Source: Dioscorea cayenensis subsp. rotundata (Eukaryota > Streptophyta > Magnoliopsida > Dioscoreales > Dioscoreaceae). From it: a DNA stretch of 64,000 nucleotides. The notes below the pieces were generated by a model. It saw nothing but the letters and a program-made list of their open reading frames with translations, had not been told where the DNA came from and ran no database searches. Positions 1 through 64,000 of this stretch are shown piece after piece (the first letter of the stretch is position 1; the number at the start of each line of letters is the position of its first letter). The position numbers and the translations under genes are program-made. Where the stretch lies: contig NC_052488.1 of the NCBI RefSeq assembly GCF_009730915.1, positions 24,155,868 through 24,219,867 of the forward strand. Direction: 5' to 3'.

Positions 1-411
1 TTTTGTAAGTGAGTCAAAATTAGATTTTTAGATAAAATAAACTAGTATAGAGACTGAAAAATAAGTAAACTGAAAAGGAGAGACTGACTTCAATTTTTAT
101 ATGAATATATTGGTTCTGAAAATGATAATATTTATTTATTAATTTAAAAAAATAGATAAATCAAATTTATTAAATAAGAAAAAACAATATAAAATAACAA
201 AACAAGGAAAAAAAGAAAAACGTAAAGTCCACTAAAAATTGACACTAATACTACAACAAAAGAAACAAACAAAGATAATAAAAAAAAACCTGAAAAGAAT
301 TCATGAGTGAAGGAGAGCCAGCCACATCTCCCAAGACAAAAGAGATATTAAATGAGACGCGAGTTTTTATAAGATTTCTCATTTTCTCCATTTCATAAAA
401 AAATTACTGAA
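1..411. other. AT-rich intergenic DNA
   Basis: Very AT-rich sequence with A-runs. I see no open frame, RNA gene or terminal repeat in it. The LINE fragment begins near its right end. Confidence 0.6.
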
Positions 412-1122
412 GTGCCTCCAGTGTTAGCTAAAAACTGGTTGGTGTTGAAAAACAAGATTCTGACCTTGGAAAATCTAGCGAGAAGGAGGTGTAATAAACT
501 ACCGACTGACACATGTGTCAGGTGTCATGCTGATACTGAGTCGATTGACCACCTATTCATCCACTGCCCTTTTGCACTCCATGCTTGGGAGTACTTTGTG
601 ACAATTCTTAGGCTACCCGGTGTCCCGTCTTCTATTGATGACCTTTGGGGTCGGTGGCGGATGTGTTTACATCATGATAGAAGAACTTTTGGAGATCTTG
701 TTGCGAAAGCTTTAATTTGGAATATTTGGCTTGCTAGGAATAATTGTATTTTTAATGCCAATTACATGCCTTCTCATGGTCTCATTGTGAAAATTGATCG
801 CATTCTTGTATCATGGTACTCTTCTTTCGCAGAGGTGGTCAGAGTGAAGATGGAGGACGACATCAGCAAGGTTAAAAAAAGTCTGGAGTTCCTTGGGCCT
901 CGTGCTCAAGGCTTCGATGAGGCGAGGACCTCTGTGGAGGAGATTATCCCAGATGATGGCCAGGTTCTGAGTGTTTGTGCTCTTGGGGGTTGTTGCCCGT
1001 TTTGTTGTTGTACTGTACCACATCTAGTGGTTGGTATCTTTTGTATTCTCTTTAGCTTTAATTTGAATTGGTTTATCCACTTTTTCAAAAAAAAAAAAGA
1101 ATGCCTAAATATCAAATTTTAG
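376..1122 (+). mobile_element. LINE (non-LTR retrotransposon) 3' fragment with reverse-transcriptase zinc-binding domain
   Basis: An open frame of 236 codons from 412 reads like the zinc-binding tail of plant L1-type reverse transcriptases (zf-RVT): a KNWLVLKNKILTLENLARRR segment, then CVRC (about residues 35-38) and a DHLFIHC motif about ten residues further on, then W-rich segments. In the family this domain follows the reverse transcriptase near the C-terminus of ORF2. No reverse transcriptase lies upstream, so the copy is 5'-truncated, as is usual for target-primed insertion. An A-run at about 1087-1099 fits the poly(A) tail. The last residues of the frame are probably 3' UTR. I could not find a convincing target-site duplication. 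It is a dead fragment, not a host gene. Confidence 0.85.
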
Positions 1123-1721
1123 AAAAGAAAACCCTGCGAACCCAACTGCATGATTTTTTTTAATAAATCAGTGATTTATTTATTTTATTCAAAAAAAACC
1201 CAACTGCATAAATAAATGTAAAATAATTTTAAAAAACACACCACCCCAACCGAGAGTGAATGACTGTAAGTTGACTTATTATATATATAATAAATGATAA
1301 ATAGCTCATAACTTGAATCCCAGCAAGGAATACATTATATTTATTTAAATAATTAAATATTGTGTAAAAATTTAAAAATAAATAAACTATAAAATTCATT
1401 ACAAAACGGAAGAGAAAAACCATAAACATTGCATACGATGTTAACAAAAGTAATTTTGGGAGCTTAGTTTAGTTATGAAATAATTTCATAACTAAAAATA
1501 CCGCTAACATATGCCATGTATTTTTGAAAAATATATTTATTTATGTAATTAATATATTCATATGGCTACCAAATATTCTTTATAGATTAAATGTTTCAAT
1601 ATTTATGTGAGAGGTAAAAAATACTTTTTATAAAATAATTTAATAATTTAAGACAATAATTTATGAGTATTCAAAGAATCAAAACTTTTTTGGGTAAACA
1701 TAAAAGTGAAAATTTTATATA
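1123..1721. other. AT-rich intergenic DNA
   Basis: About 600 bases of AT-rich sequence downstream of the LINE tail. A 72-codon minus-strand frame (1229-1447) is low-complexity hydrophobic and unsupported. I see nothing else. Confidence 0.6.
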
Positions 1722-1729
1722 GATATGGA
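1722..1729. repeat. Left target-site duplication of the hAT-type element
   Basis: GATATGGA, matched by GATATGGG at 2364-2371. Confidence 0.75.
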
Positions 1730-2363
1730 CAAGGTTTTCAGACCCGGACCGGGCATCGACTCAGAGAAGGGTAGGGGTCAAGGGTCGAGGGGTTCAACCG
1801 GGTTAAATCGATGTTGAACCGGGGTCAATAATTTTTATTAAAAATAATATAATTTTTTTAGTTATATATAATTAAAAATTAAATATTGAAGAATAAAAAT
1901 ATAAAAATGATTTTTAAAAAAATTTAAGCCAGTATTTTATATAAATAAATATTGAAGTACACTATATTAAAAATGTGGAATACACCAAAATAACACAATC
2001 ATAAACTAATATAAAATTAATTGAGAAGCATAAAAATATTCACAAGGAAATACACAACTAAGAAATTCATAAAAAAAATTAAAATAAAAATATTCCCTTA
2101 GTCTCTCCCTTCCTTAGTTTTATAATTTTACATTATAACCCCCAAACATTAATATATTATAAAATAAAGTAAGAATTAAAAAAAAAAATTGTGCAAACCA
2201 GGGTTGATGACCGGGCCGGGTCACCAGTCTGATCACCCGGGTTGCCGGTTCAACCCCGGTTTTATCAAAATCCTGTTTTATATATTGAACCGGACCAGTT
2301 TTAAGGCCGGGTCCGGATCAACCCGGTCCGACCACCCGGTCCGGTCTGGGTCTGAAAACACTG
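1730..2363. mobile_element. hAT-type non-autonomous DNA transposon (634 bp)
   Basis: The left end reads CAAGGTTTTCAGACCCGGAC. The reverse complement of the right end reads CAGTGTTTTCAGACCCAGAC. These are terminal inverted repeats with few mismatches. The element is flanked by GATATGGA (1722-1729) and GATATGGG (2364-2371), an 8-bp target-site duplication with one mismatch. Eight-bp duplications and CA(G)TG ends are typical of the hAT superfamily. The subterminal regions are CG-rich with repeated GGTT/AACC tracts (ACCGGG and similar), while the centre is AT-rich and non-coding. It needs a transposase from elsewhere. A related element sits at 54579-55481. Confidence 0.82.
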
Positions 2364-2729
2364 GATATGGGTGTCTCTAGCAATGTATTAGTGATTTATC
2401 TATTTTTTAAAAAAATATAGATATGAGTGCAATTTCAGATTTTTAAGAAATGGAAAATTTTTAGATAAAATTCCTTTTTTTTTAATGAATTTTATAAAAT
2501 TTAACAACATTATTTTTGTAGAATTTTTTTTAAGAAAGAAATAGCTTTTTCCTGCAAAATATTTGATGAAATTTATAAGAAATCATTTTCAATGCTGGCT
2601 AAACTCATAGTTTTTTATTAAATTTAGAAATTATCATCTTTAAAGGAAATAAAACGGAGATAGGAAGAAATTAATGTGCGGATGCAAAGTCTGAATTTTA
2701 ATAAAATAAGCTAAAACTATTTATTTTTA
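2364..2729. other. AT-rich intergenic DNA
   Basis: Begins with the right target-site duplication of the hAT-type element (2364-2371). The rest is AT-rich with no gene visible. The MULE-type terminus starts at 2730. Confidence 0.55.
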
Positions 2730-3043
2730 GGGAAAATTACTGTTCACCCATAGTAATTTTTAAACACCCCGGACATCCTTTCCGTTAGTGTTTAACTTCC
2801 CTATTACCCCCTACCGTTCACTTCAAATGAGTCCATGTTGTGAAATCCCATTTTTGGCCTTGAAAATGTGTGGGAAAGAAAAAGCGCCAAATCATCATGT
2901 TCAACCTTTTTCGAGGGCTTTCTACTTGGTTTCTGATAGAGCGATGTATAGGAGTTGCATTACATCTTGTGTTCTCCTCATTTCTCCTCATTTGAGTTGT
3001 TCGACTTCAGTTCGCGGTTCGCGTGTCTGGTGAGAATCTCTTC

Positions 3044-3330
3044 GTTGCTATCGGGTTTGACCATTCGGTACGGAGTTTATTATGGCGACTCATTTGTGGT
3101 AGTGCGGGTGAAATTTATCATACGAAATATATAAATCGGTTTCTCCAATGGAAAATGAAGTTGATTTCCATCGGATTGGTCAAGTGCACTTCATCTTCAA
3201 AATGAGTCTGTATTCGATTTTTATTGTCGAAAGGCGAGCATGTGCCATTGTCGTCTCCGTTTGAAAATGAGTTCATTTCGTTTAGTAAAGTTCTTCTCGC
3301 TTTATTGTTATCTTTTTGTATATTTTTAAA
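3044..3330 (+). repeat. Internal duplication in the MULE, copy 1
   Basis: The segment 'aaatcggtttctccaatgg' to 'cttcatcttcaaaatg' aligns with 'aaacggtttgcccaatag' to 'ccatcttcaaatg' at 5190-5480. Both are followed by similar 'gtgccattg' and 'gttcttctc/gttctttctc' strings. The later copy follows an ATG at 5132 (MESFCGILDSTG), which resembles the N-terminal region of MULE transposases. The copy at 3044 may be a remnant of a second nested or tandem transposase gene. Confidence 0.5.
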
Positions 3331-3747
3331 ATAATGTTTAACTATTTGCTATTATCCGTTTAAATATATTACTAATATGTTTAATAATTATCATATCCGT
3401 TTAATACTTGTCATCTCCGTTTAACATTATCTTTACATGTATAACTTTTCATATTAACGTTTAAATTCTCAAAGTCTATGCGTAAAAGCGGTGATCTTTT
3501 TCGTTTGATCGAGTGTTGGCGGTGACGATGGCGGGTAGCAAGGTTATGGTATCCCGTGCATAAAAATTAATGACGACATTAATTCTTATGCACGGTAACA
3601 TCATATCGAACACCGTTCGTTGTGTCAAATCGATCAATGTCGGTCCAGCTGCTGCGTTTGATCCCGGATATGAAGAGTCAGCCTGCTTTTGGACTTCACA
3701 CCATAAATAACCAGGAAGAACCCTTCTCATGGACAACCACTCGTCGT

Positions 3748-3752
3748 TGTCC

Positions 3753-3783
<31 letters not shown>

Positions 3784-3818
3784 CCTCCTCCTCCTCTTCC
3801 TCTTCCTCCTCTTCCCAC
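3748..3818 (+). repeat. CAT/CCT/CTT trinucleotide microsatellite
   Basis: A run of about ten CAT units followed by CCT and CTT units. It produces histidine/proline runs in one frame and D/E runs in the other. I treat these as microsatellite, not as a real acidic or His-rich protein. Confidence 0.8.
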
Positions 3819-4380
3819 TGGACAACCACTTTTCACCGAAAGGATGTTTGGTGAACCTCCTTCCTTATCTTGAGAATCAATCGGTAGTAATCACGCAACA
3901 AGTTAAACTATCTTTTTCGCCCAGCAAAAATGCTCGCATAATTGCTCGAATGCAGAGGATTCTCCAGTGTGGATGACGGAAGCAATTAAGCGAGCTTTTC
4001 GACTTGGGTAAGAAAAGAAAGTTTTTCACGTGTATGCGTGATTGCGGAGGATTCTCTAGAGGAGGAGGTCGAGAAACATCCTTTAAGACAGGGGTTGATA
4101 TTTATCACTGAGACTTTTTGTTAGCGTTTAAGAATATTACGCCGACTAGCAGAACTATGTCGCTCGTGTTTAACTCACCAAGATATCTTCAGCTTAAGTC
4201 CCGACCATGACACATTGATTAATAGTCGCTTTTTATGAATGTGTTTGTTTAACCTTTTTAGTGTTGTAAAGTTGTGCGAGTTCAAGTTGATCGCATGTTA
4301 TGCAAATCACGCGTGAGCATTCGAATGTACGGACACTTGTTTTCAGGTATACGAGGGTCGAGTCATGAGTGTCCAAAGTC

Positions 4381-4437
4381 CTGTAAATGTTGTAAATGTT
4401 GTAAATGTTTTGTAAATGTTTTGTAAATGTTGTAAAG
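4381..4437 (+). repeat. Short tandem repeat, TGTAAATGT(T) unit
   Basis: Five near-identical units of 'tgtaaatgtt', some with an extra T, in direct tandem within the MULE region. Confidence 0.8.
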
Positions 4438-4973
4438 CGAATGTTTTATTTGAATGTGAACTTCTGAAATTTAAACAGAGACCTAGTAAAAACAATGTGA
4501 GAAACAAAAGAACGTCATTGTAAACAATAGAAAAAGTTAAACAATACGCAAGTTACTCTTTAAAACAATGACAACGGTGTTTAAGAAAATACGTAAAGAT
4601 GTTTTAAACAATGACGCGAGGGAGGTACCCATCTTCAACGCTACATGTCGCTGAAAGCATTCAATTTAAAGCATAACATATATTTTTAAATAGTTAAGTC
4701 ACTATATTTAAACGTTTTACGTATTATTTACATGATATAAACTTTATCTAAACCGGTAATCGTTATGTTAAACACTATGCGTATCTCGCTTTAAACATAA
4801 AAACTCGACGGGTTAAACAGACACTCATGTCGAGCGACTGACATCGTCTTCATCGCGACAGTGGCATATATTTTTCCTTTTTCGCCTTTCCTGATGGAGG
4901 GAAAATACCGCCCAACTCACATCACGCCTAGTCTAACCTCTATGTACTTTTTGTCTTCATCGCTGATAGATTG

Positions 4974-4992
4974 ATATATATATATATATATG
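4974..4992. repeat. (AT)n microsatellite
   Basis: About nine AT units just upstream of the region carrying the possible MULE N-terminal ATG at 5132. It could double as a TATA region, but this is inference only. Confidence 0.6.
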
Positions 4993-5131
4993 CACTTTTT
5001 GTTTGCTCTATACGACCGCCTGTTTGTTGCTTTTACATCTTCATCATCTTCTTCTTCTTCTTCTTCTCTGCTTATTTTTGTGTTCTTCATTTCATTTGGT
5101 TTGTACTGATTTCGGTTTTCGGCCGATATAT

Positions 5132-5480
5132 TATGGAGAGTTTTTGTGGTATTCTAGATTCAACGGGGAGGAAGAGTAGCAATGCTCACGGCCGCACTTG
5201 GGAGTCGGTGCTACTGAGATATGCGAGCGATGGGGTCTCAAGTTTCTCTCGGTGGTTAAGTCTCATCACACCGACGGATATAAAACGGTTTGCCCAATAG
5301 AAAAACGATGTCGATTTCCACTGATGCGCCACGCACTCCATCTTCAAATGTCCGTCAGTTGATCTTGTCGACGAGATGTAAAAATGTGCCATTGACGATC
5401 TCTAATGAAACGAAGTTTTACTCGTCAGAAGTTCTTTCTCTTTTAATTGCTCCACATGGTCTAGGGCCATTAGTGCTTAA
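5132..5480 (+). pseudogene. Probable N-terminal exon of MULE transposase (degenerate)
   Basis: The ATG at 5132 starts MESFCGILDSTGRK, a beginning often seen in plant MuDR-type transposases (MES...GIL). The frame soon shifts. In another frame, KTVCPIEKRCRFPLM and LHLQMSV continue the same protein. It contains the second copy of the internal duplication (5190-5480). A CTT-rich leader (5040-5080) precedes the ATG. It is broken by at least one frameshift and probably inactive. Confidence 0.4.
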
Positions 5481-6203
5481 ATACGTCCGCCAATCGTTAC
5501 ACATATCAGACTAGTCGCTTACGTGTTATTAGTTAATCGCTTAAGTATTTAATTTAACGCTTAAATATTGTCATTATCACTTAAACATTATATTCTCCGC
5601 TAACATATTGATCTTTTCATTCGATCGGCGGTCAAGGTGAATTCATGATTCTACGAGTGCTCCAACATCCCCTAGCGCGACCTCGACAAGACGGATGCTC
5701 TTCCCTCGCCGATCATTCAAGCGTCAGCCGCTAGATATTGACAACGCTGACTTTGGTTTTAATCATTTCGTGGATGTATTTCAAAATCAGCAATCAAAAA
5801 GCGAATTTTGATTTCAAACTATAAAGAACGAAAAACATCGGGCGACTCAGTGGAATGCGACTGGACGGTCACATCATCGGGCGCCTTCTACGCATCAAAA
5901 AGAGTATAATCAAAAATACTTTCGTAATCAAGACAATCAACCTCACACACACTTGCGGTGGTGGTATAGGTTCAAGCGCCGCATCCGAAAACCGCGCCCA
6001 AAACGGGTTAGCGCACGAGTGATCTCGTAGTCTCACGACCGCCCCTCGTACAAGGCCATCGACATCGTGGGCGACACAGCGTTACGGAACATGGTGTCCA
6101 TATACTACAAGGCAGCTTTTGGCTGAAAACAGAGTACGCCTCGTGGTCCTCGACGGCAGTGACATCTCCCGCCTACGATCGCTTGCTTTTGGTATGTGGA
6201 TAA

Positions 6204-6720
6204 GTGCGTCGAGACAAATCCTTAAAGTATGCTGATCGCGTGGAAAGAGACGGGTGCATCATTTTAAACGCATTCTTTTCAAGGTCGGTCATGCGGGATT
6301 CAAGAGGCTCGGTAGTCACTTGTTTCTCAACGGTACACACCTCCCGGAAAAATATCGGGCACACTCACCTGGGTGCACAAAGGGAAAGATGGAAACAATG
6401 GTTTTTCCACGTCAGCCTTCGCGGTATAGCGACAACCCAGACCGATGCCAATCGGACTTGGTTCATATCTAAGTTAGGCGACGCCTTATACGAGGACGGA
6501 GATTATCAGCGAGATACCTACCTTCAGTGGCTCGGACAGTGTCCAAGGGCCTCAGTAGAGCTTAAATGCGAGAGTCTTCCCTTCGCCGCCACACTGCATA
6601 CTGCCTTCACATTTGGAGGCCAATTTTATGAAAGCCAACATCGACTGGGAAGTCATCGAGTGAGGAGGCCGTCTCATATGCTTCCGCGATGCGTGGGTAT
6701 CCACGGCTAAAGATTTCACG
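6204..6720 (+). pseudogene. MuDR/MULE transposase catalytic core (frameshifted)
   Basis: Reading across frames recovers the MULE domain in order: GFKRLGSHLFL, then NGTHLPEKYR (6329-6358), then a NGFF-type strand (near 6390), then DANRTWFISKLGDAL (about 6440-6480), then LNARVFP (6562-6582) and HLEANFMKAN (6609-6638). In the family these are the DGTH/YRG motif with the first catalytic Asp, the WF.. helix, and the VFP..H...N block near the zinc-like C2H region. Here the first Asp is Asn. An in-frame stop and several frame changes break the gene. The family cuts and pastes DNA via a DDE RNase H-like fold. This copy cannot encode an active enzyme as read, although some breaks may be sequencing errors. 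Confidence 0.75.
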
Positions 6721-6922
6721 ATACCGTGAAATGAACCGCAGCACACATCACCCAAGCTCATCACTGCTGATTAATAAATCGGATATGGCACATCGGGTCG
6801 ACCATCCGGCTCGGAGGTGATCGCTAGTGAGATGTGTCAAACGTCAGCTGAGTCGCTCAATGCTTTGGATCAAGGAAGCACTGCTCATTTACGCGTGACT
6901 TTAAAATGGTCGACTCCATAAG

Positions 6923-7109
6923 GTTTGCGTAATGTTGGTTTTCACACTTAACACGTAGTGTCACCCTTTAAACATTCTCAATCTTTGTTTAATTACACTT
7001 ATCTGACTTTAAATATTAATCCTTACGCTTAAATATTTACAATAATGTTCAAACATGTTTACGTAATTATTTAACCATCACCGCCTTTTGTTTTAACCTT
7101 ATTCGTCAG
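6923..7109 (+). other. Probable intron of the MULE transposase filled with GTTTAA-type motifs
   Basis: The segment starts AAG|GTTTGCG and ends TTCGTCAG|TTCAAG, consistent with GT-AG splicing between the catalytic core and the SWIM exon. Its interior is AT-rich and carries repeated TTTAAAC, GTTTAA and CTTAAA strings roughly every 20-25 bases. Splicing is inferred, not shown. Confidence 0.45.
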
Positions 7110-7370
7110 TTCAAGTCGATGCGCATGTTATGTAACCCAAGGAGCAAGCTTAACAAACGGGAGACCCACTTACGCCCGCACATACATTCTGGTAGAGATC
7201 ATTGTCGAGGACAAACCTAAATCTTCGCGGTTGGTCGCTGTGTCGACGATCGCTATCGGCGATCGACATCAAGACAAAGAACTCAGAGATCTCGCCATCG
7301 TAACTTGTTCATGTCAAGGTCGGCAAGTTTATGGTATCCCTTGCAAACACGCTATGCAGTTAAACGAATA
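7110..7370 (+). pseudogene. MULE transposase SWIM zinc-finger exon (frameshifted)
   Basis: FKSMRMLCNPRSKLNKRE opens the exon. After one or more frame changes VEIIVEDKP is readable, then TCSCQGRQVYGIPCKHAMQ at about 7303-7359. This is the SWIM signature CxC...CxH, with Cys codons at 7306, 7312 and 7342 and His at 7348. In MULE transposases the SWIM finger follows the catalytic core and helps bind DNA. A stop follows soon after. The first 35 bases resemble 4268-4310 upstream. Confidence 0.75.
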
Positions 7371-7694
7371 ATGCAGCATGATCACCAACGACATCGATTA
7401 TATTAGCGGTACTTCACCGCCGGCATTACAAACCCATGCGATAAGGAAGCTATATTCCCATACCCGACGCTACGATGCAGCCTTCGACTGTAAAATCGCG
7501 AGCTTCGCTTATGCAATCACTGCGATTTCGAGAAGGCGAAAACTGCGCTGCCCAGACGAAAAGAGGATCGAGTCACACGCTTGATGTCCGCGCGAGTTAC
7601 ATCTGCATCCTCTCGCCACGGATCCTGGGTCACAATCGACCAGCCATCGGTAAATAAGCCGACGATGACTTTAGTGGAAACATCAGTGTATTGA

Positions 7695-8990
7695 TGGGTA
7701 ACTTTCCATATTTAAACTCTTACTCTTTTAACCCGAATCTCGAATGTGCTTTAAACGTAGACATTGTTATTTTAAACGGATACATCAGAAGTTGAAATAT
7801 TTCAATTTGATGTTTAAACGATATATAGTATATTTAAACAATGAAAGTGAAATGTACACAATTAGAACGTGAATTAAACAATGAAACGAAACCCGAATGG
7901 AATTTAACCTGCTTTACAATTCAAAAAAACAAAATTTACATTTACATATACAAGTCATGTTCTTCGAAAACAAAAACAATGAATTGAATTTGTCCAGGTT
8001 TACACTCGAAACAAAATTGATATTGAGATATACAGACATGTTCTTCAAAAAACAAAAATTTAACCTCTTGTGACGACTCCCCTTGTCATGGACACCCCTA
8101 CCGCCCTCCTTAGCATGCGGTAACATACCTTAACTGAGGTAAGGAACGTCTGCCTCATGTAGCCGAACTTCTCACCCCAAAGTAATTGCTCAATAAACCG
8201 CGATGACGACGGCACAATCGACGCTTCCTTATTTTTGGTACGGGTTTCCAAGTCACGCACGAGCTGGTACTTTTGTTGCCGCCGACCGCAACTCCATATC
8301 GACACAACTGTCGAATAGATCTCCACTGCCGAGATATGCAAGTCGAGATTAGAATACCGATTAAATACCAAAACATATATTAATCGGACATAATTAAAGA
8401 ACTTTACCATGTCCAACGCTGTCCTTTTATCGTACTCGACATGAAGAATACCGTATATTTTTGTTTATCATTGTCCGTGACGCACGACATGGAGCAGTGG
8501 CCATTCATGATTATCGGAGGATCATAATTAACTTTCACGCAAGTGCGCATAAAGCATCCCCGCGACCATAGCTATAATTGTTTCATGCGTCATCCGCTTT
8601 GACATAAAACAACGCAAGCGGTCTCGGGTGATGGAGGCGCGTCTTGTAAGGATATGGCTCTTCGCCGACTTTTCAGTACTATACATACGAAAGCCGCCCA
8701 TCACATCATCTAGCCATCTCCTTCCCCTCAAACAACAAGTATTTGTCGCGTGGTGGTGCTCATGCGCATTCCTCCACACGACGACATGATCGAGTGTTAA
8801 AACGATAATGATATAATAAGACCATATTGTAAATATTTAAATGATATTATCAATCGTTACATGATATTATATATAATTAAACGTTAAGACAAAAGTAAAT
8901 GATAACATAAAAAGGCATTAAATACTATTAGAAAATCGTTAAACACTATAACAAAAACCCTTTAAAACAATATCATAAAACTTTTAACCA
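7695..8990 (-). other. MULE internal region with TTAAAC clusters and unrecognised minus-strand frames
   Basis: Clusters of TTTAAAC/TTAAACAATG-type motifs at 7695-7900 and 8790-8990 run opposite to the clusters at 3300-3465 and 6945-7100. Minus-strand frames between them (8060-8416, 118 codons; 8528-8779, 83 codons) look protein-like, for example DLHISAVEIYSTVVSIW, but I recognise no family. They could be exons of a second, antisense MULE gene. Low confidence. Confidence 0.3.
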
Positions 8991-10360
8991 CTTATGGCCC
9001 ATAGAGGCTTGAGGAAGATCCTCATCAACCTCGCCTCATTTGTTAAGACGCGCGACAGCCAACCCACTTTCTTCCTTCTTCGGATTGTGTGCTCCTCGAG
9101 CGTCCCGGGTCCCATTTTCGATCGCCTCGATCATCTCTCCTCGCTGGGTTCTCCGTCGGGTCTTCAGCGATCATCTTCCTTCGACGCTGGATCGGCGCGG
9201 CGTACAGCATCAACCCTGCGTATACATCCTTACAGGCTGGTCGTTCTTGTCGTGGATCGTGTCCGGCTTCACGCGGGGACGACTTACGACAGCGATCAAC
9301 CGCAGCACACATCCTTACATGGTCTCCTTGGCTTGTGGGTGGGACCGTGGTCCCCGCTTGACGGCGGGCATCGGTCGGGCCACCGCTTACGTTTGCCACT
9401 AAGTAATAACAAGAGATTTCAACGATCTTCTCAACCGCGGGTCTCTGACACATTGACCACTGGAGACACACCCTTGACTGTTCTTGCACTCGTGGATTGT
9501 GTCCATCTGATGCCGCATCTTGCAGCCTGGCTCCACCGGTCCATCGATTCATCAAGTTAAGAGAGTTAACGATCTTTCCTCAAACTCATGCCAAGAATCT
9601 GCCACATCATCTCACGGTATGTCCTCCACCGTCACGGGCCATGTCATCACCCGATGCATGACTCAAGAATCACGATCGTCACGTGGTGTCGCTATCAAGC
9701 TTTATCGTCACCCGCGTGGCAGACAGAGGCAGATTACCTCTCCTCTTTTCGCAAGTCTCTTCAAATGTGGCCGCCTTTGAAACGACCTTCCCGGCGATGT
9801 CGCTCGCCCGCGTACTTCGACACGCTCCTGTTCGTCCTGGTGCTTCTGGGCTCTTGGAGGGATGGCGACCCGGCGTGAACGCCCTTCCAGCCATCACAAC
9901 ACGAGCTTGACATGCCGAGGGAAACTCGGTACTATCAATATTCCGTACGCTCGCTATTAAGAGTCATGCGACATCTCTTTGCCCCAACGCCGCGCGCGTG
10001 TCGCTACTCGGTCGGAGGGCCCGCCATGGCCTGGGCCGCCACAATCGGGGACCGGCCATGCTGCCGTGGTAGTGTGTTGCGCAATCACGGTAGAGAGGGC
10101 TTCGTGCTGGGCCGAGGAACGCGCAAGCGCCGTGGCGGGCCGGGAAGTAGAGAATCGGCCCAGCGCGCATGTATAGAGGGCCGGGCTCTCATCCCGGCTT
10201 TTCGAGTAAGCGGTGTGTTCCGTGAGCACATAGCATCCATCTGCCGGTCACGTCTTGGTCAAGCGCCCACAAATATTTCTTCTTCAAAGATTCGGCTGCG
10301 AATCACCATTGTGAAACATACACATACGAAACCAAACACACCAAAGACTCATTTCATTTT
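8991..10360. other. CG-rich MULE internal region with overlapping frames on both strands, no recognised product
   Basis: High CG content removes stop codons by chance, so several frames stay open on both strands (for example 9043-9555 minus and 8994-9560 plus). None shows a domain I recognise. I call no gene here. Confidence 0.4.
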
Positions 10361-11048
10361 AAACTATACTATATTTAAACAGTAGTGTTTATATATTTAA
10401 ACGTTATAGAATATAATTAAACGGAGAACAAATATTTAAACCAAGTATGGCTGTCACGACGCTTAAATCGCAGAATACCAGGTTAACTACGCGAAAATGT
10501 TTAAAAATGATTAAAGACTTACAGCAACATCGGGTCCATGATTTATTACCTCTTTTCCATCGAGCGGTCTGACAAGTCGGGGTTTCTTACCATCGCTTGC
10601 TTTCGTAGTACTTTCAATCGTAGCACAAACATCCTTTGTGGACTCGCGACGGACTTTCTTCCCCGCTCGGCCACCAGTAAAATCTGTATCGCTGCTAATC
10701 GAGCAACCCTTTAACGTACGTGTTGGTCTTCTCCCCGACGCATCTATTCTGCAATCGAGAGCTACAGCCAGTGGAATATCCTCCATAAGCCACTCAGTGC
10801 GTCGCGCGCGCTCTTGCGCGTCATTTCCAGACGGCCGGTAGATCACTTCGACATACAATCAACGATCCGGGCCTGGAACCGAGCACGACGATTGGGAAGA
10901 GGACTGATACCTACATGAGGTACACCATCGAGTTTCGACAAAATTATCTTCTCCTCCGCTTTGTCGAACAAGTCGCACTGCAGTGTTTTGATGGAGTCTC
11001 CTCGTCTCTCGTAGGTTTTGATAGATACCTCGACCGACCGGTTTTCGG
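10360..11048 (-). other. TTAAAC-motif cluster and partial unrecognised minus-strand frame reaching the gap
   Basis: The cluster at 10360-10510 again has TTTAAAC every 20-25 bases. A minus-strand frame (10511-10858) starting MYVEVIYRPSGND and the stretch next to the gap (LFDKAEEKIILSKLDGVPHV) look coding but unfamiliar. If they belong together they are one protein broken by frameshifts and truncated by the gap. Confidence 0.3.
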
Positions 11049-12048
11049 NNNNNNNNNNNNNNNNNNNNNNNNNNNNNNNNNNNNNNNNNNNNNNNNNNNN
11101 NNNNNNNNNNNNNNNNNNNNNNNNNNNNNNNNNNNNNNNNNNNNNNNNNNNNNNNNNNNNNNNNNNNNNNNNNNNNNNNNNNNNNNNNNNNNNNNNNNNN
11201 NNNNNNNNNNNNNNNNNNNNNNNNNNNNNNNNNNNNNNNNNNNNNNNNNNNNNNNNNNNNNNNNNNNNNNNNNNNNNNNNNNNNNNNNNNNNNNNNNNNN
11301 NNNNNNNNNNNNNNNNNNNNNNNNNNNNNNNNNNNNNNNNNNNNNNNNNNNNNNNNNNNNNNNNNNNNNNNNNNNNNNNNNNNNNNNNNNNNNNNNNNNN
11401 NNNNNNNNNNNNNNNNNNNNNNNNNNNNNNNNNNNNNNNNNNNNNNNNNNNNNNNNNNNNNNNNNNNNNNNNNNNNNNNNNNNNNNNNNNNNNNNNNNNN
11501 NNNNNNNNNNNNNNNNNNNNNNNNNNNNNNNNNNNNNNNNNNNNNNNNNNNNNNNNNNNNNNNNNNNNNNNNNNNNNNNNNNNNNNNNNNNNNNNNNNNN
11601 NNNNNNNNNNNNNNNNNNNNNNNNNNNNNNNNNNNNNNNNNNNNNNNNNNNNNNNNNNNNNNNNNNNNNNNNNNNNNNNNNNNNNNNNNNNNNNNNNNNN
11701 NNNNNNNNNNNNNNNNNNNNNNNNNNNNNNNNNNNNNNNNNNNNNNNNNNNNNNNNNNNNNNNNNNNNNNNNNNNNNNNNNNNNNNNNNNNNNNNNNNNN
11801 NNNNNNNNNNNNNNNNNNNNNNNNNNNNNNNNNNNNNNNNNNNNNNNNNNNNNNNNNNNNNNNNNNNNNNNNNNNNNNNNNNNNNNNNNNNNNNNNNNNN
11901 NNNNNNNNNNNNNNNNNNNNNNNNNNNNNNNNNNNNNNNNNNNNNNNNNNNNNNNNNNNNNNNNNNNNNNNNNNNNNNNNNNNNNNNNNNNNNNNNNNNN
12001 NNNNNNNNNNNNNNNNNNNNNNNNNNNNNNNNNNNNNNNNNNNNNNNN
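11049..12048. other. Assembly gap of exactly 1000 N
   Basis: One thousand unknown bases, a typical placeholder length, so the true size is unknown. Open frames that run through it are artefacts. Confidence 0.99.
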
Positions 12049-12328
12049 GATATTGATTTCGAGTGTTCGTTTGTCTTTGAGTGGATTTTGGTAGTACGAC
12101 ACGATATTTTTCTTGAAGTGGTCGATTTATAAAAAGCTAATTCGACGCCGAGAGTCTTTTTGAGCTTATAGAGACTTTATCGACACCTAAATACTTGGGT
12201 TCTATTACTCGCTTTCTGACGAATAAATGACGGAAGTCGCAAGAAATGATGTCGGCTTCCCTCTTCGAGAGAAAAGTGGCACTCCTTCGGCTGACACTCC
12301 TTTTCTACCACGATTGAAATGAATGCCC
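12049..12328. mobile_element. MITE of the GGGCGTTCATTT family, truncated by the gap
   Basis: The sequence aligns with the inner and right parts of the MITEs at 37072-37435 and 57895-58263. It shares 'tttataaaaagctaa', the central 'ctgacgaataaat' string, and a right end AAATGAATGCCC, whose reverse complement GGGCATTCATTT matches the family terminus. The left end is lost in the gap. It is rich in CG-type differences from the other two copies. Confidence 0.65.
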
Positions 12329-12389
12329 CGAGCTTTGTAGTTGTGGATAGAAGTGATTGGAGTAAATTAGGGTTATGGAGCTCGAAATA

Positions 12390-13640
12390 GGATGCATGCG
12401 GAGTAGGGTCGATTAATGGCTCGGGAGCGCGGGAGGAGCAGGATCCACGGAGCGGAGGTATCGCCGTTGACTTCGCCCGAGCGAGCGAGCTGCGGTTGAC
12501 GCGGTGACCGAGGGGTGAACTTAGAATCACGCGAGTTTAAAACAAAAGGCAGCGTTCCGTCGAAGCGGCCGTCGAAAGGAGTGAGGCGTTTGATAGCGGA
12601 GAAGCGAAGGAGTAGGGTGTCGCGATTTGGTTGGCCGACTGCTTGGGAGTGTCGGCGGCGGCCGGCCCGGTGGGCCAAAGGGTTGATCGACGGTCGAGGA
12701 GAAGAGAGGGGAATGGGAGGAGGGTGGATCTCTTCCTGGTCGCAGCCCGTGCCCGATAGCCTCGTAGAGATGGAGGTTTGAGGAGATAAAGTTCCACTAC
12801 GGATGTCACGGGTGGCGAGCGACTAGCGTGAGCGAAGCTGAGTGTCGCTCGAAACGCGTGATCGAGTAGATAGAGCGGCGGCTCAGTCGGAGAGATGGCG
12901 TAATGCGGATGAGCTGACCGAAGCTTAAAGCAATTGGGCCTCGTGGTTGACGAGGAGGATGAGCAAAACATTGCTCAATTTCGGCGGCTTGAGAGATGCA
13001 ATCGAGGAAGAGAGGTGTTCGATGGAAAATAACCAATAAAGATGCCGTCTTGATGCACGGAGTGGAATCAGTTAGCAAAAATGCTTGCATGATGTCCGAT
13101 TTTGTGTCTCGGCGATACTATGAAAAGGCGATGTTCTGCTCTGGGAAAAGTCGAGATAGACATCCTCGCAGCAAAATAAAGAGAACCTCTGAAAGTTTTG
13201 GAAGGCAAAGGTGGGAGCGGAGAGAGGGTAGTGTGGCTGGGCGTTGAAGTAGGAGGGAGAGGGAAGAATGGGCTGAGGGTGGGAGGTGAAGGTAAGAGTT
13301 GGGGTGGTGGTGGAGGTGTCGGTCGATTCGGGAGATGCCCGACCATAAGATCAACCATGATGGATTATCGAGGCGCCAAAGACTTGGACCATGTCGAGCA
13401 TCACGAATGTTCTTGTATTGTCTTTATGAAAGCGGCGTCGAGGCGAGAGAGAGAAGGTCGTCGTGTCAGTGTTTGGGGCATTTGTGAAGCGGTCGGTCGC
13501 CCATGCGTGCTTGTGGTGGTCACGCCGTGTCGATCGAGGGTCAATGAAAGCACCAATGTAAGCGCTTCTGCGGGAGATGAGGGAGGAAGAGTTGATCACT
13601 GGATTGAGAAGGAGATAAAGCGATAGGAAGAGAGAAGGAA
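12390..13640 (-). pseudogene. Ty3/gypsy gag fragment, heavily frameshifted
   Basis: This is a paralogue of the gag at 41996-43333 in the same orientation and with the same neighbours. It shares 'ggagtagggtcgattaatgg' and the pyrimidine-rich leader (13620-13680, seen as GGAAGA repeats on the plus strand). Recognisable pieces include EPLIDPTPHAS, LYLLKPPSL and FDRPPPP-like proline segments. It is more broken than its paralogue, and many differences are CAG/CTG read as CG strings. The family packages retrotransposon RNA into virus-like particles. This copy has no open frame of that length. Confidence 0.65.
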
Positions 13641-13990
13641 GGAAGAAGAGAGAAGAAGAAGAAAGAAGAGAGAAGTAAGAGACAGTGATGGATAGAAGTG
13701 GAGATAATATTTCTCTATCAAACTACTTTCATTACTGCTTGCACATATATCGATTTCTTTTACAATAATGCTCACGCATTCCCATGTGAGAACACTATTC
13801 TCACTGAGTTACTGAAATGACGTTCCTCCCCATGCGACTACGACAATAACTAGCAGAGCATCCAGCGTCTACATTATAAAAGTCTTTATATTTTTGCGAA
13901 ATTTAACACACCCGATTGGGTCTTGATGCTCTCCTATCTTTGGCGGTCCCCACCATCCACCTGAGTTAGCCATTAACTCCTTATCGCCCG
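13641..13990 (-). mobile_element. Probable 5' LTR/leader of the gypsy gag element (copy A)
   Basis: It matches 43334-43574 nearly base for base apart from indels, and ends where homology to the lectin 3' flank (28141 onward) begins. It therefore belongs to the insertion and not to the lectin block. I could not define TG..CA ends or a primer-binding site with confidence. Confidence 0.4.
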
Positions 13991-15051
13991 AGAATCTAGT
14001 GTTTAACTCCCGGGATTAAACTCCGGTCGATCCCGGGTTGAAATTTTTGACATTTGAGTAGTTGAGTTTGAGAAAGAGTCCAAGGTCCATTTGATACGCA
14101 CGATTTTAAGGGACATGACAAGACAACTTCTATTGTTATGTGTTTGATTTACAAAACTATGGCTAGAAATCTGTACACTACACTGATCGTACATCACAAC
14201 TTTTTAATTTTTGTACTACCAAAATCACGCAGTGCATTTGGAACGATAACTATTCAAAATGGTGTCCCTATTTAAAATTAAAAATTTATACTATTCATTA
14301 CAAAAAGTTATAACATGATTTATTTATTTATTCATCTATTTAAAAAATTTATATATATATATATATATATTTATTTATTTATTTATTTATTTATCTATCA
14401 ATTTATTTGTTTTTAGGATTAAGATATTAATAAAAGTTTGTTTGTTTTGAATTAAATATTTTTAAAATTATATTGATTTTTTAATTTGTTGTTATATTGT
14501 TAGATATCTTAAAATTTGATAAGATTTTTATAAAATATTATTGTATATTTTTTATTATAAAACAAGTATAGAATAGTATATTATTGTAATTTATTATTTT
14601 GGGTTCCGTACTTATCTAAAGTAAACATTAATCAACACAAAAATTTTTATACTGTTCAATAAAAATCAAATATAAAAGCAAGAAAAATAGTTATATTATA
14701 CTCTAACTACTTGTATCGTATGTGTTTTTCCTTAACTCACAAATCAAACGGGACGAGAGTCGGGTGAGGTGCATTTCAATGAATTCATTCACCGTGGAGT
14801 GTCACCATCCAAGTCGAGATCTTCTAAAAACTCCACATACATATATATATATATATATATGATATATATATATAATATGTATTTTTAAAACCTGTTTATG
14901 CGCTCAAGTTGAACAGTAAAAGCAAACTTAAAATTACGAGAAGTTAACTTTATTACTCACTGGCCAAATTAGAAGGCTTCCACATGCATCAGATCACAAC
15001 TCACAACAAAGCCATGGCGGGAGGAGGGAGGCTAGCTAGCTAGCTCAGTAG
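13991..15051. repeat. Lectin 3'-flank block, copy A
   Basis: A paralogue of 28141-29326 and 43575-44634. It is AT-rich and holds (AT)n runs at 14351-14369 and 14832-14861 and TTTA repeats. It shares with the 43.6-kb copy, but not the 28.1-kb copy, the string 'aagggacatgacaagacaac', so it derives from a unit-2-like ancestor. Confidence 0.75.
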
Positions 15052-15624
15052 CTACTTATCGTGACCATCTCAATCCGCACGATCGATCACTAGGTTTGCC
15101 AACGCCCGAGACGGACGACGGACTGCATTTCTGGCCCATAGATGCCGAGATCCGCATTAGACCGCAGATAAGAACGAACTCCGACACTCACGGTTGCAGG
15201 CCACTCGTTGGTCCGAGTATATCACCACCCCAATACTTCACTCTAAACTCACCGTCTTGCTTCGAGTGTGTAAAGCAGTCACTATGCAAAATGTTGTCGG
15301 TTATACCCAGATGCCATTTTGTGACTGCGTCACTGGTGAGCACCAGTTGCGAAGCGGCTGCAGATGTGAACTGTCGCCACCATTCATCGATGGTGGTGCG
15401 ATGGGAGCTATATCACGGAGTATTGCACTCGATCGGTGACCTTAGCCTAATGACTAAGCCCTGCTCCGTGGTCTCGAGTGTCTGCTGCCGCAAAGAGTTG
15501 GTTGTCCAAATCTTTGGGGACGTAGTATGCGCGAAGGGTACCATCGTCATCGGGAGGATGAGGGCATAGGTCCCATACTTTCGGGACTCTGCATGGGCTC
15601 TGTTCGTATGTCTCTAACTGTCTC
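15052..15624 (-). pseudogene. Two-domain GNA-type lectin pseudogene (psi3), C-terminal part
   Basis: The minus strand aligns with L2 from its stop codon back to about the middle of domain 1 (QYGTYALVLRYDGT region). It keeps tracts such as LEANGEFRVK-like and YGP coding, but is broken by many small indels and interrupted at 15625 by an LTR. Upstream coding sequence, signal peptide and promoter are absent. Many differences from L2 lie at CAG or CTG positions (for example 'gatcagcac' in L2 against 'gatcgatcac' here), so part of the damage may be base-calling error. The LTR still makes it a pseudogene. No protein is expected. Confidence 0.85.
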
Positions 15625-17233
15625 TGTGAGCCCCACCCCTTAAATTAGATCCTGGCGTCAATGCAAAACTTTTTCAATCGAGCCATTGATTTATAAGATT
15701 TTAAAAACCCTTGTTCTTATCCCTTGCGGTTACCAAATATCACGACTTTAACTATATCTCCACCACCCATGATCTTCTATTGTCGTAGGGAAACCCCTAG
15801 CCCTCATTTCGTTTCCTTATGGTGGTGCAGCCGGCAAAAGACTAGTGGATCTTCTTTTGAGAGTTTGTTTGCTTCTTTCTGCAAGGTAGGATCCTAGAGC
15901 TTTAGTGCATAATATATATTAATGATTATTAATGCCGGTTGGCTCTAGATTTCTTTCTTTCTTAAACCCTAAAATTTGTTCTTATTTGTGATTCACCTTT
16001 AATCCTTGAGATTTAGCCCTCTGAGTTTCTAGGGTTTTGTTCCAATTTGTAGTTTCAAAGAGTTTTGTTTCTCTTTTGATGTACGCACTCTAAGCATATT
16101 CCTCTAGGATCTTTGACCGTGATGCTTTAGTGGATTTAATCACGTCTCAAGGATGAGATTTTTGCATGATATATTTGATGTAATGTGAAGTATAGTTGAT
16201 TGAGGTATAGCCTTTTTAGTATAATTGTCTCGAATGATATTTCTGTGCAGAACTTGAAGAATCATAGGCCAATTTTGATGATCGAGAGATTGAATTAGAT
16301 GAGGTGAAAAAAATAAGAAAGTCAGTCATTTGTGAGTTGTCTAATTGTTAGTAAAATTTCATTACCTGGAGTCATGGGTTGAGAGATATGCATATTTTTT
16401 AAAAGTATATGTCTCGAATTATAAGTTCGTAAATAGTTAGAGATTCAATCGAATGTTATAAATCGAGTAGTACTCTAAATTATGTGAATTTCGGATATGT
16501 TATAGTGTTACTATTATTCCTAGAATTTTGAAATTTGTGATTTGTAAAAAGTGTGAGTGAAGTTATGAGGGTTTTAGTACTCATCGATCATATTGGAATT
16601 ATTGATATGGCTTTTTAGAGTGGTAATTGCTATTGCACCTCACAATAATCAATATTTGGGAGTGTAGAATAATACTTTGAACTTTTTGCATTTTGTACCC
16701 TTCTAAAAATCTTTTTATTTAATATTATTGTTTGTTAGCCTTCGATTTGTTATTTTGAAAGTCTAATAGGATCTCTTCTCAAATATAGGAAATGCCAAAG
16801 CGTGTAAGGCTTTGAGAGTATGACGATAATCGTGTAAGTATCCCACATATAAATCTTATTATATGTATATACTTGAAAAATTCAAGTTTTATGAACTTTT
16901 GGAATTTTTAAAGAAAAATTACCGATTATTTTTGAAATATATATTTTGAGTTATTTATTTATTATTATTTTTGGAATTACTTTAAATTATTTGAAATTTT
17001 GAGTTAATGATATTTTATTTTGGATTACACATTATCGGAAATGTTTAAATATTTATTTTAATTCGGATTATTTTATTTGTAAAAATTTAAATAGTTTATC
17101 TAAATATGTATTATTCCAATTATGAATTTCAGATATATTTTTAGTTAATTTTATGATTAATTATTATTAATCTTTGTAAGTTATCATTCATGTTTGAATT
17201 CAAGTAACTGGTTTATTTTGCTATGATAAAATG
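15625..17233. mobile_element. Truncated gypsy-type LTR inserted in lectin psi3
   Basis: Begins TGTGAGCCCCACCCC and aligns with the first about 1610 bases of the solo LTR at 51796-54213, diverging after 'gctatgataaaatggg'. It sits at the same position of the lectin as that solo LTR. Both lectin copies read GTct before the insertion where L2 reads GTac, so a single ancestral insertion was duplicated. The right part is missing and the sequence joins an unrelated gypsy gag. Confidence 0.75.
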
Positions 17234-17289
17234 GGGGCGCTGGCAAAGCCAATGGTGTTTGTTTTCGAAAAGCCCACGAAATACTCGGG

Positions 17290-18110
17290 ATCAGTAGGGT
17301 AGATTTAGATCTCCATCGGCCTCTCAACAAAAACCATACTTATCTTCAAACAATTTGGCTAGAGTAACTGCCTTTGTAATTGAATCAGGTTGCCAAGGAA
17401 TAACTTCCCATTGTAATTCCTTTTTCAACCCACTAATAAAGCACTCCAATAATGCCTCATTGGATAATCCTTCTACTCTGTTAGCCAAGCTTGTGAATGT
17501 GTGATAATAGTCAGTTACTATATTCTCTTGCAACAATTTGAATAATGCATGTAGATTCAATTGCTTTTGCCAAAGCATACCAAGTAGAAACAGCTCCTGA
17601 TTTTTGCAACATTTGAAACCATGGAACTACAGGGACCATCAAAGTGTATGGTGCCACTTTCAATCTATAAGCATATGAAATATCATAATAGTCAAAAATT
17701 GCTCTGCACACGAAATATCCATCGAAGAGCATTGCTACCATCAAACCGAGACAAGTCCATTTCAGCTGATCTCCGGTGAGAATTTGCTTTGTGATTTCAC
17801 CTCAATCATGGACCCGTAATGATCTCATGATTATAATGCATATGCGAAGAAGAGCCCACAAACCGATGTGATTGTAAAGATTCCATACACTTAGCAATGA
17901 GGCGAGAGATTGCTCGATCATAGACATACGTTCATCCTTGGCCCTATCCTTTTCCTCTTTCTCGATCTAGAACAGATCATGATGCTTTCCAATTTAGCGA
18001 CTAAATCTTTGAGACTAGTATGTTCGATCCATGCTTAGAGTTCAAGAACGAAAAAGCAACAAAATGTAATGATCCTTAAACCAATGAAATCTAGTTCCAA
18101 ATTCAACACT
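17290..18110 (-). pseudogene. Ty3/gypsy gag fragment (second family)
   Basis: The minus strand reads, with frame changes, KDERMSMIEQSLASLL, then FDGYFVCRAIFDYYDISYAY, RLKVAPYTL, VPWFQMLQKSGAVSTWYALAKAIES, and in a clean 84-codon frame (17324-17578) LANRVEGLSNEALLECFISGLKKELQWEVIPWQP. This is the retrotransposon gag core with the usual W-F/YF-R-L arrangement and the ISGLK..L segment. There is no zinc knuckle, protease or polymerase. It abuts a truncated LTR of a different family, so the junction is nested or rearranged. Confidence 0.75.
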
Positions 18111-18113
18111 CCA

Positions 18114-18780
18114 AGTAAATTCAAGAAATTCGCAGAGAATTAAGCTCTAAATCAGAGCTTTATCACTAGAGTTTTTCTCTATATTACTCGGAAATTCATA
18201 GATCCTAATCTTTGAAATACATTCAAGCAATTCAGTAGATTATGCTCAGATCTAGGGTTTTCACAGATCAACAAACAACAAATAGGCTGATTACGGGTTC
18301 TACGAAATTCATTCATCAACAACTCTAAAAAGCATGAACAATCAACACGATGAGGAAAACAAACCCAGCGAGAGAACCTCCGCCGAATTCCTCTCCGATC
18401 GTCTCCGAGAAAGGCCTTCACTCTTCTTCTCCGATACCCTCCCTCTCCTTTTCCGCCTCCTTTTATCCCCAAAAGTAATCCAGGAAGCAGTATTTGCTCT
18501 CCTCCGCCTTCGCTTTCCCATCCCATACCCTAGCACCGCTGAATTGCTTTCTTGTATTTTATTACGGCCGTCCCACGTGGCCACTAACTTCCCTAGCTGT
18601 CATTGGCGATGCATACTTTAATGACGATTCTCGCTTGAGTGCTTCACCCAACGACCTCTTCCTCATTCGATCACCAATCCTTTTCACAACCTTTCTTTTT
18701 GACCGCCACCTGTAAATTGACTGCCATGTGGCTTTCTTCTAATGATCTGGCTTTGAACCTGTAAGGCAACATGACACTCT
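18114..18780 (-). mobile_element. Possible 5' LTR/leader of the second gypsy element
   Basis: This lies directly upstream of the gag on the minus strand. Read on that strand it holds a TATA-like GGGATAAAAGG followed by a CT/GA-rich leader, and a possible start near TGTCATGTTGCC (about 18774). A weak GCTCT..A string near 18147 may be the primer-binding site. The open frames here on both strands are probably incidental. The LTR identity is not proven because no partner LTR is present. Confidence 0.35.
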
Positions 18781-19148
18781 TATTGAGTACGTCTATGATT
18801 TAATGTTTCTGTATCATCTTATCAGTCTACATGTTGTTGTTTCAAATTGTATTTTTACACCTTCAGATAGAACCTTGGATTTGCTTAAGAAGCACTAGAA
18901 TTCTTATAGGTATATATATGCCAACCATGACATTTGTTAGCCATAGGTGTTGTTAAAAGCGAGAAAAGCACTCGCCTAGGCATTCAGGCGAGGTGAGGCC
19001 CCAGTGCCGCAACACCCCCTGGGCGAGGCGCCTTCAATGAGGCAAGCCCAGCACAGCGCTTGCCGTGACGGGCGTAAAAAGGAGCCGTCCTGTTTTTCCC
19101 TATTAGCTTTATATTCAATAGTTTTTCGATTAGTGTTAATTGGGATTT

Positions 19149-19495
19149 TAAAAAGGCACACTTATTAATAAGGAGGGAAATAAATTTAGGAGAGAAAAAT
19201 TAGGTGACTTTACAAAAGGCACATTTATTAATAAAGAAGAAAATAAATTTATGGGAGAAAAACTAGGTAATTTTAAAAAGGGCGCACTTACTAATAAGGA
19301 AAGAAATAAATTTAGAGGAGAAAAACTAGGTGATTTTAAAAAAAACACACTCATAAGGAAGGAAATAAATTTAGGGGAGAAAAACTAGCTGATTTTAAAA
19401 AGGCTCACTAAATAAATTTAGGAGAGAAAAACTAGGTGATTTTAAAAAAGACACTTACTAAATAAATTTAGGAAAAAAAAATTAGGCGATTTAAG
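19149..19495. repeat. Tandem repeat of about 63 bp
   Basis: Units read 'ggcacacttattaataagg' then 'aaataaatttagg' then 'agaaaaactaggtgatttt'. There are about three full units followed by three shortened ones. A minus-strand frame across it shows a 21-residue periodic repeat, which is a by-product of the period being a multiple of three. Confidence 0.8.
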
Positions 19496-19761
19496 TAGTA
19501 TTTTTTAAAAATAATGAGTGAATTAAGGGATTAACTTATTAATTAGAGAAAATTGAAGAGGCAACAACTCTAAATCTAGTGCTGAAGTTGAAGCTAGCTT
19601 AGATGATGAGGATGATGATGCTTAGAATTAAATGACTCATGAAGATAGAATTTACACTCCAAAAATTTTAGTTCTAGGCATCTAAGAAGTGTTTTTCTTG
19701 ATTTTTATGTTATGCATTGTTTGACTTAATGCTTTACTTTGCTGACTTTTAATTGTTCCAA

Positions 19762-19768
<7 letters not shown>

Positions 19769-19834
<66 letters not shown>
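19769..19834. repeat. (AT)33 microsatellite
   Basis: An uninterrupted alternating AT tract of about 66 bases within the hAT-like element. Confidence 0.95.
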
Positions 19835-19838
<4 letters not shown>

Positions 19839-20221
19839 TTATTTATTAATTAACGCTTTACTTTGCTCGGCGTGCGCTTTTCGTGCGCTCTCACATCGGG
19901 CAATAAAAATGTCTTAGCGCCTTAAGAGCGCCTAGCGTTTTAATTACACTGCTTTGGAGGATGTTGATTTGTTGCATTTTTGTGTAAAAAGTCATCTCTT
20001 TTTCCTTTTCTAAGCTTGAGAAAAACATTGTAAAGTGTTTTTTTCAGTCACAGATCTACTTCAACTAAAAACAATTACAGCTCTGTAGCTTTTTATGATT
20101 ATCTCGTCATTTGCTTTTCCTTTTTGCAGTTCCTTTTGAACAAAGAATATCTCTGAAATTTTTATATCATACATATTCAGTATGAATGCTTCTTTTTTAG
20201 TAAATTTTCTTCTTATTGCAG

Positions 20222-22530
20222 ATGAGGCATTGGAAGTTGCTGCTCGGAAAGCATTTATAGTGGTAATTTGAAAATTGATGAGATCTCGCCTTTTATTCGT
20301 TAATAATTCTTATCCGACTGTTTTTAAATTTTGTTTTTTGCTCTTTATATTGTTCTTTCTTGGTGAATTCTAATAAATTGCTGTTTAATTTTAAACTTTG
20401 TTTTGTCAGCTTTGGAATTATGTGTGAAATGTTTCATCTACTCACCCACTTACTTTTTGAAACATTCTCCTGATTAAATATGCCCCTTCTATCCTGAGAA
20501 TATGCTGCTGCTACTACTTCATCGGCTATTTTATTCCGTTTAAAGTTTATGTTGGCTTTTTCCCATAGCATTCCTTCTTATTAATGTATGCTATATCCTG
20601 ACTGTTATGCCATCCTCTGCAGCAAGACAAGGAGAGATATGACCAGCAGTTACATGATATGGCAGCGATGGTCGAAAGACTTGAAAACAGTCGACAAAAA
20701 TTACTAATGGAGGTAAGCTATCCTTCATCAATGTGTTGCAAAATAGAAAAGAGGTGACTGGACTACTCAGGTTCATAAATGGCAGATTGACTCACAATCA
20801 TCAGAGATAGAAAGGCTCTTTGAAGAGAATTCCAATATGGCAACTTCATATCAGGATGCCATGTCTGCTGCCATGCAATGGGAAAAATCAGGGTACACTA
20901 CTTGGCATGCTGGCATAGCTTGATTTTGCAGTAATTACTTTTGGTTTGGGATCATTTTCGATATCTTGTTGACCGTTTCATTTCCTTTTTGTTGTTATCT
21001 GGTTTATGTACTTTATGCCATATCAAAGCTTATGCTATGGTATCACAGCCTTGCTCACTTGGTAAACGTAGTTAATTATACTTATCATTAGGTAGTTTGC
21101 AAATAGTGCCTTTGGTAGTTCTCACCGTGACGATTGTGCCTTAGACAATAGTCATAGAAGCATGCATCATTCTTTTGTTTTTGTAATGTGTTTGAGGTTG
21201 ATATATGTGCAAAAGTATTATTTACCCCTTTTTATGTTGTCTTCTGGACATTTATGGATACTGTGTTTTTAAAACAAAATTTATTTATTTGGTCCACTTA
21301 TATGAATCTATAATCACATAATGTAATTACTTGCTGCCATGGCTCACTTTATGATCTTAATTTTCATTCAGTTAGCATAACTTAGGGTGGGTTGTCCATG
21401 AAAATAATTTTCTGCCACTACTTTGTGATGAAGGACCTTGAAACTTCACCTTACCTTCTGGCCCCATGCTTGCTTGGAGAAGGCCTCAGTTTATTTGGTT
21501 CTAAGAATTAATGCCATTCAATTTGGTGCTATGGTTTAGAATGGAATAATGTTGGCTAGATGGGAGGTATTCATCAACACTTGGATGTTTTTAATATTGA
21601 AATTGACAGGTGAAAGATTGCCTGAAGCAGAATGAAGAGCTTCGCCACCTTCTTGATAAAATGAGATCAGAGCAAGTTAACCCATTGCAATCAAGTGATG
21701 GAAATATCCCTTCATATCCTGATACTGAGAAAATTGTTGGGAACATGTCCACCTCTCCTGCATCTGCAGTTGAATATCAGTTACTCAAGGTCAGTTTTTA
21801 GAGCTGAAGCTTGAAAGTTTATTCTAATTGTTCTCAACGTAACGTATTGCTGGTTTAATTTATATGAATTTTCAGCACTCTGTTTTCTTCTCCTGCATTA
21901 AATTATATTTTTATTTGCTCCCAACTTTCCTGTTATTTGATCGGTAGTGTATGTAGAAATGTTGTGCGGATGTCATATGTTCATGGCCGTATATGCGGAC
22001 TTGAGTGATCTCTGACCCACCTAATATTAATGTGTATGCCAATAAAAACAACTACATATATGTTGAAGTGGAATGGTATTGTGTGGCCAATCTATAGTTC
22101 TGCTAAAAGGTCTCAAAGAAAACTTTGGCATGATATTTCTGAGCTATTTGGAGGGAAAGTTTGGTGTTTGGTACTATTTGAAGCTTAGTTGTGCATGGAA
22201 TCCAACATTTATCTGATCATATGCTTGTATATTATCTGGTGATCATTTGTAGGGCCAGCTTGCTAAAGAACAGAGTAGGGCGGAAACACTGTCAGCGGAG
22301 GTTATGAAACTTACAGCCGAACTCAGACGTTCAGTGCAATCTTATAACAACCGTGCGAGACTGTAATGCTTTTTTTATCATCCTCTGAACCTGTCGTCTG
22401 ATTGTTAGTAAAGGTTGTGTCATGGGTGACTAAAACCATGTCTTCCTCGTGCAGGTATAGACCAGTTTTTCCGAAATATAGAGAACGAGCTTATGAAAAT
22501 GAAGCAAGAAAGTTTTGTCTCCATTCAGCT
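20222..22530 (+). pseudogene. Partial coiled-coil protein gene, six exons recognisable, frameshifted
   Basis: Probable exons with GT-AG borders: 20222-20262, 20623-20712, 20786-20892, 21610-21789, 22253-22362 and 22455-22530. Together they read DEALEVAARKAFIV, then [78 protein letters not shown], and finally LYRPVF then, in a shifted frame, RNIENELMKMKQESFV. Heptad-like spacing of L, A and E suggests a long coiled coil. It resembles uncharacterised USO1-like plant proteins, but I do not name it. Two breaks sit at homopolymers: an extra A before 20890 and an extra base near 22470. No start exon, stop or poly(A) region was found. It is either a gene fragment or a gene damaged by sequencing error, and its 5' side lies next to the hAT-like element. 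Confidence 0.6.
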
Positions 22531-23051
22531 GTAAGTTTCCTATGATTCCATTCAATCTTCATCCTGTGTTTCTACTACGGGATCAGATCAATGACAGTTT
22601 ATATTAAGCATGCTCAAGAATTTTTTCCAATTATGAATATGTATTACTATGTTACTGTGGTGCTTGTGAACAGTGTTCCCGAAGCAGCATTTATTTCTCT
22701 TTAATTTTTCAAACCACAGTTCATTATGCATTACCTGGACAAAAAAATTAGGGAATGGACGCTTGTCAAATAATGTAAATTGTCAAGAAATGCTTGTTTT
22801 TGAGAGAATTTATTTTGTTGTAAATTTTAGTGTTATGAAGTCATATAAAAAAAACAACCCTGAATTATACGAGTTGTGGGCAAATACATCTTGTTTATTT
22901 CTTGCAGTTTATACTTTAAAAAAGACGGTTGACGCCATCCATGCACATATATGGTAGTAAAATAATCTAACACTCTTAACATCCTTATTTTCTTTAAAGA
23001 AATTGGTAGCCATGACATACAGAGGTTGTTGGACACATTAAAAGCCCATAG
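22531..23051. other. Intergenic DNA between coiled-coil gene and lectin L1
   Basis: About 520 bases. The two genes converge here. A 94-codon plus-strand frame (22673-22957) has no family resemblance. The region must hold the L1 3' UTR (minus strand), but I see no clear poly(A) signal. Confidence 0.5.
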
Positions 23052-23882
23052 TTAGTCGGCAGAGACCGTGTCAATCTTGCCGGAAACAGCACCGGAGATG
23101 ACATTAGACCAGATTACAGGGCCATAGACAGTGAGCATGGCGTTGGTTTGCAGCACGAGAACAAACTCCGAATACGTGGGTGAAGCCACTCTGTTAGTCC
23201 AGAGAACATCACCACCCCAATGCTTCACTCTCAACTCACCATTAGCTTCCAAGTTAACGTAACAGTCATGCATGGTTCGGTCAGTGACACCAGTCTGCCA
23301 TTTTGTGGCTCCGTCGCCGTTGAGCACCAGGTTGCAGTCGTCCAGCAGTGTGAGTTCATTGTTCCCATTAACGATCGTGGTTCCGATGGGTGCTACATCA
23401 CCGGAGTAGAGCACTGACTCAGTGGTCTTCGTCCAAGTCCAACCAACAATCCCTGCTGTTAGTTGTGCCGAAGAGGACCCAGCACTCCAAAGCTGGGGAC
23501 CATATATACGAAGGGTGCCGTCATAGCGGAGGACGAGGGCATAGTACCCAACTTGGGACATAATGCCGCTGCTCCAGAGTGGGTAGCGAAAACGTGGGTG
23601 CCAAACGGCGAGTTTGCCGTTCAGGTCCAGAGTGACGTAGCACTCAGCTGAATAGCCCCCTGTCATGGTTTCCCACACTCTTGTGCTGCCATTTTTCAGG
23701 ACGAGGTTGCAATCAGATTGCAGGGTCAGGGAGTATTCCATGTACGTCAGGTTTTGGCCCCCCGCTGTCAGGACGTCGCCTCCGATCATGAAGTTGGAAC
23801 CTAAACCAGAGCAGATGAGGAAGGCGAGCTGAATGCTAAAGAGAAGCAGAAGGGTTTGGAGGACCTGCTGGATTATTGCCAT
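23052..23882 (-). CDS. Secreted two-domain GNA-type (bulb-type) lectin L1
   Basis: 276 codons, uninterrupted, no intron. Residues 1-28 form a signal peptide (hydrophobic LLLLFSIQLAFLIC, cleavage probably before LGSNF), so the protein enters the secretory pathway. Domain 1 spans about 29-135 and domain 2 about 155-262. Each has the beta-prism II pattern DCNLVL, an LxxNGxL strand and a YGPxxW end. Cysteines 58/81 and 183/207 fit the family's disulfides. The canonical sugar site QxDxNxVxY appears as QSDCNLVLK (55-63) and LDDCNLVLN (180-188), so the tyrosine is lost in both and Q in the second. The other four potential sites are more degenerate. Known relatives bind mannose and act as storage or anti-insect proteins. 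Here binding may be weakened or changed. The start aligns with Met9 of L2. Its promoter region alone is duplicated at 38405-40400. Confidence 0.93.
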   Translation of the reverse strand: MAIIQQVLQTLLLLFSIQLAFLICSGLGSNFMIGGDVLTAGGQNLTYMEYSLTLQSDCNLVLKNGSTRVWETMTGGYSAECYVTLDLNGKLAVWHPRFRYPLWSSGIMSQVGYYALVLRYDGTLRIYGPQLWSAGSSSAQLTAGIVGWTWTKTTESVLYSGDVAPIGTTIVNGNNELTLLDDCNLVLNGDGATKWQTGVTDRTMHDCYVNLEANGELRVKHWGGDVLWTNRVASPTYSEFVLVLQTNAMLTVYGPVIWSNVISGAVSGKIDTVSAD

Positions 23883-23937
23883 TGTTCTTGAGAGCTTCTT
23901 AACTTACAGTCTGTGACTGCTGCTTGATTTACAAACC

Positions 23938-23941
<4 letters not shown>

Positions 23942-23973
<32 letters not shown>

Positions 23974-23979
23974 ATATGG
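23942..23979 (-). promoter_or_regulatory. L1 core promoter: TATA box and GA-repeat 5' leader
   Basis: On the minus strand CCATATAAAG (23970-23979) lies about 90 bases upstream of the ATG, followed by a (GA)n tract (23942-23970) that would fall in the 5' UTR. GA/CT leaders are common in plant genes. The transcription start is inferred. Confidence 0.6.
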
Positions 23980-26491
23980 TTTACCATTGCATGCAAGACA
24001 TCTCCACCAAATACAGTCCCAATAATAATATACAAATCAAGAAGCACATGCATGGTCTGATGTAATAAAATCATATATGGAGTTCAGCGCGAAGTGATCT
24101 CTTGCGACTTTTACAACCCTTTATGGCAATCATCCATATCCTTTATCTATTGGGGCCATACCATCTTGTGATTTCTCTAGCCCTCATAAATTATCAATTA
24201 ATGGTAGGCAGTGAAGTGATGCCTAGAGTCACTGACATCTTTGTTTTATATTAATCCAATTTTTATAAATGGTTCTAAATATAGTATACTTAGTAACATC
24301 TCATGGACACTGCTCCAATTTTTATCCGATATCTCTGACAAGACTATAGATATAGTATGGCATCTTAGTGACACATCTGTGTTGTTTCAATGTTATTAAA
24401 TATCTCTGAAAAAATTTAGAGTTTATGATATTTTCTTTGCCCTTCTTAATTTTGTTTCCTTATAAATTTATAATAAATTCTTTCAATAATTCAATGGGAA
24501 TCTCGACGTATTACCAAATATAAAAAAATACCATGTTGATGAATAGTATTTTTACTTTATTTTTAATTTTTCTCTCCTTGTCATCGTAAATACTTCATTT
24601 TAACTTCCAGCTGTAGTTGTGTGATAGACGTATTATTTGTGTTTTTGTTTTAATAACTGATTAGCTTATCCATTATATATATATATATATATATGAGTAA
24701 TAGTATAGTGTGTGTATATATATATATATATATATGAGGTGTGCGTAGCTCAACTGTAGGTTACTCGTTAACCAACACACTTATTAAATATTTTTGAAAA
24801 TTTGAAAAGATCACAATTTAAGATGGTAGCCAGACAACGGACAAGCGCACATGGAAAAATAATCTTTCAGGGCGTTAAATTGCTTCTGCATTTACCAGCA
24901 CGTCCATTTATTATATATTTATATGCAATAGCTTCATGCTCATTAAACTCTGGTGACTTCTCCACGTGATCCCTCTCTTCCCACCTGCCCCACATGCATT
25001 CCCCAACCCTGCATGACCGTTGGTACGTGTTTACTCAAGTTTGGTGCACTTGTGGGAAACTAACCGTGGAAGAGATCCACTTAACCAACGCAGGAAATTG
25101 ATTTATTAATTTCATAGTCACAGACATATAGAGCGCATGTGCTTAGGTTTTAACAATAAAGCGGGGATGCAAAACCTACATGTCATAGTCCCATCCCAAG
25201 CCACGTTTTCATCGTTATACAACACTACAGATGGGCTTCAATGTTAGTTGTGTTGGCTGTGATTAGTAGCTGTGAAGCAATGCCGGCTGCGAGTTAAATG
25301 AAGACATAATAGAGAGAGATATCTGAAGGGATGGATCAAGATGCACCGTAAGAAGTGCATCATGACACTCCAGTGCTGTGTCGACTTAGGATTGACTTAG
25401 GATTGGCTGTCTCGTATATGTTTCTTTTTGAAAGTCTTTTAATAGTTGAGAGAAAGTCAGTAGAAGAACAAGTATTCTCCTTCTGCATTAGTCTCTTGCA
25501 CTGAACTTGTGAAGTAAACCCCCAGGAGACTATCAGGTTGAAGATGACTAAAGAGCCGCACCAAAGCATGGGTCTGTATGGAGCTGCAGCTACATGGAGT
25601 ATACGCATAAATCCTACTGTGTTATATCCAATCGGTATGGTAGTCAGTAAAGTTGTATGCTAGTAGCTGGTTGCACTGTTGCAGTCAGTGTAATTAATTA
25701 AGTGTGCTTGATTAAGACCATTCATGCCTATCAAGTCAGCATGATAGTCAGTAAAGTCGTATGTTATTTAGTAGGTTGTTGCAGGCAGTGTAAGTGTGGT
25801 TGAGTATGTACGTGATTAGGACCTTTCATGCTTATCACGTCAATATGGTAGTAGCAAAGCCAAATATTGGCAGGAGTAGTCAGTTTAGTGTGCTTAAGTA
25901 TGTACGTGATTAGGACCCTTCATGCTTAGTTTGCTGTGTGTCCTTCCTCTTTATATATCATGTAACGTGTAGTATGTTTTTGAAATATTAATGAAATGTT
26001 CTGTTTGAAACCCCCAACATGCTAGGCATACAGGTTTTGCATTATTAATTCACAAAAGGGCAAACTTTCATTCCGCAGTGTGCTTTGAAGCCGGTTTTTT
26101 GAAATGGCTGTTTTTAATAAAACAGTGTCTAAGTTTCAATAATGAGAATATATACTGATGTTTTTTAATAAACAAACACTTGGAGCTAAGTCAACAAACA
26201 TATATAATGGAGTCACAGGAAAACTCTTTAGTATATTCAAATGTGTAATTGTATTTGAGCATGTAAGCCAAGTCAACATAGCTGTTTGACAGTAAGGATT
26301 ATTAGTTTGTAGAAGTAACCATTAACAGTGTTCCTTGTTGTTGGTGCATAATGGAGTCATGTCAGTATATGACCGTTTTGTCGTTAGCTCTTGTTGTTCG
26401 TATAAAGTGTAATGTGCGGTTACGTCAAGCAAGTGGAGTCTTGTATGGTTGTTTTTAATAATTTTCACACAACAGTTCATTCTCACCACCC
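23980..26491. other. L1 upstream region, unit 1 of the tandem duplication
   Basis: About 2.5 kb. The part 23876-25890 is repeated almost unchanged at 38405-40405. It has AT microsatellites (24674-24694, 24716-24735), conserved non-coding DNA that probably includes the L1 promoter, and a minus-strand 82-codon frame (25360-25608) also present in the copy but of unknown nature. 25640-25960 holds imperfect repeats of 'cagtaaagt.gtatg' and 'gtacgtgattaggacc.ttcatgctta'. I see no gene. Confidence 0.55.
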
Positions 26492-26607
26492 TAGCATGCA
26501 CATGGCGAGTATGAAGTGACGTTTGACATAGTCTTTGTTCCGCTGAGTTGGTCCCTATAGTTTTTGAATTAGCGCTAGCGCGATAGTATTTAGTTGTTCA
26601 TGCGCCT
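26492..26607 (+). repeat. Left long direct repeat flanking the gag ORF
   Basis: 'tagcatg.acatgg...agtatgaagtg..tttgacat.gtctttgtt' through 'gttgttcatg' recurs at 27315-27417. The left copy is slightly longer and carries CG insertions. Confidence 0.75.
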
Positions 26608-26613
26608 AGCATT

Positions 26614-27300
26614 ATGATGAAGACCCTATTTAGAGCAGAGGACCTATGGGACCTGGTTGAAAAGGGTTATGCTGATCCGGATGAAGAAACTCGACTCAGG
26701 GAAAATACGAAGAAGGATGCAAAAGCACTATATTTAATCCAACAAACCTTGCCTGACAGTGTACTTTCAAGAATAGCTTCTGCCACTACGTCCAAAGAAG
26801 CGTGGATTACCCTGCAGAATGCATTTCGACCCTCCCCGAAGGTGATAATGGTGAGGCTTGGAACTCTGAGGCAAGAGTTTGAAATGTCATACATGAGAAG
26901 CAATGAGACTGTGCATAATTATGTCTCAAGAATGGTGGGAATTGTTAGCCAGATGAGGTTTTATGGAGAAAATGTTTCTGACCAGACTGTAGTAGCGAAA
27001 CTGCTGAGGAGTTTAACTGCGCGATTTGATCACATTGTGGCAGCGATTGTGGAATCTAGAGACCTAACAACTCTAACAATTGGCGAGTTAAGCTGTTCTC
27101 TACGGGCACATGAAGAAAGGCTAAACATAAACAGATCAGTTGAGAGGCTTGAAGGTGTATTTCAAGTGAAGGGGGAGACATCAAATGCTAAAGAAGGTGT
27201 TAAAGTGTCAGGCAGAGGTCGAGTAAGAAGCCGAGTTATAGGCAGAGGAAGGAGTGCAAATGAACGGGCATTCAACAATGATCGTAAATTTCATAACTGA
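26614..27300 (+). CDS. Copia-type gag (UBN2 family) open reading frame, domesticated or captured fragment
   Basis: 228 codons without a break. It matches the copia gag core: EDLWDLVEKGYADPDEE, ENTKKDAKALYLIQQTLPDS, SRIASATTSKEAWITLQNAF, VRLGTLRQEFE, ETVHNYVSRMVGIVSQMRFYGE, VVAKLLRSLTARFDHIVAAI, TIGELSCSLRAHEERLN. The tail is basic and RG-rich. In the family gag binds RNA and forms capsids. The usual N-terminus (about 25 residues before 'MKxLL') and the C-terminal CCHC knuckle are missing, and no protease or polymerase follows. It is flanked by direct repeats of about 105-115 bases that are not TG..CA LTRs. The intact frame beside so much decay suggests recent insertion or selection. The second duplication unit lacks it. 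Whether it is expressed is unknown. Confidence 0.6.
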   Translation: MMKTLFRAEDLWDLVEKGYADPDEETRLRENTKKDAKALYLIQQTLPDSVLSRIASATTSKEAWITLQNAFRPSPKVIMVRLGTLRQEFEMSYMRSNETVHNYVSRMVGIVSQMRFYGENVSDQTVVAKLLRSLTARFDHIVAAIVESRDLTTLTIGELSCSLRAHEERLNINRSVERLEGVFQVKGETSNAKEGVKVSGRGRVRSRVIGRGRSANERAFNNDRKFHN

Positions 27301-27314
27301 AGCTGCACTTATGG

Positions 27315-27417
27315 TAGCATGACATGGAGTATGAAGTGGCATTTGACATGGTCTTTGTTCAGTTGAGTTGGTTCCTGGTTTTTGAATTAGTGATGGTGTT
27401 TTGTTGTTCATGTCCCT
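27315..27417 (+). repeat. Right long direct repeat flanking the gag ORF
   Basis: The partner of 26492-26607. It begins right after the gag stop codon and ends just before the duplicated block that starts at 27438. Confidence 0.75.
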
Positions 27418-27437
27418 GAATGTAAGCCTTCATGCAA

Positions 27438-28140
27438 GGCACGTAGACATTAGTTATGGTTGTGTTGTGTTATCTCTAAATTTATCTGAATGCGAGTATG
27501 AAATTGTGATCACCCTCAAATCTGTATGCTATTCTCTCAAATTTTGTTTTTGACTGATTCTATCCGCCCTAATTTAAAATTGTCGCTAGTGTTAATTAAT
27601 TATTAGACTCGGACCAACTCAACTTGGATAAACCAATTGGAATAGCATACAGGGGAATATTAGACGGTGAATGGTTGATGCGTTCCGTTCTCACTAATAG
27701 TGAGGATTAAAGCGCTGTTATTTGCTACCTGAAATAACGGTATTATTTTGAGTAATATTATTTTTTATGGAATTGTTGTAGTTTAATTATGATTATTATT
27801 TAATTGTAATAATTTTATTTTGATTGATATGTATTTATTTAAATATGGTATAAATTTTAATACTATATATTTCACTAACTATATTTAAATTTATTTATTT
27901 ATTTAAATAAAATGAATAAATCACAATTTTCTTAAAAATAAAGGGATAATAAATTTATTTATTCTTATCATTTAATTATTTATTATTATTATTTTATTTT
28001 GATTGATACGTTTTTATTTGAGTACGATATAACTTTAATTGTTATATTTAATTAATTATGTTATTTATACAATTGTACTAATATAATCATATTTTTATAT
28101 CACTGCTCATTATTGTAATATTTTTTTATATCATATTATT
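27438..28140. other. AT-rich duplicated block between gag and lectin L2 flank
   Basis: 27438-27950 is repeated at 41085-41579. The rest (27950-28140) is very AT-rich and in unit 2 is replaced by the MULE-end/gypsy insertion. No gene visible. Confidence 0.6.
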
Positions 28141-29326
28141 GAGTCTAGTGTAACTCCGGATTGAACTCCGATCGATCCCGATTGAAATTTTGACATTTGA
28201 GTAGTTGAGTTTGAGAAAGAGTCCAAGTGTCTGTTTGATACGCACGATTTCAAGAGCATATAACAAAGCAACTTTTTGATTTACAACATAGCAAGTATAA
28301 AGCACAAACTACCCAATTCAGACATCATTAACTTTTTAATTTTTTGTACTACTAAAATCACGGTACAAAAAATTCGAACATGACAACTAATGACAAAATT
28401 ATCCCTATTTAAAATTAAAATTTATACTATTCATTACAAAAGTGATAACATGATTTATTTATTTTATTTTATTTATTTATTCATCTATTTAAAAATTTAT
28501 ATATATATATATTTATTTATTTATCTATCAATTTATTTGTTTTTTAGATTAAGATATTAATAAAAGTTTGTTTGTTTTGAATTAAATATTTTTAAAATTA
28601 TATTGATTTTTTAATTTGTTATTATATTGTTAGGTATCCTAAAATTTGATAAAATTTTTATAAAATATTATTGTATATTTTTTTATTATAAAACAAATAT
28701 AGAATAGTAAAAAAATATTATTGTAATTTATTATTTTGATTTCCGTACTTATGTAAATTAAACATTAGTCAACACAAAATTTTTTTTTTATACTGTTTAA
28801 TAAAAATCAAATATAAAACAGTAAAAATAGTTATATTATACTCTAACCACTTGTACTGTATGTGTTTTTCCCTTAGCAAATCAAACGCCGAGAGTCAGTA
28901 GGTGCATTTCCAAATTCATTCACTTGTGGAGTGGCACCATCCAGTCAGCATCTTCTAAAAACTCCACATACATATATATATATATATATATATATGAGGA
29001 TCGATTCTGTGAACGTTGCTTTGGACCGTTGGATTTCGATTCAACGGTCGGACACGTCCACAGAGAACGAACTCAACGGTCGGACTTTAACTCTCAGTGG
29101 ACGTCTATGCACGTCCACGAGAACCTTTTCTCTCTCTATATATATATAATATGTATTTTTAAAACCTGTTTATGCGCTCAAGTTGAACAGTAAAGCAAAC
29201 TTAAAATTACGAGAAGTTAACTTTATTACTCATGGCCAAATTATAAGACTGTTTCACACATGCATAACATCACAACACACAACAAAGCCATGGCAGCGGG
29301 AGGGAGGCTAGCTAGCTAGCTAGTAG
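28141..29326. repeat. Lectin L2 3'-flank block (copy B)
   Basis: Homologous to 13991-15051 and 43575-44634. It contains TTTA and AT simple repeats and the small private insertion at 28996-29137. No gene visible. It probably includes the L2 3' UTR and terminator. Confidence 0.7.
28996..29137. mobile_element. Small insertion (about 142 bp) inside an AT microsatellite
   Basis: Copies A (14830-14880) and C (44430-44460) have only an AT microsatellite here. Copy B carries 142 extra bases bounded by (TA)n on both sides. It holds CAACGGTCGGAC twice (29042 and 29074) and ACGTCCAC twice (29054 and 29110). The size, the TA target and the absence in two paralogues fit a short MITE of the kind that targets TA repeats. 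The family is not identified. Confidence 0.6.
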
Positions 29327-30193
29327 CTACTTATCGGTGACCATCTCAATCCCATGATCAGCACTAGGTTTGCCAATGCCAGATGCAGAGACACTGGACC
29401 AGATTTCAGGCCCATAGACGCCGAGATCCGCATTAGACTGCAGCACAAGAACGAACTCGGCATACACGGTTGCAGCCACTCCGTTGGTCCAGAGTAAATC
29501 ACCACCCCAACGCTTCACTCTAAACTCACCGTTTGCTTCCAGGTTAACGAAACAGTCATGCAAAGTCTTGTCGATCACACCAGTCTGCCATTTTGTGACT
29601 CCGTCATTGGTGAGCACCAGGTTGCAGTCGTTCTGCAGTGTGAGCACGCTGCCACCATTCACGATGGTGGTTCCGATGGGGGCTACATCACCGGAGTATA
29701 GCACTGAATCGGTGACCTTAGCCCAATTGACTAAGCCTGTTCCCGTTGTGCTGAGTGGCTGTGCTGATGAAGAGTTGGCTGTCCAAATCTTGGGGCCGTA
29801 TATGCGAAGGGTACCATCGTACCGGAGGACGAGGGCATAGGTCCCATACTGGGACTCTGTGCGGCTGTTCCAGATGGCGTAACCGTACCGAGTGTAGAGG
29901 TAGAGTTTGCCATTCTGGGAGAGAGTGAGGTAGCACCCTCGCCCATAGCCACCAGTCATGGTCTCCCAGATTACTGTGCTCCCGTTTTTAAGGACAAGGT
30001 TGCAGTCTGATTGCATAGTTAGGTTGTATTCCTTGTACGTCAGGTTTTGGCCCTCTGTCAAGTAGACGCCGGTGATCATGAAGTTGGAAGCCAAACCAGA
30101 GGAGATAAGGACGGCGAGCTGAATGCTAAAGAGAGTCAGAAGTGTTTGAAGGACCTTGACTGTCGCCATTGGAGTTGGAACTAGCTTCTTCAC
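29327..30193 (-). CDS. Secreted two-domain GNA-type lectin L2
   Basis: 288 codons from the first ATG, or 280 from Met9 (codon at 30167-30169). Met9 is the likelier start because MATVKVLQTLL aligns with the L1 start. The signal peptide then runs to about residue 35 (SSGLASNF). Domain 1 is about 36-137, domain 2 about 158-265. The sugar-site positions read QSDCNLVLK (61-69) and QNDCNLVLT (187-195), with Q, D, N and V kept and Tyr lost. LRYDGTLRIYGP and LQSNADLGVYGP keep Y but lose other residues. Cysteines 64/87 and 190/214 are kept. The C-terminus is 12 residues longer than L1. L2 is the closest intact relative of both pseudogenes. It probably acts as a vacuolar or extracellular storage/defence lectin. 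Sugar specificity is uncertain. Confidence 0.93.
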   Translation of the reverse strand: MKKLVPTPMATVKVLQTLLTLFSIQLAVLISSGLASNFMITGVYLTEGQNLTYKEYNLTMQSDCNLVLKNGSTVIWETMTGGYGRGCYLTLSQNGKLYLYTRYGYAIWNSRTESQYGTYALVLRYDGTLRIYGPKIWTANSSSAQPLSTTGTGLVNWAKVTDSVLYSGDVAPIGTTIVNGGSVLTLQNDCNLVLTNDGVTKWQTGVIDKTLHDCFVNLEANGEFRVKRWGGDLLWTNGVAATVYAEFVLVLQSNADLGVYGPEIWSSVSASGIGKPSADHGIEMVTDK

Positions 30194-30235
30194 AGTATGT
30201 GGCTGCGTCTAGATTTCAAACCACTACTTCTCTCT

Positions 30236-30250
30236 CCTTAATTATATTGT
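30236..30250 (-). promoter_or_regulatory. L2 TATA-like core promoter
   Basis: On the minus strand ACAATATAATTAAGG lies about 70-80 bases upstream of the probable ATG. In the duplicated gene the hAT-type element inserted in exactly this TTAATTAT string. Function is inferred from position. Confidence 0.45.
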
Positions 30251-31299
30251 AAAGAGATGAGTTGTTGTTGCAAGCGAGACGTATCCACGTCATACAATTG
30301 CAATGAACAACACACAACTCAAGAAGCACGTGAATGGTGTCATGAACTTCCGAAGTGGTCCACTTCCATTTGTGAGACTTTCAGCTAGAATCCATTATGG
30401 CATATAAATGTGGGCCTTAATTAATGGTCCATATCCTTGTGGACCTGTGGTAGGGTATCTCTTGCCTTAGCTCATAAATTTTCAATTAATGCGTGACATA
30501 ATTGATGTCTTGTGTGTGGTTGACACCTTTGTATTGTTTTAATTTTATATATGTTTTTAAAAATAGATATTTCGGTTATATATTTCTTTATCATTCTAAT
30601 TAAATTGAATATCTCATGATAGCCTAGAATTAGTACTACCATATTACTCCACCAAAAATCTATCTATGAAAAAAACTAGAATTAATAATTTCTCCTCTAG
30701 ATCGATTTTTTTTTATGTCCTCATAAATTTATAATTAAATCTTACAATAATGCAATGAGAATATTGACATATCACTACATGTTAAAATAACATATTGGAT
30801 TAATATGCTTTTTTGACTTGTTTTTGTGTCCTCATAAATTTATAATTAACTCTTGCAATAATGCAATGGAATCTTGTCATAGCACCACATGTTAAAATAA
30901 CATGCTGATTAATATGTTTTTTTTTGTGTCCTCATAAATTTATAATTAGCTATTACAATAATGCAATAGGAATTTTGACATATCGCCACATGTTAAAATG
31001 TTGATTAATATGTTTTTCTTTATTATATATCATGAGTACTTCATTAGTTGTGCTTTCATTTTCATTTTAATATAGTAGTATAGTCTATATATATTTATAT
31101 ATGAGGTGTGAATAGTTCATACTATAGGTTCGCTTCCTAACTTTTCAATATCCTAACCACATCACTTATTACGTACTTTTAAATTTGAAAAAAAAAAATC
31201 GAAGATATTCTAAAGATATGACGAATAGATAATGAATCGGACACGCAGAAAAATGAATTCTCCACATTAAATTGTTTCTACATTTGCCTAGCACATTAT
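30251..31299. other. L2 upstream region
   Basis: Conserved with 55490-56610 in unit 2. It contains a threefold repeat of about 85-100 bases around 'ctcataaatttataatta' (30720, 30830, 30930), each followed by '..aataatgcaat..gaat..tgacat..c.ccacatgttaaaat'. No gene visible. Confidence 0.6.
30715..31015. repeat. Three imperfect tandem units of about 95 bp in the lectin promoter
   Basis: Each unit holds 'gtcctcataaatttataatt' then '.acaataatgcaat.ggaat' then 'cacatgttaaaat'. The same three units occur at 56020-56320, so the array predates the segmental duplication. Confidence 0.7.
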
Positions 31300-31311
31300 T
31301 GTATGCGCGTC

Positions 31312-31630
31312 ATTCGTTTCTTTTTACTTGTCATATTTACTTAATTTATGATTAAAAAAAATTATTTAAAATTAGTTGGTTACTTATATTTTATAAAAAT
31401 TTTTATTAATTTTTAAAACTACCCATATTAAAAACCCCACTAGTGAAGTATATAATTTAATATTTAATTGATTGTGATTTATTGAAAATTGTAACTATAT
31501 TAAATTAAAAAATAATTTTAAAAAATATTTAGTAATATACAAACTTCTTATTTGATAAATAAAAAAATAATAAAAAAGAGTTCCAAAACGTAACAACTAA
31601 AAAAAAAAGACAGACCAGAGGAAGTATATA
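31312..31630. mobile_element. Stowaway-type MITE (degenerate)
   Basis: It starts with CGTTTCTTTTTACTTGTCA and ends near 'acaactaaaa..agacag..gaagtatata', matching the better-preserved copy at 61821-62125 in both ends and in the AT-rich middle. The duplicate lies at 56618-56935. Stowaway elements are Tc1/mariner derivatives with TA target sites. Confidence 0.65.
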
Positions 31631-31654
31631 TTAAAGTCTGTTGACTGGATCTGT

Positions 31655-31835
31655 TTCCTCCCCACATATTCCAATCCGCCTCACACATTTAATCCGTTTC
31701 CTCACCACATATTCCAATCGGCTCACACATTTAACTGCTTTCCTCCCCACACATTTAATCCGTTTCCTCCCCACATATTCCAATCAGCCTCACACATTTA
31801 ATCCGTTTCCTCCCCCACCAATCCCGATTGGAAGT
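31655..31835. repeat. Minisatellite of about 43 bp
   Basis: Units read 'cctccccacatattccaat' plus 'cgcctcacacatttaatccgttt', about four to five copies, some truncated. The copy in unit 2 is at 56990-57185 with a different unit arrangement. Confidence 0.85.
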
Positions 31836-32256
31836 AATTAATCTCACACATCTATAGTATTTAAAAGTACTAGTACTATTGAACATTGGAGCAACGATGC
31901 ATGCATACTCTAACCATCAGCTCACGAGATTGTAAGTAACGATGCGAAACCTATATGTCACGAACCCGTGATCAGTGCTGAACAATTAACGAAGCGATAA
32001 ATATCCTACCTACATTGCTATCATCTCCAACAGACGAGACGCTCCCAAAACAAATGGCCTGCGCTAGGTAGACTTGCATTGTTAATCAAAAGAATCGTAC
32101 ACGTGACCAAGTTACTATCGTTTTTGTATGTTTTTTAATTGTCACTTGCTCTACACGTTCGTCTTTGTGGTAATGATATATTATCACATAATAAGATTAA
32201 CATAATAATATGAGTGAAAATTTGTAGAGAATGGCTAATTTACATATTTTCAGGGA

Positions 32257-32451
32257 TGTTGGAACAACCCTTGAAACATGGCTGATTTCCAGGATAGACA
32301 TGCAACCTGTCCTTGAAATACTGGCTGACTTTCAGCTAGGATTGATTTTTGTAATAACTGAAAATTTATTCTTTCTAGAGGTTTGAAAGTCTATAAGAGT
32401 GGGTGTATTTCTTTCATTTGCAAGATAGAAAATAAACTCAGGACTTCCACA
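32257..32451 (+). mobile_element. 5' LTR of a Ty1/copia retrotransposon (195 bp)
   Basis: Begins TGTTGGAACAACCC and ends ...ACTTCCACA, the TG..CA pattern. It is followed at once by TGGTATCAGAG (32452-32462), complementary to the 3' end of initiator methionine tRNA, the usual copia primer-binding site. No matching 3' LTR is present. Confidence 0.85.
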
Positions 32452-32684
32452 TGGTATCAGAGATTTAAGATCCTCTCTTGGTCTTGATTGCCAATTTTTT
32501 TTTCTTGGTCTTCATTGCCATCTTTTCCAACCTTCATTGTCATCTTTGTTTATCCTACTTTGGCCTTCATTGCCATCTTTTCCTACTTTGGCTCTCATTG
32601 TTATTCTTTCCAGCCTTTCATATCTAAATATTGTCAATGTCAGAAGTCTCAAGAAACTCCAATAATTTCAGCCCAGACTCCTTC

Positions 32685-33696
32685 AATGGAGGCCTCACAA
32701 CCTCTCGATGAGCTACACAACCCCTGAATACTACCTATCGTCTCAGTATGGTAGAAACTATTTGCAATGGTCACAATTGGTGAAGACTTTCTTAAAGGGG
32801 CGTGGGAAGATTAGTCACTTGACTGGAGATTCCCCACAAGAAAATGACCCAAAGTTTCGAGGGCTTGGGATGAAGAAGACTCCATGATCATGTCTTGGTT
32901 ATGGAACTCTATGCAGCCATCAATTAGCAAAATCTTCATGTTCCTTCCAACAAACCATGATATTTGGGAATCAGCTCGGAAGACTTACTCAAAGATGAAA
33001 GATGCAGCAGTACTTTATGAAATTAAAACTAAGATCACCAACACCAAGCAGGGAACACTGTCAGTGACGGAGTACTATAATCTAATGAATGGTCTATGGC
33101 TGGAATTAGATAATTATCAAAATCTAACAATGAAATGTAATGATGACACACAAACTCTGTTGAAGCTATTAGAAGAAGAAAGAATTTTCCAGTTTTTGGC
33201 AGGATTGAACATTGAATTTGATCAAGTTCGTGTTCAACAGCTTGGAAAAGAGGAGACACCTAGTCTTGAAGAGGTCTATTCTGCTATCAAGGCTGAAGAG
33301 AATCGAAGGACTGTTATGTTGGAAACTCAACCTGCTATTGGTTCTGCAATGATTTCAACCAAACCCAATCATAGTCGAGGACATACTCCAAGACAGACTG
33401 AAGGAAAACCTGAAGTTTATAAATCATCCAACAGGGATGGACTTTGGTGCAACTACTGCAAGAAGGCACGTCACACTAAAGACACATGTTTCAAATTGCA
33501 CGGAAAAGAGCAAGTGTTCAATAAAATCAAACATCAAAGAACTCAGGCTCTTTGTGCAGTTCAAGAAGATAGACAAAAATCAACTAATGAAGGACAATTT
33601 AGCAAGCTGAGGTTCAATCAAGAAGAGATTGACAAACTAAAAGGCTTCCTCAACACCTTACCCCTCGGGTGTGTGTTCGTTAGCGACAATCGGTGA
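32685..33696 (+). pseudogene. Copia gag
   Basis: After a stop and frame change near the start (YYLSSQYGRNYLQWSQLVKT then HLTGDSP), a 270-codon frame from 32884 gives the gag core (SWLWNSMQPSISK, DIWESARKTYSKM, YNLMNGLWLELDNYQ, FLAGLNIEFDQVR) and the zinc knuckle CNYCKKARHTKDTC (about 33450-33490). The knuckle keeps the C-x2-C-x4-H-x4-C spacing that binds RNA. Upstream frame breaks make it non-functional as read. Confidence 0.85.
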
Positions 33697-36600
33697 ACAT
33701 CTCTTTTCTAATAATCCTGTTGGGAATGCAGTGCCTTCTAATACTTGGGTGGTAGATTCAGGGGCAACTGATCACATGACAAACAACAAAAGTTGCCTAG
33801 ATTCTTATGAAGCCACTCTTAGGGCCAAACAAATAAGTGTTGCCGATGGTAAACTTATTTATGTCACAGGCAGAGGAAAAACTACCTTGACTCCTTCATT
33901 ATCTCTTGAAAACATCTTATATGTGCCTAAACTTTCCCAAAACCTCATCTCAATTCATAAAAATAACCAAGTCCTTAAAAGCAGTCTTGCTATTTTTTTG
34001 ACTCTTCCTCATTGTGTTTTTCCGGAGACGGGGACTCGGGGAAGATGATTGGATATGCTAAGGAGAAGAATGGGCTCTATTATCTTGAAGGAGCTAGTGG
34101 TTCTAAGGAAATGGATACCAAGTTCTCATTAAACCGTTCCATATCTTCTTCAACCCAAGAATCCCCACTTATTTCTCAGATTTGGCTTGAACATCGCAGG
34201 CTAGGCCATCCTCCTTTTCCTCTATTAAAAACATTACTTCCTTCATTATTTCATCATGTTAATGTCTCATCTCTTAGGTGTGATACCTGTGAGTTGGCCA
34301 AGCATCACAGGGTTTCTTTTCCAATAAACAAAACACCATATTCTGAACCATTTTCCTTGATTCATACTGATGTTTGGAGCCCTTCTAAAGTTCCTAGCTT
34401 TAATGGAGCTCGTTGGTTTGTTTCTTTCATCGATGAATGTACCAGGGTCACTTGGTTGTATCTCATGAAAAATAAATCTGAAGTGAGTTCTATATTTTCA
34501 TTGTTTCACAAAATGATCTTAAATCAGTTTGGAGTCTCTATCAAACGATTAAGAACCGATAATGGCACGAATATTTTTAACCACAATCTTACTTCCTTCT
34601 TTGCCAATATGGGTATCCTTCATGAATCATCTTGTGTTGACACACCCCTAACAAAAATGGGGTGGTGAGGAGAAAAGAACCATCATCTCTTAGAAGTGAC
34701 CCATTCTTTGCTTTTCCAAATGCAAATTCCAAAATTCTTATGGGGAGAAGCAACTCTTACAGCTACCTATCTTATTAATAGATTGCCATCTCGGGTTCTT
34801 GGGGGAAAAACACCAATTCAGACTTTGGTAAATCTCTTTCCTGCTTATACCTCTGCAAACTATCTTCCTCCTAAAATTTTTGGATGTGTTGTTTTTGTTC
34901 ACATTCACAAACACCTTCGCAACAAACTTGATCCTAGAGCACTTAAATGTGCATTCATTGGCTATTCAAATTCTCAAAAAGGATACAAGTGCTACCATCC
35001 TCATTCTCGTAAAATTTATACATCCATGGATGTTACATTTCATGAATCCACTCCGTATTTTCTTTCTCAGCAGACTCATAGGCAGGGGGAGAATCTCTTG
35101 GCTGATGAATCTGCTGAATCTACTGATCTTTCCCGACTTGAAAATAAATTAGCTGAATTTGTTGATTCTTCCTTACCTGCTTTTCCAAATTTCATACGGA
35201 ATCCGCCCTCAAAAATAAATTCGACCAGACAAACTACTTCAAAAACAATCGGACCAACATATTTCTAATGATGAACACGAGATAGCAAAAAGAAAGTCTC
35301 CTATCTTTGGTTTATTCTAGGAGAAATAGGCCCATTCGGACCCTACAACTGACTCGATCATTATAACCGGGACCGGTTCTAGAAATGGTAAGCCCTTCTA
35401 AACCCGAAAATTGAAAATCATGATATAAGTGCTATTCCTTCGATTTGCATCTTCCAATTGCTCTTAGGAAAGGCACACGACGATTGTACACAACATCCTA
35501 TTTCAAATTTTATCTTATACCATTATATCTCTCCTCAACATTAAAGCTTTCTCACCTCTTTGAATTCTATTATGATTCCAAGAATTGTAAATGATGCACT
35601 GAAAGATAAAAAAATTGGGCACTTGCTATGAAAGAGGAGATGTAAGTTCTTGAAAAGAACAAGACATGGGAAATTGTTCCTAAACTAGAGAAGGCAATTC
35701 CAGTTGGATGCAAATGGGCGTTCATTCTTAAATATAAAGCTGATGGAACACTTAAACATTACAAAGCAATGTTAGTGGCCAAGGGGTACACAAAAATATA
35801 TGACATTTACTATTTGGAAACTTATGCTCCCATTGCCAAAATGAATTCTGTTCGAGTTCTTTTATCTTTAGTTGCACACTTTAGCTGGGCTTTACATCAA
35901 TTTGATGTGAAAAATGCCTTTTTACGTGGGGATTTAGAAGAAGAAGTATTCATGGAGCTACCACCAAGATTTAGTCAAGGATTTGGCATTGATAAGGTCT
36001 GCAGATTAAGGAAGGCATTGTATGGCCCTAAAAGCAGATCTCAAGGGCTTGGTTTGAAAAGGTTTACAAAAGCAATGAAAGCGGATGGATTATCATGACA
36101 AAGAGAGGTGATCATACCTTGTTTATAAACACTCAAGTGAAGGAAAAGTGACAGCATTGCTTGTTTATGTCGATGACATAATAGTAACATGAAATGATAC
36201 TCTTGAGATAGACAAATTGAAAGAAAGATTGGCAAGTGAGTTTGAAATAAAAAATCTTGGTAAGCTGAGGTATTTCCTCGGGATTGAGGTAGCTTATTCA
36301 AAGGAAGGTATATTCTTGTCTCAACGAAAGTATATTCTAGACCTTTTTGAATGAAACAAGAATGCTTAGTAGTAGCTGCTAATACACCTATAGAACAAAA
36401 ATGCTGATTGGGAGAGAAACACGGTGAAAGTTCAAGCGATAAAGGGAGATATCGTAGATTGGTGGGCAAGTTAATTTATTTGTCCCATACAAGGCCGGAC
36501 ATAGCCTTTGTTGTTAGTGTTGTTAGCTGGATTCATGCATAACCAGTGTGAAGAGCATATGCTAAAAGTCGTCTAGAAAGAATTGCGCACTACTTGAAAG

Positions 36601-36845
36601 ATACACTCGGAAAAGGTATCCTCTTCAGAGCAAATAAAGAGTTTGAATCTCAAAGCTTATATTGATCGCATATTATGCGAGTTCTATAAGCGATGAAGGT
36701 CGACTTTTGGTTATTGTACTTTCCTAGGGTGGCAATCGATAACTTGGAGAAGCAAAAAGCAGCGGTGGTGGCACGCTTCGAGAGTGCGAGGCGGTTAGAG
36801 CTATGGCCCTTGGAATTTGCATGGCTCACAAATCTGAAATGAGAA
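33697..36845 (+). pseudogene. Copia pol: protease, integrase, reverse transcriptase, RNase H (frameshifted)
   Basis: The order is copia-type. Protease: WVVDSGATDHM near 33750. GAG-pre-integrase: WLEHRRLGHP...CDTCELAKHH (34175-34315). Integrase core: HTDVWSP (34365) and RTDNGT (34555), but the region of the third acidic residue (expected VERKN) is scrambled by indels near 34665. Reverse transcriptase: CKWAFILKYKADG, LVAKGYT, VKNAFLRGDLEEEVFM, then YVDD at 36166-36177. RNase H pieces lie at 36690-36830 (TFLG..., ITWRSKKQ). Stops and shifts are numerous. In the RNase H stretch expected CAG codons appear as CGAG. There is no 3' LTR. The element is dead or the sequence is poorly polished. Confidence 0.85.
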
Positions 36846-38390
36846 TATGTATTTAGTTATCATGTTAATCAATTTGTTAAAATATAAAAAGTTATAAGAT
36901 TACCACGGTAATCCAAGATAGATACCAAATTTGGTGATAATAGAATTGCCAACCTTCTTGGTAATATTTATAAGTTGGTAATGTGGTATTCATACCATCA
37001 AGATTACCACTTGTCAATGCTCGAAAACTGGTAATCTTTTTACATTCATCGAATCAAAACGGCTCCTACAAGGGCGTTCATTTCATGAAAAATGAGAGAG
37101 TGGTGCGATTTTTTTCCATTCACGTATTTACTTGTGTTGAAGTGGGGGGAAGTGTCATTTCCCCCACTTTCGACTGAAGTGAATTTTAAACTAAGCCCAC
37201 TTTAGTATTTTTTACTGAAAATAGGGGGAAGTGAGTTAATTTATAAAAACTAATTTCTTTTCACTTTTTAAATTTTTTTTAAACTCATAGAATTTTATCC
37301 AACACCCAAATCCTTCGGTTTTATTTTCAATTTCTGACAAATAAATATCATAAGTCCTGGAAGTGATATCATTTCTCCTACTTCAGAGAAGTGACACTTT
37401 CCGACTTCCCTCCACTTACGATAAAATGAATGTCCTAATTGCTTTTTGCGTGATCATAACTCTACAGTCTCTCTCTATCTCTGTGTCGGTGTCTGACTTT
37501 TCGTTAACTCACAGTGCACGGGATCCAAAATTCGTGGCTCAGTTAGTTAATCCAATTTTTACTTGCATATATATGCATCACCAATGCGTGTGTTTTTCAT
37601 ATATGACTTTGAAAATCTCATTGCGCACTGTACTTCGAAACCAGTTTGTAGAATGGCTGCCATTATTAAAACAGAATCTTAGTTTAAGTCATAGGAATTA
37701 AGGGATTTTTTAAATAAACAAGCACCTTGTAAATTTTAACACAAAAATATTGTGATTCTTGATGAATAAGAGGTTGAATGATCCCACAAAATCATTCGTT
37801 GAAATTTTTTCTTTAATTGTCATTTTTTTATTTAATCATTTTTCATATTAATTATTATTTTTTTAATATAAACCATGAGCTATCTATTTTTAATAACAAA
37901 ATATTCATCATCTTGGATGGCAAGAGTTTGTACAATGGCAAAAGGTCCATTAAAAGTGATGTTTATTTGTTGAGACTTCAACTCATAATTATAACTCGAG
38001 TGATATTATTATCTTTCAAAAATTATTCTAGGGATTTGGTCTTAAGTCAAAAATCCCAAAATTTGAGGATCCCATCCAAATTTCATGTCAGCTTCACATG
38101 AAGATATTTTTAGTTTTTATATATATTTTTATGATCATATACATATACAATTTAAAAATAATTAAAATACTTAATGAATAAAAATAAAAAGCATCATTAG
38201 AAATTATATTAATAAAAAAATTAAAAAAATAAAAAAATAATCAAAATGATATCACCGTAATGAAATACATAAAAAAAGGAAAAAAGTAATATCCAATAAT
38301 TAGGTTATACCTTAAATACATCTCGTGAAACAATGTTCCAGATTTAAAAATCCATTTGGAAATACAAAATTACATGATGATATTTTTAAG
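36846..38390. repeat. Right end of tandem duplication unit 1 (far-upstream block)
   Basis: Aligns with 57660-59219 in unit 2. It contains the MITE at 37072-37435 and AT-rich DNA. A frame at 37363-37701 is repeated in unit 2 but shifted there, so I call no gene. Confidence 0.75.
37072..37435. mobile_element. MITE with GGGCGTTCATTT termini
   Basis: Left end GGGCGTTCATTTCATGAAA. The reverse complement of the right end is GGACATTCATTTTATCGT. It is 364 bp and non-coding, with internal 'gaagtggg..aagtg' inverted segments. Copies lie at 57895-58263 and, partly, 12049-12328. The target-site duplication is unclear, so I do not assign a superfamily. Confidence 0.7.
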
Positions 38391-38403
38391 GTATAACCTA
38401 ATT
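38298..38403. repeat. 19-bp inverted repeat at the tandem-duplication junction
   Basis: 'aattaggttataccttaaa' (38298-38316) and its exact reverse complement (38385-38403). The second arm extends past the point where homology with unit 2 ends (38390) up to the start of the next unit (38405), so it is junction filler copied in inverted orientation. Confidence 0.85.
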
Positions 38404-38404
38404 G

Positions 38405-38441
38405 TTGCCATTGTTCTTGAGAGCTTCTTAACTTACAAACC

Positions 38442-38481
<40 letters not shown>

Positions 38482-40400
38482 ATATGGTAGAAGCACATGC
38501 ATGGTCTGATGTAATAAAATCATATATGGAGTTCCGGGCGAAGTGATCTCTTGCGACTTTTACAACCCTTTATGGCAATCATCCATATTATTTATCTATT
38601 GGGGCCATACCATCTTGTGATTTCTCTAGCCCTCATAAATTATCAATTAATGGTAGGCAGTGAAGTGATGCCTAGAGTCACTGACATCTTTGTATTAATC
38701 CAATTTTATAAATGGTTCTAAATATAGTATACTTAGTAACATCTCATGGACACTCTCCAATTTTATCCGATATCTCTGACAAGACTATAGATATAGTATG
38801 GCATCTTAGTGACACATCTGTGTTGTTTCAATGTTATTAAATATCTCTAAAAAAATTTAGAGTTTATGATATTTTCTTTGCCCTTCTTAATTTTGTTTCC
38901 TTATAAATTTATAATAAATTCTTTCAATAATTCAATGGGAATCTCGACGTATTACCAAATATAAAAATACCATGTTGATGAATAGTATTTTACTTTATTT
39001 TAATTTTCTCTCCTTGTCATCGTAAATACTTCATTTTAACTTTCAGCTGTAGTTGTGTGATAGACGTATTATTTGTGTTCTTGTTTTAATAACTGATTAG
39101 CTTATCCATTATATATATGAGTAATAGTATAGTGTGTGTATATATATATATATATGAGGTGTGCGTAGCTCCAACTGTAGGTTACTCGTTAACCAACACA
39201 CTTATTAAATATTTTGAAAATTTGAAAAGAAAAAAAAAATCACAATTTAAGATGGCAGCCAGACAACGGACAAGCGCACATGGAAAAATAATCTTTCGGG
39301 CGTTAAATTGCTTCTGCATTTACCAGCACGTCCATTTATTATATATTTATATGCAATAGCTTCATGCTCATTAAACTCTGGTGACTTCTCCACGTGATCC
39401 CTCTCTTCCCACCTGCCCCACATGCATTCCCCAACCCTGCATGACCGTTGGTACGTGTTTACTCAAGTTTGGTGCACTTGTGGGAAACTAACCGTGGAAG
39501 AGATCCACTTAACCAACGCAGGAAATTGATTTATTAATTTCATAGTCACAGACATATAGAGCGCATGTGCTTAGGTTTTAACAATAAAGCGGGGATGCAA
39601 AACCTACATGTCATAGTCCCATCCCAAGCCACGTTTTCATCGTTATACAACACTACAGATGGGCTTCAATGTTAGTTGTGTTGGCTGTGATTAGTAGCTG
39701 TGAAGCAATGCCGGCAGCGAGTTAAATGAAGACATGATAGAGAGAGATATCTGAAGGGATGGATCAAGATGCACCGTAAGAAGTGCATCATGACACTCCA
39801 GTGCTGTGTCGACTTAGGATTGGCTGTCTCGTTTTGGTGTTTAAGGATAGTTATTAAAAGGTCTGTTCTGTTTATACGTGCATGTAGTGCACGAACATCT
39901 AGTATTAGCGTATATGTTTCTTTTTGAAAGTCTTTTAATAGTTGAGAGAAAGTCAGTAGAAGAACAAGTATTCTCCTTCTGCATTAGTCTCTTGCACTGA
40001 ACTTGTGAAGTAAACCCCCAGGAGACTATCAGGTTGAAGATGACTAAAGAGCCGCACCAAAGCATGGTACCACACCAAAGCATGGGTCTGTATGGAGCTG
40101 CAGCTACATGGAGTATACGCATAAATCCTACTGTGTTATATCCAATCGGTATGGTAGTCAGTAAAGTTGTATGCTAGTAGCTGGTTGCACTGTTGCAGTC
40201 AGTGTAATTAATTAAGTGTGCTTGATTAAGACCATTCATGCCTATCAAGTCAGCATGATAGTCAGTAAAGTCGTATGTTATTTAGTAGGTTGTTGCAGGC
40301 AGTGTAAGTGTGGTTGAGTATGTACGTGATTAGGACCTTTCATGCTTATCATGTCAATATGGTAGTAGCAAAGCCAAATATTGGCAGGAGTAGTCAGTTT
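38405..40400 (-). promoter_or_regulatory. Orphan duplicate of the L1 promoter region
   Basis: Aligns with 23876-25890. It includes the L1 ATG and about one further codon (38405-38412), then ends in unrelated DNA, so nothing of the lectin follows. It keeps the CT/GA tract (38445-38479) and TATATAAAG, but lacks about 23 bases of leader (deleted between TTACA microhomologies) and about 60 bases just upstream of the TATA box. If active it would transcribe leftward into 38390-36850. Confidence 0.8.
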
Positions 40401-40404
40401 AGCG

Positions 40405-41084
40405 TGCTAAACTGATAATTAAAACTGAAATATAAAAAAATAAATTGAAAATTTAAAATGAAAACAAAAATAAACTAGAGATTGAAGAAAATAATAAACT
40501 CAAAAGTAAAATAAAAAAATAAATAGCGTTGCTACAGTGACGCACAACTTCTTGCGTGTCACTGTAGCGTTTTTCAAATTTGGTGAATGATTTGGCGTAG
40601 GATTGGAGTTAATCCTGCACCAAATCTGGGTTAAAACGCCAAATTTGCTATAGGGTTGGAGATGGCCTAATAGCATCTCCAACCATGCTTTATATTTAAA
40701 ATAAAAACTTTGGTTTGGCGCAGGATGGGCTCCAATCAAGCGCCAATTCTTGCTCCAAATCACCGATGTGCTATAGTGACGCGCAAGTAATTGCGCGTCA
40801 CTGTAGCTACGCTATTTTTTGTAATTTTTATTTTGTGTTTTTCTGGTTTTCTGTTTTTATTTTTTTATTTTGTTATTTTGTTATTTTATTTTTTATTTAT
40901 AATTTCATATTTTATTCAAATTAATAATTTTTTAATTTAAGTTTATATTTTATAGTTAATAAGAAATAATAAATTTAAAAAAATAATACAAGAAATATAA
41001 ATTCATTAAAATTTAAAAAAAATTACATGAGCATTTTGCGTATGCAAATAAAAAAGAATTAAAATTGATTAAATTTGTTGATGG
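40405..41084. mobile_element. Long palindromic (fold-back) element
   Basis: The inner part 40527-40811 is an imperfect palindrome. AAATAGCGTTGCTACAGTGA on the left matches the reverse complement AAATAGCGTAGCTACAGTGA on the right. Each arm has its own hairpin (40531-40568 and 40770-40807), and the centre is GGTTGGAGATGG..CATCTCCAACC (about 40655-40684). GGTTGGAGATG/CATCTCCAACC ends are typical of PIF/Harbinger-type MITEs, so this may be two MITEs head to head. AT-rich arms extend outward. Unit 1 has different DNA here. Confidence 0.65.
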
Positions 41085-41579
41085 CACGTAGACATTAGTT
41101 ATGGTTGTGTTGTGTTATCTCTAAATTTATCTGAATGCGAGTATGAAATTGTCACCCTCAAATCTGTATGCTATTCTCTCAAATTTTGTTTTTGACTGAT
41201 TCTATCCACGCTAATTTGAAATTGTCGCCAGTGTTAATTAATTATCAGACTCGGACCAACTCAACTTGGATAAACCCATTGGAATAGCATAAAAAGGAAT
41301 ATTAGACGGTGAATGGTTGATGCGTTCCGTTCTCGCTAATAGTGAGGGTTAAAGCGCTGTAATTTGCTGCCTGAAATAAAAGTATTATTTTGAGTAATAC
41401 TATTTTTTATGGAATTGTTGTAGTTTAATTATGATTATTATTTAATTATAATAATTTTATTTTGATTGATATGTATTTATTTAAATATGGTATAAATTTT
41501 AATACTGTATATTTCACTAACTATATTTAAATTTATTTATTTAAATAAAATGAATAAATCACAATTTTCTTAAAAATAA
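41085..41579. repeat. AT-rich duplicated block (copy of 27438-27950)
   Basis: Starts 'ggcacgtagacattagttat' in both copies and ends at 'taaaaataa.ggga', where unit 2 has the MULE-type terminus. No gene visible. Confidence 0.8.
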
Positions 41580-41995
41580 GGGAAAATGATTTTTTAGTCC
41601 ATGAAAGTTTCAAAACATCCCAGACAGACCCTCTACATTTGAATTTACTAGACAGTCCCTCCTTTTTTTGACAGTTTACTTTTCAATCCTCACAGTTTAC
41701 TTTTCAATTAATGCATCTTACTCCGTTAATTTATTCTATTTTACAACATGTACTTCCCGCTTAAAATATATAGTTTTCATTTAACATATCGTGTTTTTGT
41801 TTAACCACATAAATTTTCACTTAATATATAACACATTTGCGTTTAAAATTTGACTTTTCCGCTTAAAATTATGGGTTTCTGCTTAAAATTTGTTGTTTTC
41901 GCTTAACCACATAAGTTTTCACTTAACATATAGCACATTTGCGTTTAAAATTTGAGTTTTCCGCTTAAAATTATGGGTTTCCGCAAGTTTGAGTG
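41580..41995. mobile_element. MULE-type terminus with GCTTAAA/GTTTAA motif array
   Basis: Begins GGGAAAATGATTTTTTAGTC and aligns with the terminus at 2730. It holds a repeat of about 102 bp (41800-41900, then 41903-41990) built of 'aaccacata.gttttcactta' and 'gcttaaaattatgggttt'. The rest of the element is missing and gypsy gag follows. Probably a fragment of the same family as the 2730-11048 MULE. Confidence 0.5.
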
Positions 41996-43333
41996 TGGAC
42001 GGGACCTGGAAACCACTAAGAGCATGATAGGAAATACAAGGAGCGTCACTGTCCGGAGTAGGGTCGATTAATGGCTCGGGTGCCACAGGAGGAACAGGAT
42101 CCGGAACGGAAGTATCATCGTTGACTTCCTCAGTCAAAAGACAGAGAAACTGCAGGGGTTGACATCGGTAACCAGGGGTGAACTTAGAATCACAGTTAAA
42201 ACAAAGGCCGCGTTCCCGTCGAGCCGCCATCTCAGAAGGAGTGAGACGTTTAATAGGGAGGGCAGAAGGAGTAGGAACTGTGCGGTTTGGTGTGGTTGAT
42301 ACGGTCGAGGAGAAGAGAAGGGAATCCGGGAGGAGTTGCAATTATCTTCCACAAGTCTGGCCATGCCAATGGCCTCATAGAGAGATGGAGGTTTGAGGAG
42401 ATAAAGTTCCCTTTGGATGTCCGGTCGCAAGCCTGACAAAAAACAATTGAGCAAGCTAGTATCGCTCAAGCCCGTGATTCAAGTAGATAGACACTCAAAG
42501 TCGGAGAGATAAGTAGTAACAGATGAAGTTTGTCGAAGCTTAAACAATTGAGCCTCGTGGTTGACAAAGGAGGATGAGCCAAAACTTTGCTCAGCTCGTC
42601 GAGCAAGGTCTGTCCAGGAAGAGAGGTGTTCGATGGAAAATAACCAATGATACCATCTTAATGTGGGCCCGGTCATGTAAAATGCCGCAATGTCCAGTTT
42701 TTGTGTCTCAGCGATACTATGAAAGGCGAAAAAATGTTCTATCTGGAAAATCCAAGATAAGACATCCTCACTAGAAAATAACGGAACTTCTAGTTTTGGA
42801 AGACGAGTGGGAACGGAGAGGGTAGTGTGGCTAGGCGTTGAAGTAGGAGGAGAGGGAAGAATGGCTTGGGTGGGAGGTGAAGGTAAGAGTGGGGGTGGTG
42901 GTGGAGGTCGATCAAATCGGGAGATCTTGACCATAAGATCGGCCATGACGGATTGCTGGGCTGCCAAAGACTTCTGGTCCATGTCAAAGGCGTCTGAATG
43001 TTGCTGTATTGTGCTGCAAACGGCGTCGAGACGAGAGAGAAGGTCATCGTGTCGAGTGTTTAGAGCTGTGAACTGGTTGTCCATCGCATGCGTGCTTGTG
43101 GTGGTCACGCCGTCGGTCATCGAGGTCAATGAAAGCACCAATGTAGCGCTTCTCTGGCTGGGAGATGAGGAGGGAAGAGGCGATCGCGATTGAGAAGGAG
43201 ATAAAGCGGATAGGAAGGAGGAAGGAAGGAAGAGAAGAAGAAGAAGAAGAAGAAGAGAGAAGTAAGAGAGCGAGTGATGGATAGAAGTGGGGAGATAATA
43301 TTTCTCTACCCAAACTACTTTCATTAGTTGCAC
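41996..43333 (-). pseudogene. Ty3/gypsy gag with zinc knuckle, frameshifted
   Basis: Reads in three frames. Frame 1 (43333-42479): a proline/serine-rich start, NQFTALNTRHDDLLSRLDAV, LPKLEVPLFSSEDVLSWIFQ, IEHFFAFHSI, LDIAAFYMTGPTLRWYHWLF, SWTDLARRAEQSFG, FKLRQTSSVTTYLSDFE. Frame 2 (to 42134): NCFLSGLRPDIQRELYLLKP and PPSLYEAIGMARLVED. Frame 3: SEMAARRERGLCFNCDSKFTPGYRC, the knuckle, which ends with PLQFL. No protease or polymerase follows. The frame changes are one-base events and could be sequencing errors. Its paralogue at 12390-13640 is more broken. Confidence 0.85.
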
Positions 43334-43574
43334 ATATATCGGGAGTTCTTTTTACAATAATGCTCACCATTCCCCGTGAGAACACTATTCTCACCAAGTT
43401 ACAATGACATTCCTCCCCATGACACTGACAATAACTACCCGGACATCCAGCGTCTACATTATAAAAATCTTTATATTTTTGCGAATTTAACACATCCGAT
43501 TTGGTCTTGATGCTCTCCTATCTTTGGCGGTCCCCACCATCCACCTTGGAGTTAGCCATTAACTCCTTGTCTGC
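43334..43574 (-). mobile_element. Probable 5' LTR/leader of the gypsy gag element (copy C)
   Basis: It lies upstream of the gag on the minus strand and ends where lectin-flank homology resumes ('ctagtgtaac'). It matches 13680-13988. The sequence TGTGGCAGACAAGGAGTT on the minus strand would be its outer end. No partner LTR or clear primer-binding site. Confidence 0.4.
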
Positions 43575-44634
43575 CACAGAATCTAGTGTAACTGCCGGAT
43601 TGAACTCCGATCGATCCCGATTGAAATTTTGACATTTGAGTAGTTGAGTTTGAGAAAGAGTCCAAGGGTCTGTGTGATACGCATGATTTTAAGGGACATG
43701 ACAAGACAACTTCTATTGTTATGTGTTTGATTTACAAATATGGCCGAAGTACAGCACAAACTACCCAATCGGTACATCACAACTTTTTAATTTTTTGTAC
43801 TACCAAAATCACGATACGAAAAATTCGGGCAGGACAACTAATGATAAAATTGTCCCTATTTAAAATTAAAATTTATACCATTCATTACAAAAGTTATAAC
43901 ATGATTTATTTATTTTATTTTATTTATTTATTCATCTATTTAAAAATTTATATATATATATATATTTATTTATTTATTTATCTATCAATTTATTTGTTTT
44001 TTAGGATTAAGATATTAATAAAAGTTTGTTTGTTTTGAATTAAATATTTTTAAAATTATATTGATTTTTTAATTTGTTGTTATATTGTTAGATATCGTAA
44101 AATTTGATAAGATTTTTATAAAATATTATTGTATATTTTTTTATTATAAAACAAGTATAGAATAGTAAAAAAATATTATTGTAATTTATTATTTTGGGTT
44201 TCGTACTTATCTAAAGTAAACATTAATCAACACAAAAAATTTTATACTGTTCAACAAAAATCAAATATAAAACAGTAAAAATAGTTATATTATACTCTAA
44301 CTACTTGTCTTTGTATGTGTTTTTCCTTAACAAATCAAGCGGACTGAGAGAGTCGGTGAGGTGCATTTCCGAGTGAATTCATTCAGCGTGGAGTGGCACC
44401 ATCCAAGTCGACATCTTCTAAAAACTACACATACATATATATATATATATATATAATATGTATTTTTAAAACCTGTTTATGTGCTCAAGTTGAACAGTAA
44501 AAGCAAACTTAAAATTACGAGAAGTTAACTTTATTACTCATGGCCAAATTAGAAGACTGTTTCACACGTGCATAAGATCACAACTCACAACAAAGCCATG
44601 GCAGCGGGAGGGAGGCTAGCTAGCTAGCTAGTAG
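43575..44634. repeat. Lectin 3'-flank block, copy C
   Basis: Aligns with 28141-29326 (without the 142-bp insertion) and 13991-15051. AT and TTTA simple repeats. No gene visible. Confidence 0.75.
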
Positions 44635-45004
44635 CTACTTATCGGTGACCATCCCAATCCCATGATCGGTGCTAGGTTTGCGATGCCGGATCGCGAGAGC
44701 CCGAACGGATTTCGAGGCCCATAGATGCTTTGAGATCCGCATTAGACACGCATGATAAGAACAAACTCCGCATGCGGTTTGCGGCCGCTCCGTTGGTCGG
44801 AGTATATCACCACCCCTGATGCTTCACTCTAAACTCACCGTTTGTTTCGAGGTTAGCGAAAGCGATCATGCAAAATGTTGTCGGTGCTCGCGATGCGCCA
44901 TTATGTGACTCACAGTCATTTGGTGAGCACCGGAGTTGCGATCGTCTTTGCGGTGTGAGCCTGTCGCCACCATTCACGATGGTGGTGCTCGATGGGGAGC
45001 TATA
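44635..45004 (-). pseudogene. Lectin pseudogene psi4, C-terminal piece
   Basis: Matches L2 from its stop codon to about the middle of domain 2 (IGTTIVNGG region). It has many small indels, mostly at L2's CAG/CTG positions, which here read CGG, CG or CGAG. It ends at the 5-bp CTATA duplication of the 6.6-kb LTR element. The other pieces are 51581-51795 and 54214-54525. Confidence 0.85.
45000..45004. repeat. Left target-site duplication (CTATA) of the 6.6-kb LTR element
   Basis: CTATA here and at 51581-51585. Paralogues psi3 and L2 have a single CTATATCAC or CTACATCAC at this place. Confidence 0.9.
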
Positions 45005-48000
45005 TGTAATACCACGAACCTTTGGATAATTCTTTGGAAAAAAATATTTAGGGTATTACTACGGTTGCGATAAGATTTTTTTCTACAGAGTAATCTTGTT
45101 GAGAAAGCCCAAGTGGAAAGAATAAGGACCTAAAGTGTAAAAACTTTTTTAAAAAGATTTTTGGGTTAAAGAATAAATGAAAAGGGTGGACATGAAATGT
45201 TTATGGAAACCGAGGGGACTGAAAGGTAAGATGGAAGGGATCTTTTTAAAAAAATGTTGTGTTATAACCTGGGGACCGTTGGGTAATTTGAAAGGACCTT
45301 TTTGAGAATACTATTTCATAATTCAGGGGATCATTGGTGAGTTTTTCAGGGACTGTTTTTGTAAGAAAAATATATTTGGAGGGATTGAAAGTGAATTTCG
45401 GCTGAAAAATGTAATTTAGAGGGAAAAAAATCTAGGGTTTGAGAAATTGTTCATCTTCTTCTCCATCTTTTGTGCTACTGATAGCTCGAGAAGAAAAAAA
45501 TAAAATAAAAAAAATGAAGAAATGAGGAGAAAAAAATGGGAGATTTGAGGTGGGGGATGGGAGATCGCTGAGGAGGAGCTCACGGAGGGATAGTTTTAGT
45601 TGGTAAGAGCTTTTCTTGGTGTATTTTTTTGATGAATGAGTGTATGTATGCATGTATATATGTGTATTTGATGGATTTGATGAAGATAATGATGGATTTG
45701 AGTAGGAAAAAAACATGTTTAATGGTTATAGATGATTGTTGCTTCGATTTGTGTTGAAAAAAATCGTTGTATTTGTGATGAATCTAAAAGCTTGAATGAA
45801 GGATGAGATTTTTCGGTTTCTTATGTGCAATTCTTGTAGCACGAGATTAGGGTTTGGTTTGATTAATTAAGTTGATGATGATGATGATTAAGGTGTTAAT
45901 GATGATGGTTAGATTGGAATTGGTTGAGTTAGCCAAGTTGATTTGGTTGGATCAAACCAAGTTATAATTGATTTGGTTGAGTTGAATTGAATTGAATTGA
46001 TTGAGTTGAGTTTGATTTGGTTTAACCAAGTTCATTTAATTGAATTGGAATTGGGTTTGGATGAGAATTGAATTGGTTGGGTTTGATTGAATTGATCCGA
46101 GTCGGGGGTTTGATTAAATCAAGTTGAGTGTGGTTGGACTTGAATGGTTTGGTTGAATTAAATTAGTTGAAGTTGATTTGGGTTTTGGTTTTGGATGTTG
46201 GGCTAAGGGTTTTGGGCGAACCAAGTTGGTTCAACGAAATTTGTATAAAAATTGAGTTGGTTCAAGGCTGGTTGGTTTAATTAAACCTGGTTCAGATGAA
46301 ATTGAGTTTGGTTCGAGTGAATTTGAGCTTGGTTCGGTGGAATTGAGGATGGTTCGGGGTTGGTCAGGAATGAGTACAGTCCAAATTGAATTGGCTTAAT
46401 TGTAATTGGAGACGATTTGGTTATCTGAGTCGAGGGTTTGAGCAGATTGGAGTGAGTGGGCGATAGATAGATCTATTATTGTTCTTGTATTTTTCTTTTT
46501 GTTTAAATATGTTATTTATTTTTATTATTATTACTATTAGGTGTTGTTCGGGTCTTGGGAGGGAGTTCAGGGTCTGTGAGGAACCGAGGACAGGAGTGAG
46601 TTAGTAGTGGCTATTATTTTTAAATAATTGATTAATTATTATTATTTTGAAATAATTGTTTAATGAGCTAGTATTTTGGAAATAAATGTTTAAGTATTTC
46701 ATTTTTATCATGTTTAATTACGTATAAAGGTCGAAAATATACTTATATTTATTTTTCCTACGATGTGCTCGTGATAATAGTATTGATACGTCGAGTTTTT
46801 GTATAATTATACGTGTTGTGAATAGTGAAAATACATGTATATGTGATTTAATTATTCAATTCTTGTATTTATTTTTTTGATGGGTATATATGCTTTGATT
46901 TGGAGTGATTTGCGAAACCATGTGAGCATATTAAAGATGTTTTTATCGGCGTTGTTAGTAGAATTGGTTTTCGTTCTCGGTATAGGAATGGTATAGATGA
47001 ATCACGGGCTTTCTTGGCGTTATGCGTTGTTATACTTTTGGCGTTGACTTTTGTGGAAAATAATGGTTATTTCCAGTGATGTGAATACTTGTCACGGAAA
47101 AGGATCACGTGTTATGATTTATCTGAGATGGTATTATTCTGTATTTACTTGATGGTTTTGATGGTGACGGGCTGAGGCCCGACTACTGCGATAGTGGGTC
47201 CCCACGGGCCGACCTTTAGAGGTGGCGTGGTGGACTGGGTGTTGATTACTACGAGGGGCGGTTCGGTGGGAGTGTAGAGCCACGTTGGATATTCAGTCGG
47301 AGTGGCAGGGGTCGTCGGGCCGGTGAGCCAGATGGGTCAGCCGATGGGGCGTGAGTTCCTTGGCGACTCTGAACCTAAGCCCGTGCCCGGCGAGGGGTTT
47401 AGAGAGTTTTTCTAGAACCATGTTATCTTTGGGTGAGTGTTGGGTATTGCTTTATTTTTGAATTTGAGATTTATGTTATATTTTTTTGAATTGTGATGAG
47501 ACCGGACTCTCCACAAAATTTGTGTTTTCAGGAAAATCAAATTGATGTTGATTTATGTTGAATTTAAGTTTCAAGAGTTCTTTAAAGATTGTATTTTTGC
47601 TAGAATTACGGTATTTTTTGGAAAAGTTGGAAAAAAATTATTTGAGAAGTTGGTATTTATATACTTTATATATCTTGTATTTAAATATTTGAAATTATTA
47701 AGCCACTCTGAAGCCATTGAATGTCTTTGTAGGCTGCGAGGGAGCGGGGACCCTAGATTGCTGATCGAGTATAGAGCTAGTCGGGGGTTGAGTCCATAGC
47801 TGGGATGGGTCCCCCACTTTTCTTTATTTCTTGTCGTTGGTGTTGTGATCTTGTAAGCGGTTGTACCCATAAATTTGAGTTATTGTATTCATAATATTTA
47901 TGTATTTGAGACACTGTAGTTGGTGTAAAGTTGTAAAAATGTGATTTTGTAAGTTTGATTTGATTTTTTTGAGAGCGTCGGGTTTCGGTTAAAAGGGATT

Positions 48001-48053
48001 TTTTTAAGCGATGGGTGCTACGTTCTACCTCGAGTGGAAGGGGTGGGTGTGAC
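45005..48053. mobile_element. 5' LTR (about 3.05 kb) of a non-autonomous gypsy-type retrotransposon
   Basis: Begins TGTAATACCACGAACC and ends GGGTGGGTGTGAC, where the partner ends GTGACA. It aligns over its full length with 48552-51580. Long 'ttgaattgg..gttga' low-complexity tracts lie at 45880-46440. Short open frames inside (for example at the equivalent of 49074) are not protein-like. Differences between the two LTRs concentrate at CNG sites in the CG-rich part (47160-47400 against 50690-50950). Confidence 0.9.
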
Positions 48054-48551
48054 GTCTTTTTGAGTATCGGTATGTGGGTTGAGATATCCGGTTTGGTAGA
48101 GATCGCGGGTTGTGATCTGAGCCTAAGTTTAGAAGTCGTGTCTAGACTTAAAGGTTTAGTAGTGATTAGGCAGAAAGTTAAGGGGCCCGATAGAAGTATT
48201 TAGAGTCTCGATCGGGTTAAAAACCTAAGTTGCGTGTTGGGATTGAGGGTGATAGTAGGTTTTGACATTTTGAGACAAAGAGGTGAGTAGTGTCTTGTAG
48301 TCGGGATCGTGGGTTGAGATATTTGTGAATTGTTTTTATCAAAAATGAGTTGACTTGAAGATGCCAAAGAAGTGTGTTTGGCATGTTGTTTGTTGAGTCG
48401 ATATATAGTGATTTGCGGTGTGATTATTTACTATTAAGCATATTTGTAGCAAGAGAAAGCGAGATCTTGGAACCGATAAATGAAATTCGGTGATATCAGT
48501 TGATGTATGCTAAGAAATTTCGAGGACGAAATTTTTCTTAAGGGGAAGGAT
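48054..48551 (+). mobile_element. Very short internal region (about 500 bp) of the LTR element
   Basis: After the LTR a degenerate 'gagtatcggtatg' could be the primer-binding site TGGTATCAGAG. The last part reads NFEDEIFLKG (near 48515-48545), the typical C-terminal end of gypsy polyproteins, running into a purine-rich AAGGGGAAGGA just before the 3' LTR (polypurine tract). Nothing else of gag or pol remains. The element must rely on proteins from a full-length relative. Confidence 0.75.
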
Positions 48552-51500
48552 TGTAATACCCACGAACCTTTGGATAATTCTTGGAAAAAAATATTTAGGG
48601 TATTACTACGATTTGCGATAAGATTTTTCTACTGAGTAAAGTCTTGTTGAGAAACACAGTGGAAAAGAATAAGGACCTAAGTGTAAAACTTTTTTAAAAG
48701 ATTTTTTGGGTTAAAGAATAAATGAAAAGGGTGGACATGAAATGTTTATGGAAACCGAGGGAGCTGAAAGGTAAGATGGAAGGGATCTTTTTAAAAAAAT
48801 GTTGTGTTATAACCTGGGGACCGTTGGGTAATTTGAAAGGACCTTTTTGAGAATACTATTTCATAATTCAGGGATCATTGGTGAGTTTTTTCAGGGACTG
48901 TTTTGTAAGAAAATATATTTGGAGGGATTGAAAGTGAATTTCAGCTGAAAATGTAATTTAGAGGAAAAAAATCTAGGGTTTGAGAAATTGTTCATCTTCT
49001 TCTCCATCTTTTGTACTCTGATAGCGAGAAGAAAAAAATAAAAATAAAAAAATGAAGAAATGAGGAGAAAAAAATGGGAGATTTGAGGTGGGGGATGGGA
49101 GATCGTGGGAGGAGGCTCATGGGAGGGATGGTTTTAGTTGGTAAGAGCTTTTCTTGGTGTATTTTTTTGATGAATGAGTGTATGTATGCATGTATATATG
49201 TGTATTTGATGGATTTGATGAAGATAATGATGGATTTGAGTAGGAAAAAAACATGTTTAATGGTTATAGATGATTGTTGCTTGATTTGTGTTGAAAAAAA
49301 TCATTGTATTTGTGATGAATCTAGCTTGAATGAAGGATGAGATTTTTCGGTTTCTTGTATGCGATTCTTTGTAGCAGAGATTAGGGGTTTAGTTTGATTA
49401 ATTAAGTTGATGATGATGATGATTAAAGGTGTTAATGATGATGGTTAGATTGGAATTGGTTGAGTTAGCCAAGTTGATTTGGTTGGATCAAACCAAGTTA
49501 TAATTGATTTGGTTGAGTTGAATTGAATTGAATTGATTGAGTTGAGTTTGATTTGGTTTAACCAAGTTCGTTTAATTGAATTGGAATTGGGTTTGGATGA
49601 GAATTGAATTGGTTGGGTTTGATTGAATTGATCTGGTCAGGGTTTGATTAAATCAAGTTGAGTGTGGTTGGACTTGAATGGTTTGGTTGAATTAAATTAG
49701 TTGAAGTTGATTTGGGTTTGGTTTTGGATGTTGGGCTAAGGGTTTTGGGCCGAACCAGAGTTGGTTTAACGAATTTGTATAAGATTGAGTTGGTTGAGGC
49801 TGGTTGGTTTAATTAAAGCACTGGTTCGGTGAAATTGAGTTTGGTTCGGTGAATTTGAGCTTGGTTCGGTGGAATTGAGGATGGTTCGGGGTTGGTCAGG
49901 AATGAGTGCAGTCAAATTGAATTGGGCTTAATTGTAATTGGAGACCAATTTGGTTATCTGGTCGGGGTTTGAGCAGATTGGAGTGAGTGGGTCGATAGAT
50001 AGTCTATTATTGTTCTTGTATTTTTCTTTTTTTGTTTAAATATGTTATTTATTTTTTATTATTATTCTATTAGGTGTTGTTCGGTCTTGGGAGGGAGTTC
50101 AGGGTCTAGCGAGGAACCCAAGGACACGGGTGAGTTGGTAGTGGCTATTATTTTAAATAATTGATTAATTATTATTATTTTTGAAATAATTGTTTAATGG
50201 CTAGATATTTTTGGAAATAAATGTTTAAGTATTTCATTTTATCATGTTTAATTGCAGTATAAAGGTGAAATATACTTATATTTATTTTTCCTACGATGTG
50301 CCGTGATAGCAGTATTGATACATCGAGTTTTGTATAATTATACGTGTTGTGAATAGTGAAAATACATGTATATGTGATTTAATTATTCAATTCTTGTATT
50401 TATTTTTTTGATGGGTATATATGCTTTGATTTGGAGTGATTTGCGAAACCATGTGAGCATATTAAAGATGTTTTTATCGGCGTTGTTAGTAGAATTGGTT
50501 TTCATTCACGGTATAGGGAATGGTATCAGTGGATCTGAGGCTTTCTTGGCGTTATCGTTGTTATACTTTTGGCGTTGACTTTTGTGGAAAATAATGGTTA
50601 TTTCAGTGATGTGAATACTTGTCACGGAAAAGGATCTCGTGTTATGATTTACTCTGAGATGGTATTATTCTTTGTATTTACTTGATGGTTTTGATGGTGA
50701 CGGGCTGAAGGCCCGACTCTGCGATGAGTGGGTCCCCGAGGCTGACCTTTTAGAGGTGGCGTGGTGGACACAGGGTGTTGATTACTCACGAGGGCCGGTT
50801 CGGTGGGAGTGTAGAGCCACGGCTGGATATTCATCGAGTGGCCAGGGGTCGCGGCCAGGGTGAGCCAGATGGGTCGGCGATGGGGCGTGAGTTCCTTGGC
50901 GGCTCTGAACCTAAGCCCGCTGACCCCGGCGAGGGTTTTAGAGAGTTTTTCTGAACCATGTTATCTTTGGGTGAGTGTTGGGTATTGCTTTATTTTTGAA
51001 TTTGAGATTTATGTTATATTTTTTTGAATTGTGATGAGACCAGACTCTCACAAAATTTGTGTTTTCTGAGAAAATCAAATTGATGTTGATTTATGTTGAA
51101 TTTAAGTTTCAAGAGTTCTTTAAAGATTGTATTTTGCTAGAATTACGGTATTTTTGGAAAAAGTTGGAAAAAAATTATTTGAGAAGTTGGTATTTATATA
51201 CTTTATATATCTTGTATTTAAATATTTGAAATTATTAAGCCACTCTGAACCATTGAGATGTCTTTGTAGTTTGCGGGAGGCGAGGGACCCTAGATTGCTG
51301 ATCGAGTATAGAGCTAGTCAGGGTTGAGTCCATGACTGCAGTGGGTCCCCCCCTTTTCTTTATTTCTTGTCATTGGTGTTGTGATCTTGTAGCGGTTGTA
51401 CCCGCAAATTTGAGTTATTGTATTCATAATATTTATGTATTTGAACCTGTAGTTGGTGTAAAGTTGTAAAATGTGATTTGTAAGTTTGATTTGATTTTTG

Positions 51501-51580
51501 AGAGGCGTCAGTTTCCAGTTAAAAGGGATTTTTAACTGATGGGTGCCACATTTACCTCGGTGGAAGGGGTGGGTGTGACA
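48552..51580. mobile_element. 3' LTR (3029 bp) of the same element
   Basis: Begins TGTAATACCCACGAACC, ends GGGTGGGTGTGACA, and is followed by the CTATA duplication at 51581-51585. With the 5' LTR it makes a 6576-bp element inserted in lectin psi4. Confidence 0.92.
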
Positions 51581-51795
51581 CTATATCACCGGAGTATTGC
51601 ACTGAATCGATGACCTTAGCCCAATTGACTAAAGCTGTTAGGGTGGTCTTTGAGTGGGTCATCTTTGTTGAAGAGTTGGTACATCAAATCTTGGGGGACG
51701 TATATCTCGAAGGGTACCATCGTCTTGGGAGGGACGAGGCGTGGGTCCCATCTTGGGACTACTGTCTGGGTAGTTCAGGATGTCGTGGCTGTCTT
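51581..51795 (-). pseudogene. Lectin pseudogene psi4, middle piece
   Basis: Continues L2 homology from the TSPVLYSGDV/APIG region back to the ALVLRYDGT and NSRTES region of domain 1, with many indels. It lies between the 6.6-kb element and the solo LTR. Confidence 0.8.
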
Positions 51796-54213
51796 TGTGA
51801 GGCCCCGTCCCTTAAATTAGATCCTGGCAGTCGATGCAGAACTTTTTCAATCGAGGCCGTTTGATTTATAAGATTTTTAAAACCCTTGTTCTTATCCTTG
51901 CGGTTACCAAATATCACGACTTAACTATATCTCCACCACCCATGATCTTCTATTGTCGTGAGGCAAAAAACCCCTAGCCCTCATTTCCGTTTCCTTCAGT
52001 GGTGGTCTTGGCAGCGAGGACTAGTGGATCTTCTTTTTGAGGTTTGTTACGCTTCTTTCAAGGTAGGATCCTAGAGCTTTGTGCATAATATATATTAATG
52101 ATTATTAATGCTGGGTTGGCTCTAGATTTCTTTCTTTCTTAAACCCTAAAAATTTGTTCTTATTTGTGATTCAGCCTTTAATCCTTAGATTTAGCCCTTG
52201 AGTTTCTAGGGTTTGTTCCCGATTTGTAGTTTGGAAGAGTTTTTGTTTCTCTTTTTGATGTATGCACCTAAGCATATTCTTAGGATCTTTTGACCGTGAT
52301 GCTTTTATGGATTTAATCACGTCTCGAGGATGAGATTTTTGCATGATATATTTGATGTAATGTGAAGTATAGTTGATTGAGGTATAGCCTTTTTAGTATA
52401 ATTGTCTCGGATGATATTTCTGTACAGAACTTGAAGAATCATGGCCAATTTTGATGATCATAGAGATTGAATTAGATGAGGTTAAAAATAAGAAAGTTGT
52501 TCATTTGTGAGTTGTCTAATTGTCACTAAAATTTCATTACTTTTGGAGTTGTAGGTTGAGAGATATGCATATTTTAAAAGTATATGTCTGAATTATAAGT
52601 TGCAGAAATAGTTAGAGATTCAATTGAATGTTATAAATTGAGTAGTACTCTAAATTATGTGAATTTCGGATATGTTATAGTGTTACTATTATTCCTAGAA
52701 TTTTGAAATTTGTGATTTGTAAAAGTGTGAGTGAAGTTATGAGGGTTTTAGTACTCATTGATCATATTGGAATTATTGATATGGCTTTTAGCTAGAGTGG
52801 GTAATTGCTATTGTACCCTCACAATAATCAATATTTGGGAGTGTAGAATAATACTTTGAACTTTTTGCATTTGTACCCTTCTAAAAATCTTTTTATTTAA
52901 TATTATTGTTTGTTAGCCTCGATTTGTTATTTGAAAGCTAATAGGATCTCTTCTCAAATATAGGAAATGCCAAAGGTGTAAGGTTTGAGAGTATTTTTTT
53001 GGCGATAATCAGGTAAGTATCCCACATATAAATCTTATTATATGTATATACTTGAAAATTCAAGTTTTATGAACTTTTGGAATTTTTAAAGAAAATTACT
53101 GATTATTTTGAAATATATATTTTGAATTATTTACTTATTATTATTTTTGGAATTACTTTAAATTATTTGAAATTTTTGAGTTAATGATATTTTATTTTTG
53201 GATTACAATTATCGGAAAGGTTTAAATATTTATTTTTAATTCGGATTATTTTTATTTGTAAAAAAATTTAAATAGTTTATCTAAATATGTATTATTCAAT
53301 TATGAATTTCGGATATGTTTTAGTTAATTTATGATTAATTATTATTAATAAGTTATACTATTCATGTTTGAATTCAAGTAGCGGTTTATTTTGCTATGAT
53401 AAAATGGGATCATAAGACTGCTAAAAATTTTTGTTTGGCATATTATTCAGTATTATGCTGTAATCGCAATTTTTGTTAGTTTATTGTTTTGTGAGCATGC
53501 GGTATTTTGACATAAAAACTAGTCCCCGATTAACTATGCTGATAACCACATGCGGTGGGGGTTAAACAACGACCCAGGTAGTCGACACGTATTTTTGATC
53601 TAGAAACTATAGTTTTCCCACCGCTTTGCCGTCGTTGAAGAATATCGGCCTTTGATAATTTTTGGCTCAGGGAGTCATAGGGGTAAAAAAATATGACTTT
53701 TTGTTAAATTTTTGTCTCGGGTCTTCGAGGGTAAACATATGAATTTTTGTAATTTTGTTTTAGCGATAGTTGTTTTGGGGGACCCTATATGCTCGGTTTT
53801 GACATCTTTGTTTACTTGAAATAATTCGGTTTCCGATTTTTCTCATTTAGATAAATTATGATTTTTGTGTAAATGATCCCAATATTTTTTTAGTGGTTGC
53901 TTCTCTGAGTTTGTCGAGCTCATAAATTTTGTTGATATCGGATCGGGAGTAGAGGGTCGGGTGGCGAGATAGCTTAGCAAGGATCGTTGGGCCATCGCCG
54001 TTTTATTTAGCTTGTAATAAGTCCCTTATTGTTGTGGGCCTAGGTTTTATTTGAATAAGTTTATATTGTTTTTGCAATCCACGATTTTTGATTTTTTTGT
54101 TACTGTTTTGAATCGAGTTTGAGGCCTTGTATGCTCTACTTGGTATCGGCCTTGTGAGGTGTCTGACGCGTTTGTCGGTGTCCGGGTCCATAAAAGTCGG
54201 GTTGGGCGTGACA
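51796..54213. mobile_element. Solo LTR of a gypsy-type retrotransposon (2418 bp)
   Basis: Starts TGTGAGGCCCCGTCCC and ends GGGTTGGGCGTGACA. It is flanked by GTCT(T) on the left and CGTCT (54214-54218) on the right, consistent with a 5-bp duplication, and lectin sequence resumes immediately. No internal region or second LTR is present, so unequal recombination probably removed them. The first 1.6 kb recurs at 15625-17233. Confidence 0.82.
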
Positions 54214-54525
54214 CGTCTCAGAGTGTAGAGGTAGAGTTTGCCATTCGGGAGAGGTGAGGTGGCACCCTCGCCCATAGCCACTAGTCGTGGTCTCCCAGAT
54301 TCATTTGTGCTCCCGTTTTTAAGGACAAGGTTGCGATCCGATTGCATAGTTAGGTTGTATTCCTTGTACGTCGGGGTTTTGGCCCTCTACAGCCAGTAGG
54401 CCGCGGTGATCATGAAGTTGGAAGCCAAACCCAGGAGGAGATAAGGACGCCGAGCTGAATGCTAAAGAGTCGAAGTGTTTGAAGGACCTTGGTATCGCCA
54501 TTGGAGTTGGAACTAGCTTCTTCAC
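54214..54525 (-). pseudogene. Lectin pseudogene psi4, N-terminal piece with signal peptide
   Basis: Matches L2 residues 1 to about 105: MKKLVPTPMAI, a frameshifted hydrophobic signal segment, QNP/LTYKEY-like and QSDxNLVLKNGST. Frameshifts occur within the signal peptide and after GST. Its core promoter is split by the hAT-type insertion at 54579. Confidence 0.85.
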
Positions 54526-54578
54526 GAGTATGTGGGCTGCGTCTAGATTTCAAAACCACTACTTCTCTCCTTAATTAT

Positions 54579-55481
54579 CGATGTTTTTCGAGCCAGGACC
54601 CAAAGTGAGCCAGGCCAAATAATCGGATCATGGGTCGATTGGTTGAGCAGGATGCCCCGGGTTGGTTGAACCGGATGATGTAATATATATATATATATTA
54701 ATACAAATATTAATTATCCAAACCCATATATTCCAAACTTAATTCAAACATGATATGCCAATATGTTACTTAACATGAACATGATATGCAAAATTATCAT
54801 CCCACCAATTCACATGTGATATTATATATATATATAGAGAGAGATATATAATACATATTATTATCACCGTCACATCAATTCATATTATAATTGCTTTCGA
54901 GTGCTTGAAAGCTTCTTCCTTTATCGATATTTTATTATTGTTGACATATGACCACCGGTGTGCAGCAGCATAGTTGAAGACATTTTTGGTTAGGCTGCAC
55001 ACGCTGAGCTTACAAGAGATGCACTCTCTCTGGCAACTCCGACAGCCCACTGCAGGCCTCTCAACTTTATCTTCACCTCTAGCCATTCTCTCCGAGTCTC
55101 GACCCTATCTCGCCTCCTTACATTTCTATCTCCGGGTCTCCATCTCCAATCTCTCCAAATGCATCTCCTACTCCCAATCTCACACCCTTTGCATCGCTTA
55201 TCTCATCTACATAGACACCAAGCTGTGAGATTGTCACTGCCATTTGCGATCTCCACCTTCTCTCTAACCCCGACTACTCCCATTTTTCTTGATGACAGTC
55301 TTGGCCTATATGGAGCAGGGGTTAACCCTGGGTCAGAGTAAAGCCAGCAGGTTCGTGGGTTTTAATGGGTTTGACCGGGTCAACACTTAGTCAATGATCT
55401 ATATAGAACCGGACCGGACTGCTGGCCAGTTCCTGGTTCCACCAGTCAACATGGCCGGTCGGTCCGGGTTTCAAAACATTG
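54579..55481. mobile_element. hAT-type non-autonomous DNA transposon (903 bp) in the psi4 promoter
   Basis: The right end as reverse complement reads CAATGTTTTGAAACCCGGAC, the left end CGATGTTTTTCGAGCCAGGA. The target-site duplication is TTAATTAT at 54571-54578 and 55482-55489, a single TTAATTAT at the same place in L2 (30238-30245). Eight bases and CA-TG ends indicate hAT. The terminal sequence is related to the 1730-2363 element, while the middle differs. It separates the lectin ATG from the rest of its promoter. Confidence 0.88.
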
Positions 55482-56617
55482 TTAATTATATTGTAAAGAG
55501 ATGAGTTGTTGTTGCAAGCGAGACGTATCCACGTCATACAGTTGCAATAAAACAACACACAAAATAACACAACTCAAGAAGCACGTGAATGGTGTCATGA
55601 ACTTCCGAAGTGGTCCACTTCCATTTGTGAGACTTTCAGCTAGAATCCATTATGGCATATAAATGTGGGCCTTAATTAATGGCGATCATCCACATCTGTT
55701 TTTTTTTTTATCTCTATGGTCAGAACCATATAGTCCATATCCTTGTGGACCTGTGGTAGGGTATCTCTTGCCTTAGCTCATAAATTTTCAATTAATGCGT
55801 GACATAATTGATGTCTTGTGTGTGGTTGACACCTTTGTATTGTTTTAATTTTATATATGTTTTTAAAAATAGATATTTCGGTTATATATTTCTTTATCAT
55901 TCTAATTAAATTGAATATCTCATGATAGCCTAGAATTAGTACTGCCATATTACTCCACCAAAAATCTATCTATGAAAAAAACTAGAATTAATAATGTCTC
56001 CTCTAAATCGATTTTTTTTTTTATGTCCTCATAAATTTATAATTAAATCTTACAATAATGCAATGAGAATATTGACATATCACTACATGTTAAAATAACA
56101 TATTGGATTAATATGCTTTTTTGACTTGTTTTTGTGTCCTCATAAATTTATAATTAACTCTTGCAATAATGCAACGGGAGTCTTGTCATAGTACCACATG
56201 TTAAAATAACATGCTGATTAATATGTTTTTTTTTGTGTCCTCATAAATTTATAATTAGCTATTACAATAATGCAATAGGAATTTTGACATATCGCCACAT
56301 GTTAAAATGTTGATTAATATGTTTTTCTTTATTATATATCATGAGTACTTCATTAGTTGTGCTTTCATTTTCATTTTAATATAGTAGTATAGTCTATATA
56401 TATTTATATATGAGGTGTGAATAGTTCATACTATAGGTTCGCTTCTGATTTTTTTCAATATCCTAACCACATCACTTATTACGTACTTTTTAAATTTGAA
56501 AACCGAAGAAATTCTAAAGATATAACGAATAGATAATGAATCGGACACCAGAAAAAAATGAATTCTCCACATTAAATTGTTTCTACATTTGCCTAGCACA
56601 TTATTGTATGCGCGTCA

Positions 56618-56935
56618 TTTGTTTCTTTTTACTTGTCATATTTACTTAATTTATGATTAAAAAAAAATATTTAAAGTTAGTTGGTTACTTATATTTTATA
56701 AGAAATTTTATTAATTTTTAAAACTACTCATATTAAAAACCCCACTAGTGAAGTATATAATTTAATATTTAATTGATTGTGATTTATTGAAAATTTTAAC
56801 TATATTAAATTAAAAAATAAATTTAATAAATATTTAGTAATATACAAATTTTTTTATTTGATAAATAAAAAAATAATAAAAAAGAGTTCCAAAACGTAAC
56901 AACTAAAAAAAGACAGACTGAGGAGAGTATATATT
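56618..56935. mobile_element. Stowaway-type MITE (copy of 31312-31630)
   Basis: Starts with 'gtttctttttacttgtcata' and ends near 'gacagactgaggagagtata'. Degenerate ends. Confidence 0.65.
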
Positions 56936-56989
56936 AAAAGTCCGTTATTTGGATCATTTTCCCTCACCACTACCCTCGATTGGAAGTAA

Positions 56990-57185
56990 ATGATCTCACA
57001 TTTAATCCTTTTCCTCACCCACATATTCAATCGGCCTCACACATTTAATCCTTTTCCTCACCACATATTCCAATCGAGCCTCACACATTTAATCTGTTTC
57101 CTCCCACATTTAATCGGTTTCCTCCCCACATATTCCAATCGGCCTCACACATTTAATCCGTTTCCTCCCCACCAACCCTCGATTG
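56990..57185. repeat. Minisatellite of about 43 bp (copy of 31655-31835)
   Basis: Same unit ('cacatattccaatcg.cctcacacatttaatc..tttcct') with a different number and order of complete units. Confidence 0.8.
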
Positions 57186-57894
57186 GAAGTAATTGATCTC
57201 ACACATCTATAGTATTTATTAGTACTAGTACTATTGAACATTAGAGCAACGATGCATGCATACTCTAACCATCGAGCTCACGAGATTGTAAGTAGCGATG
57301 CGAAACCTATATGTCACGAACCCGTGATCGGTGCTGGAACAATTAACGAGCGATAAATATCCTACCTACATTGCTATCAGCTCCAACAGACGAGGCGTGC
57401 CCCAAAACAAATGGTGCTGAGCTAGGTAGACTTGCATTGTTAATCAAAATAATCATACTGCGTGACCAAGTTACTATCGTTTTTTTGTATGTTTTTTTAA
57501 TTGTCACTTGCTCTACGTTCAGTCTTCGTGGTAATGATATATTATCGCATATAAGATTAACGTAATAATATGAGTGAAAAATTTTATATTGTTGAAAATA
57601 TTACGAGTAATTTGATATAACCAGTATTTGGTTGGAAAGCTATTATTATCGGTAATAGTTCATTAGTCAGTATTAGTCGTCATGTTAATCGATTTGTTAA
57701 AAATATAAAAAGTTATAAGATTACACGATGATCCAGGATGAGATCTACGAAATTTGGTGATAATAGAATTGCCAACCTTCTTGGTAATATTTATAAGTTG
57801 GTAATGTGGTATTACATACCAGTCAAGATTCTACCACTGCTGATACAAGCAGTAGTATCTTTTTACATTCTGCATGAATCAAGCGAGCTCTAAA

Positions 57895-58263
57895 GGGCGT
57901 TCATTTCGTGAAAAAAATGAGAGAGTGGTCTAATTTTTTCCCACTTACGGTATTTACTTTAGTGTTGAAGTGGGGAAGTGTCATTTCCCCACTTTTCGAC
58001 AGTGAATTTTAAACTAAGCCCACTTCAATATTTTTTACTGAAAATAGGGGGAAGTGAGTCAATTTATAAAAAGCTAACTTCTTTTCGACTTTTTAAATCT
58101 TTTTAAACTCGTAGAAAGCTTTATCCAAGCCACACAAATCATGCCCGATTTTATTTTTCGATTTCGACGAATAAATATCATAGAGTCGCGGAAGTGATAT
58201 CGTTTCTCTCTTGGAGAGTGACGACTTTTCAAACTTCCTCCACTTACGATAAAATGAATGTCC
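57895..58263. mobile_element. MITE with GGGCGTTCATTT termini (copy)
   Basis: The unit-2 counterpart of 37072-37435, with the same termini and length 369. Confidence 0.7.
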
Positions 58264-60135
58264 TAATTGCTTTTTGCGTGATCATAACTCTACAGTTCTC
58301 TCTCTATCTCTGTGTCGGTGTCTGACTTTTCGTTAACTCACAGTGCACGGGATCCAAAATTCGTGGCTCAGTTAGTTAATCCAATTTTTACTTGCATATA
58401 TATGCATCACCAATGCGTGTGTTTTTCATATATGACTTTGAAAATCTCATTGCGCACTGTACTTCGAAACCAGTTTGTAGAATGGCTGCCATTATTAAAA
58501 CAGAATCTTAGTTTAAGTCATAGGAATTAAGGGATTTTTTAAATAAACAAGCACCTTGTAAATTTTAACACAAAAATATTGTGATTCTTGATGAATAAGA
58601 GGTTGAATGATCCCACAAAATCATTCGTTGAAATTTTTTTCTTTAATTGTCATTTTTTATTTAATCATTTTCATATTAATTATTATTTTTAATATAAACC
58701 ATGAGCTATCTATTTTAATAACAAAATATTCATCATCTTGGATGGCAAGAGTTTGTACAATGGCAAAAGGTCGATTAAAGTGATGTTTATTTGTTGAGAC
58801 TTCAAACTCCTAAATTATAACTCGAGTGATATTATTATCTTTCAAAAATTATTCTAGGGGATTTGGTCTTAAGTCAAAATCCCAAAATTTGAGGATCCCA
58901 TCCAAATTTCATGTCAGCTTCACATGAAGATATTTTAGTTTTTTTTATATATTTTTATGATCATATACATATACAATTTAAAAATAATTAAAATACTTAA
59001 TGAATAAAAATAAAAAGCATCATTAGAAATTATATTAATAAAAAAATTAAAAAAATAAAAAAATAATCAAAATGATATCACCTTAATGAAATACATAAAA
59101 AAAAAAGGAAAAAAGTAATATCCTATAATTAGGTTATACCTTAAATACATCTCGTCAAACAATTTTTCAGATTAAAAAGTCCATTTGGAAATACAAAATT
59201 ACATGATGATATTTTTAAGTGGGAATCCTCCTGTGTTTTCAAATATAAAAATTTGAAACTTCACACACATTTATAAAGTCATTAATTTTAAAACCATATA
59301 TTTTTTTTTTAAACTCTCATAATTATAATTACAATAAATATATTTATTATAATAAATTAAGGTGTCTAATTTTTAATTTAATGATTAATCAATCTTCTAT
59401 AATCTGAATTAATTTTTTAAAATTCCTATTTTTCTCTCTATCTCATTAATAGTCTTTCAAAATAAACTAGTGTACTTTTATAGAAATTAATTTAATATTT
59501 ATTTTTTTATTATAAACTAAGATTTTTTAATCTATTCTTATTGTTACTCTTTTTTTTTTAAATTTATTCTTCACTGAGTTCTAATAAATTTTGGTAAGGT
59601 TAGTAAACACTTTGTATTTAAATAAAATTTAATTTAAATAAAAATTAGAAGACTCATTTTGAAATTTAGTTTTTGCACAATTCATATAAAAATATAAAAA
59701 TATTTTTGTATATAAAAAAATTATGTAACAATATTAAATCCAATCAAATCACCTACTTATATTGTAACAAAAAATTTACAGTATATTTATAAGTGCTTCT
59801 AACAAAACATGATTATGAAAGACGAGTGATGGTATTTTCAGCTTTGATAAAACTAGCTTTGGTAAAACAAGTTCATCAAGTTATACAAGTCATTTTGTTT
59901 TTGTTCATCTTTTTGATGTTCACATGACCATTTATTACACGATTTTGTTGAATTCAATTATTATAATTTTTATTATTATAATAAGTTGATAGATATATGA
60001 AGCAGGCAGCAAGCTAGGGTAACACGCAAGCATATGCAGTTCATGGTAAAAGATAAAGAGGTGATCCCACACATTTTATTTCATTCAACTAGCAAACTTA
60101 GGTGCTTAATTCCATGCACAGGGTCTGGCTGTTAA
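58264..60135. other. Unit-2 tail and AT-rich intergenic DNA
   Basis: Homology with unit 1 ends at 59219. Beyond it the DNA is single-copy within the window, AT-rich and without a recognised gene. The last about 130 bases would be the L5 3' UTR. Confidence 0.6.
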
Positions 60136-60939
60136 TTACCAGAAGGGTTTGGTAGTCCAAATCTGAGAGCCATAGATGACAAGACGAGCATCATAACGCA
60201 GCACAAACACGTAAAGGCCTGGTGTAGACCTGGAATTGGATCTCCACAGTATCTCCCGGCGTCTATGCTTGACAAACAGCTCGCCGTTGCCATCAAGAGT
60301 GACGAAGCAGTCATGGGAGTCACTGTACTTGTTGGTCTGCCACAACACCTTGCCAGAATCAGTGCGGCGGAGGACAAGGTTGCAGCTGTCTTCAAGGACC
60401 AGATGAAAGTCCTTATACGTGGCTATGGGTCCAATTGGCAGCACTGAATACGAGTAGACCACGTAGTCCTTGGTCTCGTTCTTGATCTCAATGCTGCCGA
60501 ACTCTGCTTTGTTAGTGCTGGACCAGATGCTGGGGCCGTAGGTGGCGAGCCCGCCGTTCCACTGAAGGATTAGAACGTAGTCACCGGAGATGTTGCTGGT
60601 GATGGGGCTGGTCCAGACTGGGTAGTGGTAGTTGCCCTTGATGACCGCAGCGCCGTAGTTGCTGACCGCGAGGTAGCAGTAGTCTGCAGCTCCGCTTGTG
60701 TTGCTAGCCCAGGCAAATTCACCTTTGTAGTGGCTCACCAGGTTGCAGTCCTTCCGCATGACCAGATCCGCTGGACCGTAAGGGAGGCCGATGGGGGTCA
60801 TGTCATATGAGAAGTTTTGGCCCGGGACGAGGACAGTGGCAGGGTTTGAGTAGAGAACGAATTCAGTGGCCTTGCATGCTGGTGCAAGGATCCCAAGGGT
60901 GGCACACAGGGAAAGGATGAGGATGGCCCTTGATGCCAT
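60136..60939 (-). CDS. Secreted two-domain GNA-type lectin L5, divergent member
   Basis: 267 codons, uninterrupted, no intron. A signal peptide runs from 1 to about 24 (ILILSLCATLGILAPACKA, cleavage before TEF). Domain 1 (about 25-140): MRKDCNLVSH (61-70), a cysteine at 88, LQWNGGLATYGPSIW (125-139). Domain 2 (about 158-262): LEDSCNLVLRR (182-192), a cysteine at 211, LDGNGELFVK and LRYDARLVIYGSQIW. The conserved QxDxNxVxY residues are largely gone at every site, more so than in L1 or L2. It differs from L1/L2 throughout, so it is an old paralogue outside the recent duplication. There are four possible N-glycosylation sites (NFS, NTS, NIS, NET). A clean frame and promoter suggest function, perhaps without mannose binding. 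Confidence 0.92.
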   Translation of the reverse strand: MASRAILILSLCATLGILAPACKATEFVLYSNPATVLVPGQNFSYDMTPIGLPYGPADLVMRKDCNLVSHYKGEFAWASNTSGAADYCYLAVSNYGAAVIKGNYHYPVWTSPITSNISGDYVLILQWNGGLATYGPSIWSSTNKAEFGSIEIKNETKDYVVYSYSVLPIGPIATYKDFHLVLEDSCNLVLRRTDSGKVLWQTNKYSDSHDCFVTLDGNGELFVKHRRREILWRSNSRSTPGLYVFVLRYDARLVIYGSQIWTTKPFW

Positions 60940-61008
60940 TTAGCTTTTTTTTTTTCTTTGTTTTTCTCTTGCTTGCTTTGTGCCTACTTGTGTTTGAAGC
61001 CTCATACT

Positions 61009-61017
61009 TATTTATAG
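61009..61017 (-). promoter_or_regulatory. L5 TATA box
   Basis: CTATAAATA on the minus strand, 70 bases upstream of the ATG (60937-60939). A T-rich (plus strand) leader lies between. A clear plant core promoter by position and sequence. Confidence 0.7.
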
Positions 61018-61820
61018 ATCTTCAAAACTATAGCAAGCTCAATATACAGCTTTGCAATTCCGATCAACTGACCAGCTAGCACGTGCCTTAGATTTAACTT
61101 ATTTAATTTATTTATTTCTCTTTGAAAAACTTTTTTTTTAAAAAAAAAAAAACTTGTAGTTTAACGACAGTAATATTTGCATATGTACACATGGAATAAG
61201 TCACCATCACCAGAAAATTACAGGCACCAGTAAACAGCTAGTAAAAGGCCTTCAACCTAGCTAACTACCTACGATATTGAATAAACCTTTACTTTCTCTT
61301 CATACCACAAACATAATTCATTAGTATTCTGATAATAAATTGGATTGTACATTATCATCTATGTCTTTCAAACAATTCTGTGTGAAATTCATTATTTATG
61401 GGATATGACCTTTTAGAAAATAAATAAATAAATGATTCTTCAACTCGTTTTAATTTTTACTCTTGAATATTTTATTGGGTCAAAAAATAAAACTTAACAA
61501 TAGATCGATCAATTAACGTTTAATTTCTAATAAGAAAAGAATTAAAATTCATACCCTATTAAGTTGACTTTCTCGAGTTCCTCTTATATGCTTCAACACA
61601 GTGTTTCTCTTGAATCAACAACTAAATTATATGAATGCTCAAGACAATATGCACTCCAATTTTTTCACAAATAGCAAAATTTAAATCACCTACATACTTT
61701 GTTGTCTTCTTAACTTTTGCAATAGATTCCTCTTTGCCAATCTCAAGAATTACACAATAAATTCATGCACATTTCTAGTTAATACCTTTCGTATATCTTC
61801 CGTAAGTTTTTAAGATAATA
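61018..61820. other. L5 upstream region
   Basis: AT-rich. It should hold the rest of the L5 promoter. I see no other element. Confidence 0.5.
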
Positions 61821-62125
61821 TTCCCTCCGTTTCTTTTTACTTGTCAATTTTTCCTAATTCACACCGATTAAAAAAATTAGTTAAAGTTAATTGATAACCT
61901 AAAATTTATAATAATTATATTAACTTTCCAATATTACCCAATTTAAAAATACTTTGAAAAATGTATAGTTGAATATAATTCATTGAAAGTTGTTGAAATA
62001 CATTAAATATAAAGGGTAAATTTGGAAAATAATATTTAATATTGCTCAAAATTTTTAAATGAACAAGTAAAAAGGAACATAGAAAATTTTCAAAATGTGA
62101 CAAGTAAAAATAAACGGAAAGAGAG
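61821..62125. mobile_element. Stowaway MITE (305 bp)
   Basis: The left end TTCCCTCCGTTTCTTTTTAC is mirrored by 'gtaaaaataaacggaaagag' at the right, flanked by TA on both sides. CTCCCTCCG ends and TA targets mark Stowaway/Tc1-mariner elements. It is the best preserved copy of the family in this window. Confidence 0.85.
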
Positions 62126-63379
62126 TATATTGCTTATAATTATGAGGTAAATACCTTATTATGCATATCATAACCTCTCTCTGAGTACCACGCGTACGTA
62201 TTCACTTTTGCAATTAAGATGCCCTAGCAACCTTGATATAGTAATTACCTAGATGTAAATTGCAACCTTGGTATATTGATCGTCTCCATATATCTTTTTT
62301 TTTTTGTTCATGTATTTAGACTTATAATATCCAAATCATTTATAATTAAGATGCTCTAGCAACCCGGGATGCTTATAAACGGCCATACACCTAGAATGCC
62401 GAAGCCAAGTAGACATATAAGTCCTCAAAACTTGATCCAAAACAGAACAAAGAATTAGACTAAGTGTTTTGCAAAAACATTACAAACTTATTCAAATAAA
62501 ACATAAACCTACAATAAACGGAACTTATTACAAGCTAATTATTCGGCGATTGCCTAATGATTCCCCCTAAGTTATCTGTCACTCAACTCTACTACTAATC
62601 TAAAAAGAGATATCAACAACATTTATGAGCTTCACAACATAGTAAGCACACACTAAAAGTATAGGGATCATTTACAAAATTCATAATTTATAAAAACAAA
62701 ATCACTAATCAAATTTATTTCAAATAAACACATATATCAAAAACTGAGCATATAGGTCCTCCCCCAAACAACAATTGCCAAAACAAGGTAACAGAATTCA
62801 TATATTTACCCTCGGTGACCCGAGCCAGAATTCATATATTTTCCCGAAGCCTATCCTCTTCTTTTTCCCTGCCCTAGAATAACCTTGGTGTCTAATTTTG
62901 GTATTGATTTCTATCAAGTTGTTTTGAAAACCTGAAGAACAAGGTGATTTTGGTATTGATTTTTGTCTTATGAAATCAAGTTTGGAGGTGAGCATTACCT
63001 GCCTTTTTTTTTTGTTGGGTCTTCGGGTGATGGAATAAAAATCTGGTTATTTTAATGAGAGTCCCACAGTTAAATTCAACGACAGTTTCTATTAGGGAAA
63101 GAAATTTCTAAGATAGATATCTAATTGTCTATATTTCCTATGTGCTCTCAATATTATTGGGGATATGGTAATTGCTTGATGGATGGCATTGAATGATAGA
63201 TAGTTCTCGAGTGCATGAGTGGCATAGCATTCCAGATGGATTAATGCAACATTTAAGACTCTCTTCATCGAACAAAAATTATTTTAAGCTATGATAGGAT
63301 AATCTGTGTTTAAGATGCTATTATTAGAAAGATTTTATACTTATCAAAATATTTTTAGAATTACTAACCTCATCGGCCA
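62126..63379. other. AT-rich intergenic DNA
   Basis: No gene, RNA or terminal repeat recognised. A 65-codon minus-strand frame (62798-62995) is unsupported. Confidence 0.55.
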
Positions 63380-63568
63380 ACTAGGCAAGCTGATGCGGAA
63401 AGTTACCAAGAACGCGGCGAGCCACATTAGCTTGCCGGTAAAGCCGTTCGCCAGAAGGAATTGATTGGAAGAAAATATTTAGTTTAGGGACGCAATTGAA
63501 TTTTTTTGAATTTCAGTGACCAAATAGGAACAACCCCGTAGTTTAGGGACTATTTAGGTAATTTACCC
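63380..63568. mobile_element. Possible DNA-transposon terminus
   Basis: A CG-rich patch (63380-63470) is followed by 'ggacgcaattgaattt' and an end whose reverse complement is GGGTAAATTACCTAAATAGT. This is the style of plant MULE/CACTA ends. No partner end was found. Confidence 0.3.
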
Positions 63569-64000
63569 ATTGTAATAATTGCATAACTTCTTTTCTTTTA
63601 GAACTTTCAGAAGTCTAGAAATCCAAAATTTTTCAGGTTATATATATAATATAATTTATATTTGTGTACTTACCTGATTAACGCCCAAAAACTCCAAATC
63701 CAAATCAAACAAATTTCCTCAGAATGCACTATATTTGAGAATAATTTCCAAGGATATCAAAAACCTATTTAACACAAGTAAGAAAGTTGAAATAAGGATA
63801 CAAATGCAAAAGATCAAGCTATCACTTTACTCTCCCAAATATTGGTTATTTTCAAGGGTATAATAGCATTTAACCATTCTAAAGGTCATATTCAAATTCT
63901 ATCATGACCCATGAGTATTAAATCAAACATAAGTTTGTCTATCTTTTCTCAAATCACCAAATTATAATTTATAAGAATATTAGACAGTCAAAGCTATGAC
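63569..64000. other. AT-rich intergenic DNA at the window edge
   Basis: Nothing recognised. Confidence 0.5.

What the first reader, a model, noticed from the sequence alone, without database searches (positions are those of the whole stretch)
12390..54525. CAG/CTG sites are systematically garbled in transposons and lectin pseudogenes but not in the intact lectins: a possible methylation shadow in the assembly
At 29341-29420 intact L2 has six CAG/CTG by my count. The aligned stretch in psi3 (15062-15140) has two and in psi4 (44647-44730) none. Both read CG-type strings at the same positions ('gatcagcac' becomes 'gatcgatcac' in one and 'gatcggtgc' in the other). The same occurs between the two 3-kb LTRs ('ggtcagccg' against 'ggtcggcg') and in the copia RNase H, where expected CAG codons read CGAG. 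Natural decay of methyl-C gives TAG/TTG, not CG with added or lost bases. Plant transposons are CHG-methylated, and long-read basecallers are known to err at modified motifs. So the errors may mark methylated DNA, many 'frameshifts' may be false, and hypomethylated genes (L1, L2, L5, copia gag at 26614) stand out as clean.
Basis: partly seen in the sequence, partly recalled or inferred. Interest (0 to 1): 0.8.

Follow-up and report, generated by a model that had tools for sequence, protein, structure and literature searches.

The report
Methylation-linked sequencing errors in yam genome
Parts of this white Guinea yam reference sequence contain false letters, concentrated at CAG/CTG, sites that plants methylate, so some apparent gene breaks and mutations there are probably sequencing errors rather than evolution.

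Summary
The window lies near the end of contig C18 (24,280,954 bases) of an assembly that the protein search ties to Dioscorea cayenensis subsp. rotundata. In 13 duplicated segment pairs, CAG/CTG becomes a CG-containing string other than the simple transition at 75 of 526 sites, against 46 of 3691 control sites (odds ratio 13; similar under four scorings). The sharpest pair is 0.4% substituted away from CG/CAG/CTG, yet loses 18 of 38 CAG/CTG, one by C-to-T decay. The assembly's 5S rRNA arrays show it too: the three CAG/CTG sites per unit are kept in 116 of 330 cells, CG dinucleotides in 629 of 660; 10 of 214 changes are C-to-T. This is sequencing error, not mutation, best explained as nanopore misreading of CHG-methylated DNA left uncorrected by polishing; platform and methylation are inferred. 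One L1 copy pair has 13 homopolymer indels yet keeps 79 of 79 CAG/CTG, so missing polish alone does not explain it. Garbling is patchy (12 of 32 further pairs show none), 'clean' does not prove 'unmethylated', and psi3/psi4 remain true pseudogenes because of insertions.

The parts
29330..30169 (-). L2, intact GNA-type two-domain lectin gene (280 aa); clean reference copy for psi3 and psi4
   Evidence: ORF list; Pfam B_lectin PF01453 above cut-off; P0004 matches 100%
23052..23882 (-). L1, intact GNA-type lectin gene (276 aa); near-identical copies lie in L008 and L003
   Evidence: B_lectin, below curated cut-off; best PDB match 1dlp
60136..60939 (-). L5, intact GNA-type lectin gene
   Evidence: B_lectin above cut-off
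14863..15591 (-). psi3 lectin pseudogene piece with garbled CAG/CTG (11 of 31 L2 sites read as CG strings)
44444..45005 (-). psi4 lectin pseudogene, piece before the LTR element; 14 of 23 L2 CAG/CTG read as CG strings
51581..51786 (-). psi4, middle piece after the LTR element
54205..54578 (-). psi4, 5' piece after a second insert; 6 of 14 L2 CAG/CTG read as CG strings
45005..48053 (+). 5' LTR of the element inside psi4; the more garbled LTR (11 of 49 CAG/CTG of the 3' LTR read as CG strings here)
48552..51579 (+). 3' LTR of the same element (2 of 36 CAG/CTG of the 5' LTR read as CG strings here); CTATA on both sides of the element
26584..28266 (+). clean copy of a copia gag region (ORF 26614-27300); its near-identical copy L004:7366-9070 loses 18 of 38 CAG/CTG
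   Evidence: (Retrotran_gag_2)
17232..18523 (+). segment with copy L009:8685-10000; 0.3% substitutions away from CG/CAG/CTG, CAG/CTG garbled in both directions
21741..23795 (+). L1 gene region with copy L008:3471-5534; 13 homopolymer indels away from CG/CAG/CTG but 79 of 79 CAG/CTG kept
12399..14862 (+). garbled repeat block flanking psi3, paired with about 42054-44443
11049..12048 (.). 1000-N join; CpG observed/expected is 1.13-1.56 in the nine scored 1-kb bins from 3001 to 13000 around it

Best explanation
The CG-type strings at CAG/CTG sites are consensus basecalling errors, not DNA changes. In native nanopore reads of plant DNA, 5-methylcytosine in CHG context (mCAG/mCTG) is misread, often as a CG dinucleotide with a base changed, added or lost. 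Where short-read polishing did not reach (repeats, duplicated pseudogenes, rDNA arrays, stretches beside joins) the errors stayed in the assembly. Shown here: the motif specificity, the mismatch with natural decay, recurrence on another chromosome in rDNA, and independence from background homopolymer error at one locus. Inferred: that the platform was nanopore, that the sites are methylated, and that polishing failed there.
For: 75 of 526 CAG/CTG against 46 of 3691 control sites become CG strings other than the simple transition (70-75 under four scorings); ten pairs that hardly overlap give 22 of 185 against 11 of 1365 and, in the other direction, 15 of 181 against 8 of 1382. In 32 further pairs from fetched loci: 99 of 1731 against 61 of 7942, odds ratio 7.8. 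CAG to CGAG 9 of 250 against the same insertion in CAA 2 of 497, CAC 3 of 410, CAT 1 of 582. L004/window pair: 0.4% substitutions away from CG/CAG/CTG; 18 of 38 CAG/CTG lost (11 garbled, 5 transition, 1 decay) against 8 of 179 controls with 0 garbled. 5S rRNA, 110 units: changed bases 239 of 990 in CAG/CTG against 252 of 9790 elsewhere; CG sites kept 629 of 660. L1 pair: 13 homopolymer indels but 79 of 79 CAG/CTG kept in both directions. Clean pair 27438-27956/41083-41593 shows ordinary CHG decay (4 of 9) with no gaps near these sites. GCAGC and GCTGG modification-mediated nanopore errors are documented in Listeria (PMC10687267, passages); plant methylation is named as a likely cause of basecaller inaccuracy (PMC9749173, passages).
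Against: No raw reads, methylome or independent assembly was available. That this assembly used nanopore reads is recalled; the held text of PMC7749330 refers to its SI for the assembly. 1-kb composition shows no CpG versus CAG/CTG correlation. Ten 10-kb samples from other chromosomes look ordinary as a whole (CpG o/e 0.34-0.68, though single kilobases reach 1.8), one repeat pair there is not clearly enriched, and 12 of 32 further pairs have no such string at all, so CHG methylation alone is not sufficient. Homopolymer-rich copies are not all free of it: L008:221-3468 against the window has 39 homopolymer indels and 4 garbled of 77. CAG is garbled more often than CTG on the + strand (70 of 250 against 33 of 276), unexplained. 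5S errors have two array-specific forms, which real array variants could mimic.
Confidence: 0.86

Rival explanations
1. Ordinary evolution: methylated CpG and CHG decay by C-to-T, with CGG decaying to CAG in one copy, plus alignment noise between old repeats.
For: CA-to-CG type differences exist for all CAN (CAA to CGA 21 of 497, CAT to CGT 22 of 582, CAC to CGC 9 of 410), so part of the CAG/CGG differences can be real. TAG/CAA/TTG/CTA outcomes occur, 4 of 9 in the clean pair 41083-41593 against 27438-27956.
Against: CG strings other than the plain transition are strongly enriched at CAG/CTG (odds ratio 13). Copies only 0.3-0.4% diverged elsewhere lose 18 of 38 and 20 of 33 CAG/CTG. In 5S units CG sites are kept 629 of 660 while CAG/CTG are kept 116 of 330, the reverse of what methyl-C decay predicts.
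Confidence: 0.04
2. Nanopore error intrinsic to the CAG/CTG sequence, independent of methylation and seen wherever polishing failed.
For: Garbling goes with unpolished features: homopolymer indels in the LTR pair (32 away from CG/CAG/CTG against 16 substitutions), a 1000-N join nearby, and tandem arrays.
Against: The L1 pair has 13 homopolymer indels and loses 0 of 79 CAG/CTG in either direction; L003:1-1084 against L008 has 9 and loses 0 of 28 and 2 of 30. At the same background gap rate (0.012 per base) the L004 pair loses 18 of 38.
Confidence: 0.08
3. Real, homogenised sequence variants: 5S arrays and duplicated loci carry genuine variant families that happen to differ at CAG/CTG.
For: Two array-specific signatures in 5S and a skewed number of hit sites per unit (23, 10, 27, 50 units with 0, 1, 2, 3 sites hit).
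Against: Outcomes at the CTG site differ between units that are otherwise alike; clean and garbled units are interspersed inside one array; the same motif is hit on C18 and C10 in unrelated sequences.
Confidence: 0.02

Closest known systems
Modification-mediated systematic errors in Oxford Nanopore sequencing (Listeria, GCAGC and GCTGG motifs; PMC10687267, passages seen)
   Same: Errors recur at a short motif containing CAG or CTG that is a modification target; they survive read consensus; strains without the modification system were of high quality.
   Different: There bacterial modification systems and mostly mismatches; here plant CHG context, many insertions and deletions, CG-containing miscalls, in a finished eukaryotic reference. 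Short-read or amplification proof is missing here.
Accuracy loss of general basecallers on plant DNA, improved by species-specific models (PMC9749173, passages seen)
   Same: Methylation differences between lineages proposed there as a likely cause of lower accuracy with a general model.
   Different: The passages seen give no motif or error spectrum, and CHG has 0 occurrences in the main text held.
Methylcytosine decay (CpG and CHG C-to-T) in plant repeats (recalled)
   Same: Also concentrated at CG and CHG of methylated repeats; its signature is seen in the clean pair here.
   Different: Gives TG/CA and TAG/CAA without indels and depletes CG; the garbled psi3 and psi4 stretches gain CG (8 and 8 against 1 in L2).

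Membership tests
Modification-mediated nanopore basecalling error | errors concentrated at one modifiable motif across unrelated loci | tested here: met
   CAG/CTG in the C18 lectin cluster and its transposons and in 5S arrays on C10 and C1989
Modification-mediated nanopore basecalling error | the known true sequence differs from the called sequence | tested here: met
   5S rRNA units against a unit found identical in 10 of 110 copies; that plant 5S is nearly invariant at these sites is recalled
Modification-mediated nanopore basecalling error | same motif read correctly in unmodified DNA of the same data set | tested here: inconclusive
   L1 region keeps 79 of 79 despite homopolymer indels, but its methylation state was not measured
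Modification-mediated nanopore basecalling error | errors vanish after amplification or in short reads | not testable with these tools
   no reads held
Modification-mediated nanopore basecalling error | assembly made from nanopore reads | not testable with these tools
   main text of PMC7749330 refers to its SI for the assembly (passages); nanopore is recalled
Natural methylcytosine decay | C-to-T (or G-to-A) at CG and CHG, CG the most mutable | tested here: not met
   5S: 10 of 214 CAG/CTG changes are decay; CG kept 629 of 660
GNA-type mannose-binding lectin (L1, L2, L5) | B_lectin Pfam domain PF01453 | tested here: met
   L2 and L5 above the curated cut-off, L1 slightly below (29.6 against 32.4 bits); best PDB sequence match of L1 is 1dlp

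The most novel reading that the evidence does not exclude
Leftover basecalling errors in finished plant reference sequences form a readable map of CHG methylation, so that a coarse methylome of the sequenced plant can be recovered from the deposited letters alone, by scoring CAG/CTG against CG-string miscalls in near-identical copies. The same errors inflate pseudogene counts and transposon ages in such references.
Probability: 0.3. Interest if true: 0.6.

Novelty: new member of a known kind. Interest (0 to 1): 0.45.

Why it matters
This is a chromosome-scale white Guinea yam assembly; the RefSeq assembly of that species serves as a reference in comparative yam work (passages). If the strings are errors, some apparent gene breaks, LTR ages and 5S or repeat 'variants' in it are false. 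In the LTR pair, substitutions are 8.1% next to CG/CAG/CTG and 0.7% elsewhere. Other plant references built from native nanopore reads may carry the same errors (inference). The pattern gives a quick test that needs only the assembly: compare CAG/CTG in near-identical copies, or look at 5S rRNA units.

Tried and rejected

The 'near/far from CG or CAG/CTG' divergence tables are partly circular, because garbling itself creates CG; I rely instead on counts conditioned on CAG/CTG in one copy. Both directions of each pair were counted in the 526-site table, and psi3, psi4 and L2 enter more than once; a subset of 10 of the 13 pairs that hardly overlap is given separately. The 32 further pairs also count both directions, share some segments and include pairs with the window.

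The plus-strand-only 5S analysis (43 units) was superseded by 110 units on both strands. A context rule linking the base before CAG to one fixed miscall was looked for; the commonest outcome after T was CGG in the segment pairs but CG in the 5S units, so it does not carry over.

A test of plastid DNA inserted in the nucleus against the plastid genome was planned as another known truth; the genome search for PF00223 did not complete. Literature: no held paper with all of nanopore, basecalling errors, plant, methylated, CHG; 2 papers with all of nanopore, plant, methylation, basecaller, CHG context, error, of which one (PMC10027222) was opened, and its shown passages describe basecaller versions and methylation calling only. 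Also seen as passages without bearing on the mechanism: PMC6242865, PMC12931034, PMC7140821, PMC9680860, PMC9994440. No claim that the effect is unpublished is made beyond those searches.

Rows dropped: 13 of the self-BLAST pairs listed were used (shorter, more diverged or overlapping ones left out); of 39 cross-locus pairs, 7 under 75% identity were left out, 32 analysed. The 5S search listed 47 matches and gave loci for 30; the 110 units come from those 30 loci.
Full report
Where this is. The window is G000:C18:24155868-24219867 of a 584,211,761-base assembly with 2249 contigs. The lectin search returned proteins named Dioscorea cayenensis subsp. rotundata from a contig of 24,280,954 bases, the length of C18. 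So this is white Guinea yam; an assembly of that species is named as GCF_009730915.1, TDr96_F1, in PMC13128126 (passages). The D. alata genome paper says the D. rotundata v2 assembly relied on linkage mapping to order scaffolds (PMC9010478, passages), which fits the 1000-N joins seen here. That it was built from nanopore reads is my recollection; the main text held refers to SI sections S1 and S2 for the new assembly (PMC7749330, passages).

What the locus holds. It is a cluster of two-domain GNA-type lectins with many segmental duplications: the window duplicates itself in many places, and further copies lie in both flanks. L1, L2 and L5 are open. psi3 and psi4 share a repeat insert in the lectin frame (from 15592 and 51787 on; the match 15408-17235 to 51581-53408 runs through it), and psi4 also holds an LTR element, 45005-51579, with CTATA on both sides. 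So both are structurally broken whatever the letters say.

The observation. The quoted counts and strings are correct. In 13 duplicated pairs, CAG/CTG is lost in 51% of 526 cells against 27% of 608 for GAC/GTC; trinucleotides containing CG are lost at 37-60%. Of 142 lost CAG cells, 21 read CGG, 16 CG, 9 CGAG, against 5 TAG and 5 CAA. Because CGG can decay to CAG in nature, I set aside that transition and counted the other CG strings: 75 of 526 against 46 of 3691 for CAA/CAC/CAT/TTG/GTG/ATG, similar under four scorings. In 32 further pairs that involve fetched loci it is 99 of 1731 against 61 of 7942, with 12 of the 32 pairs showing none. CAG to CGG itself is only about twice as frequent (21 of 250) as CAA to CGA (21 of 497) or CAT to CGT (22 of 582). 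Direction: CAG/CTG in the L2 copy and its flanks reads as a CG string, transition included, in psi3 or psi4 at 38 of 84 sites; the reverse holds at 4 of 47 (sums). At sites shared by L1 and L2, psi3 keeps 2 of 10 and psi4 0 of 10.

Natural decay is excluded for the sharpest cases. L004:7366-9070 and window 26584-28266 differ by 0.4% away from CG/CAG/CTG; of 38 CAG/CTG in the window copy, 18 are lost: 11 as CG strings, 5 as the transition, 1 as C-to-T, 1 other; of 179 control sites 8 are lost, none as such a string; in the other direction 4 of 24 are lost, 1 as such a string. L009:8685-10000 against window 17232-18523 differs by 0.3% elsewhere and loses 20 of 33 CAG/CTG in one direction and 9 of 22 in the other. 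By contrast the clean pair 27438-27956/41083-41593 shows ordinary decay, 4 of 9, and no gap near these sites. The two patterns can be told apart in the same assembly.

A known truth. I took the assembly's 5S rRNA genes and extracted 110 distinct units from the 30 loci returned. Ten are identical to the unit used as reference; that plant 5S is nearly invariant at these sites is recalled. The three CAG/CTG sites per unit are kept in 116 of 330 cells; 128 read as CG strings, 10 as C-to-T decay, 76 otherwise. The six CG dinucleotides scored are kept in 629 of 660, with 9 decays. Changed bases are 239 of 990 in CAG/CTG, 66 of 1650 in CG/CCG/CGG, 252 of 9790 elsewhere. Units with 0, 1, 2, 3 sites hit number 23, 10, 27, 50, and clean and garbled units are interspersed within arrays. 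Methyl-C decay should hit CG first; it does not. Other weak spots in these units include an added A in AAA, a lost A in CGAAG and a lost C in CCGG. Against me: two array-specific error forms exist, so I cannot exclude that some units are real variants.

Is it methylation or only missing polish? Garbled stretches also carry homopolymer indels: the LTR pair has 32 away from CG/CAG/CTG, against 16 substitutions. So polishing seems to be missing there. But L008:3471-5534 against window 21741-23795, the L1 gene region, has 13 homopolymer indels and keeps 79 of 79 CAG/CTG in both directions; L003:1-1084 against L008 has 9 and loses 0 of 28 and 2 of 30; L003:1-2577 against the window has 19 and loses 7 of 83 and 3 of 79 (1 garbled); L008:221-3468 against the window has 39 and loses 3 of 70 and 10 of 77 (4 garbled). 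At the same background gap rate as the L1 pair (0.012) the L004 pair loses 18 of 38. A property of the locus other than polish is needed, and CHG methylation, which has a large role in silencing transposons (PMC8514461, passages) and is low on most gene bodies (recalled), is the natural candidate. This step is inferred. The converse does not hold: a clean stretch may be methylated but polished. Ten 10-kb samples from other chromosomes have CpG observed/expected of 0.34-0.68 as a whole, with single kilobases up to 1.8, and ten flanking C18 samples 0.45-0.93, against 1.13-1.56 in nine scored kilobases around the join in this window; garbling is patchy.

How it most likely works. A basecaller that has learnt 5mC mainly in CG context meets mCAG or mCTG and emits CG with a base changed, too many or too few; reads of a strand err alike, so consensus keeps it; short reads repair it only where they map. 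The training-bias part is inference. [quoted passage not shown]

Consequences. In the LTR pair substitutions are 56 in 690 bases next to CG/CAG/CTG and 16 in 2286 elsewhere. The split is partly circular, since errors create CG, and real decay also falls there, so it bounds rather than measures the inflation of the element's age. Of gap events between L2 and the psi3/psi4 lectin pieces (mostly coding), 69 of 89 lie within two bases of CG/CAG/CTG, in 855 of 1709 columns, so frameshifts there should not be used as evidence of age. Annotated models P0002 and P0010 from the same chromosome equal the intact L1 relative P0001 apart from blocks that look like frame errors or skipped pieces and, in P0010, one substitution; whether these come from the same errors was not tested at DNA level.

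Noticed in passing
45005-51579: LTR element with 3.05-kb LTRs but only about 498 bp between them, inserted in the psi4 lectin with CTATA on both sides; looks like a large non-autonomous or deleted derivative (a Ty3-type chromovirus end by recalled resemblance).
   Followed up: partly
15592-17235 and 51787-53408: psi3 and psi4 share a second insert within the lectin frame, so the lectin was probably broken before the two copies separated; psi3 then joins a different segment at about 17232.
   Followed up: partly
whole window, + strand: CAG is replaced by CG strings more often than CTG (70 of 250 against 33 of 276), an asymmetry that neither double-stranded mutation nor symmetric CHG methylation predicts.
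   Followed up: no
5S arrays, loci L022-L051: Two array-specific error signatures (CCGGCAC with ATCGAAC on C1989 and C10 near 13.57 Mb; CCAAAGAC on C10 near 12.5 and 12.9 Mb), perhaps consensus taken from opposite strands.
   Followed up: partly
L008:4795-5534 and L003:2182-2577: Further near-identical L1 lectin copies beside the window; the one in L008 ends close to a 1000-N join. The cluster is a recent segmental array near the end of C18.
   Followed up: partly
3001-13000: CpG observed/expected of 1.13-1.56 in the nine scored kilobases around the N join, far above the 0.34-0.68 of ten whole samples from other chromosomes; the part before 12399 was not analysed by pairs because no near copy was found.
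   Followed up: no
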